Shown: in pieces, positions 1-64,000 of the stretch
Position numbering within the stretch: the first letter of the stretch is position 1
Layout of the letters: each line of letters begins with the position of its first letter
Assembly: GCA_018287875.1 (NCBI GenBank)
Contig: JAGVVL010000032.1
Location: forward strand, 82,585-146,584
From: Nigrospora sphaerica
Lineage: Eukaryota > Ascomycota > Sordariomycetes > Amphisphaeriales > Apiosporaceae
Direction of reading: 5' to 3'
Length of the DNA: 64,000 nucleotides
Program-made: the position numbers and the translations under genes
Notes under the pieces: model-generated
The model's input: the letters and a program-made list of their open reading frames with translations, nothing else
Told to the model about the DNA's origin: nothing
Databases searched by the model: none

Positions 1-74
1 ACCACCTAAGGGGGCTTTGCCCTCCGATTTATGTTTATATTACGTAAATGTTATTTGATTGTCCTACGATATGA

Positions 75-332
<258 letters not shown>

Positions 333-1679
333 TCCGAGGTTTATTTCCCTTTTTTTTTACCCTCCCTTGCGGGGAGGGGAAAAAAATTAGAAGGGCCGCA
401 TATTAATGCGTCCCCCCCCCTCGGCACCCCAGGGGTGAGGGGGAGGGGGGTTCAGAGAGAGAGGAATCCTCACTCCATATCCCCCTAGGATCCTAGAGAG
501 TGACGCTTGTGGGGTTTAGGGGGTATGGTAATAAGAGTAAATTTTATAACTATAGATACTCAATAGTTATAAGGTAGAGTTGGATATTTCTAATTTACCG
601 TGCGATTTTATTTTGAATGCTTCAAACTAAAATGAGTAGTGAGAGGGCACCAGGTATCCGTGGTTTAAGAGCCCTAATCCCTAATCCCTTAGGGTTAGGC
701 TAACAACCGGGATAGGGATAAGGGTCTAATTTTTTGAATTATTCTAATAATTCAAAAAATAAGGCTGATCCCTCTCATCCCTCTGCAAAAATAATCGGTG
801 CTTGCCTTAAGCTGCGCAGTTTGCTGATCCCTGACCCCGGGCTTACGCTCCACCCCCTCGGGGGGTGAGGGGATAGGGTAGCTTGCGCACATCAAAAATA
901 AGGCGCAAGCTTTAAACTAAAAATTTTGTTTCGTTTTGTAATGAACGCTAATGTTTAATGAATATTCTATATTAGGATATTGAAAATAAATCAATCTTTT
1001 GGGTAGTATCCCATGACCCCTGGGACTTGCCGCCACCCCCTCGGGGGGTGAGGGGGATAGGGTAGCTTGCTTATTTTTTTTTCCCTCCCCGCATGCGGGG
1101 AGGGGAAAAAAAATTCTATATCCCTTCGGGATCAGCAAGCTCTCAACTAAAAATTTTGTTTCGTTTTGTAATGAACGCTAATGTTTAATGAATATTCTAT
1201 ATTAGGATATTGAAAATAAATCAATCTTTTGGGTAGTATCCCATGACCCCAGCCCCTCTCTCTCTTTTATTAGAGAGAGGGGCTTGGGTTTAGGGGTTCG
1301 CTAGGGGGCGCTTCTTATTTTTTGAATTATTAGAAAAAAATTAGACCCCCATACTCCTCCCCCACCCCAGGGGGTGAGGGGGGTCAGGGTATGGAGGGTA
1401 GGACTTATTTTTTTTTGAATTATTATTATAAATAATTCAAAAAAATAAGAAGCTCCCTCTTATGTTTCTTCTACCCTTTCTTCCTATTATCTGATATTCT
1501 TTCCCCTTACAAGCCCTTCATCCCTTTATCCCTTCTTCAAGTAGGTACTGGGGGTTAGGAGGGAGGCCGTTCCTATCCACCAGCGTCCCTGTCCAAATCC
1601 CTTTTTAGGGTAAGGGATAGGGATTGGGCACGCTAACCGGAGAGTATAACATTATTAATAATAAATTAATATAGATATA
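333..1679. repeat. Spacer atp9-atp8 filled with palindromic elements
   Basis: No gene is visible. The spacer holds many GC-rich hairpins (for example ccctcccttgcggggaggg at about 361-379, and pairs of cacccc/ggggtg arms) and AT palindromes of the type ttttttgaattattag...aataattcaaaaaa. It also holds the two 106-bp direct repeats listed separately. The last 30 bases before atp8 are AT-rich and probably its leader. Confidence 0.85.
915..1250. repeat. Direct repeat, two 106-bp copies
   Basis: Positions 915-1020 and 1145-1250 are identical by eye. Both start aactaaaaattttg and end gtatcccatgacccc. The 124 bp between them is a GC-rich hairpin cluster, and both copies also end against hairpins. 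The repeat has no gene-like content. Confidence 0.93.
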
Positions 1680-1832
1680 ATGCCTCAATTAACACCTTTT
1701 TATTTTGTAAATGAAGTAATTTTTGCTTTTGCAATAATTTTAATTACAATATATATGTTATCTAAATATATATTACCTAGATTCGTGCGTTTATTCTTAG
1801 CTCGTACTTCTATCTCAAAACTTTTTAACTAA
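1680..1832 (+). CDS. atp8: ATP synthase Fo subunit 8
   Basis: Subunit 8 is the small stator protein of the Fo sector. The 50-residue product begins MPQLTPFYFVNEVIFAF, the typical fungal start (MPQL-PF-F-N), then has one transmembrane helix (about residues 13-28) and a basic tail LPRFVRLFLARTS. The length is close to the usual 48. It lies upstream of atp6 as in most ascomycetes, separated by a hairpin-rich spacer of about 300 bp. No intron. Confidence 0.96.
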   Translation: MPQLTPFYFVNEVIFAFAIILITIYMLSKYILPRFVRLFLARTSISKLFN

Positions 1833-2138
1833 ATAGGTTGAAAACTTATTCCTGGGGGAGGCTAGCCGGTATCCCCGGCTTCTTATTTTTTGAATTATTA
1901 GAAAAAAATAAGACCCCATACCCTGGGGTCTAATTTTTTGAATAATTCAAAAAATAAGAAGCGCCCCTGGGGTCAGGGGTATGCAAGCTTGGGCCTTTCT
2001 AATTTTTTTTCCCCTCCTGAACCCCCTCGGGGGTTCAGGGGAGGGATGGAAAATAAAAAAAAAAAATACTGTCGCTTGTCAAGAAATATATTTCAATAAA
2101 ACATAAGTTACTATTGAATATAATTATAATAATTTAAA
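1833..2138. repeat. Spacer atp8-atp6 with hairpins
   Basis: No gene. It contains one AT palindrome unit (cttattttttgaattattag at about 1881-1900), its inverted partner, and a GC hairpin (ccccctcgggggttcagggg at about 2022-2041). The last 60 bases are AT-rich leader. Confidence 0.8.
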
Positions 2139-5100
2139 ATGGAAAAATTTAATTTAAATAGAGAAATAATTAGTCCTTTAAGTCAGTTTGAAATTAGAGA
2201 TTTATTAAGTTTAGATGCGCCTATATTAGGTAACTTACATATATCAATAACAAACATAGGATTATTCTTAATGTTAGGAGGTTTATTTATATTAGCTCTT
2301 AATCTTTTAAGTACAAATTACAACAGATTAGTTGGTAATAGATGATCAATAAGCCAAGAATCTTTATACGCAACTATTCATAGTATAGTAACAAATCAAA
2401 TAAATTCAACAAGCGGACAAATGTTCTTCCCATTTCTATACGCTTTATTTATATTTATTTTAATAAATAACTTGATTGGAATGGTTAACAGGAGCCTTTG
2501 CATTTTATCATTATTTATCTCAAACATACTTGAAGCATTAAGATTACAGAATAATCTAATTTTTCAAATACAATCATATTCTTCTTTTAACTCTGACTCA
2601 CAGTCATCCATACAAATAGACATATCTAAGGATAGTCCTAGATATAGTTTTAACAATAAAAATACCTTCTACCTTAATCCTGATTATCTTACAGGATTTG
2701 TAGATGGAGGCGCAGCCGGTTGTTTCTCTCTTTCAATATATAAACAAGGTAAAAACTTAACTGGTTGACAAGTTAAGCCTATCTTTAGTATATCTTTACA
2801 TAATAAGGATATTAAATTATTAGAAGCTATACAAAGAACTTTGAAAACAGGAAAGATCTATAAACATGGAGTTGATTCTATGCAATATCGTGTAAGTTCT
2901 TTAAAGAATTTACAAATAATCACAGATCATTTTGACAGTTATCCTTTAATAACTCAAAAGAGTGCTGATTATCTTTTATTTAAACAAGCTATAGCTATCA
3001 TAAAGAATAAAGAGCATTTATCTAGAGAAGGTTTACTGAAGTTAGTAGGAATTAAAGCTACATTAAACTGAGGTCTATCTGACAAGTTTAAAGAGAGTTT
3101 CCCTCTTGCAAAACCAGTAGTAAGACCTTCAGTAATATATAATCCTCTAAATGTTAGGATTAAGAATTTAAACTGAATTAGAGGATTTATAGAAGCTGAA
3201 GGATGTTTCCAAGTTATAATTCAAAATAATAAAAACGTTAGTTTAAAATTTTCATTAACTCAACATATTAAAGATGAGGAATTGTTAAAGGATATCGTTA
3301 CTTATCTAAATTATGGTAGATATTACAAAACACCAACACGTGATGAAGGTCAATACTTAGTAACAGTCTTTTCAGATATAAATGATAAGCTAATACCTTT
3401 CTTAAATGAGTATCCCTTATTAGGAGTTAAAAAAGAGGATTATTTAGATTTTGTACAAATAGCCGAATTAATAAAATCTAAAGCTCATTTAACGGACGAA
3501 GGATTAGAAAGAATAAAACTAATTAAAAGTAATATAAATAGAAAGAGAATAACAATAAAAGAAGAATAAATGTTTAGATAATAGTAATATCATAGATAAA
3601 TAATAATAAAATACAATAAATTTCACTATATGCTGAAAACTTCTAATGCCTTTAGGTGCCGATTATCGGAGAAAATCTTAAAGGATGAAACAATGAACAA
3701 TCAGCAGGAAATCAAAATAACCATCCCCACCTCCTCAATTAATTGAGGAGGTGGGGGGAAATGTTATGAGTAAGATCCTTAGAGACTACACGTGAAAAAT
3801 CACTTAACACTGTTTTACTATAAGAACTGAGTGATTAAGATATAGTCCACCATGGTAAGTCTATAAGATTTGCTGTGCTGTCCATACAGTTTTGCTTCAA
3901 CAAGTCATTTTGTATTAACATTCTCTTTAAGTTTTACTATAGTTTTAGGTGCAACAATATTAGGATTCCAAAAACATGGTTGAGCATTTTTTTCTCTTTT
4001 AGTCCCCGCAGGTTGTCCTTTAGCTTTACTACCTTTATTAGTATTAATAGAATTCATTTCTTACTTAGCAAGAAATATTTCTTTAGGTTTAAGATTAGCA
4101 GCTAACATAAAAAGATGAGATTAGGTCTCTCAATCTCATTGTGTTTAAGAATCAAATTCCGGAGATTCCTTAAAGCTTCTGATACCAAGCTATAACTGAA
4201 AGGTTACAAGTGGATGAACTAATCACTCATGTAGGGTAATAAATCAGAAGATTCTAGTAATAGAAATAGGTAATCGCGGATCTAAATCAGATAATAATCT
4301 GTAAAAGAGCAACGAGTAGACGGTTCTTCCATTAGATTAAACTAATGGTAAGGTGTACTCTAGTCGTCGGGAAAGCCGGCTCTTAGGAAAAACTAAGTAA
4401 CCACCTAAGATTAAAGATATCACAATAGCCTATCCTCATTTTATAATATTTTAGCGATTTACGTAGCGTAAAGTTTATGCTGTAACACTTTAAAGAAAGG
4501 ATAAAGTATATAAACACCTTGAAGAAGGGGACAAAGTTTATATATACCTTTAAAGAAAGGATAAAGTTGTTAACGACTTATATTATCTTTTGTTAAAAAT
4601 TCTACTAAGAGATCTGACAGATCTTATAGTTTTCACTTACCAGGTAGCTTATTTTTTAAACCTAAAAATTCTACTTTCTCTAAGTGTTTCAAACCTATTA
4701 GCGTAAGGATGTTTTCAACTTCAAACCCCCGCAAGCTTGCGGGAAAGTGATAGCCCCTCTTCTGGTTTAGCTATTTTCTCTGATGCTGACAAAGATAAAC
4801 TAGATATCCTTAAGTCTATTAAAGGTAAATCAGGGATTTCTATGTGAACTAATAAATTGAACCTTTCTAATTTTTTTTTATTATTTATAATAAAAAAAAA
4901 TAACAGGACTAGGACAGGCTAGTCCTGTGCTAGGCCGTCCCCCCTCGCCCTCTCTCGACCCTAAGAGAGAGGGTGCATCACTCTCTACAGAGAGTGACAG
5001 GGGTTATTTTTTTTTTATTATTATAAATAATAATAAAAAAAAAAATTAGAAGCCGGGGTGGTAAAAAATATGTAGGTAGTTCTTTGGATTTAAGACGTAG

Positions 5101-6230
5101 GCTTTTGGAATATTACAATGTAAATAGAATGCTAAACGAAAAAAGTATGCCTATTAACGTTGCATTATTAAAGTACGGTTATACTAATTTTAGTTTGACT
5201 ATCCTTGAAATTTGTGATAAAGATAGTCTTATGTCTAGAGAAAAATACTTTTTTGAAGTATACTCTCCTCACCCCCCTCACCCCAGCCCCTATCTCAAGG
5301 GCTGGGGGTGGGGGGGGGTGGAGTAGAATATATTAAAAACACCTGGAAGCCCTGAGAGAGGATCGGGATGAACACATTCTGAAGCTACAATAGAGAGTAT
5401 GCGTATTGCTGCTTCTAAGACATTCAAATCTCCGGAATTTTTAACTAAATTATCTAAAGGTCAATCTACTGGTATCGAAGTTGAGGTAACTGATTTGGAA
5501 ACAAATAATACTACTACTTATCATGCCATTAGAGCTGCAGCCCGAGCTTTAGATATAGACAAAAGATATATTGAACATTACATTTACTTAAAACAAGATA
5601 AACCTGTTTTAGGTAGATATACTTTTAAATTAAACTTAAACTCAGATAACAAAAGTATAAATTTAATTCCCGAAAAGGGAGGGCTTCTATGAAAGTGGAG
5701 GTTACTAACGTTGACACTAAAGAGGTTACAATATACTCTTCTATTACTGCAGCTGCTAAAGCATTAGGTTGACGATAACCTAGTATATCTTTATACTTAA
5801 AAGAAAATAGAACTAAACCTTTTAACCCAAAAAAATCTTCGATTTTTAAGGGCTAGGCCCAAGGACCTAGTCCTGGTTATTTTTTTTACCCTCCCTTGCG
5901 GGGAGGGGAAAAAAAAATTAGAAAGGAGGAAAATATTTATTCAAATTAGTAGACTAGAATACAGCAGTTTACGCTTAGGACTTTACTTAAAGAACATAAT
6001 CTGAGGATGAATTTGTTGAACGATTATCAGGTCACATGTTATTAAATATTTTAGCAGGTTTTACTTACAATATAATGACAAGTGGGATAGTATTCTTCTT
6101 TTTAGGATTAATACCTTTGTCATTTATTATAGCTTTTTCAGGATTGGAACTTGGGATAGCTTTTATACAAGCTCAGGTTTTTGTGGTTTTGTCATCGGGT
6201 TATATAAAGGATGGTCTAGATCTTCATTAA
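2139..6230 (+). CDS. atp6: ATP synthase Fo subunit 6 (a), split by two introns
   Basis: Subunit 6 forms the proton half-channels beside the c-ring. Exons are 2139-2485, 3881-4108 and 6023-6230, together 783 nt and 260 residues. TGA encodes Trp. Landmarks are MEKFNLNREIISPLSQFEIR at the start, the conserved SLGLRLAANI before intron 2, LSGHMLLNILAG after it, and the end LSSGYIKDGLDLH. Both exon junctions fit the group I rule (T before the intron, G as the last intron base). The last exon uses clearly more G/C in third codon positions (ttg, ggg, cag, gtg, tcg, aag) than exon 1. A second frame is open across all of exon 3 and runs on into the orphan downstream (see findings). Confidence 0.95.
2486..3880 (+). 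other. Group I intron 1 of atp6
   Basis: Interrupts the codon in NLIGMV-PYSFAS. Core elements are near the 3' end: a P-like tatgctgaaaactt (about 3630), a Q-like aatcagcaggaaatc (about 3699), an R-like cttagagactacacg (about 3778) and an S-like aagatatagtcca (about 3838). The rest is a LAGLIDADG ORF in frame with exon 1. Confidence 0.88.
2487..3569 (+). CDS. LAGLIDADG intron ORF in atp6 intron 1 (motif 1 altered)
   Basis: A double-motif LAGLIDADG homing endonuclease or maturase, read in frame as an extension of atp6 exon 1, about 360 intron-encoded residues with TGA as Trp. No frame break. Motif 1 is YLTGFVDGGAAGCF: compared with the usual GF-DGEGCF it has extra residues (GGAA) and lacks the acidic residue that binds the catalytic metal. 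Motif 2, IRGFIEAEGCF, is normal. The family hallmarks HFDSYPLITQK and NEYPLLGVKK follow each motif. DNA cleavage is therefore doubtful, while an RNA-splicing role could survive. The GC-rich stretch ggaggcgcagccgg at the altered motif suggests a tiny insertion. Confidence 0.85.
4743..5855 (+). pseudogene. Broken GIY-YIG endonuclease gene in atp6 intron 2
   Basis: Fragments of one GIY-YIG homing endonuclease can be read. The first is SPSSGLAIFSDADKDK...KSGISMWTNKLN (about 4755-4863), where GIY has become GIS. The second resumes as KKYVGSSLDLRRRLLEYYN with [16 protein letters not shown] and SREKYFFEVYSP (about 5062-5264). A third is a NUMOD1-like tail (5399-5692), and a fourth is a second tail read to about 5800 that contains a TAA. 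About 200 bp of composite hairpin element separates the first two pieces exactly inside the GIY-YIG module. A second hairpin insertion follows the FFEVYSP peptide. Almost certainly inactive. Confidence 0.85.
4864..5061. repeat. Composite hairpin element inside the GIY-YIG gene
   Basis: Order of parts: AT palindrome (tttattatttataataaa), a GC palindrome (aggactaggacaggctagtc), a second palindrome (ccctctctcgaccctaagag with its inverted arm), the short hairpin actctctacagagagtga, and another AT palindrome ending ttagaagccgggg. A nearly identical block of about 120 bp lies at 41300-41425. Parts recur at 8528-8650, 34558-34613, 51628-51680, 58185-58252 and 63853-63930. Confidence 0.88.
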
Positions 6231-6235
6231 GTTTT

Positions 6236-7795
6236 TTGTCTAGTTTTTCTATGATTATGAATAAAAAAATTCTAAACGCTAAAAATAAATTTAAAGATTT
6301 AAGTATTATCTTTACAGACGACTTTATGCCGCCAAAACCGCATAAATTTACAGCAGCAAAACCCTTACAAAGTGGATTGAATTTTGATATTTTTAGTTTA
6401 AACAATATATTATCCTATTATGATATAATTATTTTAATGGTTTCAAACTATTTAAAAATAGATCTTCAATGAGTAACTATTTTAGTTAATAATTTAACTT
6501 TAGTAGGTCCTATACTTTTGATAAAAGGGCCCGCTTTAGGAAAATTTCTATTAATATTGTTTCGTTTTATTCGAATAAAAATCTTGAATTATATAAATAG
6601 TGAGCTTGCGCCTTGAAATAAAATAAAATCTATGCTTATTCGTTTATTAAAACCTAAATTTACTTTATTAATAATAGATTGTAGAAATTATGGTATTTCT
6701 ATAGGAATAAAAAATTTTATTGCTAATACATATAAAGATATTATCTTATTGAATAACATAAATATAAATGATTTAAATATTTTTTTATTTTGTTGGGGTA
6801 CAATTTTTATGGTATCTGGTATAGATTGTTTGGTACTTTTAGGTCACATTCTTTTGAATTTTTCTACTGTTATATCTTTATGAGCTTTAACTTTCTACTT
6901 TATGAGTAATAAAGAGATAAAAAAATTTTCACCTGAATGACAAAAATTAGGTGAACTTTTTTTACTAAGTTTATTATTTATAGGGTTATTCATTCTTTTG
7001 AAAGAAATATTTTTCTTTATTATATTAGCTAATTTAAAATGAAAAAATTTAAAAAAAAAATTGTGAGATAATATAGAAGATTATATCCTTAAAGTGTCGT
7101 CTAAACATAATTTAAGATCTACAGCCAAAGGATCTTCAGGTTCTCATGGACCTAAAAAACCAGGGGGTCCAAATAATGACGTATTAACAGATGATCCTAA
7201 TAAAAAAAAAAGAGTTTATAGAGCTCGTAGACCTGCTGCAGAGATACAATTCGATCGAGAATTGATAGGATTTTATGCAGAACGAAAAGAAGGTGAGACA
7301 ACACCAGAATTTGAAGAAAGAGTAAAAAGAAAAGACTATAGAGACCATCATAAAGGAGCTGCTCTGGTTAATAAAGCGAGACGTGAACTATATAAAAATA
7401 ATGAAGAATATAGAAAAAAGGTTCTTGAGGCTAATAAAAATGGTAATAAAGATAAGGTAAAAGAACAAATAAGAAAAACTGCATGGAACAAAAAGAATAT
7501 TGAACGACAAAATACATTATATGTGAATTATAGTGATGTAGTTTTACCTGACAAAAGTGATCCTCAATATTATACACAGCTAGCTTCATTACTGAAAAAA
7601 AACGAAGGTAAAAGATTATCAGCTATAGTGTCTTTTGGAAAAAAAGTTAAAGAAAGGGATTCATCTGTTGTGGAGAAAGCTTTGATTGAATTAAGAAAAG
7701 AAGATCCTAGTATATTTAATTTAAAAAGACCTAATACAACTGTGATTGATAAGGCTTTTCTTTCGAAGATTGCCCAAAAAGGTGAAAAAAATTAA
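6236..7795 (+). CDS. Orphan ORF downstream of and overlapping atp6 (519 aa)
   Basis: Not recognised. Read with TGA as Trp it is one open frame, from a TTG at 6236 (first ATG 6251) to TAA at 7795. The N-terminal half has several hydrophobic segments (for example around VTILVNNLTLVGPILLI, INDLNIFLFCWGTIFMVSG and LGELFLLSLLFIGLFILL), suggesting a membrane anchor. From about residue 285 it is hydrophilic and very basic, with KKKRVYRARRPAAEIQFDREL, KARRELYKNNEEYRKKV and QIRKTAWNKKNIERQNT. No LAGLIDADG, GIY-YIG, polymerase or reverse transcriptase motif is visible. The same frame is open upstream through all of atp6 exon 3, so translation might start inside atp6 or by frameshifting. Its position resembles the orphans at cox3, cox2 and nad5. 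Confidence 0.75.
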
Positions 7796-8984
7796 GATGA
7801 TGGCTCCCCCTGCTGGTTCTGCTTCTGCTTTTTATGCAACACAAAAGAATTAGCAGAAGAAGCTCGCGTTGCTTCTAAAAAAGAAAGAAAAAATATAAAA
7901 AGAAATAATAATAAAAAAAAAAATAATGGGGGCCATAAAAAAATCAAAGATTTTTTTTTGGCCGTGTTCCATTATTAAAAAAAAAATTAGTCAAAGACGA
8001 CTAATGCATTAGACCCGGCGCTTATCCCCCAGCACCCCAGGGGTGAGGAGGGGGGGGGGGCGCTTCTTATTTTTTGAATTATTATAATAATTCAAAAAAT
8101 TAGGAGCTGCAGGACTTAAGTCCTGCTTCTGATAGGTCAAAAATTCTACAATGTTTTGGTGATAAGATTAAACTAAATTTAGTTTCCGATTATTCTTCCT
8201 CTTGTTATCTCTTGGAGATAAGGAAGAAAGGATATGAGGGTAATCGGAGAAGAAAGAATTTAAGTAAAGTTATTGTTAACAATATGTCCGTATAAATATT
8301 TACTTCAAGTTAAAAGTTTAGGTCTTAAATAGAAAATAAAATAAATTAATTGATAGCTTTATCGATGTCTTTTTATTTTTATGTAATAGTTCTTATCCTC
8401 AACCTCTGACCCCTTCTTCCCCTCCCTTATTCCATATCCCATTGGTTTAGGAATAGGGATTAGCGGGGCTCTGGGGATCAGGAGGGGAAAGGATATGATT
8501 ACCCCGGCTTCTAATTTTTTTGATTTCTAATTTTTTTTTTATTATTTATAATAAAAAAAAAAAATAACAGGACTAGTACAGGACTAGTCCTGTGCTAGGC
8601 CTTAAAAATCAAAGATTTTTTTTTTTGGTTAGAATAATTAGAAGCCGGGGGTCAGGATAAAAATAAATATGGCCCTATCGGCCCCTTCTAATTTTTTTTA
8701 TGCTAGGGGGCGTAAGCTCCCCTGCCATAAAAAAAATAACCAAGAACCAGGGTCCTGGCCCTGGGTCGAGGGGTGAATATATAATTTAAACGCGAGCCAT
8801 ACAAAGCCTACATAATACCCTAATTTAGAGAGATATATTTCGCAAGATATAGCTTGAATTTATCCGAAACAAAAAAAAATTTTTTTTTCTTTTTTTAAAA
8901 AAATAAAAAGTAAGTAGTGATGGATAAAAAAAAATTTTTATATAATGAACAAAAATATAAAAAATAACCATCCATACTAAATGT
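7796..8984. repeat. Spacer orf519-rns: hairpin elements and a small ORF relic
   Basis: Directly after orf519 the same frame continues with alternating charge (ELAEEARVASKKERK) beyond the TAA, perhaps a lost tail. The remainder is hairpin elements: the taatgcatta/gactaattttt family (about 7980-8015), the aggactagtacaggactagtc family (about 8568-8600), and AT palindromes. From about 8850 the sequence is A/T homopolymer-rich leader to rns. Confidence 0.8.
8131..8295 (+). pseudogene. ORF relic of 54 codons
   Basis: An open stretch reads DRSKILQCFGDKIKLNLVSD... to NNMSV and a TAA, flanked upstream by a hairpin (aggacttaagtcct). AT-rich codon use matches genes rather than hairpins. It could be the displaced tail of an intron endonuclease or of an orphan. 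I do not recognise it. Confidence 0.4.
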
Positions 8985-10508
8985 ATGTATATAACGGGTG
9001 AGTTTGGTGATGGCTCTGATTGAACGCTGTCGAAGTGCTTGACACATGCTAATCGAACGTTTAATTTGATTAGGCTTAAGCCTAATTCTATTAAAAGTGG
9101 TGTACAGGTGAGTATAGACACCGGCCGGCCTTAAAGAGGGGGATAAATCCCCTATAAAGATAAAAAGGGTGTAATTGCCGCTTTAAGAGGATGTAGGGAG
9201 TGTCGTCGAGATAGGCTGTGGTTAAGGTAACTACTTAACTAGCTTAATATTCTCGTAGTCGAAGCTGAAAGGTTGATCGATCACATGGGGAACGAAAAAA
9301 CCCCCAGGCAAGCGAGTACAGCAGTGGGGGATCTTGGTCAATTGCCGAAAGGCTGAACTGGCAACTTTGGGGAACGGAGAAAGACTGATTACTTATCGTA
9401 GTAAGTTCTTATTTACTCAAAATCGGCTTGTCGAATAAAGTTCTAACTGCATATTGATAATGACGATATGTATATGGAGCCTTGACTAATTACGTGCCAG
9501 CAGTCGCGGTAATACGTAAGAGGCTAGTGTTATTCATAATAAATAGGTTTAAAGGGTACGTAGACGGTAGTAAATGTCCTTGTAAGGACGTTTTGCAACT
9601 AGAGTTTTATGTGAGGAGTGTCGTACTTGTGGTGTAGAGATAAAATTTTTTGATACTATAGGGACTGGTAAAGGCGAAGGCAACCTTTTATGTAAAAACT
9701 GACGTTCAGGGACGAAGGCACAGAGAACTAACAGGATTAGATACCCCAGTAGTCTTTGCAGACAATGATGAATGCCATAGATTGAGTTATTACTTAGTTT
9801 ATAAATGAAAATGTAAGCATTTCACCTCAAGAGTAATGTGGCAACGCAGGAACTGAAATCACTAGACCGTTTCTGACCCCAGCAGTGAAGTATGTTATTT
9901 AATTCGGTAGCCCACGAAAAACCTTACCACAATTTGAATGTTATAAATGTTATGTATTGTAAGTTACAAGCATTATAATACAAGCGTTGCACGGCTGTTT
10001 TCAGTTAATGCTATGAAACTGCGGTTCCGACCGTGTAATTAACGAATACCCCGGCTTTATTTACAAATTAATAAAATAGAGCATTTTCTGCCCCATAACA
10101 ATGGTATGAGCAAAAGGGAATAAGACAAGTCATCATGGCCTTAATATTGTGGGCTATAGACGTGCCACATATTCTTACACAAAGAGAAGCAAAAATGCGA
10201 ATTTAAGCTAATCTCAAAAAATAAGATAGACTTCGGAAATGGATTGTAGCCTGAAACTCGGCTGCATGAATAAGAAATTGCTAGTAATCGTGAATCACCA
10301 TGTCACGGTGAATATAACTTCGGATTGGTACTAACCACTCGTCGCATGCTGAAAGGAATCGGTACAATAAGTTTGCTCTCTTGTTCTAATTAACTAAACG
10401 ATAGGGTTTAGACATTTTAATGGGTTTCTTCCTATGTATGGTTCTGATTAGTGTTAAGTCGAAATACGGTTCGTGTAGTGGAAGTTGCACGGGAATCATA
10501 ATTTTTAA
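8985..10508 (+). rRNA. rns: Small subunit ribosomal RNA
   Basis: The universal SSU landmarks appear in order: gatggctctgattgaacgct near the 5' end (9008), the 530 loop gtgccagcagtcgcggtaat (9495), attagataccccagtagtc (9735), the helix 31 region ttgcacggctgttttc (9986), and the tail ending near cgggaatcat (10500). No intron interrupts it. The ends are approximate; the 5' end is set just before gagtttggtg and the 3' end just before the run that precedes trnY. Confidence 0.93.
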
Positions 10509-10518
10509 CAAAAAAAAA

Positions 10519-10603
10519 AGGAAAGTTCCTTTATTGGTAAGAAGGGCTGAGCTGTAAACTCAGTAGCTAGCTGCTTTTAAGAGTTCGAATCTCTTGTTTC
10601 CTA
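10519..10603 (+). tRNA. trnY: tRNA-Tyr (GUA)
   Basis: Cloverleaf with loop ctGTAaa and a long variable arm. TpsiC arm gagttcgaatctc. Acceptor aggaaag/gtttcct with one mismatch. It follows rns by 10 bases. Confidence 0.92.
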
Positions 10604-10608
10604 TATAA

Positions 10609-10679
10609 GTCCCTATAGCTCAAGGGTAGAGCCTGGTACTGTTAATATCAAGATAGATGTTCGATTCATCTTGGGGACG
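10609..10679 (+). tRNA. trnN: tRNA-Asn (GUU)
   Basis: Acceptor gtcccta/tggggac. Anticodon loop contains GTT. D loop caagggtaga. Five bases after trnY. Confidence 0.92.
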
Positions 10680-10965
10680 TTATATTCTTTTTCCTGCTCC
10701 GGCTCCGCAGCCCAGTACGTCCTTAGACGGACGAAGGGCTAATTTTTTGAATTATTATAAAAAAATAAGCCTCCAGGGGTATGCGCTTGCTCCCCCGTTA
10801 TTTTTTTTTATTATTATAAATAATAAAAAAAAAATGGGGTCTAATGCATTAGTCGTTTTTGACTAATTTTTTCCCCAGGGAAAAAATAATGGAACACGGA
10901 GCAAGCACCCTTTGGGGTTAAAAAAAAATATTCTACTGCGCATTGGTCCGTCCTTGGACTAAGAA
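10680..10965. repeat. Hairpin spacer between trnN and trnK
   Basis: Contains a copy of the cagcccagtacgtccttaga element (about 10708-10742), an AT palindrome, and a taatgcattagtcg/gactaattttt element ending ggaacacgg (about 10836-10900). No gene. Confidence 0.85.
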
Positions 10966-11037
10966 GGGATATTAGCATAACGGTAATGCATGTGACTTTT
11001 AATCATCAATATATAAGTTCGAATCTTGTATATCCTA
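10966..11037 (+). tRNA. trnK: tRNA-Lys (UUU)
   Basis: Acceptor gggatat/atatcct with a G-T first pair. Anticodon loop cttttaa gives TTT. TpsiC arm with gttcgaatc. Confidence 0.88.
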
Positions 11038-11186
11038 TAAAGAAAAGAGGCGGTTTGGGTGAAGAGGTTTTTACGTGAAAGGTAGGTAAGCTGGACATAA
11101 ATTACCTCAGTAGGTTCGCTCCTACTCCCTCTCTTATCTTTTCCCGGTCCCCTAAGGCATTAAAGCTTGCGGGGACCGATAAAAAA

Positions 11187-11257
11187 GCGGCCATAAGTTA
11201 ATGGTAGACTAATCGACTTCCAATCGAAGTGTGTCGATTCGAATTCGACTGGCCGTA
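11187..11257 (+). tRNA. trnG: tRNA-Gly (UCC), copy 1
   Basis: Acceptor gcggcca/tggccgt with one G-T pair. Anticodon loop cttccaa gives TCC. First copy of the 126-bp tandem unit. Confidence 0.92.
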
Positions 11258-11312
11258 TAGAATTATTTCCCGGTCCCCTAAGGCATTAAAGCTTGCGGGG
11301 ACCGATAAAAAA

Positions 11313-11383
11313 GCGGCCATAAGTTAATGGTAGACTAATCGACTTCCAATCGAAGTGTGTCGATTCGAATTCGACTGGCCGTA
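11313..11383 (+). tRNA. trnG: tRNA-Gly (UCC), copy 2
   Basis: Identical to the copy 126 bp upstream; the second unit of the tandem duplication. Either copy could be functional. Confidence 0.92.
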
Positions 11384-11394
11384 TAGAATTAAAA

Positions 11395-11467
11395 GGATTA
11401 GTAGCTTAATTGGTCAAGTGTTTCCTTGTCGAGGAAGAGTATATCGGTTCGAGGCCGGTCTAGTCCG
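11395..11467 (+). tRNA. trnD: tRNA-Asp (GUC), copy 1
   Basis: Acceptor ggattag/ctagtcc. Anticodon stem tttcc/ggaag with loop ttgtcga. First of two trnD copies; its TpsiC stem pairs better than that of the copy at 13266. Confidence 0.92.
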
Positions 11468-11480
11468 TGAGTATATAGAA

Positions 11481-11561
11481 GGAAAAGTTTCCATAGGTAG
11501 GGTAAGATATTTGCTAAATATTGTGTTGTTTCATGTGGGTGTTCGAATCACCTCTTTTCCG
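11481..11561 (+). tRNA. trnS: tRNA-Ser (GCU), copy 1
   Basis: Acceptor ggaaaag/cttttcc. Anticodon loop ttgctaa gives GCT. Long variable arm. Lies 13 bases after trnD, in the segment duplicated at 13266-13432. Confidence 0.92.
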
Positions 11562-11785
11562 CTCCAATTTAGGCCAATATACTTTCTGCTCATCCCGTAT
11601 CCCTTATCCCAACCCCCTCTCTCTAATAAAAGAGAGAGAGGGGGTGGGGTCAGGGGGGAGGCTAGGCTAGCCCCAGGAGCCCTCTCTCTCGATGGGGGAA
11701 GAGGGAAAAAAGTACGGAGAGAGGGGCTGGGGGGTGTAACCGAATAAAAAGGCCGAAATAGTGGTATTAGGGGTAAGAGTTCTGA
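11562..11785. repeat. Hairpin spacer after trnS(GCU)
   Basis: Contains the ctctctaataaaagagagag palindrome (about 11624-11640) and a ccctctctctcgatggggga hairpin. The first part, to about 11640, also belongs to the segment repeated at 13432-13512. No gene. Confidence 0.8.
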
Positions 11786-11856
11786 AAGAGTATAGTTTAA
11801 GGGTAAAATAGGGAGCTTCAACCTCCAAATTCTCAGTTCAAATCTGAGTACTCTTG
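11786..11856 (+). tRNA. trnW: tRNA-Trp (UCA)
   Basis: Acceptor aagagta/tactctt pairs perfectly. Anticodon loop cttcaac gives TCA, which reads both TGA and TGG as expected under this code. A diverged relative lies at 13763. Confidence 0.93.
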
Positions 11857-11970
11857 TAGAATTTTCTCCCAAATCCCTTAGGGATAAGCAAGCGTCCCAT
11901 CCCTTTTGGATTCTATTCTTAGAGGGGGTAGGGAGCTTGTGCCCTCGGAGATTAAAGGGTGTAATCTTTA

Positions 11971-12043
11971 CGGATTAGGGCCGGGTTGGTAAGGCGTCCC
12001 ATTTGGGTTGGGAAGTAGTTATGTTCGAATCATAATAATCCGA
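11971..12043 (+). tRNA. trnP: tRNA-Pro (UGG)
   Basis: Acceptor cggatta/taatccg is perfect. Anticodon stem tccca/tggga with loop tttgggt. TpsiC stem ttatg/cataa. All stems pair, unlike the second copy at 26184. Confidence 0.94.
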
Positions 12044-12685
12044 AATAATTTGTTGTTATAATATACCTGGTTTTAGGGATTAAGTTCATATTTTTAGTCC
12101 TTTTTTTTCGGCCTTTATCTTCCCCAGGAGAAACCTTCTACCTGTGTGGGAGGCACGCCCCGCCTTTTTTCTTCCTTCCCTTATCTTTCATAGCCCTCTA
12201 AGGTAAGCGGATAAAGAGCTGCTGCTCATCTTCTGGTCCGGTTGTTTGCGCTTTGCCCAGCCCGTAGCGCTAATTTTTTTAACCTTTCTAATCCCGTCCC
12301 CCAAGGGTGCGGTAGCATGCAAGCTTGCGGCTCTTCTAATTTTTTTTTTTTCCCTTTCGCAATCCCCTGACATTTGGTTACGGGGGGGATAACCGACTAG
12401 TAACGACTAGTCTAAGAAAAATCGAAGATTTTTCTAAGGCTAGGGCTGACCTCTGCGCTTCTTATTTTTTGAATTATTAGAAAAAAATTAGACCCCAGCC
12501 TTCTAATAAAAGAGAGAGAGGGGCTGGGGGAAGAGGGAAAAAAAGTATCGGGGGGGCGCTTCTAATGCATTAGTAGGGTAAAAAAAAAATAAAAAAAAAT
12601 AACCAAGACCATAGGTCTTGGACCTCCTTCCACCGGGGTGGAAGGAGGGGAGGGGATAGGGGGGGGGGTTGAAAATTTAAATTAA
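12044..12685. repeat. Hairpin spacer between trnP and trnS(UGA)
   Basis: No gene. It contains an aaaaatcgaagatttttcta hairpin (about 12417-12437), a ctctaataaaagagagagag palindrome and a gaccataggtcttgg hairpin (about 12608-12622). Confidence 0.8.
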
Positions 12686-12772
12686 AGAGAATTGATCGAG
12701 TGGTTTAAGATGGTAAGCTTGAGTCTTATTTGGTCAGAAATGATCACATCCGTTCGAATCGGATATTCTCTG
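12686..12772 (+). tRNA. trnS: tRNA-Ser (UGA)
   Basis: Acceptor agagaat/attctct is perfect. Anticodon loop cttgagt gives TGA. Long variable arm (tggtca/tgatca region). Confidence 0.93.
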
Positions 12773-13265
12773 GAAACACTAGAAAATTAGGTCCCTTTTC
12801 CTTTTAATCCTTCTTTCCTTACCCGGAAGGGTTGGGGAAGAAGGATAAATTACATTTAAGAGCCGAGCTTGCTAATTTTTTTTTATTATTATAAATAATA
12901 ATAAAAAAAAATAATAGAGCAAGCTTGCGCTTTAACTATACCATTATATAAATAGTCATGAAGAGCTTCTAGCTAGCGCCCCACCCCCGGCTTCTAATTT
13001 TTTTTATTATTATTTATAATAATAAAAAAAAAATAACCCCACAAGCTTGCGGCACCCCCCGCATATGCGGGGGTGAGGAGGGGAGAAAGGGAGGGGCGCA
13101 TGCATCCCGGCCCTGTCCCCCGGGCCGCTTGCGCTTTGAGGATGCTTTCAGGAAAGGGGAGCATCCACACCCCTTTTAGCCTTCTTATCAAAATCGTAGA
13201 TTTTGATATTCTATTATATTGAATTAGACTATACTTACTTAGTGTTTAAATTAGAAGTTGGATAA
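12773..13265. repeat. Hairpin spacer before the second trnD
   Basis: No gene. AT palindromes (tttttattattataaataat) at about 12890 and 13005, GC-rich hairpins at 13040-13100 and an aaaatcgtagattttgat hairpin at about 13189-13206. Confidence 0.8.
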
Positions 13266-13338
13266 GGATTAGTAGCTTAATTGGTCAAGTGTTTCCTTGT
13301 CGAGGAAGAGTATATCGGTTCGAGGCCAGTCTAGTTCG
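13266..13338 (+). tRNA. trnD: tRNA-Asp (GUC), copy 2
   Basis: Nearly identical to the trnD at 11395. Two substitutions (ggccagt for ggccggt and ctagttc for ctagtcc) weaken the TpsiC and acceptor stems. Part of a segmental copy of about 250 bp. Confidence 0.8.
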
Positions 13339-13351
13339 TGAGTATATAGAA

Positions 13352-13432
13352 GGAAAAGTTTCCATAGGTAGGGTAAGATATTTGCTAAATATTGTGTTGT
13401 TTCATGTGGGTGTTCGAATCACCTCTTTTCCG
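13352..13432 (+). tRNA. trnS: tRNA-Ser (GCU), copy 2
   Basis: Appears identical to the trnS at 11481, including the GCT anticodon and the acceptor ggaaaag/cttttcc. Confidence 0.9.
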
Positions 13433-13762
13433 CTCCAATTTAGGCCAATATACTTTCTGCTCATCCCGTATCCCTTATCCCAACCCCCTCTCTCTAATAA
13501 AAGAGAGAGAGGGGCTGGGGGGAAGGTGTAAGCTCTAAGAAAAATAACTGTAAGGGTCGTAAGTTAGAATAATTATTATATACTTTTATAAGAGTATATA
13601 GATGGATAAGTTAATTACGGGGGGCATAGCCGGCTCCCAAACGATGTATCTTGGTACTTTATATCTTTAATCTCTTCTTACCTTTTTACCAAGTTTTCAT
13701 ATAACCTTAGGGGTTATAAGGAAACCAGGGTAGGGATGATAGATTACGTAATGTGAAAGTAA
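13433..13762. other. Spacer between trnS copy 2 and the tRNA-like copy
   Basis: The first 80 bases are the end of the segmental duplicate. The rest contains a palindrome-like stretch ataaccttaggggttataag (about 13692-13711) and no ORF or RNA that I recognise. Confidence 0.6.
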
Positions 13763-13833
13763 CAAAGTAAATAATATTGGAACATTTAGGAGTTTCCACC
13801 TCCAAATTCTCAGTTCAAGTCTGAGTATTTTAG
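13763..13833 (+). pseudogene. trnW-like tRNA copy with a Gly-type anticodon (UCC)
   Basis: The 3' half matches trnW closely: anticodon 3' stem, aaattctcagttcaagtctgag, and the same A-A mismatch position in the anticodon stem. The loop is tttccac instead of cttcaac, so positions 34-36 read TCC instead of TCA. The acceptor caaagta/tatttta pairs except at the first position, and the D arm is poor. Either a decayed duplicate of trnW or a tRNA that has changed identity. It is the last tRNA-like element before nad6. Confidence 0.6.
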
Positions 13834-13878
13834 CTTAATTTACCTTTACGAAGGTTAAAATTTAAAATATTTATAAAT

Positions 13879-16418
13879 ATGAATAATTTATTTCTTATAT
13901 ATGAAACATATACAAATGGTTATAGAACAGAGATATTAGATATCATTTCATTATTGGCTATTTTATGTGGTATATTAGTTATTACAAGTAAAAATCCTAT
14001 TGTCTCGGTTTTATTTTTAATAGGTTTATTTGCAAGTATATCTTGTTATTTAATAATGTTAGGTTTAAGTTTTATAGGTTTATCTTATTTAATAGTATAT
14101 ATAGGAGCAGTTTGAAAATATGTATGAAAAAATGTGGCTGCATTGGTTCAATTCCAATTCTACAAGGGACTTTTTATTCTAATTAAATTTTTCTATTTGG
14201 TACAAGGGATAACTATATATAATGTTGTTTCTTCGACATATTCAGGTAAATCTAAGATTTACACTTCAAGAGTAGGCAATAAATTTTATTCTACTCTGTC
14301 TAGTTCTGATAAAAAGGATGAAGAGTTTTATAAATGATTCGTAGGATTTGCAGATGGTGAATCAAATTTCACTATAGTGTTTCAAAAAGATACAAATGGT
14401 AATATAACAGGAGCTAGTTTTAGATTTATTATTGAATTGCATATTGACGATATAGATACTTTAAAATATATAAAAAGCAAATTAAATTTAGGTAATGAAA
14501 TAGCAGTTTATGGTAATAGTTGTAAATTTACAGTTATACATAGAAGAGATATTAGTAAATTAATCTCTGTATTCGATAAATATAACTTAAACACAACTAA
14601 ATACCTTGACTATTTAGATTTTAAAAAAGCTTTTCACTTATATTACGATAATAATAGAGGCGTGCCTCTAAACAAAAGAACTCTAATAGATCAATTGTTA
14701 AAATTCAAAAATGGAATGAATAAAAATCGATTCGAATTTAATTTCCCTGAGGATTATAAAATAGTAGTTTCTGATTATTGATTATTAGGTCTTATAGAAG
14801 CTGAAGGTTCATTCTATTTAGATAGAAGTAAACTTCAACCTGTTTTTATGATAGCACTTACTAAGATTCAACTTCCAGTCATAAAAAAAATAAACGATTA
14901 TTTAATAAATAATTTAGGGTTTGATAAATATTCTAAGTTTAAACTGGAAAATTCATCTGCTATCGCTATTGTTGAAAATAAAGAGCGAAACAATGCTAAA
15001 TGTTTAATAAGACTTACAATTTCAAATATAAATATCTTAACTAATTATTTCATACCTTATTTAGAAAATAAGAGATTTATTACTAAAAAAGGTAAGGATT
15101 TTCAGGATTTTAAAATTATATGTAGAGCGATATATAATGGAGCCTACAGAACTGAAGAAATTAAATCATTGATATTAAAATTATCATATACTATGAATAA
15201 TTTTAGATTATCTAGTAACTCAGATACGAACAAGGTTTCTAAAGAGGAGCTAGATAAGATATTAAATGCTAAATCTACTATTATACATTTAGATGATGGT
15301 CGTCAGTTAGATAATATAACTAAAAAAGAGATAAATAGACGTTGAACTAATTGTGTATATGAAATAATCCAAAGTTCAGGTGAAATAATCTTAGCTTCTA
15401 CTTTAAATGAAGCGGCTGAAAATTTAAAGGTTGATTTTAGAACAGTAAAGAGAAACTTAGATTCTCTTTCTGAGCAAAGTGGCATCCGTGATAATTTCGT
15501 AGAAGTTAAAGAGAACCTAGTGAGAAGAGTATCAGTGTTTTATCCTTAATAACATTAAATCTTTATTAGTTTAAGTTTATAAACTATCTTTTCAAGACAT
15601 ATGTCTAAAAATAGAAAAATAGAAGAATAAAAGCATAGTTTAGAATGAAGGTTACAACCGTACTCTTCTATACTTGTAGAAAAATTAGGTGAAAACGGTT
15701 AACGATATCCTGATCAAAGACCGTCGGCAGTTGTAAATGTCGCTACAGACTGGTTCACCGGGGCTGGGTTGGAAAACCTGTCTAAATGTACAGTCGAATT
15801 CTATAATGAATGTATAATCATCATAAGGAGGAAGGACAATCCTATATTCCCTCCCCGCTGCGCTAATTCGCGCAGCGGGGAGGGAATAAAGTAGGATAAC
15901 CATTTACATATTTGGTAAGAACTCCTGGATATATTTAGCATTGACAAATTGCTAATTTTATCTTAGTTAATTAGAATTGTTCTATATTATTCTTGTTCAT
16001 ATTAATGTTAATTAATATTAGAATAAGTGAATTACAAAGTAATACTAGCAATAGTATACCCTTAGCTATTGCTATAGGAATATCTTTTAATTATCCTTTA
16101 TTCCAATTATTACCTTATAACATTGCGATGTTAAATAATTATTTTAATTTAAATAACATTTTATCTAATGTTTCGTATCCTTCAGGTTTAAATCAAGATA
16201 ATAAAGCATACTTAAATACTTATGATAACGATATCTTTTTTGTGACAAGTAAAATGTGAGATGGTAATTTAATAGAGAATAGTCATATTACTAGTATAGG
16301 TAATGTGATGTATACAAACTTTAATATGTGACTAATAATAGCTAGTTTTATTCTATTATTAGCCATGGTTGGTGCTATAGTAATTACAATTAAATCTGAC
16401 AAAGGATCTCGGGCCTAA
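13879..16418 (+). CDS. nad6: NADH dehydrogenase subunit 6, split by one intron
   Basis: Membrane subunit of complex I. Exons are 13879-14111 and 15980-16418, together 672 nt and 223 residues. Landmarks: MNNLFLIYETYTNGYRTEIL, the conserved GLSYLIVYIGAV at the exon 1 end, SILFLFILMLINIRISEL at the start of exon 2, and the last helix WLIIASFILLLAMVGAIVITI. The tail KSDKGSRA is short. The junction follows the T/G group I rule. A second, diverged copy of the last helix lies about 700 bp downstream (17009-17102). Confidence 0.94.
14112..15979 (+). other. Group I intron of nad6
   Basis: Interrupts YIGAV-SILFLF. The 3' core has aaagaccgtcggcag (about 15716), gctacagactggttcacc (about 15743) and ctaaatgtacagtcgaattc. 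The same core type occurs in nad5 intron 1 and cob intron 1. A hairpin (ccctccccgctgcgctaatt with inverted arm) sits in a loop at 15850-15885. Confidence 0.88.
14113..15549 (+). CDS. LAGLIDADG intron ORF in nad6
   Basis: An intact double-motif LAGLIDADG protein fused in frame to nad6 exon 1, about 478 intron-encoded residues. Motif 1 is WFVGFADGESNF and motif 2 is WLLGLIEAEGSFYL, both with their catalytic acids. After the second domain the protein continues with a NUMOD1-like DNA-binding repeat (YEIIQSSGEIILASTLNEAA and FRTVKRNLDSL), which explains its length. TGA is read as Trp at several sites. No frame break. Confidence 0.9.
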
Positions 16419-17008
16419 CCAAAGCCTAGGTTACTCTAGGTTAAAAGTTGAATTTACCTTCGACCCAGGTCCAGTTACCCACCCCGCAAGCTTGTATACC
16501 TAAGGGTTTGATAACCGACTAGCAGGGCTAGGCTGAACCTTTCGACCCTTTTTTCTCCCTCACCCCAGGGGTGAGGGGAAAAAAGGCCGGACTAGGAACC
16601 GCAGCTAGACTAAGAAAAATCGAAGATTTTTCTAAGGCTAGCCCTAACCTCGACCCATGTCCACCCCTGGGGTGGAGGGGGGTGGGTGGCGGAAACTTGG
16701 CCATGGGTCTAGCCGGTATCCCCTCCCCCCTGTCACTCTCTGTAGAGAGTGATGCACCCTCTCTTAGGGTCGAGAGAGGGCGAGGGGGGACGGGATTAGA
16801 AAAGGAGCTTGTATCCTTTTTGCATGCACCCCTCCCCCTTGAACCCTCCCCCCGGAGGGGGTGAGAGGGGGGATCAGGGGGGAGGGGTCAGGAGGGGCAA
16901 GCTCCCTATGCTGGTATGAATAAAGGTCGTATATATTTAATAATTATTACTATTGAACTAACTAATTAACTATTAGTTATATATTAGTCTTCTATAACAA
17001 CATTATTT
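16419..17008. repeat. Hairpin spacer after nad6
   Basis: No gene. GC-rich hairpins include the inverted ctctctgtagagagtgatgc / tctcttagggtcgagagagg element (about 16737-16778) and an aaaaatcgaagatttttcta hairpin. AT-rich from 16920. Confidence 0.8.
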
Positions 17009-17102
17009 TCATATGTACACTAATTATAATGTGTGACTTATTATAGCTAGTTTATATTATTATTAGCAATGGTAGGTGCTATAGTAATAACAATAAAACA
17101 AA
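17009..17102 (+). pseudogene. nad6: Displaced second copy of the nad6 3' end
   Basis: The stretch atgtacactaattataatgt ... gtgacttattatagctagtt ... atggtaggtgctatagtaat aligns with the last helix of nad6 (about 16305-16398), with many substitutions and one 2-base deletion. It keeps MVGAIVITIK in one frame but the rest of the gene is absent. It is then followed by unrelated sequence. Divergence this large between copies in one genome suggests that one of them came from another lineage. Confidence 0.85.
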
Positions 17103-17652
17103 AAATTAAGGATAGTTTTTTTTTTGTTTTTGCTATCCCGGGTCCTGTTTCTGCTTTATATATCAATGATATATATCCACTAATCGTTTATTCCATTCCT
17201 AACCCGGCAAGCCGTATTCCCCTTCTCAAAGGGATATGCTTGCCTCCCGGATCCCCTCCCTCCTTCCAGGAAGGAGGTCCAAGACCATGGTCTTGGATAT
17301 TTTTTTTTTTATGGCAGGGGGGCTCGGCCATAAAAAAATCAAAGATTTTTTTATGGCCGTGTTCCATTATTTTTTTTTTTTTGAAAAAAAATTAGTCTTT
17401 GACTAATTTTTTTTTCCAAAAAATAAGCGACCCCAGGGGCGCTTCGCTGATCCCCTGCACCCCAGGGGTGAGGGGGATATGGAACTAATTTTTTTTATTA
17501 TTATAAATAATAATAAAAAAAAAATAACCCTAAAAATTAGAAGGGGGGGATGGGGGGATCAGTGCGCCCTTCTTTAAAAATAGCCTAAAAATAGTAAAAA
17601 AAAAATAAACAAAAAGAATTAAAAATAAACGGAGGTTGAAAGGAACCTTAAA
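17103..17652. repeat. Hairpin spacer between the nad6 end copy and trnV
   Basis: The nad6-like frame runs on as KQKIKDSFFFVFAIPG but soon enters hairpin elements (gaccatggtcttgg, taatttttttttattattat). No gene. Confidence 0.75.
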
Positions 17653-17722
17653 AGAAATTGGCTCAATGGTAGAGCAACCGTTTTACACACGGAAGGTTGG
17701 GTGTTCGAATCACCTATTTCTT
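17653..17722 (+). tRNA. trnV: tRNA-Val (UAC)
   Basis: Acceptor agaaatt/tatttct with one mismatch. Anticodon loop tttacac gives TAC. TpsiC ttcgaat. In related fungi trnV stands between trnE and trnM after rnl; here it lies between nad6 and cox3. Confidence 0.9.
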
Positions 17723-18760
17723 AGATATTAAAAAAGGGGGGGGTTATGTGTATCTCGAGTTTGCGCCCAGGGTTAGGCTGATCTTTTTTACTCTTATATT
17801 TCTCATGCGCTTTATTTTGGACAAGCATAAGATATCCTACCCTTTCCCCCTGCGGGGTTTGGATATTAGAGGAAGGGGTAAGTGGTTGTATTGCTGCTAG
17901 GGGAAAGGCAATAGCAAAATTTCTTTTTTACTTTGTTTTTAATAGCGTAAGCGGCAAGGAAGGGGTTTGAATTTTTTTTAACTTATCCTTTCGACCCTTT
18001 TTTTTACCCTCCCTTGCGGGGAGGGAAAAAAAAGGCCGGACTAGTGTAACCGACTAGTCTAATAAAAATTTTCTAGGCAGCTCCGGCTCCGCAGCCCAGT
18101 ACGTCCTTAGACGGACGAAGGGCTAATTTTTTTATTCTTAGAAAAAAATAAGCCCTTACTGACCCCTCTCCCCGCAAGCTTGCCGGTTATTTTTTATTAT
18201 AAATAATAATAAAAAAAAATTAGAAGCCGGAGGGGGAGAGGGGTCAGCACTAAAGTGCGCTGACCCCGGACCCAGCCCCTCTCTCGACTTAAAAAAAAGT
18301 ATAAAAAGAGAGAGGGGCTAGGGGTCCGGGGTGCGAAGCCGGGAATCTCCGCATTATTTTTTAATTATTCCCTAGGGAACCCCTCGGTACTTTTTTTTTA
18401 GAAAAAAAAGTCGAGGGGGGTCTAATTTTTTTCTAATAATTCAAAAAATAAGAAGAGGGGTCAGATTAGAAAAATCTTCGATTTTTCTAAGACTAGTCGT
18501 TACTAGTCGGGGTTACCCCGGTTATTTTTTTTTTTGTTTTTTTTTTTTTCCCCTCCCCGCATGCATGCGGGGAGGGAAAAAAATTAGCCCTTATCTCTTA
18601 TCTCGAGTTTGCTGACCCCAGCCCCCTCTCTCTTTTATTAGAAGGCTGGGGTATGGGTTATTATTCTAAATAATAATAACCAGGGGGGGGAGCTCGGGCT
18701 ATGCACGGCTTCTAATTTTATTATTATTAGAAATAATAAAAAAAAATGGCAAGGGCACCC
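17723..18760. repeat. Hairpin-rich spacer after trnV
   Basis: A dense field of dispersed elements: cagcccagtacgtccttaga (about 18088), ttattattataaataat palindromes, gagagaggggct hairpins and an aaaaatcttcgatttttcta hairpin (about 18472). No gene. Confidence 0.8.
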
Positions 18761-18963
18761 CTGAAATTAGAGATTAGAACATGTCATAAAAACGAAATTA
18801 CAAATGAATCTTCATTTAAATACAAAGACGGTAGTCGAGTGCTTAAAAACTTCAGAGTGATTTTCCAGATGCTTTAAAGCCAGTTTTATCCAAATGGAAT
18901 AGAGACTATTCTGTAGGACACCTCCTCTTTCACCACCCTATTATTACAGTTGAAGATGATTAA
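18761..18963 (+). pseudogene. Unrecognised ORF fragment with one frame break
   Basis: Reads LKLEIRTCHKNEITNESSFK ... RVLKNFRVIFQ, then after a one-base shift DALKPVLSKWNRDYSVGHLL ... ITVEDD and TAA. Codon use is gene-like. The upstream end is cut by a hairpin (ttattagaaataataaaa). I do not recognise the family; a relic of an invertron-type plasmid or another orphan is possible but unsupported. Confidence 0.5.
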
Positions 18964-19775
18964 AGGGAGTTTTAAGACAAGCAATAAAGATATTTATGTC
19001 TTTAATAATGATAATAATTATACTGTAGTTTATTATAGCAAATAGAATATTTTACTTCTATATTGGACCTTGATTTATTATAGAATAAATTTCTAAGAAT
19101 ATTATATTTTAGTAATACTTGAGAGGTAGCTTTATTTTATTTTATAAAGTGAGGCGATAGTGTTTTTATTGTAGATTACGATAAAAGGGTAATCAGTATT
19201 ACTGAGGAGTAAACAAGATTTGAAAAATCTCCTCCATACTACTCCTTAATTATTTCCCCTCCCCGCAAGGGAGGGAATTAAGGAGTAAATATGAAATGAA
19301 AAATCTTCATACTTCTTTTTCTTCTCATCCTTGATATCTTCCTCCCCAAAAAAATCTTCGATTTTTAAGGGCTAGACCCAAGGACCTAGTCCCCTTTCGC
19401 GATCCCCGGCTTCGCCCTCCCAGGGTTATGCAAGCTTGCATACCTAAAGCGGGGGTTTAGGGGTCGGGTGGATAACCGACTAGCAGGGCTAGGCCGAACC
19501 TTTCGACCCTTCCCCTCCCTTGCGGGGAGGGGAAAAAGGCCGGACTAGGAACCGCAGCTAGACTAAGAAAAATCGAAGATTTTTCTAAGGCTAGCCCTAA
19601 TCTCGGTACTTTTTTTTAAAGGGTCGAGGGGTGGTTCTTTTTACCCTCATATGCGGGGAGGGGAAAAAATTTAGAAAGGTGGAAGGGGAAGAATTAAGCC
19701 TTGAAGTATTATTTTCCTGTAAAGTAACAATTAGATATTTAGGTATGTTTTTAATTTCATTTATCTTAATAAAAA
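18964..19775. other. Spacer before cox3
   Basis: The first 300 bases are AT-rich without an ORF. From 19240 to 19680 there are hairpin elements (ccctccccgcaagggaggg; aaaaatcgaagatttttcta; ttaccctcatatgcggggag). The last 95 bases before the cox3 ATG are AT-rich. Confidence 0.7.
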
Positions 19776-22700
19776 ATGAGTCAGTTAGTAAGAAGTAATT
19801 TTCAAAACCATCCTTTCCATTTAGTATCTCCTTCGCCTTGACCTTTCTATACAAGTTTAAGTCTATTTAGTTTAACTCTAAGTGGAGCATTATCTATGCA
19901 TAGCTTTAGTAATTCATATAATGTATTATTTTTAGCTTTATTAATGGTAGTATTTTCTATGTCATTCTGATTCCGTGACATAATTAGTGAGGGTAAAATT
20001 AAATTAATAGAATATGGATTGAATTTTTTTTCACGGTTACACCCCAGGTCAGCGTACTTAAAAATAGCTAAAGCTGTTCCTATAGAAGATGTAAAAGAAG
20101 CTTTAAATATATATACTTCAAAAGAAGAGTTCTTTAATAAGTATAATGTATATAAAGATAAAAATAACTTAGGTTATTATTTAGCAGGTCTTTTAGAGGG
20201 AGATGGTAGCATATCTATACCCTCTTTAGGTAACACTACCATGAACAGAATACTTAATCCTAGAATAGTTTTTACTACTCATATAGATAATTTAGGTTTG
20301 TATGCTTTTATTCAATCAGAATTAGGAAATATAGGGCGTTTTCAAACTACAGGTAATGTACTCCGTTATATTATTGGAGATAAAAACGGAATTCTTGTTT
20401 TTATCCATTTAATACATGGTAAACTTCGGACACCTAAAAATAAAAGATTTAATGATTTAATTCAAAATTTTAATGTAAAATATTCTTTAAATATATCAGA
20501 AAGTCATTTAGATTTTTCTGCTTTCGATAATAATAGTTGATTAACAGGTTTTGCAGAATCAGATGGACATTTTGGTATTAAATATTTAGAAAGTAAACCT
20601 AAATCTGAAGATATGAAAAGATCCAGAAGTGAAAACATAAGTTTAAAATTCAGATTGGATCAACGTGCATATGATAAACCTACATCTTCTTCTATGTTAC
20701 CTTTTATGGAAAAACTGGCATCTTTTTTAAATTGTAATGTAAAAATGTATAACAGTAATAAAACACGTACAGAAATATTATCTTTATCAGTCTCAGCTAT
20801 AAATAATCTAAAACCTCTTATTGATTATTTTTATAAATATCCTTTAATAGGGGAGAAATATGATAAATATTCTAAATGAAGTAGAGTTTATTACATGATA
20901 ATATCTAAAGAACATTTAACAAAAGAAGGAAGATTAAAAATTAGATCTTTAATAGAGAACTCTTAACTATGTACGCTAAAAAAATCGAAGATTTTTTTAC
21001 GCCTTCAAGTAGCCCTGCTTATCCCGACCCCCACCCCCACCCCTCGGGGGTGGGGGTGAGGGGGATCAGCACTAGAGTGCTTATAAAAATCGTAGATTTT
21101 TATTCGGGCATTATTTTTTGAATTATTAGAATAATTCAAAAATTAGACCCCTGACCCCAGGCGCTAGCTGACCTCCTCCCCCTAAACCCGCATATGCGGG
21201 GAGGGGCGAAGCCGGGGGGTATGGGAAAGACAAAAAGAATATTCTATTCTATTCAGCCTTAAAAGTGCTCTCGTTAAATTTAACTATATGCTGGAAACTC
21301 CTAAAGCCTTAGGCATTAAAATATTTATTTAATATTATTAGTAAAAGTCCTAAAGGATGTACCAATGGATAATCAGCAGGAAACCAAAGGACGTATAATT
21401 ATCCTGGTAGGGTCCTCAGAGACTATATGTTAAAAATTAATGCGTTATAATTTTAAACCCATTATTTAAGATATAGGCCACTTAATGCTGAAAGGTATTA
21501 ATTTTTGACTTTTTTAGGTAACCACACTCTTGCAGTACAAAAAGGTTTAAATTTAGGTGTTATTTTATTTATAGTATCTGAAGCTTTATTTTTTATGGCT
21601 ATATTCTGAGCATTCTTTCATAGTGCCCTTACACCTACAGTAGAATTAGGAGCTCAATGACCTCCTTTAGGTATAGAACCAGTTAATCCTTTCGAGCTTC
21701 CTTTATTAAATACAGTAATATTATTATCAAGTGGGGCAACAGTTACTTATGCTCACCATTCTTTAATACAAGGGGAAAGAAAAGGAGCTTTATACGGTTC
21801 TATAGCTACTGTATTATTAGCAGTTATATTCACAGGATTCCAAGGATTAGAGTATAGCGTATCATCTTTCACTATCAGTGATGGTGCTTTTGGTACATGT
21901 TTCTTCTTCGGTACAGGTTTCCACGGTTTGGGAAATATAATACTTTTTTTATATCATAATAATAAATATAACAGTTCTATCTTAAAAAGAGATAAAGGCG
22001 TGTTGGCGCTTTCGGCTAGCATGTGCACTAAAAGATTCTTTTCAACCAATTCTAAAGTAGCATCCCCTGTATCCCGACCCCTGGGGTATGGAGAGGGTAG
22101 CAACCCCTTAGGGTGTGCAAGCTACGAGGGGATAGGGGTATCCTCAACCTCTGATTATGGATTAGAAGATAAAGAATCGGAAATTTGTCCTAATTGAGTT
22201 ACAGGTTTTTCAGATGCAGAGTCCAGTTTTAGTCTGAAAATTTCTAAAAAAAGTACTTCTAAATCAGGATGAAGTGTCATACCTGAGTTTAGAATAGAGT
22301 TACATTGTAGAGATACATTATTATTAAGAAAAATACAATCTTTTTTTGGTGTAGGTATAATTAGCGAACGTATTAATAGAAATACAGTTGTTTATAGTGT
22401 TCAATCTTATAAGGATATAGTTAATGTGATTTTACCTCATTTCGATAAATATCCTTTGATTACTCAAAAGAAAGCTGACTATCTTCTATTTAAACAAGCT
22501 GTTAACCTATTAAATTTTAAAGCAATTTCTGATATAGAGATGGTTCGTCAAATTATAAGTATTAGAGCATCCATGAATTGGGGACTATCAGATACTTTAA
22601 AAACTGAATTTATTAGCGTAGTACCGGTTTCTCGTCCAACCGTTAATTTTGAAGGTATACTTCATCCTAATTGACTAATAGGTTTTGTAGACGGAGAAGG

Positions 22701-23683
22701 TTGTTTTTACGTTAATACAAAAAAGCTAAAACTCTATCAGGTATTCAGGTTATTATGACTTTCTCTATAGATCAACATGTGAGAGATGAGGTATTGTTAA
22801 CTAATCTTATTGATTATCTAGGGTGCGGTCAAATTGAGAAAGTTCGAACAAGACCTAATCAAGTTAAGTTTGTTGTGTATAAATTTAACGATATTCTTAA
22901 TAAGATAATACCTTTTTTAAAAGCTATCCTTTACAAGGAATAAAGGCTATGGATTATAAAGATTTCTGTGCTATTTCCAAAATTATGGAGGATAAATCTC
23001 ATTTAACTCCCGAAGGTTTAAAGAAACTAAAATCTTTAAAATCTGGGATGAATAAAGGTAGAATGTAAAGTTAATTATTTATTGAAAAAAAAGTAAAGTG
23101 TAGGCCCTGTTTGAATTCATATTTAAGTTTATTTTTATAATTATTATAAATAATAATTCAAAAAATTAGCCCTTCGTCCGCTGGCGGCGTACTGGGCTGC
23201 GGATTATTTTTTGAGGCTTTGCCTCAAAAAAATTAGGCAGTTAATAAATATAAAATATGTAATTTTTACAGAAAACAAGGTTAATTGCATGGAGTTCTTT
23301 ATATGTTATATATTTATATAAAATAAAAATAAAAGATAATATGCAGCCAATCATCTATTAAAATATTACAAAGAATTTTTAATGTTGAAGGTTCAACGAC
23401 TAATAAAATAGTGTATTATTCTAATACAATTTTTCAAATTTTGCAGTATAATATACTGCATATTATACTGAAGATATAGTCTAAACAATAATGAAAGTTA
23501 TTGATAATATATGTACACGTTATAATAGGAACAGCTTTCTTAGCAGTAGCTTTATGAAGAATATATTCTTACCATTTAACAGATAACCATCATTTAGGTT
23601 TTGAGGGTGGAATTTTATACTGACACTTTGTTGATGTAGTTTGACTATTTTTGTACGTGTCTATTTACTACTGAGGTTCTTAA
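19776..23683 (+). CDS. cox3: Cytochrome c oxidase subunit 3, split by two introns
   Basis: Core subunit III of complex IV. Exons are 19776-19994, 21508-21928 and 23514-23683, together 810 nt and 269 residues. Landmarks: [31 protein letters not shown] at the end of exon 1, [19 protein letters not shown], the conserved [32 protein letters not shown] across junction 2, and [20 protein letters not shown] at the end. Both junctions satisfy the T/G group I rule. An orphan frame overlaps the last part of exon 3 in another register. Confidence 0.95.
19995..20966 (+). CDS. LAGLIDADG intron ORF in cox3 intron 1
   Basis: About 323 intron-encoded residues continuing cox3 exon 1 without a break. Motif 1 is [16 protein letters not shown] and motif 2 is [16 protein letters not shown], both with acidic ends, and [19 protein letters not shown] near the C-terminus is typical of the family. 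TGA is read as Trp at 20538 and 20877. Likely a functional homing endonuclease or maturase of a group I intron. Confidence 0.9.
19995..21507 (+). other. Group I intron 1 of cox3
   Basis: Core elements in the 3' part: tatatgctggaaactcc (about 21286), aatcagcaggaaacc (about 21370), cctcagagactatatg (about 21415) and aagatataggcca (about 21469). The 5' part is a LAGLIDADG ORF fused to exon 1. Hairpin elements lie between the ORF and the core (20970-21240). Confidence 0.88.
21929..23068 (+). pseudogene. Frame-broken LAGLIDADG gene in cox3 intron 2
   Basis: Continues exon 2 with an N-terminal extension containing a GC hairpin read through in frame (about 22074-22140). It then shows motif 1 [16 protein letters not shown] and motif 2 [14 protein letters not shown]. 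The frame slips at an A run near 22718 and again at the ttttttaaaagc run near 22917. After each slip the expected family sequence resumes ([37 protein letters not shown]). Two one-base losses would explain both. Recent decay or sequence error. Confidence 0.85.
21929..23513 (+). other. Group I intron 2 of cox3
   Basis: Splits the Leu codon of FHG-L-HV. Near the 3' end are aggttcaacgactaataa (about 23388) and gaagatatagtctaa (about 23470). Upstream lies a LAGLIDADG gene that starts in frame with exon 2. A hairpin element interrupts the region at 23160-23235. Confidence 0.87.
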
Positions 23684-24693
23684 TAGAGTCTCTATTTAAT
23701 TTTAGAAATTTAAGAGCTTGCGCGTGCATTCCTTCGGTACCGAAGGGGGCTGCAGGCGCTTTGGTTATCTTTAGCATTTTTCCTTTATCTGTGGTTTTAC
23801 CATCTTCATTTTTATTGGCTTCATCTTCAGGAGATGAAGATGATTATTCAGGATCAGAGGATTTTTCAGATTCAGATGATTCTTCAGGATCAGAGAAATC
23901 TTCAGGATCCAAAAATAAAGATATAGATACACGATTAGGATCTATACAGTCTGATCGTGAAAATTTAAATAGGGCTATGTCTAATGCGAACCCTAGTGGT
24001 AAAAGAAAAGCTATAGGAGAATTACAAGAAAGATATCCAAAAAAACTTAAAAACGTAGAAAGCCTAGATGAATTTTTAGAAAAGGTAGATGAAGAATTAA
24101 CTTCTAAAACTAAAGATGTTACGGGTGGATCTAATGATTCAGATGTTGATCCTGATGAGAAGTTAAATCTTCATGAAGAACACGTTTTAGTAGATAAAGC
24201 TCGTAATGGAGATAAGGATGCTGTAAGAGAATTACAGGATAGATTCCCTGAATTTTTTGAAGGCGCTAGTACTTTTCAAGGGCTAGATCGAGTAGATCGT
24301 ATGATAGAATTGGAAATTATGGAGAATATTCGTAATGAAAAACCTGGTTTAAGTGATTCTGAAGTTGAAGCTATACTAGCTTCAATGAAAGAAAACAATA
24401 CTAAGAAAAAAGATAAGGATAAGGATGACGATGATGATGACGATTCTAAAGGAGGTGGTGATAGTGCTAGCGGTCTAGGAGGTAGTACAAGTGGTCCTTC
24501 TGGAGGTTCTTCATCGGCAGGTCCTTCTGCTTCTGGAGGTTCTTCATCCGCAGGTCCTTCTGCTTCTGGAGGTTCTTCATCCGCAGGTCCTTCTGCTTCT
24601 GGAGGTTCTTCTTCTAAAGTATCATCACCTTTAGATTATGTTCTTGAAAAAGAAAGTATCGAAATGCCCTCTTTATTTGAAGGGGATGAATAA
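23641..24693 (+). CDS. Orphan ORF overlapping the cox3 3' end (350 aa from TTG)
   Basis: Not recognised. The frame is open from 23587, inside cox3 exon 3 but in another register, to TAA at 24693; the listed start is the TTG at 23641. A short hydrophobic N-terminus includes a GC-rich hairpin read in frame (tccttcggtaccgaaggggg) and a segment ALVIFSIFPLSVVLPSSFLL, which may be a membrane anchor. The rest is hydrophilic: an acidic Ser/Asp/Glu tract (SGDEDDYSGSEDFSDSDDSS), two similar stretches GELQERYPKKLKN and RELQDRFPEFFEG, KKKDKDKDDDDDDDSKGG, then an 11-residue repeat GGSSSAGPSAS. No enzyme motif. It resembles the orphan after nad5 in having an anchor plus a charged low-complexity body. Confidence 0.75.
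   Translation: MTIFVRVYLLLRFLIESLFNFRNLRACACIPSVPKGAAGALVIFSIFPLSVVLPSSFLLASSSGDEDDYSGSEDFSDSDDSSGSEKSSGSKNKDIDTRLGSIQSDRENLNRAMSNANPSGKRKAIGELQERYPKKLKNVESLDEFLEKVDEELTSKTKDVTGGSNDSDVDPDEKLNLHEEHVLVDKARNGDKDAVRELQDRFPEFFEGASTFQGLDRVDRMIELEIMENIRNEKPGLSDSEVEAILASMKENNTKKKDKDKDDDDDDDSKGGGDSASGLGGSTSGPSGGSSSAGPSASGGSSSAGPSASGGSSSAGPSASGGSSSKVSSPLDYVLEKESIEMPSLFEGDE
24504..24613 (+). repeat. 33-bp in-frame tandem repeat in the cox3-linked orphan
   Basis: About 3.3 copies of a 33-bp unit beginning ggaggttcttcatc and encoding GGSSSAGPSAS. The copies differ at only one or two positions. The period keeps the frame. Confidence 0.92.
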
Positions 24694-25580
24694 TCTTAAA
24701 ACTTTTTTCTACCTATACCCTTATATGGATAGGGCGTTCCTTCCCCACAAGCGTGCTAGAGGAAGCACGGTTCTCCAGGGCGTGCCTCAACGCAAGCGTG
24801 TGGGGGTTCGGGGAGGGGCTGGTATCCTTAGCTTGCGCTCCTTCCCTCCTTCCTACCTCCTCAATTCTATTGAGGAGGAAGGGTAGGATAGGGTAAGAAG
24901 GGGTAAAGGTTATAAAGGGGATGAGGGGACTAGATGTTTCTATGGACCATATTGAATATTTAAAGTCTGTTCTTCCCATGATCCTAAATATTTCTGTTAT
25001 CTATTTAACTAAAATTAGATTTAGTGCCTGCTCCGGCTCCGCAGCCCAGTACGTCCTTAGACGGACGAAGGGCTAATTTTTTGAAGGCTAATCCGAGGAA
25101 CGCCAGTAGGCGTTCCTCGGGGGATAAGCAAGCTAGCTCTTACCCCAGCCCTCTCTCTCATAATGAGAGAGAGGGGCTGGGGTCAGAAGTAGACCCTTAA
25201 AAAAAGTACAAAGAGCTTGCGCGCGCTAATTTTTTCCCCTCCCTTTGCGGGGAGGGAAAAAAAATTAGCGCAAGCTCTAATCCCCTGATCCCCTGATCCC
25301 CCCTGATCCCAGCCTTCTAATAAAAGAGAGAGAGGGGCTGGGGGGCGAGGGGATCAGGGGGGGGGGCCGCAAGCTCATGGGGATATGGGCTAATTTTTTT
25401 TATTATTCTAAAAAAAAAGGCTACGCACCTAAAGCTCCCCTAAGAAAAATCTACGATTTTTATAAGCATCCCCATATAGAGGGACGCCTAGGGGATTTAG
25501 TGATAAGGGGGTGGCCCGCTTAAGAAAAATCGTAGATTTTTCTAAGCCTTCAAAAAATAAACTGCGCAATGGCACTAAAA
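24694..25580. repeat. Hairpin spacer between the cox3 orphan and trnI
   Basis: Contains the cagcccagtacgtccttaga element (about 25038), ctctctcataatgagagaga, ctaataaaagagagagaggg and several aaaaatcgtagatttttcta hairpins. No gene. Confidence 0.8.
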
Positions 25581-25652
25581 GATTCTTTAGCTTAATCGGT
25601 AAAGCGCATTCTTGATAAGAATGTTATTCAAGTTCAATTCTTGAAAGAATTA
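25581..25652 (+). tRNA. trnI: tRNA-Ile (GAU)
   Basis: Acceptor gattctt/aagaatt. Anticodon stem cattc/gaatg with loop ttgataa. D arm cttaatcggtaaag. Confidence 0.93.
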
Positions 25653-26183
25653 AATCTGATTAGCTTAAGAGCTAAAAAAAAAATCGGCTACGCTTATCCC
25701 CCTGATCCCCTGATCCCCAACCCCTCGGGTCTACTTCTCTGGGGTGAGAGAGAGGGGCTGGGTTATTTTTTTTTATTATTATAAATAATAATAAAAAAAA
25801 TTAGAAGCCGGGTTTGGGGGATATAGGACTAGGACAGGCTAGTCCTGTGCTAGGCCGTCCCCCCCCGATGCGTTAGGGGGCGAAGCCGGGGTAAAAAAAA
25901 ATTAGTTCCATACCCTGGGGTCGCTTATTTTTTCCCTCCCCGCATGCGGGGAGGGGAAAAAAATTAGTGAAAGACTAATTTTTTTCAAAAAAAAATAATG
26001 GAACACGGAGCAAGCTCTAGATTTTTTAAGCCCTAATCCCCTTGCTTAGAAGCCGCCCCCTCCCCCTCGGCACCCCAGGGGTGAGGAGGGGTTAGGGATC
26101 AGGGATTAGGGCATGCATCCCTATCCTTTCGGATAGGGATGCTATGTGTTTAAGTATAGTTGAAATTATAGTAACTATCTCCA
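25653..26183. repeat. Hairpin spacer between trnI and rnl
   Basis: Contains an AT palindrome, the aggactaggacaggctagtc element (about 25825-25845), and a gactaattttt...ggaacacgg element (about 25974-26009). No gene. Confidence 0.8.
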
Positions 26184-26252
26184 CGGATTAGGGCCGGGTT
26201 AGTAAGGCGTCCCATTTGGGTTGTAGTTTTATATTTGAGTCGTAATAAACCG
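26184..26252 (+). pseudogene. trnP: Degenerate trnP copy just upstream of rnl
   Basis: The first 43 bases match trnP at 11971 with one change (agtaagg for ggtaagg), including the TGG loop. The 3' half is damaged: the anticodon 3' stem is tgtag instead of tggga, the TpsiC arm is ttata/cgtaa, and the 3' acceptor is aaaccg. Probably non-functional; the 3' half has drifted or been replaced. Confidence 0.8.
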
Positions 26253-28994
26253 AAATGAAAAATGAGTAGTGATATAGTGTATTGGATATAGAAAAATATT
26301 TATATAAATATAAGTATACAAAGAAACTATTAAGGATCCCTAGCTATGTATTAAAGAGTATTTTTAAGTTATGAATTAATCAAAACATATAAACTCTTAG
26401 AGAAATTAAGTAATAAACGAAAGCGAATTGAAATATCTTAGTAGCTTCAGGAAAAGAAATCAAACGAGATTCTACGATTAGTGTGAATGAAAGTAGAGCA
26501 GCCTATATACAATATGAGTATATTAATAAGTAAAATGGATGAAAACCTGTTTGAATATTAAGGGGAACCTTCCTCTAAGGCTAAATATAATACATCAGCG
26601 ACAGCGAATAAGTACCGTGAGGGAACGGGTGAAATAGTGGTTTTATAAGCAGCTCGAGCTGGTTAAAAAGTAAGAGCGTACCTTTTGCATAATGGGTCAC
26701 CAAGTTAACATTAGATGCGAGCGTAATTGCGCGTAGTTAAAACGATGATCAAAAAAATGAATTAGTGTCTAAAGTTAGACCCGAAGCTAGGTGATCTTAC
26801 TACAATCAGGATTATAAAAGTCCGAACCGGTTATTGTGGCAAAAATATCGGAAGAATTGTGGTAAGTGAGTGAAAGACAATCCTGACCTAGATAGCTGGT
26901 TTTCTGCGAAACCTATAATAGTAGGCAATTTTAGTAACATCTTAGCAGGTACAGAACTTCATCTCAGACAGGATGTAGAAAAAATTATGTTATAGGTTTA
27001 GGCGTATCCTAATCCCTAAAAGGAAAGGGATCATAAACTTATAGTATAATAAACATCTTATTTTGTACAGATCGGGGGATCGTAGAGATTTTATCGGTGA
27101 GATTGTAGACTCGGAATGGCAATAATGAATACTGAATTATCAGACATAGAATGATAAGGTTGTATGTCAAAAGGGAAACAGCCCAGAACATAGGTTAAGG
27201 TTCCTAAATCGTTATCAAGTGAAATTAAGAAAGTTTTTATTTAAGCCGACAAGGAGATGGGCTTAGAAGCAGCCATAATTCAAAGACCTCGTAATAGAGC
27301 GCTTGTTAATTTTTTAAAAGCATCGAAAATTTAACGGATCTAAATAATGTACCGATACCTTGTCCATATTAGATTATAATAGAATAATATCTTCATCCCT
27401 CGAAAGCGAGGGATGAAGATTATAATCTTTTACTGGGGTAGCAGAACATTGAGTAAACATGAAGCATTATTATTATTTTTATAATAAATGTGTTAGTAAA
27501 AAGTTTAAGGCTTTTTATTTACAGTATACTCAAGAGAGAATGGTGACATGAGTAACAAAAAAGAAGTTCGGGGGCTAAAGGGTGCATCATGATGCGTCCT
27601 CCTGAGCACTCGCCTAAAGCTTATGGTTTTATTTAAAGTAACGGCCTCTAAGTTATCACTTCCAAAGGTTGAAACGATGAGAAAATCTTATTACTTAAAT
27701 GACAACATTTTTGACTAAGTGGAAAGTGTGCTGGAAAAAATAAGTAATATATCTTATTAAACAATAAGATGAAGAAAAACCGTACCTAGAAACTGTGACA
27801 AGTAAGCTAGTGTAGAATACGAAGGCGTAAATGAGCTAACAATCATAAAGGAACTCGGCAAACTGACTACCATAACTTCGGGATAAGGAGGACTCAGTCG
27901 CTCCGTTTTGATAGTTTTACTGTTAAAATGGTTACGATGGAAGGAGCATGAAATAATGTTGTACGACTGTTTAATTAAAACAAAGCACTTTGCATTACGA
28001 CTTAAGTCTAAGTATAGAGTGTGATTTCTGCCCGGTGCCGGCTGGCTAACGAAAATAACTAACTTTAAAAGGTTTGGTACTGTAGGAACCCCCGGTTAAT
28101 GGCGGCCTTAGCGTGAGGGTCCTAAGGTAGCGGAATACCTTGACTGTTAAATGCAGTCTTTGCATGAATGATGTAACGATACAACAGCTGTCTCTATGAT
28201 TGACTCAGTGAAATTGGCATAACTGTGCAGATACAGTTTACCTCTAGTTAGACGAGAAGACCCTATGCAGCTTTACTGTTACTAATTATTAGGTATGGTT
28301 GGGGACAAATTTTAGTAAATAAGGTAATTGATCAGATACAAATGTAATACCTTTATTATGGGGATCGTATTGTGAGGATTATTTAATCCCCACCTTTTCC
28401 TAACCAGAAAAGAGTGTAACCTTAGAAAGGAAAAATTGCTAGGAGACAGTTTATGCGGGGCACAGACCCCACAAAGAGTAAATGGGAGTGTCCAAATATG
28501 TTATATGTCTGTTTTTATATCCCTGTACAGGGATAAGCGTAAGCTAACAGAATGTATCACGGAACAAATAATCAGAAATTCTGGTTATTTTTTTGTTTGT
28601 AATATTAGATAGCATTATGCTATATTCTATCATATATATGTATAGATGTACAAGCTAGACAGTAATATGTCTAAATATTGGCGTTTCTGTATTTAGATGC
28701 TTATAATAGTGTAGACTTACAGGGTATTAATGAGAAAACCAATTTATCGTAGGTAGGATTTTAATTATTGTGGAAATAATTGTAGTTGAGATATTACGAA
28801 ATATTATTCTATTATCTCATTAGTTATTGCATATAATATGCAATAGGTTATGTATGATACTTACCAAGTTTAATGGCTAAATCTTGCTTAACTGTTTGAC
28901 CACCAACAAGTCTTACAGTCGCGTAAGCGGGGCATAGGATCACAAGACACAACAAGGAAAGGTCTTGGATTATTGGAAAAGCTACGCTAGGGAT

Positions 28995-31406
28995 GTTTGT
29001 CCTTCAGTGTACAAAAGATACTAAATTTGGCCTTACAAATAAAGGTTAATCCTAGTAATCTTGAAGTACATTGTGATTTAATTGGGTAAATTTCAAAGAT
29101 TACTTAATTATCTACTATTGATATCTAAGTTAATTTGAAGCGAAATTTGTTTTAGCATATAATTTTGAATAGCTTGCTAACCTAAACTCAGATCCCGCAA
29201 GCTTTATCCCCTAAACCCTGAAACCAGGGATCAGGGGGGCTAGGAGAGAAGGGCTGGGTTATTTTTTTTTTATTATTAGAAATAATAATAAAAAAAGATT
29301 AGAAGCCGGGGGATTAGGTAAGTAAGGAAGAAATTAAAAAACAAAAACGTTCAACGACTAATAGGTGAGTTATGCTAACAATAAACCTTGTTTAAAACCC
29401 AACATTTTTCATTATGTATAGGGGGGAGGCTAGCCTCCCCCAGAAAAAAAAAATTTTTTGAATTTATGAATAATATTATGACACAACGCGACAAAAAAAA
29501 TAATCTGCAGTCCAGTACGTCCTTGGACGGACGAAGGGCTATTATTTTTACGAAAAAAATAAATACTCAATATAAATTAGTACCTTTTAACATAGTAGAA
29601 AATCATGTAGGTAAAACTAAATATTTACCCGCGGTTTCTAAAGAATGAAAAAACAGTGTTTATAATTATTCTCCTAAGAATAATATAAATTTCCCTGTAT
29701 ATGATTTAAATATAAATTCTTTAATAAGAGGTTATTTTAGTTTATACTTTAATAATAAGTTTTTACAACACAAATATATATCACGTAGAAAAAAACGTAA
29801 ATCTTTAACTAGAATTTTTGTAAGTAAAGCGGAAATAAAACATACTAACGAAAAAGCTATAATTACTCTTTATGTTTATAATAGAGAAAGGTTCGTTTTA
29901 TTGAAAAAAATAAGAAAATTACAGAAATTTTGAGGATCCAACGTAAAAAAAAAATTAGCTTTCTGGCAGATAAATGATGAAATTTACTTTCATTATTTAC
30001 AGAGCAAAGTTCTTCTAAAGAGCTTGAAAGTATAAAATATAATAATAATTATTTATCTTTACTACCTAGATTAAAATTTAGGTTTGATCGTAATAACCTC
30101 CAGATAAATTCTAGATTTTATGCTCGTAATAAGCGTTTTTTCAAACAAGTAAAAGAAATTTTTTCTACGATTAGAAGATTAAGATTAAGATTAAGTTTAA
30201 ACAAATATAAATTTGAAGATAAATTTATATTCAAGTTAAGTCAGTTAATAAGTCAATATTATGGTAAGAAAGTAGAATTTAATATAGTTAATTTAAAATC
30301 TGTAGCTTATAATAGTGATATATTTACTGAAATATTAACATTAAAATTAAGAAAAAATAATTCTACACCTATGGGTAGAATGAATTCTTTACTTTCTAGA
30401 ATTCATTTACCTAAAGTAAATAATATTATAGAAAGGGGTAGACTAGCAAAAGCGGTAGATTTCGAGTTAATAGAGAATAAATATAAAAATCTGAATATAA
30501 ATTCTATATTAGGTAAAGAGGCAAGCGCGAACCCCAAAGGGGATAAGGGAAGCTCTAATGAAGATAATTTAAATAAATTATTATATAACATATATTATAA
30601 AACTATTTTAACTAATTCTGTTCTTCCTGATTCTCAGGTTAATTTTTTTGAAAAAAAAATTAGCGAAGCCTCTTCGGACCCAGCAGGAGGGGCGAAGCCT
30701 CATGGAGGGCTTGCGCCTTCTAATAAATGAGGATATCAGGTAAACAAAGCTTATTTTTAAAATTACGTGATATTATATTTGAAAATATAAAATATAAAGC
30801 TATGGGTGGTGCTAGATTAATAGTTAAAGGAAGATTAACTAAACGTTATAGAGCTGATAGAGCTCTATATAAATTGAAGTGGAAAGGTGGTCTTAAGAAC
30901 ATCGATTCTTCATTTAAAGGGTTGACAACAGTTCACCATTTAGGTTACCTAGATTCAAATGTTACAAAATCTTCTATGGTTAGTAAGAGAAAAATTGGAA
31001 GCTTTGGAGTAAGAGCTTGAATAAGTGGAAAAAATTAATCTACTATGAGTTCCCTTTCGCAAACCCCTGATCCACCCCCTAAACCCCCTCGGGGGTTTAG
31101 GGGGTGAGGGGGATATGGGCTAAGAGAATATATCGCATGAAATATACATAAAAGAAAAATGAAGAAATAGTCTGAACCATTTTGTGAAAAATGGATATAA
31201 GGCAGTAGTTATCAATCGAGGGTGCTTGCCATTTTTTTTATTATTATTTATAATAATAATAAAAAAAACCAAGACCTATGGTCTTGGACCTCCCTCTCTC
31301 TCGACTCTTTTTTCCCTCCCCGCATGCGGGGAGGAAAAAAGTACGGAGAGAGGGGGGGGGGCGCACACAAAAAATAAGACTAACTGCTCTTTATGATAAC
31401 AATTTG
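28995..31406 (+). other. Omega-type group I intron of rnl carrying rps3
   Basis: The ligated exons read ctagggat+aacaggctaat, the classic omega insertion site in the peptidyl-transferase region. The 5' exon ends in T and the intron ends in G. Core motifs: gttcaacgactaataggtg (about 29348) and gaagaaatagtctgaacc (about 31159). A hairpin element lies before the core (29185-29320) and others after rps3 (31060-31110; 31230-31370). Confidence 0.93.
29466..31038 (+). pseudogene. rps3: Ribosomal protein S3 gene with two apparent frame breaks
   Basis: uS3m of the mitochondrial small subunit, normally intact in this intron. The N-terminal part (MNNIMTQRDKK...) contains the dispersed cagtccagtacgtccttgga element, read as SSTSLDGRR. 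The family signature FVSKAEIKHTNEKAIITLYV follows. The frame is lost in a run of ten A at about 29945 and resumes as KISFLADKWWNLLSLFTEQ; one extra base would restore it. A second loss lies near 30660-30740, next to a GC-rich insertion, before the conserved C-terminal RNA-binding region KGRLTKRYRADRALYKLKWK ... AWISGKN. The span is two bases short of a multiple of three. Either assembly errors, ribosomal frameshifting or decay; a gene this conserved to its end is probably expressed. Confidence 0.8.
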
Positions 31407-31835
31407 AACAGGCTAATTTGCGCAAGAGTGTGCAAAATGAGTGCGCGGTTTGGCACCTCGATGTCGGCTTAACTTATCCTCATGGATGCAGAAACTATGT
31501 AGGGTACGACTGTTCGTCGATTAAAAAGTTACATGAGCTGGGTTAAATACGTCGTGAGACAGTATGGTTTCTATCTTCTAGAGGGAATTAGAATATAATA
31601 AGGAATATCCTATGTACGAAAGGAACTTGGTATATTAATTTATTAATATTTAAATGATAAAATTATTAATCTCTGGTTTACCTGTTGTTTATATGTCTAA
31701 AAAAAATTTTTAGACTATCATACTTTCACTTGAGTAGTTAAGATAGTATAGGCACGGCAGGGAAGCTATGTTAGTCAAAGATAAGTGCTGAAAGCATCTA
31801 GGCACGAAACTTACCTTAAGATATTTCTTAAATAT

Positions 31836-32504
31836 ACGTAATATAACATTACAAACATAATAAATGACAAAATTGTCATTTACCTTGCCCCTGGTAGCAA
31901 ACCAGCCACTGGTAGTAAACCACCAGCTTCCTATTTTTTAACGGATACGGAGGACCGGGGGGAACCACATTATGGTTATAGGCTTTATTTGTAAGAATCT
32001 AGAGATTAAAAGGAATAAAGTACTAATTTTGTAACTAACTAAATATTTTCTTTATATCATATATCATTTTGGTTATTTTTAGCCCTTAGTCCTGATCCCA
32101 GCCCTCTCTCTCTTTTATTAGAGAGAGGGGCTGGGGATAAAGGACTAATGGGCTTATTTTTTATAATAATTCAAAAAATTATTATAATAATTCAAAAAAT
32201 AACGCAAGCTTGCCGGTTATTTTTTTTTTTGCCCTCCCCGCAAGGGAGGGAAAAAAAATGGGGTCTAATGCATTAGTCGTTTTTGACTAATTTTTTCCCC
32301 AGGAAAAAAAAATAATGGAACACGGAGCAAGCTCCCCCGGGGGTCGGGAGGAGGGGGGTCCGGGTATGGGATAAGGGCTGCGGGTTATTTTTTTTTTCCC
32401 TCCCTTTGCGGGGAGGGAAAAAAAATTCGCAAGCTCGGGTATGAGGATATAAAGATATAAGAAAGGATTAAGGAGGATGAGAATAATTATGGTTAAAAGC
32501 TGAG
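31836..32504. repeat. Spacer between rnl and trnT
   Basis: About 250 bases of unassigned sequence with a ccactggtagtaaaccacca hairpin (31907-31926), then hairpin elements: ctctctcttttattagagag (32105), taatgcattagtcg/gactaattttt (32268-32330) and ccctccctttgcggggaggg (32398). No gene. Confidence 0.75.
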
Positions 32505-32575
32505 GCCTGATTAGCATAAAAGTAATGCAATTGTTTTGTAATCAATTGAAGCAAGTGCGATACTTGCATCGGGCT
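32505..32575 (+). tRNA. trnT: tRNA-Thr (UGU)
   Basis: Acceptor gcctgat/atcgggc. Anticodon loop tttgtaa gives TGT. First of the tRNA block after rnl. Confidence 0.9.
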
Positions 32576-32602
32576 AATACATATTACAATCTATGTATAA
32601 GA

Positions 32603-32675
32603 GGATTAGTCGTCTAACGGTTAAGACATTGTACTTTCTCTACTGAGACTGCGGGTTCGAATCCCGTCTAATCTA
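32603..32675 (+). tRNA. trnE: tRNA-Glu (UUC)
   Basis: Acceptor ggattag/ctaatct. Anticodon loop ctttctc gives TTC. TpsiC cgggttcgaatcccg is perfect. Confidence 0.9.
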
Positions 32676-32755
32676 ATTTAATTGTAAGTCAAGAGCGTAT
32701 GGTAAGGCTTTTTATATGTCAGCATATTTCACGGTTTCGCTTCTAGTTATACTAG

Positions 32756-32827
32756 TGCGGTTTAGTGTAAAGAGTAACATATTTGGCTCATGACCAAATG
32801 ATATAGGTGCAAATCCTTTATCCGCAT
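32756..32827 (+). tRNA. trnM: tRNA-Met (CAU), first of three
   Basis: Acceptor tgcggtt/atccgca with one mismatch. Anticodon stem tttgg/ccaaa with loop ctcatga. Which of the three CAU tRNAs is the initiator cannot be decided here. Confidence 0.9.
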
Positions 32828-33676
32828 TGCAGGGAAAGTGTAGAAAGTGTTCTAGGTATTAGGCTTTTCTGATTTGTAGTGATATACATAATAATCTCCT
32901 GCGCTTTTTGCCTTATATCCCATCCCATCTTTTCTCCCGGTCACGACCCACCCCTCTCTCTCATTAAAAAGAGAGGGGGTGGGGTATGGGCTTATCCCAT
33001 ATCCCTATACCCCACCCCCTCGGCACCCCCGCAAGCTAGCTTGCGGGGGTGAGGGTGGGGGGAGGGGGAGCTGGAACGCCCAGAAGAGGCGTTCCAGTCC
33101 CTTATTTCTTATCCCCTTGCTTAGAAGCCGCCCAGGGGTCAGGGCGGAGCCGGCTACGCCCGGGCGAAGCCAGAAGCCAGGTTATTTTTTTTTATTATTA
33201 GAAATAATAATAAAAAAATTAGAAGCCAGTTCCCTCTAATTTTTTTACCCTCCCTGATCCCGACCCCTCCGTACTTTTTTTAAAGTACGGAGGGGGCTTT
33301 CTTATTTTTTGAATTATTAGAATAATTCAAAAAATTAGACCCCAGGGCGCAAGCGTAGGGTAAAAAAAAATAACCAAGACCATAGGTCTTGGACCCTGGG
33401 TCGAAGGAGGGGGATAAGAAGGGCTATAGAAATAAGCTTTCAAAAAATTAGGCACTAAATCCTTCGCTGCCCTCTCTCTGAACCCCTCAAACTTGAGGGG
33501 TTCAGAGAGAGGAATCATCACTTTGTGACGCTAGTTGTGTAGAAGGGGTGGGGTAAGTTCTCATCCCATAACTAAAATAATTAAAACCAATAAGCAAGTA
33601 GCCTTTAAGAATAAATGATACTATATAAAAATAACAAATAAAGACATAAAATAATAAAGAATACTTTATATAAATG
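32828..33676. repeat. Hairpin spacer inside the tRNA block
   Basis: No gene. GC hairpins (cccccgcaagctagcttgcg at about 33026), AT palindromes (33186-33222), a tccgtactttttttaaagta hairpin (about 33268) and a gaccataggtcttgg hairpin (about 33380). AT-rich from 33550. Confidence 0.8.
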
Positions 33677-33747
33677 AGGCTATAGCTTAATTGGTAAAGC
33701 GTATTGCTCATGACAATAAAAATAAGTGTTCAAGTCACTTTAGCCTT
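33677..33747 (+). tRNA. trnM: tRNA-Met (CAU), second of three
   Basis: Acceptor aggctat/ttagcct. Anticodon loop ctcatga. D arm gcttaattggtaaagc. Confidence 0.9.
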
Positions 33748-33749
33748 AA

Positions 33750-33830
33750 TCCGAGTGCTGGAATAGGTAGACAGTGCAAGCTTAAGTTTTGTTGATGAAT
33801 AATCATGGACGTTCAAGTCGTCTCTCGGAT
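33750..33830 (+). tRNA. trnL: tRNA-Leu (UAA)
   Basis: Acceptor tccgagt/tctcgga. Anticodon stem gcaag with loop cttaagt gives TAA. Long variable arm. Two bases after trnM. Confidence 0.9.
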
Positions 33831-33955
33831 AATAAAAACTTTTTTACTATATTGGTTTGGAAGAGGATTAAACTTCTCTTCCAAACCAATACTTCCCCTC
33901 TCTCTTTTTATACTTTTTTTAAGTCGAGAGAGGGGCTGGGGGAAGGTAAAATAAA

Positions 33956-34027
33956 GGGGATATAGTTTAGTTGGTAAAACTGCAATTTTGCATATTGTTG
34001 TCTTAGGTTCGATTCCTAATATCTCCA
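33956..34027 (+). tRNA. trnA: tRNA-Ala (UGC)
   Basis: Acceptor ggggata/tatctcc. Anticodon stem gcaat/attgt with loop tttgcat gives TGC. Confidence 0.92.
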
Positions 34028-34097
34028 ATTTAACTTTAGAGGGAACTAGGCTTAATATAGCCAGCCTAGTATGCTTATAGTTAAAATATAATAAGAA

Positions 34098-34170
34098 GCC
34101 TAAGAAGCTCAAATGGTTGAGCAGAGAACTGAAGTTTCTTTGGTTGTAGGTTCGAGTCCTACCTTAGGCA
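34098..34170 (+). tRNA. trnF: tRNA-Phe (GAA)
   Basis: Acceptor gcctaag/cttaggc is perfect. Anticodon stem gagaa/ttctt with loop ctgaagt. Confidence 0.93.
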
Positions 34171-34175
34171 ATAAA

Positions 34176-34257
34176 AGGGGATGGTGGAATTGGTAAACAC
34201 GAATAACTTAGGATTATTTGATCGTGAGATTGTGCAGGTTCAAGTCCTGTTCCCCTT
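34176..34257 (+). tRNA. trnL: tRNA-Leu (UAG)
   Basis: Acceptor aggggat/ttcccct. Anticodon stem aataa/ttatt with loop cttagga gives TAG. Long variable arm. Five bases after trnF. Confidence 0.92.
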
Positions 34258-34859
34258 AGTCGATTTATTTTCTAGAAACCCGCAAGCTTTATCCCCCTGA
34301 ACTCCGCTTATCCCTTACCCGGCCAAGCTTGCTCCCCGTTATTTTTTTTTATTATTATAAATAATAAAAAAAAATGGGGTCTAATGCATTAGTCGTTTTT
34401 GACTAATTTTTCCCCTCATGAACCCCCGCAAGCTTGCGGGGGGGTTCAGGGAGGGAAAAAAATAATGGAACACGGAGCAAGCACCCCTGAAGGACAAATA
34501 GTTATTAAATCTTCAGGTAAATTCCTAAAGAAAGGTGCTATCATATCCCTAACCCCTCGCCCTCTCTCGACCCTAAGAGAGAGGGTGCATCACTCTCTAC
34601 AGAGAGTGACGCTTGCGGGGGTGTGTGGTGATTATTTAAGTTTATTACACCTGACGGTTAGAAGAAGACTGCGTGACGGTAAATCTATCAAGTTTAACTC
34701 CAGATTAGTGTATGTTAGCTACTTCGTAGCTAACATTAATTAGTGATTAGTTATTAATAGTGAATGTATACTGCTAGCTGCTTAGAGTTAGTTGCTGTTG
34801 AAACTTGGAAGCCGTGGTTTCGATTGTTAATATACTTTTTTAAATAAAGTAAAAGATTC
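34258..34859. repeat. Hairpin spacer with an ORF relic before trnQ
   Basis: AT palindromes and a taatgcattagtcg/gactaattttt element (34375-34475), then an ORF relic (separate entry) that contains a ctctcgaccctaagagagag element. After 34743 there is AT-rich sequence with no gene. Confidence 0.75.
34487..34743 (+). pseudogene. Unrecognised ORF relic split by a hairpin element
   Basis: Reads TPEGQIVIKSSGKFLKKGAI, then a hairpin element in frame ([15 protein letters not shown]), then GDYLSLLHLTVRRRLRDGKS ... YVSYFVANIN and TAG. The parts on either side of the element have ordinary AT-rich codons and look like one interrupted gene end. I do not recognise the family. Confidence 0.45.
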
Positions 34860-34932
34860 TATGTTGTGGACTAATGGGTAAGTCATAAATTTTTGGTATT
34901 TACAATTGAGTGTTCGAGTCACTCCAACATAA
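34860..34932 (+). tRNA. trnQ: tRNA-Gln (UUG)
   Basis: Acceptor tatgttg/caacata is perfect. D stem gact/agtc. Anticodon stem taaat/attta with loop ttttggt gives TTG. Confidence 0.92.
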
Positions 34933-35681
34933 AAGTCAAGCGTAAGCTTCTTTTTCCTCTTAATTATCCTTTCCTCGGTACCTTAAAGAGGGCTTCGCCC
35001 TCCCTAGTAATTTTAGACCTTTTCATGTATTGTTTATTCTTTGCTAGCGGCCCCTCTCCCTTTCGCAAGGGGGAAAGGACTAGCCTAAGAAAATCGAAGA
35101 TTTTTCTAAGGCTAGGGCTGACCCCTTAGCTCGCTGACCCCCTCCTGACCCCCTCGACCCTTTTTTATCCCTCCCGGCCCCCTAGGAAAAAAGTACCGAG
35201 GGTATGGGTCGAATAAAAAAAATACCCACCCTTCGGCTTAAACCGTCTAGCGGTCCCTAGTCCGGCCTTAGAAAAAGGGTCGAAAGGGAGAGAGGTTAGG
35301 CTGCATCTTCCCGCACTTTGTTAATGCCTTAGGGACGCTTGTAAGGATAAAAATATCAGGTTTCTAGAGATGAAAAGAATAACTAATCAGACACCTAGTT
35401 TAAATAATTTAAAGTTTTAGGGGTTTCTCTTAATAATCATCTTGTATCCTTATTATCTCTTTTATCCTTGTATCCTAGATAAGGGATACAAGGACTCGTG
35501 AAGATATTAGAGGGATACTTTATTTTTATTATCTTTCCTTCATATATCCTTTAATGGGAGAGGGAGGGATGCATCCTAATCCCTAGGGATTAGGATGCAT
35601 CTACATCCTTTTTTTTTTTTATTATTTTTTTTTTAAGGTAAGGGACGCTTAAAAATAATAGTTATATATTATAGATCAAAT
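34933..35681. repeat. Hairpin spacer between trnQ and trnH
   Basis: No gene. Contains an aaaatcgaagatttttcta hairpin (35092), a GC-rich stretch with a cgacccttttttatcc/aaaaaagtaccgagg arm pair (35156-35200), and a pair of atcctaatccctagggatta arms (about 35572-35602). Confidence 0.75.
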
Positions 35682-35756
35682 GGAGGATATAGTTCAATAG
35701 GTAGAGCGACTGTATGTGGCACAGTAAGTTCCCTGTTCAAGTCAGGGTATCCTCCC
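35682..35756 (+). tRNA. trnH: tRNA-His (GUG)
   Basis: Acceptor ggaggat/atcctcc is perfect. Anticodon stem actgt/acagt with loop atgtggc gives GTG. Confidence 0.92.
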
Positions 35757-35764
35757 AAATATTC

Positions 35765-35839
35765 AATCAGGGTAGTTTAATAGGTTAAAACCTTAATTTC
35801 ATGCATTAAAGATGAGAATTCGAGTTTCTCTCCTGGTTT
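35765..35839 (+). tRNA. trnM: tRNA-Met (CAU), third
   Basis: Acceptor aatcagg/cctggtt. Anticodon stem ttaat/attaa with loop ttcatgc. Last of the tRNA block, before nad2. Confidence 0.9.
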
Positions 35840-35951
35840 ACAAAAGGTTCTAAATAATCCTAATAAATGGGTCTAGACTGTTTTTATTTATCTTCAGATA
35901 AATAAAAACAGTCTGTTTAGGAAGTTTTTGTTTTAATTAAAAAATTTTTTT

Positions 35952-38900
35952 ATGATAACCTTATCTATATTATGTTTATTATTTTCGAACGCTGTCACAT
36001 TAAGACGAGATATGTCCATTCTTTTTAATAGAATAGCTATAATAGCTATATCTTATTGTTTTTTACAAGATTTAGTAAGTTTATCCTTAGTTAATAAAGG
36101 AGTAGCTTTACATGGAGGTTTACTTCAAATTACAAGTATTACACAAATATTTCATATATTTGTTTTTATAATCACTATGTTAATATTACAGTTAACAAGT
36201 TTCTTCCCTAGAAAAGTTTGAGTTAAAGAGCATTCATCTTTAAAACATCTTTTAATGGATAATTTAGTTTATTATAGAACTAAAATTATAAATAAAATGG
36301 GGGAACATTTAAAAATAATAGAATACCCTGGGCTACTACACGATAATATGTTAAGGGGAAAACTATCAAATTCCGGGGACATCCTAAAGCTTTTGATACC
36401 AAATCAGGTTGAATTTTTCCAAGGTGGGTGAACTAATTATTCACGTATGGTAACAAGTCAAAAGATGGCGCTTTACTACCACTGATTAAAGTGGACTAAT
36501 GGTGATATTAGGGTATTGGACTCTTATGCTGTCGAGTTACAAACTCGAAAAATGGACAATCGCGGATCTAAATCAGTTATATTTAAAAATATAACTGTAA
36601 AAGAGCAACGAGTAGACGGTAGTTACATTAACCTATGTATTAGGGATTCAATGTTAAGGTGTACTCTAAAGAGGTTCGAAAGAATTTCTAGTTCCAGTTT
36701 CCGTTTAAATCAAATTCTAAATAAACAACTACATTCAACAACTGTGCGTAACACGGATTCTAAAAATCTGCTTGAACCTAAATCTTCTGATAAAAACACG
36801 AATATTTTTAGTTTAAACCCTTGATTTATAACAGGATTTACAGATGGAGATGGTTCATTTAGTGTTTCTATTGCTAAAAAAAGTCAGGTACAGGTTGAAA
36901 AATACAACCTTTATTTACTATAGGATTAGATCCCAAAGATTTAGACTTATTGGTCCAAATTAAAGCTTACTTTAAAGTAGGTAAGATCTATACTAGTTCA
37001 AGGGGTATAGTTTACTATACTGTGGGTTCTACAAAAGATATAATAAAATATATCTTACCTCATTTTGACAAATACAATTTAGTGACTCTCAAAAAAAAGA
37101 TTATTTAGTATTCAAGAATATTGTTCTTCTTATAGAAAAAGGGGAACATAAATCCTTATCTGGTTTATTGAAAATCTTTTCACTTAGAGCTATTCTAAAT
37201 AAAGGGTTACCAAGCTTTCTAAAGGCTGAATACCCTAATATTACCCCTGCTGTTGAACCTGAGTTTAAGTTATCCAATTACTTAAATTCACATTGACTAT
37301 CGGGATTTCTAACAGCAGAGGGGTCTTTCTTTATTTCTATCTATTCTAACGAGAAAAGAAAAGCAGGGTATGCTGTAAGTCTTGTATTTAGTTTAAGTCA
37401 AGATCTTCGAGATTTAGAGCTACTAAATAGACTCGTGAATTACTTAGGGTGTGGAATAGTTCGAGAACATCCGAATCGTAATACAGCTGAATTAATTATA
37501 ACTAAGAACGAAGATATTAATTTAAAACTAATTAAATTTTTAATAAAATTTCCCCTTTCAGGTGTAAAATTATTAGATTTTGAGAGATTTAAACAAGTAT
37601 CTTTTTTAATCGAAAATAAAATGCACTTAACTCAAGATGGGATTGAATTAATAAAAACGATTAAAGACAAGATGTATACAAGGTAGTAGAATTATATCAA
37701 AATCCTGAAGGTCGTATAGGTTTTTACGTTGTAGCTAGCTAAGTAGTAATAACTATGAAGCTAAAAGAGTAGTTTGAAATTTACTCTTAATTTATTTAGA
37801 ATTTGGCAGGATCTGGTTATCAATGTTAATTTTATTATTTGTAGTAAGTGGAGCCATTTTCTTAATGTCTACTAACGACTTAGTCTCTATATTTTTATCA
37901 ATAGAGCTTCAAAGTTATGGATTATACTTATTAAGTACTATCTATAGAAATTCAGAATTAGCTACTACTGGAGGGCTGATGTATTTCTTATTAGGAGGTT
38001 TAAGTTCGTGTTTTATCCTGTTAGGTACAAGTTTATTATATGCTAACTCAGGTACTACAAATATGGATGGTTTATACGTAATTACTAGTATAAGTGATAG
38101 TATAGGGGAAGTTCTTGATATAAATCTTATTATATAAACTTTTCTTTACTTATTTTTAGTATAGGGTTCTTATTTAAAGTAAGTGCTGCACCATTCCATT
38201 TTTGATCACCTGATGTCTACGACGCTATACCAACTATTGTAACAACTTTTGTTGCCATTGTAGCCAAAATCTCTATATTTATACTATTATTAGAAATAGT
38301 ATACTTTACAAGTAATTCTTTCTCAGGTGAAGGTTTAAATTGAACATTTGGTTTATTAATGAGTTCTTTCCTTTCTTTAATAATAGGAACAGTAGTAGGT
38401 TTAACACAGTTTAGAATAAAAAGATTGTTTGCTTACAGTACAATAAGTCATGTAGGTTTTATCCTATTAGCTTTAAGTATAACTACTATAGAATCTATAC
38501 AAGCATTCATATTTTATCTAATGCAATACTCTATAAGTAACCTTAATGCCTTTATTATACTAGTGACAATGGGATTCTCATTCTATTTTTATGTTACGGA
38601 AAATAAAGAACATAAAGAACTTTTAGATAAAAACAATTCTCCTATTCAATTAATCAGTCAATTAAGAGGTTATTTCTATATTAACCCTTTCTTAGCTTTA
38701 AGTTTTGCTATTACAATATTCTCTTTTGTAGGAGTACCACCTCTTGTAGGATTCTTCGCTAAACAGATGGTATTAAGTGCTGCTTTAGATAGTGGTTATG
38801 TTTTCTTATCTTTAGTGGCTATATTGACTAGTGTAATTGGTGGAGTATATTACCTTAACGTTATAAAAGAAGTTTTCTTTTATAAACCTGAATATAAATT

Positions 38901-39120
38901 AAATTCTATATTAAAAGATCGTAAATTATTAAGTTATGTTTATAATAAAGATAATCTTTTAGTAAGAAATTTAGAATTCAAATATAATAATATTATGATG
39001 ACTAGCCCTATTTCTATTACAATATCTAGTATCACATTAATAATTTTATTATTTATATTTATGAATAAAGAATGATTAAGTATGGGTACCATATTGGTAC
39101 AAATTTTATTTAATAATTAA
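35952..39120 (+). CDS. nad2: NADH dehydrogenase subunit 2, one intron, one apparent frame break
   Basis: Proton-pumping membrane subunit of complex I. Exon 1 is 35952-36329 ([20 protein letters not shown] ... KIIEYP) and exon 2 is 37817-39120. Exon 2 reads [20 protein letters not shown] to [10 protein letters not shown] and then meets TAA at 38135-38137. In the next frame the gene goes straight on as [20 protein letters not shown] and [20 protein letters not shown] to the stop at 39120. The exons sum to one base short of 561 codons. The protein after the break is highly conserved, so a one-base sequence error near 38128-38137 is likeliest; frameshifting is possible. The stop codon directly abuts the nad3 ATG. 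Confidence 0.9.
36330..37816 (+). other. Group I intron of nad2
   Basis: Exon 1 ends cct, and the intron ends G before tta tca atg. The core is at the 5' end: tcaaattccggggacatcc (about 36367) and gagcaacgagtagacgg (about 36602), nearly the same as in cox2 intron 1. The 3' half is a LAGLIDADG gene. Confidence 0.88.
36516..37686 (+). pseudogene. Frame-broken LAGLIDADG gene in the nad2 intron
   Basis: Motif 1 [17 protein letters not shown] appears in frame with exon 1. The frame then slips near 36890 (KYNLYLL instead of [17 protein letters not shown]) and again at the run of eight A near 37095. After each slip the family sequence resumes: VLPHFDK-type stretch [13 protein letters not shown], motif 2 [33 protein letters not shown], and the end KDKMYTR. 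The group I core precedes the coding part, so the true start probably lies near 36650. Two one-base losses explain all breaks. Confidence 0.82.
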
Positions 39121-39537
39121 ATGAGTAGTCTTACTTTTTTCTTTTTATTTGTATCTATATTAGCTTTAGTCTTCTTAATCGTAAATTTACTTCTTGCTCC
39201 GCACAATCCTTATCAAGAAAAATATAGTATTTTCGAATGTGGTTTCCACAGTTTTTTAGGACAAAATAGAACACAGTTTGGTGTAAAATTCTTTATTTTT
39301 GCTTTAGTTTATCTATTATTAGATTTAGAAATTCTTTTAACTTTCCCTTTTGCAGTAAGTGAATATGTTAATAACATTTATGGATTGATAGTAGCATTAT
39401 TATTTATAGGTATTATTACTATAGGTTTCGTGTTTGAATTAGGTAAAAGTGCCTTAAAAATAGACAGCCGTCAAGTGGTAACTCTTTTAAACGTAAAATC
39501 CTCAAATGTAACAGAACTTATAAGTAAAACTTCTTAA
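39121..39537 (+). CDS. nad3: NADH dehydrogenase subunit 3
   Basis: Membrane subunit of complex I. Intact, 138 residues, no intron. Conserved features are LAPHNPYQEKYSIFECGFHS, which carries the redox-sensitive loop cysteine of ECGF, and the acidic helix LVYLLLDLEILLTFPFAV. The start codon directly follows the nad2 stop, consistent with a shared transcript. The tail after FELGKSALK (RQVVTLLNVKSSNVTELISK) is hydrophilic and fairly long. Confidence 0.96.
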   Translation: MSSLTFFFLFVSILALVFLIVNLLLAPHNPYQEKYSIFECGFHSFLGQNRTQFGVKFFIFALVYLLLDLEILLTFPFAVSEYVNNIYGLIVALLFIGIITIGFVFELGKSALKIDSRQVVTLLNVKSSNVTELISKTS

Positions 39538-39925
39538 GTATTTAAATCTGTTTAGTTTAATGTTTATAAATTAAGGAGGAATTAATTTAGGTGGTTTTGG
39601 TAGCATAACCCGGCAAGCCCCAGGGGGCTGGCGCCCTTCCTTAAAAAAAAATAGCCAAAAAGTTTGAAATATATATGAGAGTTACTCCTATATATATTAG
39701 CTAGCTAATAAAAGATTTTTCCTTGCTAAGGATATTTCTTAATTAGGTTAAGGCCAGATATTCTTATTCTAAAAATGTAGATATAAAGAATTTGTTTTTC
39801 GACTTTGTAGTTTAGTAAAGTGGGCCTAACTTTAAAATATTAATTTTCGATTCTATACATAATTAAGTATTTAATAGTTTTTACAAATATAAAGATATAG
39901 AGATATTTATTGAAAAATTTATAAA
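39538..39925. other. Spacer between nad3 and cox2
   Basis: AT-rich, with one small GC hairpin (gcaagccccagggggctggcg at about 39613-39633). No ORF or RNA gene recognised. This is the place where many related fungi have atp9, which here lies at the window start. Confidence 0.7.
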
Positions 39926-42900
39926 ATGTTTATTATTCAGAATATTTTAAATATAAATTTTGATGTACCTACTCCGTGAGGTATTTATTTCCAAGATAGT
40001 GCTACTCCTCTTCCTAAATGATCTGGGAAATCATTAATGGGGATAAAACTACCAAATTCCGGAAAAACCCCAGAATTTCAAGTACCAAGCTATACTCGAA
40101 AGGGTATAAGTGGATGAACAAATTACTCATGTATGGTAACAAGCTTGAAGGCTTCTAAAAAGAACGTGGGTTATCGCGGATCTAAATCAGTTATATTTAA
40201 AAATATAACTGTAAAAGAGCAACGAGTAGACGGTAGTTGACATGGTAATCGTTTATCGTGTTTAAGATATACTCTAATGGGTTTCGAAAGAAATTTACAT
40301 AATAAAATCCTAACTACTCAATTAGTTAATAAAAGAAGTTATTCTACATCATTTTTTAATGAGGGTAGAGATGACAATAACCATTATTTAATAATAAACC
40401 CCCATTTCTTAACTGGTTTTGCGGATGCTGAAGGTTCATTTGTTTTAAGTATAACAAAAAGTAATAATGTTAAATCAGGTTGAGTAATCAAACCAAGATT
40501 TCAAATACATTTACATAAAAAAGATTTATTTATTTTGGAAGCTATTAAAAATTTTCTTGGTGTTGGTAAAATATATGTTCAAGGTGAAGTTTCAGTAGAA
40601 TACAGAGTATTTTCTATTAAGGATTTAAAAATAGTTTTAGATCACTTTGATAAATTTCCTCTTATTTCACAAAAATATGTAGATTATCTTTTATTTAAAG
40701 AAGCTTACCTATTATTAATTAACCGTGAACATTTAACATCTGAAGGTTTACGTAAAATTATATCTATAAAAGCATCTATAAACAACGGTTTATCTTCATC
40801 ATTAAAAGAAGCTTTCCCTGGTATTATACATGCTGTAAGACCTTTGAAAGAAAATATTTCTATTTATAATCCTCAATGGCTGGCTGGATTTACTAGCGGA
40901 GAGGGATGCTTTGGTGTTAAAATTAGAAATGCTGAGGGTAACTCTAAAGCTTTTATTGAATTGATATTTCAAATTAATCAACACGTTCGAGATAAAGAAT
41001 TAATAGCTTGCATTGCTGAATATTGAGGATGTGGTAAAATTTATAAACATTCTGTAAATGCAGTAGTGTACAGAGTATCTAAAAGGTCTGACTTAACTGA
41101 AAAAATTCTTCCCTTTTTTTTTAAATATCCTATATTAGGGATAAAAGCTTTAGATTTTAAAGACTTTTGCTTTATATCAGAATTAATTGAAAATAAAGCT
41201 CATTATAGTAAAGAAGGGTTAGATCAAATTCTTCATATTAAAGTTAATATGAATAGCGGTAGAGTTGAGTACTAGCTTTGTTCAAGTGTATTTTGCAACC
41301 CCGTCCCCCTCGCCCTCTCTCGACCCTAAGAGAGAGGGTGCATCACTCTCTACAGAGAGTGACAGGGGTTATTTTTTTTTTTTATTATTATAAATAATAA
41401 TAAAAAAAAAATTAGAAGCCGGGGGGTAGGGCCTCCTAATGCCTTACACATAAAAAAAAAATCAAAGATTTTTGTTCCATTATTAAAAAAAAATTAGTCA
41501 AAAACGACTAATGCATTAGACCCCAGGGGCGCTTCTTATTTTTTGAATTATTAGAAAAAATAAGACCCCGGCACCCCCTCGGCACCCCAGGGGTGAGGTG
41601 AGGGGGTATGGAACTATTATTAAAGGTTATACAATATTTTAACTAATTGAAAGTTGAATTTCATTTTTTTTTTGCAGATGGAAGGATTAGTTGAATTACA
41701 CGATAATATTATGTATTATCTTGTTGTAATTTTATTTGCGGTTGCTTGAGTTTTATTATCTATAGTAAGAAATTACATTGAGACTAAGTCTCCTATATCT
41801 CACAAATATTTAAATCACGGTATAATAAGTGTGCCGGCTCAAAAGTGTTCTAATCATATTAAATATAATCAGTTTTTAAATTCTTGTCCATTTGGGGGAG
41901 TGCTTACGCCCCCTCGTATATAATTACTGAAAAGTACGTGGTTATTCTACCTCTAGTTTAAAAGATAGGGATGATCAATTTATTCCTGCGGCCATCTATG
42001 AAGATGTCTCTTCAATGCAAAAGGCAATCTTAAAAGATAATGCAGGTAAATCTGGTATTTATATGTTAACCAATAAACTTACTGGAGATATCTACGTAGG
42101 ACAATCTATTGACTTACGTAAAAGATTTCTTAACTATTTTAACTTAAGTTATTTAAGTAGACGTAATGAACTCATAATTTGTAGAGCTATAATAAAATAT
42201 GGCTATTCAAATTTTTCGTTAACTATTTTAGAGTATTGTGATAAATGTGATTTAGATATCAGAGAACAACATTATTTTGATGTTCTTAATCCTAAATACA
42301 ATATCCAGAAAATAGCAGGTGGTAGCTCAAAAGGTTTAATATTATCAGAGGAAACCAAAAATAAGATCAGTAAAGCTTTAAAGGGAGTTTATGTAGGGGA
42401 AAAAGCTTACTGATATGGTCGTACTATGAGCGATACTACCAGAGAAATTCTGAGTTCAAACCGAAAGGGGGAGCTTAATCCTTTATACGGTAAATCTCAT
42501 AGTGAAGAGACTAAAGAGCTAATGAGAGAAAAAGCGTTAGGTAGAAAATACTCCGAAGAGACTAAATTATTAATGAGTTCGAAACGTGGAAATCCTGTGA
42601 ATATTTACGAAAAGTGTTCATCAGAAGGGTATGAATTAATAGGTAGTTTTGTTTCCGCGAGAAGAGCTGGAAAATTTTTAGGTATTAGCGGTAGTACTAT
42701 TCTAAGTTATATGAAATCGGGTATGGTCTTTAAAGATAGATATAAATTTTCGGGGCTTCGCCCTCCTAAATAAAGATGAATATTAGAGTAACTATGAGTA
42801 TAATTTCACTGAACGCTGGAAAGTCCTAAAGCCTTTGATACTAATAATCATATAAAAGAAAAAGATTGAAAGATTATGAGTGAAAACTCAAAGGATGTTA

Positions 42901-45900
42901 CAATGGATAATCAAGCAGGAAACCAAAATAATTCTTTATATTATGAGTAGGTAATCCCTAGAGACTAAACGTGAAACTATGAGTTATGAAGTTTTCCTGG
43001 TATTATGTAGCCAGGAAAATTTTAACCCAAAAAAATCTTCGATTTTTAAGGCCTAGCCACCGTTGAGTCGGTTACTAGTCCTGGGCGAAAGGCTGGTAGA
43101 TTATATAGTCCAATTTTATATGAAAGTATAAAAATGTTGTTTGACACTTATAGAATTAATATGAACAATTACACCTGCAGTAATTTTAATATTAATTGCA
43201 TTCCCTTCATTCAAATTATTATACTTAATGGATGAAGTTGATGATTCTTCAATGTCAGTTTTAGCAGAGGGTCACCAATGATATTGAAGCTACCAGTACC
43301 CTGATTTCTTAAATTCAGATGAAGAGCTTATAGATTTTGATTCTTACTTGGTACCAGAATCTGATTTAGAAGATGGAGCTTTAAGAATGTTAGAAGTTGA
43401 TAATAGAGGGGGAAAGGTCTTAAGCAAGCCTTATTTAACTCTAAAGTAGCCAAACTCCGGGTAAATCCTAATAGCTCAGAATACTAACTTCTTACCTAAA
43501 AGGGTAAGGTAAGGGCCAGGTTAATCACCTCCTTGTGAAAGGATTTAATTAAAATACAAATCAAAAAAAATTTTTTTTTAATTGGGTACAGTAACAAGTT
43601 CTGTAGATTTGACGAAAGTCAAAATGGATGTTCGCGGATCTAAATCACCTCTTAACAATGTGTAAAAGAGCAACGAGTAGACGGTTACTCGCCATATATT
43701 AGGTTAAAACCTCGAATACCTCTTGAATATAAAGTGAGGATAGATATTTGGTGTAAGGTGTATTCTAATAGCCTATTATTTTCTTGATCGATTTCTTTTG
43801 TAATTTCTCAGTATACATTTCTACCAATCTTCGATTTTTTAAGGCCTAGCACAGGACTAGCCTGTCCTGTGCTAGGCCGTCCCCCCCACCCCCGCATATG
43901 CGGGGAGGGGGGCGAAGCGGGGGGGGAGAAAAGTTTAGTACAATTTTTATGTAGCAAACCTATTTAAACAAGTTATAGAAGATAGAAAAAATAGAAAATA
44001 TCGGAAACGAGGCGTTAGGTTCTTAGCTTATAGCTGAACCTCCTAATGCTTTAAAGCTTTATTAATGCTGCATTAGGGGTTCGGGTAGAAGAGGACCAAG
44101 ATATGTTATCCTTCCTGAACTAACACATGTTAGATTCATCATCACTTCTGGTGATGTTATACATTCTTTCTCAGTTAATGCTTTAGGTATAAAATGTGAT
44201 GCATACCCAGGTAGATTAAATCAAGTATCTGTTTTTATTAACAGACCAGGAGTTTTCTACGGTCTTATAGAACAATGGCCGTAACTGTAGTGAACCTATG
44301 GTTAAAAATCATCAAATTGCGGGAAACCCCTAAAGAAATCTTCACCAAATAAGTATGGTAACATAACTTATGGCACAGGTAATGACTCGTGGTATGGTAA
44401 AAGCAAGATTTATTATTCAATGGGCAATCTGCAGCCAAGTACCAAATATAAATAATTTGGTATGCAGTTCATCGACTAAACGTTGGTTGGTATTATTAGT
44501 ATTAATAATGCTTAAGATATAGTCAGCCCCCACCCTAAAGGGTGCAGAAAAATATGAGTATTTCTAGAGGTAGCCTGCCTTTGATGGGCGTGCCTCTAGA
44601 AGCCAATATTTTTTGTTAAATAAATATTATTAATTAATTAATAATATTTAGGGAACTCTACAATAGTTTGTTAAACTTATTTTTTAATGTAAAAATAAAT
44701 TTTTAATTTTAGATCTATAAAATCTAAACACATAAGCATTTGTCTTTTTCCTCATATTCGACTATTATTGTAGTTTTTGCATGGTAAATTTAATCAAAGT
44801 GTTATGAATAATCACTTCCTACTTGATAAGCGTATAGGATTAGGTTCTATAACTAAGTTATCTTTAGCAAGATATTTTAGTACAATAAGATCTTTGGGTT
44901 ATCCCATATCCCGACCCCCCCTCACTCCCCGCAAGCTTGCGGGGGGTGAGGGGTATTGAGGGGGATCAGGGATTAGCGAAGCTCTTAATCCTGAGTTTTT
45001 AGCGCTAGAACATATGAAAAGTGGAAAACCTACTACTTCATTAGTTATCAATAAAATATTGTTAAATCAAAATTTATCCGTTACTGATTCTAAATTAGAA
45101 GAATTATTAAAAGTTAAAGGTGTTGAAATGGATTTAGATATATCTAAACCTGAAAATAGTCAAGTTTTAAGTGAATTAACTGGTAAATCTAAATATAAGG
45201 GTTTTTCTGGTGTATATATGTTTATACATAAAAATACAGCTCAAAAATATGTAGGTTCATCTAATTTACTAAGACGTAGAATGGATTACTATTTTAAAGG
45301 AGATTTTCCTTTGGTTGGTAAATTTTTACCTTTACTTTATAAAGAAGGGTTAAAAGCTTTTAAATTAATAATCTTTAAATTAGACAGTAATAAATTTAGT
45401 CTTAAAGACGCTTTAATTTTAGAACAATATTATTTATTAAATAAAGAATTTAACTTGAATACATTAAGAGTTGTTAATGTAGGATCTTCAAAAGGTGATG
45501 CTGTATATGTTTATGATCTAACATGTAGTACTCTTTACTACAAGGCTAAATCTCGAATTGAGTTAAAAGAGTATTAGGAATACATACTGAAACTAGTAAA
45601 AAGTATGTAGATTCTAAAATACCTTATCTAAAGAAATTCTTATTATTAAGTTATCCTATTCCTACTGCTTCAATAAGCAATATATCTGCGGAAGAATTAG
45701 TGAATATAATGCAAAAAGAAAGACAAGATATGTATAAATTAGGTACTCGTAGAAGTCTTTCAGTAGAATTAGAAATTAAAGAAGGAAACAAATTTGTGGG
45801 TTCAGGATATGGCTATACTTTAAATTTTGATTCTTTAGCGTCTTGTGTTGAGTATTTAAAAGGATTAGGTTTAACTATAAAAAGAGATACTCTAACTAAA

Positions 45901-46567
45901 TATATAAAAAATGAAAAAGTGTTTCAGAATTTCTTATGTAAATACTCAAAGAAAGCTTTACCTGAAAATTTTGAACAAGTAGGATTAATTATGGATGAAT
46001 ATAAAAAATTAAAAATAGATACTTATTTATTAAAAGTTAATAGAAAAAATAAACCTTTAATAGTGAGAGGAGAAAATTTTGAAAAAGAATTTGAAAGTAT
46101 TATGGATACAGTTAAATACTTTTATACTTTAAACATCAAATTAGATAGAAAAACTTTAGATCTTCGTTTAAAAGATGGTAAAATTTATAAAAATTATTTT
46201 TTTGCTTATAAATAAATTTAACCTTTCGCAACCCTTGATCCCCCTGATCGGGGGTTCGGGGGAAGGGAAGAAAAAAAATTTTTTTTTCACTTCCGACCCT
46301 AAAGCGTGAAGCTTCCCCCAAATACGTTGGTTTTTTTATTATTGTTTAAGGACTCAATGCAAGCTCTCAAAAAAAAAATTAAGTGAGCTTGCTAATCCCT
46401 GATTACCGAAGGGATCAGGGATTAATAAGAATTTATTAATTACATTAAATTAAGGTAGAGATAATTTGCAATGTTCTGAAATATGTGGAATTTTGCACAG
46501 TTCGATGCCAATTGTAGTGGAGTCTGTGAACCTGGAAAGGTACTTGAGCTGACTGGATGCGCAGTAA
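39926..46567 (+). CDS. cox2: Cytochrome c oxidase subunit 2, split by four introns
   Basis: Carries the CuA centre that accepts electrons from cytochrome c. Exons are 39926-40009, 41675-41821, 43144-43404, about 44099-44263, and 46469-46567, together 756 nt and 251 residues. Landmarks: [67 protein letters not shown], and the CuA ligands in [14 protein letters not shown]. The end [14 protein letters not shown] is foreign in codon use: 16 of 32 codons in exon 5 end in G or C, against 4 of 28 in exon 1. An orphan frame starts inside exon 5. Confidence 0.95.
40277..41275 (+). CDS. LAGLIDADG intron ORF in cox2 intron 1
   Basis: Intact, 332 residues from the listed start, but the frame is open all the way from cox2 exon 1 through the intron core. 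Motif 1 [15 protein letters not shown] and motif 2 [15 protein letters not shown] both keep the acid. Other family signatures are [20 protein letters not shown] and [18 protein letters not shown] is read as Trp at 40482 and 41024. The best-preserved endonuclease gene in the window, so this intron may be mobile. Confidence 0.92.
41300..41430. repeat. Composite hairpin element, second near-identical copy
   Basis: The same order of parts as at 4940-5061: ccctctctcgaccctaagag palindrome, actctctacagagagtga, AT palindrome, and ttagaagccgggg at the end. The agreement over about 120 bp at two distant introns indicates recent spread. Confidence 0.92.
41822..43143 (+). other. Group I intron 2 of cox2
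   Basis: Splits KYLNHG-TLIELIW; T before and G at the end. Core at the 3' end: ctgaacgctggaaagtcc (about 42810), aatcaagcaggaaacc (about 42909), cctagagactaaacg (about 42958) and tatatagtcca (about 43102). A hairpin element is inserted between the R-like and S-like parts (43023-43090). Confidence 0.88.
42015..42773 (+). CDS. GIY-YIG homing endonuclease in cox2 intron 2
   Basis: 252 residues from ATG, with the frame open a little further upstream. The catalytic module is [20 protein letters not shown], followed by the conserved Arg in [11 protein letters not shown] and the helix [18 protein letters not shown]. Then come NUMOD3-type repeats ([35 protein letters not shown]) and a NUMOD1-type tail ([20 protein letters not shown]), which bind DNA. 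Only TGA-as-Trp interrupts the standard-code frame. A small GC hairpin (ggggagtgcttacgccccct at 41895-41914) separates it from the exon 2 frame and may have cut an original fusion. Confidence 0.9.
43405..44098 (+). other. Group I intron 3 of cox2, without ORF
   Basis: Core: agccaaactccgggtaaatcc (about 43448) and gagcaacgagtagacgg (about 43668), the same class as cox2 intron 1. No coding frame remains. It contains a GC element (ctagcacaggactagcctgt at about 43845). The junction is ambiguous over aga: no choice gives both T before the intron and G at its end, so both ends carry an uncertainty of three bases. Confidence 0.8.
44264..46468 (+). other. Group I intron 4 of cox2
   Basis: Splits VFYG-QCSE; T before and G at the end. 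Core at the 5' end: caaattgcgggaaacccc (about 44312), caatctgcagccaag (about 44427), gttcatcgactaaacg (about 44467) and aagatatagtcag (about 44514). A GIY-YIG gene follows. Confidence 0.9.
44777..46215 (+). pseudogene. GIY-YIG endonuclease gene in cox2 intron 4, one frame break
   Basis: The module is [20 protein letters not shown] with [11 protein letters not shown] and [20 protein letters not shown] is GVY here, which is common. Upstream, a GC hairpin (ccccgcaagcttgcgggggg) is read through in frame, so an insertion has lengthened the N-terminus without breaking it. At 45575 the frame stops at TAG and resumes one base later as [20 protein letters not shown], then runs to 46215 through NUMOD1-like repeats ([20 protein letters not shown] and [20 protein letters not shown]). 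A single lost base explains the break. Confidence 0.82.
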
Positions 46568-47340
46568 GATCAGCCGCGGCATTCCCGTTAGAGTTACTTA
46601 ATACACTACCGTTGGAGCTGCCTTCTTTAGAAGGGTTTGGGTTTGAAGAACCCTACTTAATAGAGATAGGCAAAAACCTTAGCTTAGACTTGGATATTAG
46701 AGGTATTTCTACGCCTCCGGCGCCAGAATTTGAGATAGAACTTTGTACTTCGGTTCAGAATTACTGAGAATATAATCTGGTATCCCACGGCGGCTGATCG
46801 ACAAATGAATGTACAATATTAAATCCAGCGTCAGGTCTTTTAGATTGATTAGGTGTAGGTGTATTAGTTAAAAAAATTATGTTAAATCCTTTAAGTCTTT
46901 TAGACTTAATATGTGTAAGAATCCAGGATCATACATTAACAGGTGGTTTAGTGTGTGTAATAATCCAGGATCATACATTAACAGGTGGTTTAGCGTGTGT
47001 AATAATCCAGGATCATACATTAACAGGTTTAATACAAGTATTATGTACTAAATATTATCCTGAGAGCCCGCCTGTAACTAAATGAAGCCCTGCACCTAAT
47101 GTTAATAAACCTAAGTTATGGTTACCCGCACAGCACTTGGAGGGTTTAAGCGCCATTATACCAGACAAGGAAAAAGAACCGTATTATGTTCCGCCTAAAG
47201 TTCTTCCTGAAAGAATCTGGGTTGGTGGTAATATAATAGTGGATTGTCCATTATACAAGGAGAATGATAATATTAAATTACAAGGACCACCAAAACGACC
47301 ACGTTTTGGTGATCCGGGTTTACCTAGACCTAAACCCTAA
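46483..47340 (+). CDS. Orphan ORF overlapping the cox2 3' end (285 aa)
   Basis: Not recognised. It starts at an ATG inside cox2 exon 5 in another register ([20 protein letters not shown]) and runs to TAA at 47340 with TGA as Trp. It has a Leu/Glu/Pro-rich part (LELLNTLPLELPSLEGFGFE), a 14-residue repeat (VCVIIQDHTLTGGL, three copies), and a Pro-rich basic end (LQGPPKRPRFGDPGLPRPKP). Codon use is less AT-biased than in the core genes, like that of cox2 exon 5. No enzyme motif. The position suggests that it arrived with the foreign cox2 end; it could also be a chance frame, but its length and the frame-keeping repeat argue against that. Confidence 0.7.
46910..47032 (+). repeat. 42-bp in-frame tandem repeat in the cox2-linked orphan
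   Basis: Three copies of a 42-bp unit with the core aatccaggatcatacattaa (14 codons each). The copies differ at a few positions, and the period keeps the reading frame. Confidence 0.93.
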
Positions 47341-48057
47341 TATTTAAGATAATAAATAATAATTCTTATTATTCTTTTAACTATCTCTGGCCCAGGACTC
47401 GTGGCACAGTCTGGTTGCCTGAAAAAATCAAAGATTTTTCAGGCTCCTATACCCCAGCCCCTCTCTCTCTTTTATTAGAGAGAGGGGCTGGGGTCAGCGA
47501 TAGCTACGCACCCTTTGGGTGCGTAGCTATATAGGACTAGCTGGGCTAGGGCTGACCTTGGGTCGAGAGAGAGGGGGTTACTGACCCCTATCCGGCTTCG
47601 CTCGGCCATAAAAAAAATCAAAGATTTTTTAAGGCCGTGTTTCAGTCGTCTTTGACTAATTTTTTTTTTCCCTCCCCAACCAAAAAAATCTTCGATTTTT
47701 AAGGGGAGGGAAAAAAAAATAATGGAACACGGGCCAAAAAAAATCAAAGATTTTTTATGGCGAGCAAGCTCCCCTCACCCCCTCGGGGGTGCAGGGGGAT
47801 CGGGCGAAGCGGGGGGGGTCAGGGGCGCTTCTTATTTTTTGAATTATTAGAAAAAAATAAGACCCCTACCCCCTTTTCAGGGGGTCGGATTACATTATTA
47901 TAAGGAGGGGCCGCTTAATAAAAATCTCTGATTTTTCTAAGCCTTATAAGAAAAAAATAGCCAAAAATAGCCCTGAAGAAGTTATTAGAAAGGTTATGCT
48001 TATTTAGGCATAGACCGCTAAAATCTCTTTTCAGAGATTTTAATGCTATTTATTTTA

Positions 48058-48109
<52 letters not shown>
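47341..48109. repeat. Hairpin spacer between the cox2 orphan and nad4L
   Basis: No gene. ctctctcttttattagagag (47462), two aaaaatcaaagattttt hairpins with ggaacacgg (47610-47760), GC-rich hairpins, and finally the TA repeat listed separately. No displaced cox2 end could be found here. Confidence 0.8.
48061..48108. repeat. (TA)24 microsatellite
   Basis: 48 bases of uninterrupted TA directly before the tRNA-like gene. Its length is likely to vary among strains and to be hard to assemble. Confidence 0.97.
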
Positions 48110-48111
<2 letters not shown>

Positions 48112-48180
48112 GTGTGTAGTTTAAATGGTAGAACCTAGAGACAAGTTCTCTGAAGTAGGAGTTCGAATCTCCCTCACCCT
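48110..48180 (+). tRNA. tRNA-like gene of uncertain identity (loop ACAAGTT)
   Basis: Folds as a cloverleaf: acceptor gggtgtg/ctcaccc (one mismatch), D stem gttt/gaac, anticodon stem tagag/ctctg, TpsiC aggag/ctccc with loop ttcgaat. The seven-base anticodon loop is acaagtt, which places AAG at positions 34-36 and C instead of U at position 33. No standard mitochondrial tRNA fits. It may be a decayed or repurposed tRNA, perhaps serving as a processing signal before nad4L. Confidence 0.6.
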
Positions 48181-48245
48181 CCCGACTCTTTTATAAAAAA
48201 GTACAGGGATTTTTTTACAATAATTTAAAGTTTTATAAATATACA

Positions 48246-50302
48246 ATGAATATTACATTAATACTTTTTTTAATAGGGATCTTAGGATTTGTATTAAATA
48301 GAAAAAATATTATATTAATGCTTATTTCTATTGAAATAATGCTATTATCTATAACATTTTTAATATTGGTAAGTTCACTTAACATTGACGATATAATTGG
48401 CCAAACATATGCTATTTATATAATAGCAATAGCAGGTGCGGAATCTGCTATAGGTTTGGGTATTCTAGTGGCTTTCTATAGATTAACGAACTCTCCTGAT
48501 AAAAATCCAAGATCAAATTTTTCTTATTTACATTTTAATTTATTACCTGCAGTTTTACCGGCTACGCAGCCCAGTACGTCTTTGGACGGACGAAGGGCTA
48601 GTAATTTTATCCTACCCTTCGATTTAGCCTCTAGATCTTACGGGTTAGGTGAAAGGTCAAGGAATTATTCTAGCTTTACTGACCCCTGAGGCATGCCCCT
48701 CTAAAGGTTAAAGGCTGAAGCCAGCCGGAGGCTAGTGAAAGGAAAATAGTTCTAAATCCTTCCTTTATAAGTGGGTTCTCTGATGCTGAAGGTTCTTTTG
48801 TCGTAACTATTTTAAAGAACCCTAGATATAAAATAGGATGAAATGTACAAGCTAGATTCCAAATAAAATTACATGAGAAAGATAGAGCTTTATTACTATT
48901 GATTCAAAAATATTTCGAGAATATTGGATATATATCTAAAATAAATGACAGATTTACGGTTGAATTTAGAGTTAGTGATATAACTAGTTTAAATAATATA
49001 ATTATACCTCATTTTGAAAAGTATTCATTAATAACTAAGAAATATGAAGATTTTGTAGTATTTAAACAAATTGTATCGTTAATGTCAGAAAACAAACATA
49101 CTAATTTAGAAGGATTAAAAGAGATCTTGGTACATAGAGCATCTCTTAATTGAGGTTTATCTAAAACTTTAAAAGAATCTTTTCCTTCTATAGTACCAGT
49201 TGGCCCCTCTGATCCCCCCAGCCCCTCTCTCTTTTTGAGAGAGAGGGGCTGGGGGGATATGGAGGAAGAAAAAGTAAAAATTGAGGATAATATATTAAAA
49301 ATTTTATCTTCTGAATGAGTAGCAGGTTTCTCAACAGGAGAATCCAATTTTTTTATAACTATATCTGGTACTAAAGTATGATTACGTTTTTCTATAGGTC
49401 AAGATTCAAGAGATATATTGTTATTAAAAAATTTAGTAAAATTTTTTAATTGTGGTTATATAGCTCAATATAAAAATCGTAAAGTATGTGAATTTATAGT
49501 AACAAAAATTAATGATATAATTCTATATATTCTTCCTTTTTTGATAAACACAGAATTGAAGGTTCTAAATATAATGACTATCTTAATTTTAAAAAAGCCG
49601 CTATTCTTATTAAAAGTAAAGAACATTTAACTGAAAAAGGTTTAAGTAAAATAATAGAATTAAAAAATTCTACCTTTCGTAATGGGGGATACAGGACTAG
49701 TACAGGACTAATCCTGTGCTAGGCCGTCCCCGACCCCTTCGGTATGCAAGCTTGCATACCGAAGGGGTCGGGGAGGGGTGAATAAAAAGATTCAAATTAT
49801 CTTGATTAAAAAGAGATCTTTTCTTGATCACAAAAGGCGAAGTGAACCTTTGTCTAGTTTTATATAAGGCGAAGTGTACTATTGTTTAGTTTTATATAAG
49901 GCGAAACTCTCAAATTGCGGGGAACTCTTAAAAACAAATCTACCAAGTTAATATAGTAATGTAATTAATGGAACAGGTAATGACTCGTTGTATGGTAAAA
50001 ACGATTTGTATATATAGAATATCTGCAGCCAAGCACCTAAGTATTTTTCCCCAGCCCTCTCTCTCGACCCTTTTTTATCCTCGGCACCCCCGCATATGCG
50101 GGGGGGTGAGGAGGGATAAAAAAGTACAATGTGAGAGAGGGGCTGGGGGGAAGGAATGACGGTGTGCAGTTCATCGACTAAATGTGAGTTGGTTTTTTAT
50201 TAATATGAAATAGTATTAATAATTAGTTTAAGATATAGTCAGGCTCAATACATGAGTATTGGGGTTAACTGAAGAGGAAGTATAGCAATAGAATATAAAT
50301 AA
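48246..50302 (+). CDS. nad4L: NADH dehydrogenase subunit 4L, one intron
   Basis: Small membrane subunit of complex I. Exon 1 is 48246-48484 ([20 protein letters not shown] ... [12 protein letters not shown]) and exon 2 is 50272-50302 (RGSIAIEYK), 89 residues. The conserved [20 protein letters not shown] spans the junction. T before and G at the end of the intron. The stop codon TAA shares its last base with the nad5 ATG (TAATG), the usual nad4L/nad5 overlap, which implies one transcript. Confidence 0.95.
48485..50271 (+). other. Group I intron of nad4L
   Basis: Core in the 3' part: caaattgcggggaactc (about 49911), atctgcagccaagcacc (about 50020), gttcatcgactaaatg (about 50169), aagatatagtcag (about 50230). 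Hairpin elements lie in the coding part (48555-48600; 49205-49260) and inside the core (50045-50150). Two diverged repeats with aaggcgaag and tagttttatat lie at 49835-49905. Confidence 0.87.
48737..49684 (+). pseudogene. Broken LAGLIDADG gene in the nad4L intron
   Basis: The frame fused to exon 1 enters a cagcccagtacgtctttgga element and stops near 48702. The endonuclease resumes in another frame with motif 1 [17 protein letters not shown] gagagaggggctggggg hairpin is read in frame ([14 protein letters not shown]), followed by motif 2 [16 protein letters not shown]. At the T run near 49540 the frame slips by one base and resumes as [21 protein letters not shown] further hairpin element removes the normal stop. 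So element insertions and one base loss together break the gene. Confidence 0.85.
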
Positions 50303-53300
50303 TGTTTTTAAGTATAATAATTTTACCTTTATTAGGATCTATAGTTGCTGGCTTTTTTGGAAGAAAAGTTGGGGTTAGCGGTGCACAGTTTGTTACATGT
50401 TTGTGTGTAATTACAACTACAATATTAGCAGTTCTGGCTTTTTTCGAAGTAGGTTTTAATAATACACCAGTTTCCATTGAATTATTCAGATGAATAGATA
50501 GTGAATGATTTAACATTACATGAGGTTTTGAATTTGATAGTTTAACAGTTTCTATGTTATTACCTGTTTTAATTATTAGTTCTTTAGTTCATATTTACTC
50601 TATTTCGTATATGAGTAACGACCCGCACATACAAAGATTTTTTAGTTATTTAAGCTTGTTTACTTTTATGATGATTATATTAGTTACAGGTAATAACTAC
50701 TTATTAATGTTTGTAGGTTGAGAGGGTGTGGGGGTTTGTTCTTATTTATTAGTAAGTTTCTGATTTACTAGAATAGCTGCAAATCAAAGTTCTATATCTG
50801 CATTCTTAACTAATAGAGTCGGTGATTGTTTCTTAACAGTTGGAATGTTTGCTATTCTATGAAGTCTAGGTAATTTAGATTATGCCACAGTATTTTCATT
50901 AGCTCCTTACATAAACGAAAATGTGGTAACTATTATAGGTATATGTTTATTAATAGGTGCAATGGCCAAAAGTTCTCAAGTTGGACTTCATGTTTGACTA
51001 CCTATGGCGATTCCCTTAAAAGTCGCAAATGGTCAATGAACAGTAAATATTAAAATATATTTATGGTAAGGTTCGATCATAGAACCATATTAGAAGTATA
51101 GCAAGGATTAAACCAAAAATACTTTAAAGATGTATGGAAAATCCAAACACTTTTGGACTTAAACGCTACTGAGGTGAAAACGGTCAAGATGTTTCGTAGT
51201 CAAGACCGTCGGTATTTTAATGTATCGCTACAGACTGGGTCACCACGGGGTGGCTGAAATGCTGCTGAATGTACAGTCGGAAGCTCTATGAATTTGACAG
51301 GTATATACGAAGTATTTTTTATTCTTAATCAATACATATGCCGTGAGCTTTGGGAGGGTCCTACTCCAGTTTCTGCATTAATACACGCTGCAACAATGGT
51401 AAAATGTTGCCGTTGATTAACGTGAGTTAATCAATTATGATATCGCTATGTGCTGGGACTGCCTTACATCAAGTTTATTTATATTTTAAGTTTCTTAAAT
51501 AAGATAAATAAGAAAATCTTGTGTTTTATAGTAGAAAAAAAATTCTTTATTATAAAAGGGGTTAATCAGCAGGAAACTTTATTATCTAATCTACTAGGGT
51601 TTCCTACACATCCTCGTCCCCCCCGCAGCCCTCTCTCGACCCTAAGAGAGAGGGTGCATCACTCTCTACAGAGAGTGACGCTTGCATACCCCACCCCCTC
51701 TCTTTTTATACTTTTTTTTAAGTCGAGAGAGGGGGTGGGGTCGGGGGAGCTTGCGCCCCGGGGGATTAGAAGGGTATAATACTAGTTATAGTAATAGTAA
51801 AGGATCTTCAGAGACTACATGCGATATAACTTATAACTTTGAAGAATATTCTAATTTAATACCTCAACAAAAAAAGAAGATAAATAAAAACTTCTTAGAA
51901 TGATTCATAGGATTTACAGAGGGTGATGGTTCTTTTATCGTATCTAAAAATAAAGTTTATTTTGATATAACTCAAAACATTAATGATGTACAAGTTCTTT
52001 ATTATATAAAAAAAGAGTTAGGCTTTGGGAAAGTGTTACTTAGAAGTGAAAAAGATCGAAATGTAGCTGTTTTTTATGTTACTTCAAAAGAAAATTTTAC
52101 TAGACTAGTGACTATTTTTAATGGAAATCTTTCCACTAAGTACAAAAAAGAACAATTTAGAGCATGACTATGTACATATAATAAACAATATGGTATGAAC
52201 ATTCTTTTTAAAGACAAATTAGTTAAACCTAGTTTATTTTCAGGTTGAATATCTGGATTTAGTGATGCTGAAGGTTGTTTTTATGGTAGAGTAAAATCTT
52301 GTTGAACATCTAGACTTAGAAGAGCTCCACATTTAACTTTTCAAGTATCTCAAAAAGAAATCTATATAATTAAGATAATACGTGATATATTTTTAGTGTC
52401 TGAAGGACTAGTAGCTCAAAATAACTCGGATTTAAAAAATATTAAGTATGATAAAGGTTGAGATGGTTGAACGTTTCATTGTTCTTCTTTTACTAAGCTT
52501 AAAGTAATTAGAAATTACTTTTCTAGATATAAATTAAAGACACAAAAATCTCTTGCATTTAAAAAATGATGTAAAATACATGATATGGTTTTAAATAAAG
52601 AGCATCTTAAATTAGAAGGTCTGAATAAAATAGATCTCTTAACAAAAGATATAAATAAGTTTATAAGTTAAAGATATAGTCCGATCCATTTTGAAAAAAA
52701 TGGCGTGCTATTCCTAGGCCTCCGGCCCAGTTTCAGCACCGCCAGGTGCGGTTCGAAACTTTTTGATTAATATAATCATGTTTTATTAGGGAATAGCCAA
52801 CATAAATGTACAGCGGGTGTATACCTTTTAATACGTTCATCTCCTTTAATAGAATATAGTTCTACTATATTATTAATATGTTTATGATTAGGTGCAATAA
52901 CTACTGTGTTTAGTTCTCTTATAGGATTATTCCAACAAGATATCAAAAAAGTTATTGCTTATTCTACAATGAGTCAATTGGCTCGAGAGTATACTTCTCA
53001 TTCAAGTATATTCAGGCATCAAACTGTTTGCGAGCATATTGTTTTCACAATAAAAATTTTAATTTATTTTAGTATATTTTTTTGAAATATTTCTTTTAGG
53101 CATTTCTTGCGTAAAGAATCAACTAGAAATAAGTTTGGGAAGGCTTCGTCCCCCAAAGTGAAAATTGTCCCGAGTTTACCTCAATTTAGATGTTTTTCAA
53201 CTATAAATAAGGAATTAGATTACAGTAAATTAAATCCTTATTATGTGACAGGATTTACAGATGCTGAGGGTTGTTTTTTAATAAATATTGTACGTAGATC

Positions 53301-56300
53301 AGATCAAAAACTAGGGTATAATGTAAATTTGATGTTTAAAATTAAATTACATCTAAAAGATAAATTGCTATTAGAAAAAATTCGGAATTTTTTTGATAAA
53401 ATAGGTAATATTACTGTTAGAAAAAACGGATCGGTTGAATACGTAGTTAGTTCTATAAAAGATTTGGAAATAGTTATTAATCATTTTGATAATTATCCTT
53501 TGATAACTCATAAATGATCCGATTTTCAACTATTCAAATGAACATTTGAATTAATTAAACAAAAACAACATTTAGTTAAAGAAGGTTTATATAAAATATT
53601 GTCTTTAAAAGCAAGTCTTAATAAAGGTTTATCAGATGAATTAAATACTGCTTTCCCTGATATTGTACCCTTTGCAAGACCTAAAGTTATTACACCTAAA
53701 TTAAAAGATAAAAATCCACATTGAATATCAGGTTTTGTAGATGGTGATGGGTGTTTTTATATATCATTAACTAACAATTTAACTAGTATAGGTTTAATCT
53801 TTAAAGTTACACAACACACTAGAGATGCTGATTTACTGAAAGAATTTATTGATTATTTTAATTGCGGACGTTATTCTATTTGTTCTAAAGAGGCAGGAGA
53901 TTTTATTGTTACTAAATTTAGTGATATTAATACGAAAATTATTCCTTTTTTAATAAGTATCCTTTACAAGGTACAAAGTTATTTGATTTTCTGGATTTCA
54001 ACAAAGTTGCAAAATTAGTTGAAAACAAAACTCATCTTACTTCAGAGGGGTTTGAAATAATTAAACAAATAAAAATGGGTACAAATAGAGGAAGATTAAC
54101 TAGTCCTAAGATAACCTACACTCAAAAAAGAACTTATATTACTATACGATCTCATTCAAATAAATCAGAAGATTTTTCTCAAATTTCTTTTAATGAATGA
54201 TTAGCAGGATTAATAGATGGGAAGGGTCAGTTTTTTGTATCTAAAAAAGGGTATGCTAATTTTAAAATAGTAATGAAAGAAGAAGATAAATTAGCACTTT
54301 ATAATCTAAAACATAAATTTGGTGGATCTATTAAAAATATATCTTCAGAGACAAAACTTAAATATAAGTTAGATCATAAAAAGGATTAATTCAATTAATT
54401 AATAGTGTTAACGGTTTAATTCGAAATCCTGCAAGAATGTTAGAATTAAATAAGGTTTGTTTATTATATAATATAGAATTTAAAATGGCTAAACCTTTAA
54501 CATATTTAAACGGTTGATTTAGTGGGTTCCTAGATAGTGATGGTTCAATATACTTTAATGAAAAGTCAAATCAATTAATTTTAAGTGTGACTCAAAAAAT
54601 AAATATTTATTAGATCCTATAAGAGATTTATATTCAGGAAGAATACTACTTCTTAAATCTAAAGAAGCGTTTGAGTATTCTATTTATAGAAAACAAGAAA
54701 TTTTAAATCTTATAGATAACTATCTTATAAATTACCCTTTAAAGTCTAGTAAAAGACATAAAATAGATTTAATTAAACAATTATTTTCCTTAGATGTTAA
54801 AACAGTATACCCTTCTCTAAACGGACAAATCCTAGGAGATATAGTTAATTTAAAGAAAAAACAATTATTAATAGAAAAAATAAATTATAAATAAATTTTT
54901 ATTCTCCCCCAGAGGGGATACGGAAAAATATGCGCAGAGGCTATTAATATAATAATTATTATAGCTAATTCGCAGATAACCAAAGCTCGTGATTATTTTC
55001 AAAATAATCACTATAATTTCAAGTTTTTTAATTCATCTACCATTATAAGGTTATTTCAGCAATTTATGTCTAAACCCCCGCAGGCTTGCGGGGGTTTGTG
55101 TTAATAAGATGAAAATTTGAGATTATTAGTAAGTTAGTAGGAATCTCAGAGGCCATACGTTTGATATTAGTCTTTTTTGAATTAAAATTTATTAATTCAA
55201 AAAACTCTATGTCCGAAATAAAGATGTCTTAGATTGCCTGGTCAATAAAAACCATGTTTCACCATTACCTACTCTTTTATTAAATAATAAATGTTCTTTA
55301 GTATTTAGTAGAAATATGTCTACATCTGTAAATACAAACTGTTTAGATAATAATAATACTAATAGTTTGGAAAATATTGCCTTTAAAGAGTGATTAGCAG
55401 GGTTAATAGATGGAGATGGTTACTTCTTATTATCTAAAAATGGATATAATAGTTGTGAAATAACCATGGATGCTAGAGATAAAAAAGTTTTATATTTAAT
55501 ACAACACAGGTATGGAGGAACAGTTAAACAGATTTCAAATGCTCTTGCTTTTAAATATAAATTAAGAAATAGAGAAGGTTTAATTAAATTAATAAATGAT
55601 GTAAATGGATTAATTAGAAATCCATCACGTTTATTACAAACCCCCGCAGGCTGGCTTGCGTTGTGTAAAATTTAATATTGAACTGAAGTATTCAAATAAT
55701 CTTATATTTAATAATGGGTGACTTAGTGGATTTATTGATAGTGATGGTTCAATATATTATAATGAAGCATCTGGGCAAGTTTTTATAGGTATATCTCAAA
55801 AAATAAATATTTATTAGAACCTTTAATTCATATTTAAACCCCCGCAAGCGTGCGGGGGTTTAGGGAAGAGTGGATATTCATAGTCCCAAAATAGAAGCAT
55901 TTAAGTATGTTATATATAGAAAGGTAGAATTATTTAATCTAACCCAAAAAATCTTCGATTTTTAAGGCCTAGCACAGGATCTAGTCCTGTACTAGTCCTG
56001 GGCGAAAGGTAGATAATTATTTTAGTAAATATCCTTTGAGAACTGAAAAAATGAAAAGAATTAATTTAATAAAACAATTTTATTTAGTGAGATTATCTAA
56101 GAAAAACACAGACATTGTTAAATTTAATGAATGAGTAAAATTTAAGGATAGATGAGAGAAATATAAAGATTAATAAAGAAATGGTCCAATTTACATTATA
56201 TTTTATAATAATATATAATAGTAAATCTCGCAATTGGGAATGATGGTAATAGCAATTGGTTTATCTTCATATAATTTAGCATTATTTCACTTAGTAAATC

Positions 56301-57307
56301 ATGCTTTTTATAAAGGATTATTATTCTTAGGAGCAGGAGCTGTAATTCACGCAGTAGCAGATAATCAAGATTTCAGAAAATATGGAGGATTGATATCATT
56401 CTTACCTTTAACATATTCTGTTATATTAATAGCTAGTCTTAGTTTAGTTGCTTTCCCTTTCATGACTGGATTCTATAGTAAAGATTTTATATTAGAGTCT
56501 GCTTTTGGTCAATTCCATTTTAGTAGTGTTGCTGTTTATGTTATAGCAGTAATAGGTGCAATATTTACTACTTTATATTCAGTTAAAGTTCTATACTTAA
56601 CTTTCTTAACTAACCCTAATGGATCTATGGCATATTATAAACATGCTCATGAAGGTGATATATTCTTAAGTCTACCTTTAGTAATATTAGCCATATTTTC
56701 TATATTCTTTGGTTACTTAACTAAAGATATTTTTATAGGTTTAGGTTCAAGTTTCTTTATAGATAATAGTATATTTGTTCATCCTGTTCATGAAATAATG
56801 TTAGATACTGAATTTGCAGTACCTGTTTTATTTAAATTATTACCTTTAATCTTTACTGTTTCATTCAGTATATTCGCGATTATTTTTTCTGAATTTTTAC
56901 CTGAATCTTTAATTAGTTTTAAATTCTCTAGATTTGGTTATAATATTTTCGGTTTCTTTAATCAAAGATTTTTAGTGGAAATGTTCTATAATAAGTATGT
57001 TACAAATTTAGTATTAGATTTAGGTGGACAAACTACTAAGGTTTTAGATAAAGGAAGTATAGAAATACTAGGGCCTTATGGTTTAGAAATAGGATTAGTT
57101 AAATTAAGTAAAAATATAGCATCTTTAAGTACAGGTGTAGTTACAAGTTATGCATTATATATATTAGTAGGTTTAATAGGATTTTTATCTCTTACTTATT
57201 TAGGATCTTTAAATATTTATTTAGCTTTATTAATAATATTAGTTTCTTTATGTTTAATGGGTAGTAATTCTAAAGGTAAAGTGAGGAAAGGAGGTGTTGA
57301 ATTCTAA
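50302..57307 (+). CDS. nad5: NADH dehydrogenase subunit 5, split by three introns
   Basis: Largest proton-pumping subunit of complex I. Exons are 50302-51011, 51353-51400, 52809-52980 and 56237-57307, together 2001 nt and 666 residues. Landmarks: [48 protein letters not shown] across junctions 1 and 2, [20 protein letters not shown] across junction 3, [18 protein letters not shown], and the end [15 protein letters not shown]. Junctions 1 and 2 obey the T/G rule; junction 3 lies in the repeated caattgg and cannot be fixed to the base. The 3' end exists in two further diverged forms downstream (see the orphan and the displaced copy). Confidence 0.95.
51012..51352 (+). other. Group I intron 1 of nad5, without ORF
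   Basis: Only 341 bases. Core: caagaccgtcggtattt (about 51202), gctacagactgggtcacc (about 51228) and aatgtacagtcggaagc (about 51269). The same core class as in nad6 and cob intron 1. The smallest intron in the window. Confidence 0.9.
51401..52808 (+). other. Group I intron 2 of nad5
   Basis: T before and G at the end. Core elements flank and intersperse the ORF: cgctatgtgctgggactg (about 51442), aatcagcaggaaac (about 51564), cttcagagactacatg (about 51807), aagatatagtccg (about 52671). A composite hairpin block (51625-51770) sits between the core elements. Confidence 0.87.
51771..52671 (+). CDS. LAGLIDADG ORF in nad5 intron 2
   Basis: The frame that starts in exon 2 stops inside a hairpin element. 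After the element an open frame shows motif 1 [16 protein letters not shown] and motif 2 [16 protein letters not shown], both intact, with [19 protein letters not shown] and [19 protein letters not shown] between and after them, to TAA at 52671. TGA is read as Trp at several sites. Without the exon fusion the start is uncertain (TTG 51682 upstream, or a later codon). The stop overlaps the S-like element of the core. Confidence 0.83.
53107..54894 (+). pseudogene. Two joined LAGLIDADG tracts in nad5 intron 3, frame-broken
   Basis: The first tract has motifs [17 protein letters not shown] and [16 protein letters not shown]; it slips one base at the T run near 53950 and resumes as [19 protein letters not shown]. 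In the same frame, without a stop, a second endonuclease type follows: [19 protein letters not shown], where the catalytic acid is replaced by Lys, and [16 protein letters not shown]. Further one-base slips lie at A runs near 54384 and 54594, and the tail ends [10 protein letters not shown] at 54894. Two endonuclease genes fused head to tail, both probably inactive. Confidence 0.8.
55256..56174 (+). pseudogene. Third LAGLIDADG relic in nad5 intron 3
   Basis: Starts around HHYLLFY-type sequence and shows [31 protein letters not shown] and [13 protein letters not shown] hairpin (cccccgcaggctggcttgcg) interrupts it at about 55640. In another frame it resumes as [20 protein letters not shown] and is interrupted again by aaacccccgcaagcgtgcgg (about 55837) and by an aaaaaatcttcgatttttaa element (about 55945). 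A close relative of the second tract at 54190-54890, so a duplication within the intron or two related introns. Confidence 0.8.
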
Positions 57308-57360
57308 GGAATATATACAGCTTAATTCTAGTTTTCTAGGAGATTTCTTAGCTCGTTTTA

Positions 57361-58173
57361 TTGCGAGAGTTTATCTATTTTATATTACTTATTTATTCCT
57401 CCGGGAAATTAGAAGGCGGTGAACCATCTAATTTCAAACGTCCTAGATCTGATAGTTCAGCCTCTGAACAATCCCAAAGCAAGAAACTCAAAACTGAGCA
57501 CAATCCATCTCCTGTCTCCGGCCCAGGACTCGCTGCGCAGTCTCTGCGCCTTAAAAAATCAAAGATTTTTTTTGGCCGAGGGGGTAATGAGTTATCTCCG
57601 GAATCTGTTATGTTAACTAGCAGTTTCTTTCCTCCTGGGCTTATAAATCTAATAAAAGCAGGATTTATTAGATTAAGTAAAAATATCGCATGATTAAGAA
57701 CTATTATCACAAGTTACCCCTTGTACATGTATGAGTTTCTAGCAAAATTCAAAAAAGTAATTTATTTCCTTCTAATTCTATATCTAGTTATTAAAAATTT
57801 TACTTCTTTACTTGATTTATTTTTAAATAAATCTGTACTATTTGCATCGTTCGATGCAAATAGTACAGATGATTCAATTCTAAATAAAAAAATTAAGGTC
57901 GAAAATAAAATGATTGAGTATCAAATGGAGCAATTAAAGGAGATAAAAAACCAGCTTAGTATTCTTCAAGATGAATCAAACTTAAGTAAAGAACAACAGG
58001 AAGAAAAAGAATTTTTACTGCAAGAAAAGGGGGAAATAGAAAGATTTATAAATAAAGAGGTTAAAGAAAAAATTAATTTAACTAAAGGTAAATCTAGCTA
58101 TAATACAAGCAATATTTCGGGTAGCAAAAGATTAGGTGGAGATTTAAATGCTGGTCCTTCACAAAAAAAATAA
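57361..58173 (+). CDS. Orphan ORF directly after nad5 (270 aa)
   Basis: Not recognised. Open with TGA as Trp from a TTG at 57361 to TAA at 58173. It has a short hydrophobic start (REFIYFILLIYSSG), a basic Ser-rich part (FKRPRSDSSASEQSQSKKLK), a GC/hairpin element read in frame (LRLKKSKIFFGRGG), then INLIKAGFIRLSKNIAWLRT and IITSYPLYMYEF, which align with the nad5 tail [21 protein letters not shown] hydrophobic helix (KKVIYFLLILYLVIKNF) and a coiled-coil-like charged part (EYQMEQLKEIKNQLSILQDE) follow, with a basic end. The middle was thus built from a nad5 3'-end copy. A decayed nad5 end follows about 200 bp downstream, so the orphan lies between two nad5 ends. Confidence 0.72.
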
Positions 58174-58274
58174 CCTACCTTTCTAATTTTTTTTATTATT
58201 TATAATAAAAAAAAATAACAGGACTAGGACAGGCTAGTCCTGTGCTAGGCCTGATCTCGAAAAAATTTTTTTAT
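58174..58274. repeat. AT and GC palindrome pair after the nad5 orphan
   Basis: Another copy of the tttttattatttataataaa + aggactaggacaggctagtc pair, as at 4864-4942 and 63853-63925. Confidence 0.88.
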
Positions 58275-58345
58275 TTTCATTAACTCAAAGGTAGAGGAGG
58301 ATACTTCTAATATCCTGATTTTATTTCGAATCTAAATTGAAGATA
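58275..58345 (+). tRNA. trnR: tRNA-Arg (UCU)
   Basis: Anticodon stem ggata/tatcc is perfect with loop cttctaa, giving TCT. Acceptor ttttcat/ttgaaga pairs at six of seven positions with one G-T. The D stem is weak. It clearly shares ancestry with the trnR(UCG) at 58991 (same anticodon-arm core, gatttta and TpsiC loop). Confidence 0.75.
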
Positions 58346-58368
58346 TTATTTTACGACCCCTTCGGGGT

Positions 58369-58555
58369 AAGGAAATAGGATTAGTTAAATTAAGTAAAAA
58401 TATAGCATCTTTAAGTACAGGTGTAGTTACAAGTTATGTATTATATATATTAGTAGGTTTAATGGGTAGTAATTCTAAAGGTAAAGGAGGAAAGGAGGTG
58501 TAGAATTTAAAGGTTTAATATATACAGAGAGCTTAATTTTAGTTTTGCCTTTCTA
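58369..58555 (+). pseudogene. nad5: Displaced, deleted second copy of the nad5 3' end
   Basis: Reads aaataggattagttaaatta ... acaggtgtagttacaagtta as in nad5 57091-57155. It then lacks roughly the segment encoding [17 protein letters not shown], and resumes with atgggtagtaattctaaagg ... ggaggtgtagaattt. The similarity continues past the nad5 stop into the flanking tatatacag...cttaatt...agttttc. The match is closer to nad5 than to the copy inside the orphan. Confidence 0.93.
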
Positions 58556-58990
58556 AACTCGTCCCCCTCGGCACCCCAGGGGTGAGGAGGGGATAGGGCG
58601 TAGCCGCCTCAATGAAATAGGATTTCCTCTTCCCTAGGTGTAGAGGGGCGGTATTATTTCATGGGGATAAGGACTAGCTGAGCTGCTTCAGTTTCGTATT
58701 ATTTTTTTTTAATTATTATAAATAATTAAAAAAAATTCTAGACGACTAGACTAATTTTCTTCGCCTCTTCTAATTTAAAAAAAATAACCAAGACCTATGG
58801 TCTTGGACCTGCTGCTGGGTAGAAGGGGATAAGAAGGGCTAAGAAGAGGGGTTCTTTCTGACGGTTTTTCTTCCCTCTCCTAGTAGAGGGATGAAGGTTA
58901 GGTGTACCAAGCATCCTTGGTATATAGGCAATAAAGTATAATTTATATTTAATTATTAAGAAAGAATAAGGTTTAATATATTAAACCTAA
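58556..58990. repeat. Hairpin spacer between the nad5 end copy and trnR(UCG)
   Basis: No gene. A cctcggcaccccaggggtgagg hairpin region, an AT palindrome (58690-58732) and a gacctatggtcttgg hairpin (about 58793). Confidence 0.8.
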
Positions 58991-59062
58991 TTCTCCATAT
59001 CTTAATTGGTAAAGAGGGATACTTCGAATATTCAGATTTTAGTTCGAATCTAAATGGAGAAT
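58991..59062 (+). tRNA. trnR: tRNA-Arg (UCG)
   Basis: Acceptor ttctcca/tggagaa is perfect. D stem tctt/aaga. Anticodon stem ggata/tattc with loop cttcgaa gives TCG. TpsiC tttag/ctaaa. All stems pair, so probably functional. Confidence 0.9.
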
Positions 59063-59479
59063 CTTGTAGTCTATTTTAGACAGGATTACAATTGCCTTTC
59101 CTTATATTTAGATAATCAGGGGGTCAGGGTAAGGGTAAATATCTTTTATATATTAGTCCTTTGTTCTAGTTTACTCCTGGTTACGGTTATCAGAAAAAAA
59201 GATTTTTTTCTCCCCCTAAACCCCCTCGGGGGTTTAGGGGTTGGAGGTAAACCTGAAACTAATATACGTAGAATACCTTAGAATGGAGATATTTATTTTT
59301 CTTTAACTTCAATAGACAACCAGTTAGAGTTTAAAAGGGATATGTATTCTTTATTGAGTGAGAGTGATTTAAGATGTATTCAGCTTTGTCCATTTTGGCT
59401 TTATATCACATTAAGCGGTTTAATTTTAATAAGTTTAAGAAAATTTTATTATCTAAGTTTAATCTTAAGAATTACATAA
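59054..59479 (+). pseudogene. Unrecognised ORF with an internal TAG
   Basis: An ATG inside the trnR 3' end opens a frame MENLVVYFRQDYNCLSLYLD ... FYILVLCSSLLLVTVI, then a hairpin element (FLPLNPLGGLGVGG) and TAG at 59279. The same frame goes on as NGDIYFSLTSIDNQLEFKRD and FWLYITLSGLILISLRKFYY to TAA at 59479. Two hydrophobic stretches suggest a membrane protein. Possibly another orphan of the 3'-end type, now decayed. Confidence 0.45.
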
Positions 59480-61271
59480 GTAAATTAAACTTATTTTTTT
59501 ATCAATGTATTAACCCACTGATAAGTTCAATAAAAGTAAATTTCTAGTGAAGGACTAAGACTACTCGAAGTTCTAGAGAGAGGGGAGCGTTGTCTACCCT
59601 TGAAGATTCAAAGGCAGTAAAGACCTCCGAAGAGGGTTCACGCTTTTCTCTCTGTAATGAGATCATATCATAGTGAGCAAAAACGTACTACTACTCAACC
59701 TAATGCGAATGATGCTTAATAAATGCTAATTATAAGACAACAAATGTCTCTTAAAAAGGGATTAGGACTATTAGATAAACACCAACCATAATAAGTTTAG
59801 GTTATATTTAATTTATTATGATCGTCAAGTTATTGATAAGATAAGAGAAGCTCTCATTCGTGGATTCTTGAAGGAGTTCTTCTACTTATAGTTATATTTT
59901 TGTATTGTTAAGATAAAATATAATAAAATGTGAGATTAAAGCTATCTTAAGGTGTCAGAGAGTACATAGGTTTTTCAGACATATTGTTACCCTCCGACTC
60001 TTTTTTTTTAGAAAAAAGTACGGAGAGAGGGCCAACTTTTCCTTTTCTTCCGTTCTGTGGCTATAGAGGAGGATAGCTATTTTATTAAGATAGCTTGGTT
60101 GAATTTGACCTGTAATTTTGGGCTATTTCATATAAGTAATTTGCATTTAATAATTACTTACTAAAAGATAATAAATATAGAATAATCATTAGGGGATTCT
60201 CAGAATAGTACTGTTTAAGGCATAGCAACAGGTAACCGACTAGTCGGTTGCTATCCGTAATCTCTTATCTCTTATCTCTTATCTCTAAACCCGACCCTTT
60301 CGGGGTATGTAATTAATGCCTCCCCCGCAAGCTAGCTTGCGGCACCCCCCGCAAGCTAGCTTGCGGGGGGGTGAGGGAGGGGTTTTGGGGGGGATATGGA
60401 AGAGAGAGGTTAGTAAATCATCCTCAGCACTTTGTGCTGGGACGCTATTTAATGACTGGTTAATATTTATTCTATTATGTATTGTATTTTATAAAAAATC
60501 TGCATGCGATTTTTAAGCCCTTTCTTCGTCCTTTAAGGACTAATGGCTTAAAAAATCGATCGATGATGATGCATAGCCGATTTTTTTCCGCCTAAACCCC
60601 GCAAGCGTGCGGGGTTTAGGGGTTTGGTATAGAGGGGATTAGGGAAAGGATATCCTTTTCCTAATAAAACTAAAACAGAGAATGCTAGCGAAGGCTGGCT
60701 TTAGAGTAACTAGTGGTTGAAGGGGTTATGTTAATTTAAAGAAGAAACTTATGTATATATACATAAGTTTCTTGAATTTTTATACTCTGTTCTATTATAC
60801 TTTTGATATCTCTTCCTACCTTTACCCTATTCTCTCTTTTATTCTTTATATAGGTAGTAACCTGTATATGACAAGATAATAAAGGAGTACTGTAATAAAT
60901 AGTTTCTTTTTTTAATTCCTTTTTTCCTTAATACTACATGTTATTATATGACTATAAAAAAAGAAGAAATATATAAGAGCTGAGAGGGCTCTTTTCGAAA
61001 GAGATTAAAAAGGTAAAGGAATAAAGGAGGGTAAGGTAAAGTATAGATAAGTAGCGTAGTCCTATAATCTTAAAGGAGGCTGCTGGCCTTTGCTAATAGT
61101 TTGTTCATAAGCAAAGGCAAAATTATTGTATATAATACATAATAGAGTATATTAAACTAAACTAAATAAGTATCGCCTTTAGGCGTACCCTCTTGAAGGT
61201 AAAATGAAAGGTGTAAATCTGATAGGCTAAACTAACTCTAATGTTCAAAAAATTGAAAATAGAATATAAAA
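59480..61271. other. Long spacer before cob
   Basis: 59530-60000 is not hairpin-element sequence and has several local complementary arms (agagagaggggagcg... and ...cgcttttctctct), so it could be an intron relic or a small structural RNA; I could not match it to RNase P RNA. 60290-60385 and 60540-60665 are GC hairpins. 60730-60775 contains an arm pair aagaaacttatgtatata/tatacataagtttctt. From 60780 it is AT-rich, with a further palindrome (gccttt...aaaggc) near 61088-61117. No gene. Confidence 0.6.
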
Positions 61272-62888
61272 ATGAGAATATTAAAAAGTCATCCTTTATT
61301 GAAATTAGTTAATGCATATCTTATCGATTCATCTGAACCTAGTAATCTTAGCTATTTATGAAATTTTGGGTCTTTATTAGCTATTTGTTTAATAATACAA
61401 ATAATAACAGGTGTTACACTAGCTATGCATTACAACCCTAGTGTATTAGAAGCATTCAATTCTATAGAGCATATTATGAGAGATGTAAATAACGGATGAT
61501 TAATTCGTTACTTACACGCTAATACAGCTTCAGCTTTTTTTTCTTAGTGTATCTTCACATAGGAAGAGGAATATATTACGGATCTTATAGAGCTCCAAGA
61601 ACATTAGTTTGAGCTATAGGAACTGTAATACTTATACTTATGATGGCTAGTTTGTGGCCAAATTTATTTTTAGTTTCTCAAGTTAAAAAAAAGATAATAT
61701 AGTAATTTCTCCTTCTTTACCTTTTAATAAGAGTAGAACCAAGGCTATTCATAGAATTGGTCCTCATAATACTGACGCATTATCTATAATAATCTGTGGA
61801 TTATTAGGAGATTGATGAGGTAATAAGATTAAAGGTAGTCAGATGGATAGTGTACGCTTTAGTATAGAACAAGGAGTAAAAACTCTGCTTATATTCATCA
61901 TCTGAATATTCTATTACATGAATTAGGCTATTGTTCAACTGTCACACCTAAATTGGTAGTTAAGTCGGAATCTATTAACGATAAACGTTTAGATCCTACA
62001 TTAACTCGGTATAATTATAGATTAACTACTTATAGTTTTACTAGTTTTTTATGAATCTATAATTCATTTTATCATGAAGTTAATGGTATTATGATAAAAC
62101 GAGTACCAGAGTGAATAGGAGAGTTTATTACACCAATGGGTTTAGCCCATTGAATCCAACAAGACGGATCTAGACAAAAGAATCAAGGAATTTCCCTTGC
62201 AACTAACAGTTTTTCATATGAGGATTGTATTTATTTAAGTAAAATACTTAATGAAAAATTTGGGCTTAAGACTAGTGTTGTAAAAGCAGGACATATCCAT
62301 CAATGAAAAATTAGTATATGAAAACAATCTATGTCGGATTTAGTTTTAATTGTTAAACCTTATATTATAGATGAAATGAAATATAAATTTGAAGGATATC
62401 TTTAACTTGATACTAAAAATTAAAGTCCTACTTGAAATTAGAGTATATGCAATAATATAGTTAGAAATATACTGTTTTATGAAATAAAGTTTTGATTAAC
62501 CCTTCGTCCACGATTTGGATAAGGGTTAGGTCGTAGATTAAAACTAAAGTAGAATACCCTGACAGGGGTATTGGGTAATATGCCTGGCTATACTAGTGAA
62601 AACGGTTAAACATTCGTTATCTGTTTATAGACCGTCGGTTAATTATATAATCGCTACAGACTGGGTCACTGGTGGGTGGCTGAAATGCCGCTTAATGTAC
62701 AGTCGGAAGTTCCTAATCTCTTTCTTTAGGGGCGTTCCTTCAAAGAGATTACACAAGGCTTTAAAGGATGTATATTAGAAAGATATAAGCTAAATATCGG
62801 GGATTAATATATTGATAAAGTACAGGGATGCTATACAGATAAATTTAGGTTATAGTTTATCGGAACTTGGACAGCTTTCTTGGGTTAT
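61272..62888 (+). CDS. cob: Cytochrome b, 5' part (two exons; rest outside the window)
   Basis: Heme-carrying core of complex III. Exon 1 is 61272-61648 ([82 protein letters not shown]). Exon 2 is 62871-62888 (TAFLGY). Heme-ligand histidine regions are present. In exon 1 the frame is lost at ctttttttttc near 61543: eight T follow gc where nine would give [14 protein letters not shown]. Exon 1 is thus 377 nt, one short of 126 codons. This is probably an error in a homopolymer, since everything after it is conserved. The remaining exons lie beyond 64000. Confidence 0.92.
61649..62405 (+). pseudogene. LAGLIDADG (second type) maturase-like gene in cob intron 1, frame-broken
   Basis: Belongs to the cob-intron type with [20 protein letters not shown] and [20 protein letters not shown], then [20 protein letters not shown], which includes known splicing maturases. 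It continues exon 1 but slips at the A run near 61690 and again at gtaaaaactctg near 61879, after which [20 protein letters not shown] follows. Two one-base losses would restore it. The second catalytic motif is WIQQDGS-like, as usual in this type. Confidence 0.82.
61649..62870 (+). other. Group I intron 1 of cob
   Basis: Splits ILMMA-TAFLGY; T before, G at the end. The 3' core has tagaccgtcggttaatt (about 62629), gctacagactgggtcac (about 62654) and aatgtacagtcggaagttcc (about 62695), the same class as nad5 intron 1 and the nad6 intron. The 5' part is a LAGLIDADG gene. Confidence 0.88.
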
Positions 62889-63768
62889 CAACATAGCCCA
62901 AAATGATTTAATATAAAGTTATATAAAAGTTTGAAAAATAGTAATACAATTTATTCTATTAATCGGGTGAGAAATTACAGTACAATTTCTGATTTACCAG
63001 CTACTTCAGATTATTTAAAGAGTGTAATTAAGGAATTAGATTTAAATCCTGTTCTACGTTTTTGAAAATCTAGGAGTAGAAACTACTAGACAAAATGTTT
63101 TAAAATCTACTATGGGTTTAAGCGGTATATACATGATATTGAATAAAACCACAGGAGATTATTATATTGGTTCTGCAGCTACTAATAGATTTTATGCTTG
63201 ATTCAGTAATCATTTGATTTATTTTAGAGGTAGTAAAAAAGTTAAAGCTGCAGTAAAAAAATACGGATTAGATAATTTCGCTTTTCTAATTTTAGAATTA
63301 TATCCTAATATTGTAACTAAAGAAAATAATAAAGAATTATTAGATTTAGAAGATAAATATTTGAAGTCTTTATTACCTAATTATAATATTTTAACTGAAG
63401 CAGGATCTAGTTTTGGTTATAAACATACAGAAATTGATCGTATAAAAATGAAAGAAATTTATAGTGATGAAAGGCGAGAACAAATAGGAAGTTTAAAGTT
63501 AGCAAAAAACTTTCTTCCGAGACAATAGAAAAAATGAGGGAGAAAGCTCTTAATAGACCTCCTATGTCAGATGAAACTAAATTGAAATGTATTTCACATA
63601 CGAGACCTGTTATTTTATATAACTTAAATGATACTGTTTATGGTAGATACTCTACAATAATAGAAGCAGCTAAAGCTGTTAATTGTGGTGAAAAAACATC
63701 TGAAGAGCTTTAAAAACAGAAAAAAATTAGTTAAAAAACAGTGAAGAATTAAAGATTTGTCTAATTAA
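62889..63768 (+). pseudogene. GIY-YIG endonuclease gene in cob intron 2, frame-broken
   Basis: Starts in frame with exon 2 (QHSPKWFNIKLYKSLKN). It slips one base near 63063 and resumes as ENLGVETTRQNVLKSTMGLS. The module LSGIYMILNKTTGDYYIGSA, AVKKYGLDNFAFLILELYP and LEDKYLKSLLPNYNILTEAG is intact in 63110-63528. It slips again near 63508 and continues with NUMOD3/NUMOD1-like ETIEKMREKALNRPPMSDET and YSTIIEAAKAVNCG; another slip lies near 63695 before KKLVKKQWRIKDLSN. All breaks are compatible with single lost bases. Confidence 0.83.
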
Positions 63769-64000
63769 CTTTAAATATTGCCGGTTTTTACGCCCTCCCC
63801 GCATATGGGGGTTTAGGGACGGATTATTTTTTTTTATATTTTTTTTTACTTTTCTAATTTTTTTTTATTATTTATAATAAAAAAAATAACATAGACTAGG
63901 ATTGGGCTAGTCCTGTGCTAGGCCGTCCCCCCGGCACCGCATATGCGGGGGGCGAAGCCGGGGTAAAAAAAAGTCGGAAAGCCCAAAAAAATTAGGCACG
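62889..64000 (+). other. Group I intron 2 of cob (5' part, cut by the window end)
   Basis: Begins after TAFLGY, a known cob insertion region. It contains a GIY-YIG gene and, from 63780, hairpin elements including the tttttattatttataataaa + aggattgggctagtcctgtg pair. The 3' end is outside. Confidence 0.8.

Follow-up and report, generated by a model that had tools for sequence, protein, structure and literature searches.

The 64,000-nt stretch of Nigrospora sphaerica DNA analysed here (hereafter, the window) is fungal mitochondrial DNA, from a unit of about 91.3 kb, and all the genes that we found lie on one strand. It had been predicted that five core genes, atp6, nad6, cox3, cox2 and nad5, show oddities at their 3' ends left by a single class of element. 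Most of this anatomy is present (Table 1), the single element is not: long orphan frames lie at atp6, cox2, cox3 and nad5, and both nad5 and nad6 have a second end, although several details did not hold. In particular, the term displaced suits the second end of nad6, but not that of nad5, which is a duplicate with the complete end still in place, and no second end was found at atp6, cox2 or cox3.

Table 1. Features at core-gene ends (window positions, 5' to 3')
Feature	Position	Strand	Description
atp6 orphan	6251..7795	+	514 aa, with a Cox1-tail-like segment, a hydrophobic half and a charged half; 20 homologues
Cox1 C-terminus-like segment in atp6 orphan	6329..6379	+	PPKPHKFTAAKPLQSGL vs cox1 end PPKPHAFVSLPLQSGV; z 7.8
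nad6 in-place 3' end, probably acquired	16308..16418	+	29 conserved codons MYTNFNMW..ITIK, then tail SDKGSRA and stop
Spacer between the two nad6 ends	16419..17012	+	GC-rich palindromic repeats
Displaced native-type nad6 end	17013..17109	+	MYTNYNVWLIIAS-ILLLAMVGAIVITIKQK..; lacks one base within a run of T
cox3 orphan	23706..24693	+	Acidic, two similar 42-aa stretches, G/S-rich repeats; majority of three copies
cox2 last exon, native C-terminus and stop	46469..46567	+	GC3 0.50 vs 0.19 in the two other exons tested
cox2 orphan	46471..47340	+	289 aa, read in a different frame from cox2 and sharing its last 97 nt; 9 homologues
nad5 3' end in place, complete	57083..57307	+	Structure alignment, tblastn
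nad5 orphan	57294..58173	+	293 aa, majority reading of three copies; 31 homologues
Eroded old copy of nad5 end inside orphan frame	57652..57792	+	z 9.3; 0/300 shuffles as high
Recent partial nad5-end copy	58366..58547	+	In-frame 81-bp deletion and 1-nt deletion; runs past stop

In alignments with solved structures, the ends of atp6, cox2 and cox3 reach the C-termini within two residues, and the nad5 end aligns up to residue 347 of 360. We did not detect a second copy of the atp6, cox2 or cox3 end in the 91-kb unit by tblastn (E up to 1), nor, using the whole gene or its 3' part as query, second ends of cox1, cob, nad1, nad2, nad3, nad4 or nad4L, except for the Cox1-tail segment in the atp6 orphan; atp8 and atp9 were outside the query set.

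Two ends of nad6

The two nad6 ends start 705 bp apart and at the same codon, and neither an endonuclease nor an orphan was seen in the spacer between them, in agreement with the prediction of a displaced end with no orphan left. Tails of nad6 vary among fungi, and the downstream copy carries the form of the relatives, ..YTNYN..TIKQK; its tail type, IT[IM]K[QP][KRQ], is present in 101 of the 120 nad6 homologues listed. By contrast, the in-place tail (..TIKSDKGSR) shares SDKGSR with only two of these 120, both ending in SRS, and its F for Y occurs in five. At the protein level, it is thus the displaced end that relatives have as their native end, as had been anticipated. The correspondence is not perfect, because the downstream end reads QKIKD where relatives have QKN-stop: homologues P0024-P0028, for instance, end in QKN, sharing QK with the downstream copy, and have M where this has V.

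Between the two copies, 14 of 87 positions differ and most changes are synonymous, with 11 synonymous versus 2 non-synonymous codon differences (neutral expectation, 9.2; 0/4000 simulations as low; P = 0.022 with only half of the differences taken as random). Together, these protein comparisons and the codon pattern may point to a foreign origin for the in-place end, and nad6 looks like a genuine end swap. As judged from the deduced proteins, nad6 would be the only one of these genes with the displaced, relative-like native C-terminus of the Allomyces/Glomus mobile-ORF hybrids, which does not appear at atp6, cox2 or cox3.

Nuclear copies that might keep the ancestral state were considered and rejected, since in a search of the same genome the best-scoring candidates for the cox3, nad6, nad5 and atp6 regions (the cox2 region was left out) match only contigs C22 and C24. 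Two scans of viral contigs revealed no DNA of relatives, and a scan of genome contigs retrieved nine loci, six of which, with 53-59% nad6 identity, are too distant.

Three nad5 ends and the orphan frames

The end of nad5 occurs three times: complete and in place, as a recent copy downstream, and as an eroded copy inside the orphan frame. The downstream copy had been taken for a displaced end behind an orphan; both orphan and second end exist, but the latter is a duplicate lacking 81 bp. It is near-identical to the end in place (101/108 in the first piece) and bears disabling deletions, as a decayed duplication does, and it looks like an ordinary recent duplication. The orphan frame is broken in the window at 57397, where both other assembled copies have CC more; its start, GTG 57294, as in homologue P0181, overlaps the nad5 stop, and its C-terminal helical part is conserved.

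As predicted, the orphans show no endonuclease motif: Pfam found none in those of the window nor in the nad5-orphan homologues P0150/P0156. No homing endonuclease is left at these gene ends in the window, and an endonuclease-like C-terminal stretch occurs only in homologues of the nad5 orphan. In two of the 31, this tail lies beside a nad5-end-like segment and matches a LAGLIDADG C-terminus found at 22961-23065 of the window (E 6.8e-5 and 2.5e-5). Four other homologues keep around 21 residues of it in the alignment and five only MNKGR; the window has none. The association of endonuclease tail and nad5-end-like segment indicates that the nad5 orphan likely derived from a gene-end element. However, 17 of the 31 homologues are predicted only from MYEF/MYEL on, comprising the last 148-149 aa, and thus the long form may be limited to some of them.

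The orphans of atp6, cox3 and cox2 had all been predicted to begin inside the last exon, in another register, and this is true only of cox2, whose stop (46565-46567) lies well past the ATG of the orphan at 46471. The atp6 orphan frame is open through the atp6 exon, but its ATG, at 6251, is 20 nt past the atp6 stop, and the same starting Met is used in 18 of 20 homologues; P0020 starts two codons later and P0021 does not have the first half. For cox3, the overlap arises from one extra G at 23745 that is absent from both other assembled copies. In the majority of the three copies, the orphan opens only at 23706, past the cox3 stop at 23681-23683, and there is no ATG near its start. An additional orphan of the same build follows cox1 outside the window (G000:C22:77066-78298). 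Neither the cox3 nor the cox1 orphan retrieved homologues in a mixed search.

The ends of atp6 and cox2 had also been described as richer in G/C-ending codons. This was borne out for cox2 (16/32 versus 22/113 in the two other exons; Fisher p=0.0011), where the overlap itself can explain it, because position 3 of cox2 is position 1 of the orphan, which has a GC1 of 0.49 outside the overlap. No such enrichment appeared at atp6 (15/74 versus 22/119 in the first exon, p=0.85; the boundary of this exon is approximate and the middle exon was left out).

The orphans of atp6, cox2 and nad5 have homologues that keep the frame through indels, with 12 distinct internal gap intervals in the atp6-orphan alignment and 17 in that of cox2, some of the latter being artefacts near the point where P0148 starts late. 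The conservation of the frames is in part a matter of ascertainment, because the database holds open frames only. Of the homologues of the atp6 orphan, 18/20 are 89-99% identical over the full length, and P0020 is 89.5% identical in the first half and 57.1% in the second; the search returned only copies of the orphan and so could not show an empty site. Those of the cox2 orphan are of 249-290 aa in seven of nine cases (79-96%) and of 105-106 aa in the other two. Judging from these comparisons, we regard the atp6, cox2 and nad5 orphans as real, modular genes.

Pieces of core respiratory genes occur in the orphans of atp6 (the Cox1 tail) and nad5 (the nad5 end), and are absent from the other three. 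Among the best eight of 60 core-end/orphan pairs, only these two had 0/300 shuffles as high; for the Cox1 tail, pairwise hhalign gave an E of 2.6e-5 and a probability of 75%. Its presence makes it probable that the atp6 orphan was attached to a cox1 end in the past.

A common build, hydrophobic and then charged, had been proposed for all the orphans; read from the sequence, it fits those of atp6, nad5 and also cox1. Before masking, two of ten orphan pairs (cox3-cox1 and cox3-atp6) exceeded 150/150 shuffles. Kinship was rejected because, without the low-complexity parts, cox3-cox1 fell to 4/400 shuffles, which is the level reached by the best of 11 masked pairs, and cox3-atp6 to 120/400. Profile searches among the orphans, put forward as a check of their relatedness, gave no significant match: a profile of the two cox3-orphan stretches, run against 343 ORFs, retrieved next after itself the cox1 orphan (E 0.85) and the atp6 orphan (E 3.9), and hhalign of the atp6-orphan profile versus the cox1 and nad5 orphans yielded nothing. 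Structure prediction, suggested for the same purpose, was of low confidence for the atp6 and nad5 orphans (mean pLDDT of 42.4 and 49.5).

Origin of the arrangements and known counterparts

We favour, with a probability of about 0.57, a repeated capture of gene ends by intron or endonuclease elements, which would have lost the endonuclease while the attached frames survived as modular genes, lying at the host stops or across them. Elements borne by introns or endonucleases, and carrying a copy of a core-gene 3' end, would have come into this mitochondrial lineage more than once, with differing remnants. The one at nad6 would have brought the foreign last ca. 29 codons with a new tail, shifted the native end downstream by 705 bp and then lost the frame that it carried itself. 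An element with a LAGLIDADG gene and a nad5-end segment would have inserted at nad5; its endonuclease would then have eroded in frame, and the attached membrane/helical frame, now starting on the nad5 stop, would have been kept. The atp6, cox2 and nad5 orphans probably yield inner-membrane proteins with a charged soluble part, and might be translated from the mRNA of the host gene by re-initiation at starts that overlap the host stop or closely follow it.

A less probable but still plausible account is that the extra ends are ordinary short tandem duplications in decay, as in other ascomycetes, and that the orphans are unrelated free-standing frames, whose position downstream of core genes would simply reflect that every gene found here is on the same strand. 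The downstream nad5 copy, with its high identity and deletions, conforms to this, as do the absence of displaced ends at atp6, cox2 and cox3 and the truncated copies described for Sclerotinia borealis (PMC4162613) and Endoconidiophora resinifera (PMC6279837). However, it does not account for nad6 copies that differ almost only synonymously, the downstream one with the tail type of relatives, for the endonuclease-like tail and gene-end segments inside orphan frames, or for the homologues of the orphans in other sequences. That one class of gene-end-targeting element made all five sites, as originally predicted, is improbable: the orphans are located at a core-gene stop or shortly behind it, several share the hydrophobic-plus-charged build and two contain gene-end pieces, but three genes keep the native end intact without a displaced one, and after masking no significant similarity among the orphans was left. 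It is slightly more improbable still that nad6 holds an intron-like insert whose removal rejoins the native end, leaving both ends usable, since, despite the shared first codon of the two ends and the introns with host-gene duplications of Tremella fuciformis (PMC7315562), there was no group I match at the nad6 break at E up to 0.5 and in the window the downstream end does not continue in frame, with neither other assembled copy differing at those places.

If repeated gene-end capture is right, these sites would mark successive grades between a mobile element and a resident gene: the nad6 end swap without an element, the nad5 endonuclease tail eroding beside a kept frame, and the atp6 frame kept with a captured tail. 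Debris of mobile elements may thus become new mitochondrial genes, phylogenies of nad6 ends could mix lineages, and it would become possible to test whether orphan ORFs in mitochondria stem from gene-end capture, be it as domesticated or as selfish products. In yeast, the C-terminal domain of Cox1 regulates Cox1 synthesis and assembly. A far more speculative idea, which we consider doubtful, is that fungal mitochondria harbour a class of chimeric membrane proteins, selfish or regulatory, assembled from reused tails of respiratory genes. On this view, the atp6 orphan would mimic the Cox1 C-terminal tail and interfere with, or ride on, the feedback on Cox1 synthesis, and its dose would be tied to the host gene through start codons that lie at the host stop or across it.

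In plant cytoplasmic male sterility, hydrophobic chimeric ORFs lie near core genes and are partly built from pieces of these; the orphans here resemble them in sequence, but have no known phenotype or nuclear restorer. Among fungi, Tremella fuciformis has introns carrying a duplication of the host gene and likewise illustrates the exchange of gene fragments by mobile elements, but the fragments are mostly N-terminal and still within introns (PMC7315562). Sclerotinia borealis also contains extra core-gene fragments, in the form of truncated copies, that of atp9 continuing into an unrelated peptide; they are reported as duplications, with no end swap in the available part of the account (PMC4162613). 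The ascomycete Endoconidiophora resinifera is closer, with partial C-terminal duplications of cob and atp6 that place a second gene end downstream, and degenerate endonuclease genes nearby, although the available text describes no retained non-endonuclease orphan (PMC6279837). In the literature listed by our searches, and in the portions of reports available, we found no account of non-endonuclease orphans that were retained and contain pieces of gene ends.

The nearest counterparts are the mobile-ORF gene hybrids of Glomus sp. atp6, atp9, cox2 and nad3 and of Allomyces macrogynus atp6 (PMC3630166, also for Allomyces). As with nad6 here, they show a foreign C-terminus in place, the native one displaced downstream, and mostly synonymous differences between them; the C-terminus inserted in Glomus cox2, behind a group I intron, has 96 bp, as many as the coding part of the last cox2 exon in N. 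sphaerica. Unlike in those hybrids, which belong to another phylum, no endonuclease frame is left at the gene ends here, there is no displaced end at atp6, cox2 or cox3, and the orphans are non-endonuclease frames with homologues. The combination of orphans and gene ends described here would represent a new variant of the Allomyces/Glomus mobile-ORF gene hybrid.

Two ends of nad6

The arrangement at nad6 looks like a swap of gene ends, as judged from sequence with relatives compared as proteins only. The two copies of the end are identical at 73 of 87 positions, and we counted tail forms in the 120 listed among 7998 homologues found. The SDKGSR tail occurs in two of them (P0022 and P0023, both ending SRS, which match the query at 100% and 98%), and the tails of 101 fit the pattern IT[IM]K[QP][KRQ]; at the position of the in-place F, 112 have Y, five F and one another residue, the stretch being absent from two. 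The nearest listed homologues after these two (P0024-P0028, 92–93%) all terminate MYTNYNMW..ITIKQKN. The downstream copy shares their Y, with V in place of their M, and continues ITIK-QK and then IKD, with one A fewer than the N-stop of the relatives. With this Y/QK form at 17013 and the rarity of SDKGSR, the original observation of a second, displaced nad6 end without an orphan (an extra frame at or after a core gene) is borne out at protein level, although the fact that tails differ among fungi speaks against a swap. Named relatives of the protein are those of Nemania diffusa (76%) and Sporothrix (72%), both Sordariomycetes. Six contigs filed as bacterial genomes (L020-L025) carry nad6 at 53–59% identity to that of N. 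sphaerica and look like fungal mitochondrial contamination.

The copies show 11 synonymous and two non-synonymous codon differences, counted after one gap was given the base of the in-place copy. Were all differences random, 9.2 non-synonymous codons would be expected, and as few as observed appeared in 0 of 4000 simulations; with half of them random, P=0.022. Because non-synonymous differences are so few, selection seems to have acted on each copy during divergence, a pattern that a decaying tandem copy would not yield. A point against this reading is that a T run in the downstream copy is one base short, and the other two assembled copies are no different there. The 594 bp separating the ends hold GC-rich palindromic repeats, also present elsewhere in the mtDNA, and no recognised endonuclease.

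The window is the final 64 kb of a 146,584-bp contig (C22) from a 51.6-Mb fungal assembly. C22 holds the mitochondrial genome 1.6 times; copy offsets give a unit of ~91.3 kb. Positions 8694-64000 (55.3 kb, from rns to the window end) are assembled three times, twice on C22 and once, more noisily, on a second contig (C24, 55,307 bp), with hundreds of small indels. C22:1-55340 matches them at 99.46% (22 mismatches, 211 gap openings); it differs from the window by 233 events and C24 by 519, mostly small indels, rns, nad2 and rps3 included. Window frames could thus be wrong by an indel, and those of nad2 (38104) and rps3 (29945) are affected. The three copies were compared as a frame check, and core genes were read with translation table 4 (TGA=W).

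Features of the mitochondrial stretch (window positions)
Feature	Position	Observation
nad6 in-place end	16308-16418	terminates ..VMYTNFNMWLIIASFILLLAMVGAIVITIKSDKGSRA
nad6 second end	starts 17013, 705 bp downstream	same 29 codons, first codon exactly at MYT
nad5 orphan, open frame	from 57258	305 codons; majority of three mtDNA copies
nad5 orphan from GTG	57294	293 aa, overlaps nad5 stop; start as in homologue P0181
nad5-end-like segment in nad5 orphan	57652-57792	z 9.3, 0/300 shuffles as high
nad5 second end	58366-58547	first piece 101/108 identical; 81 bp missing in frame, one base missing further on; runs past stop
atp6 orphan	ATG 6251	start 20 nt past atp6 stop
possible tRNA-Arg (tct), between nad5 orphan and second nad5 end	58273-58345	ARAGORN yes, Rfam no
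126-bp tandem repeat	11140-11391	with tRNA-Gly
257-bp direct repeat	11393-11649 / 13264-13520	with tRNA-Asp and tRNA-Ser

nad5 and the modules of its orphan

An orphan followed by a displaced end had been proposed at nad5. The orphan and a second end exist, the orphan lying between the two ends, but the second end is, by its sequence, a recent duplicate and the in-place end is intact, aligning with solved nad5 to residue 347 of 360.

A search with several orphan proteins as joint query yielded 31 homologues of the nad5 orphan, 19 of which were aligned; their C-terminal part is conserved and the N-terminal modules vary, and predictions for 17 of the 31 begin only at MYEF or MYEL (148–149 aa). 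Directly before the conserved part, P0150 and P0156 carry a stretch that matches the C-terminal end of a LAGLIDADG frame which the window has in its cox3 intron region (22961-23065; E 6.8e-5 and 2.5e-5, respectively), undetected by Pfam. In the alignment, ~21 residues of it are left in P0176, P0177, P0179 and P0180, just MNKGR in P0149 and P0151-P0154, and none in P0181 and the window orphan; P0175 and P0178 have a different body in the N-terminal part. P0176 lies on an 85,622-bp contig and, because the longest contig of the P0024 source has the same length, the strain with this nad5-orphan homologue probably also has an nad6 end that was not swapped.

Other gene ends and kinship of the orphans

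In atp6, cox2 and cox3 the final exon reaches the C-terminus of solved structures within two residues, with no DISPLACEMENT, and tblastn queries made from twelve core proteins, whole or as 3' parts, detected end copies only at nad6 and nad5, plus a Cox1-tail segment. The latter is residues 26-43 of the atp6 orphan (PPKPHKFTAAKPLQSG / PPKPHAFVSLPLQSG; tblastn E 0.03; pairwise hhalign E 2.6e-5, probability 75%; z 7.8), which match the Cox1 tail, a segment at the extreme C-terminus of the listed fungal structures of Cox1. Among 60 core-end/orphan pairs (best eight listed), only atp6-orphan/Cox1 and nad5/nad5 had 0/300 shuffles as high. Twenty homologues of the atp6 orphan were found (15 taken into the alignment), 18 of them full-length at 89–99%, P0020 at 72% (89.5% in the first half, 57.1% in the second) and P0021 at 55% over the second half.

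Of the orphans thought to start inside a last exon, that of cox2 does, its overlap being genuine; that of atp6 starts beyond the stop, as does that of cox3 in the majority of mtDNA copies. The expected richness of the cox2 end in G/C-ending codons was recovered (last-exon GC3 0.50 vs 0.19, p=0.0011), but cox2 position 3 is position 1 of the orphan (GC1 0.49 beyond the overlap), so overlap would explain it as well as foreign origin. The cox2 orphan has nine homologues, seven of 249–290 aa and two of 105–106 aa; one, P0145, has an in-frame insert, NFLNYYNNSKNK, whose sequence is that of a short dispersed repeat of N. sphaerica mtDNA in translated form.

The cox3 orphan and one following cox1 (C22:77066-78298, outside the window) had no homologues in the joint search, a result of little weight because four proteins shared it. 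Over 23983-24321 and about 24480-24640, the former contains two similar 42-aa stretches (..KRKAIGELQERYP.. / ..DKDAVRELQDRFP..) and a G/S/A/P repeat; the latter (410 aa) has the build of the atp6 orphan, with a hydrophobic N-terminus, G/S-rich linker and charged C-terminus.

We found no evidence that these orphans, proteins predicted from sequence, form one family, and the single element class originally proposed finds no support in kinship: profile searches from the orphans retrieved no other orphan at significance, and hhalign of the atp6-orphan profile returned no match to the orphans of cox1 and nad5. Unmasked, the pairs cox3-cox1 and cox3-atp6 scored above 150/150 shuffles; once low-complexity parts were masked, the strongest pair among 11 (cox3-cox1, 4/400 shuffles) was not significant considering the number of pairs. 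Predicted structures of the atp6 and nad5 orphans had mean pLDDT of 42.4 and 49.5, the latter with only two helices at moderate confidence.

Comparison with known systems

The portions of the published accounts consulted describe no retained non-endonuclease orphans with exchangeable modules, orphan starts at or over a host stop, or orphan with a Cox1-tail copy; the atp6 orphan has the look of a captured frame that carries a cox1 end. The same portions report partial C-terminal cob and atp6 copies downstream, with degenerate endonucleases, in Endoconidiophora resinifera (PMC6279837), truncated gene copies in Sclerotinia borealis (PMC4162613) and introns that swap gene fragments in Tremella (PMC7315562). 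Four genes of a Glomus sp. each combine a foreign C-terminus with an endonuclease ORF and a displaced native end, the inserted cox2 end being 96 bp and lying behind a group I intron (PMC3630166). As far as that account goes, nad6 of N. sphaerica would follow the same scheme but without an endonuclease, and nad5 would represent an eroded version of it.
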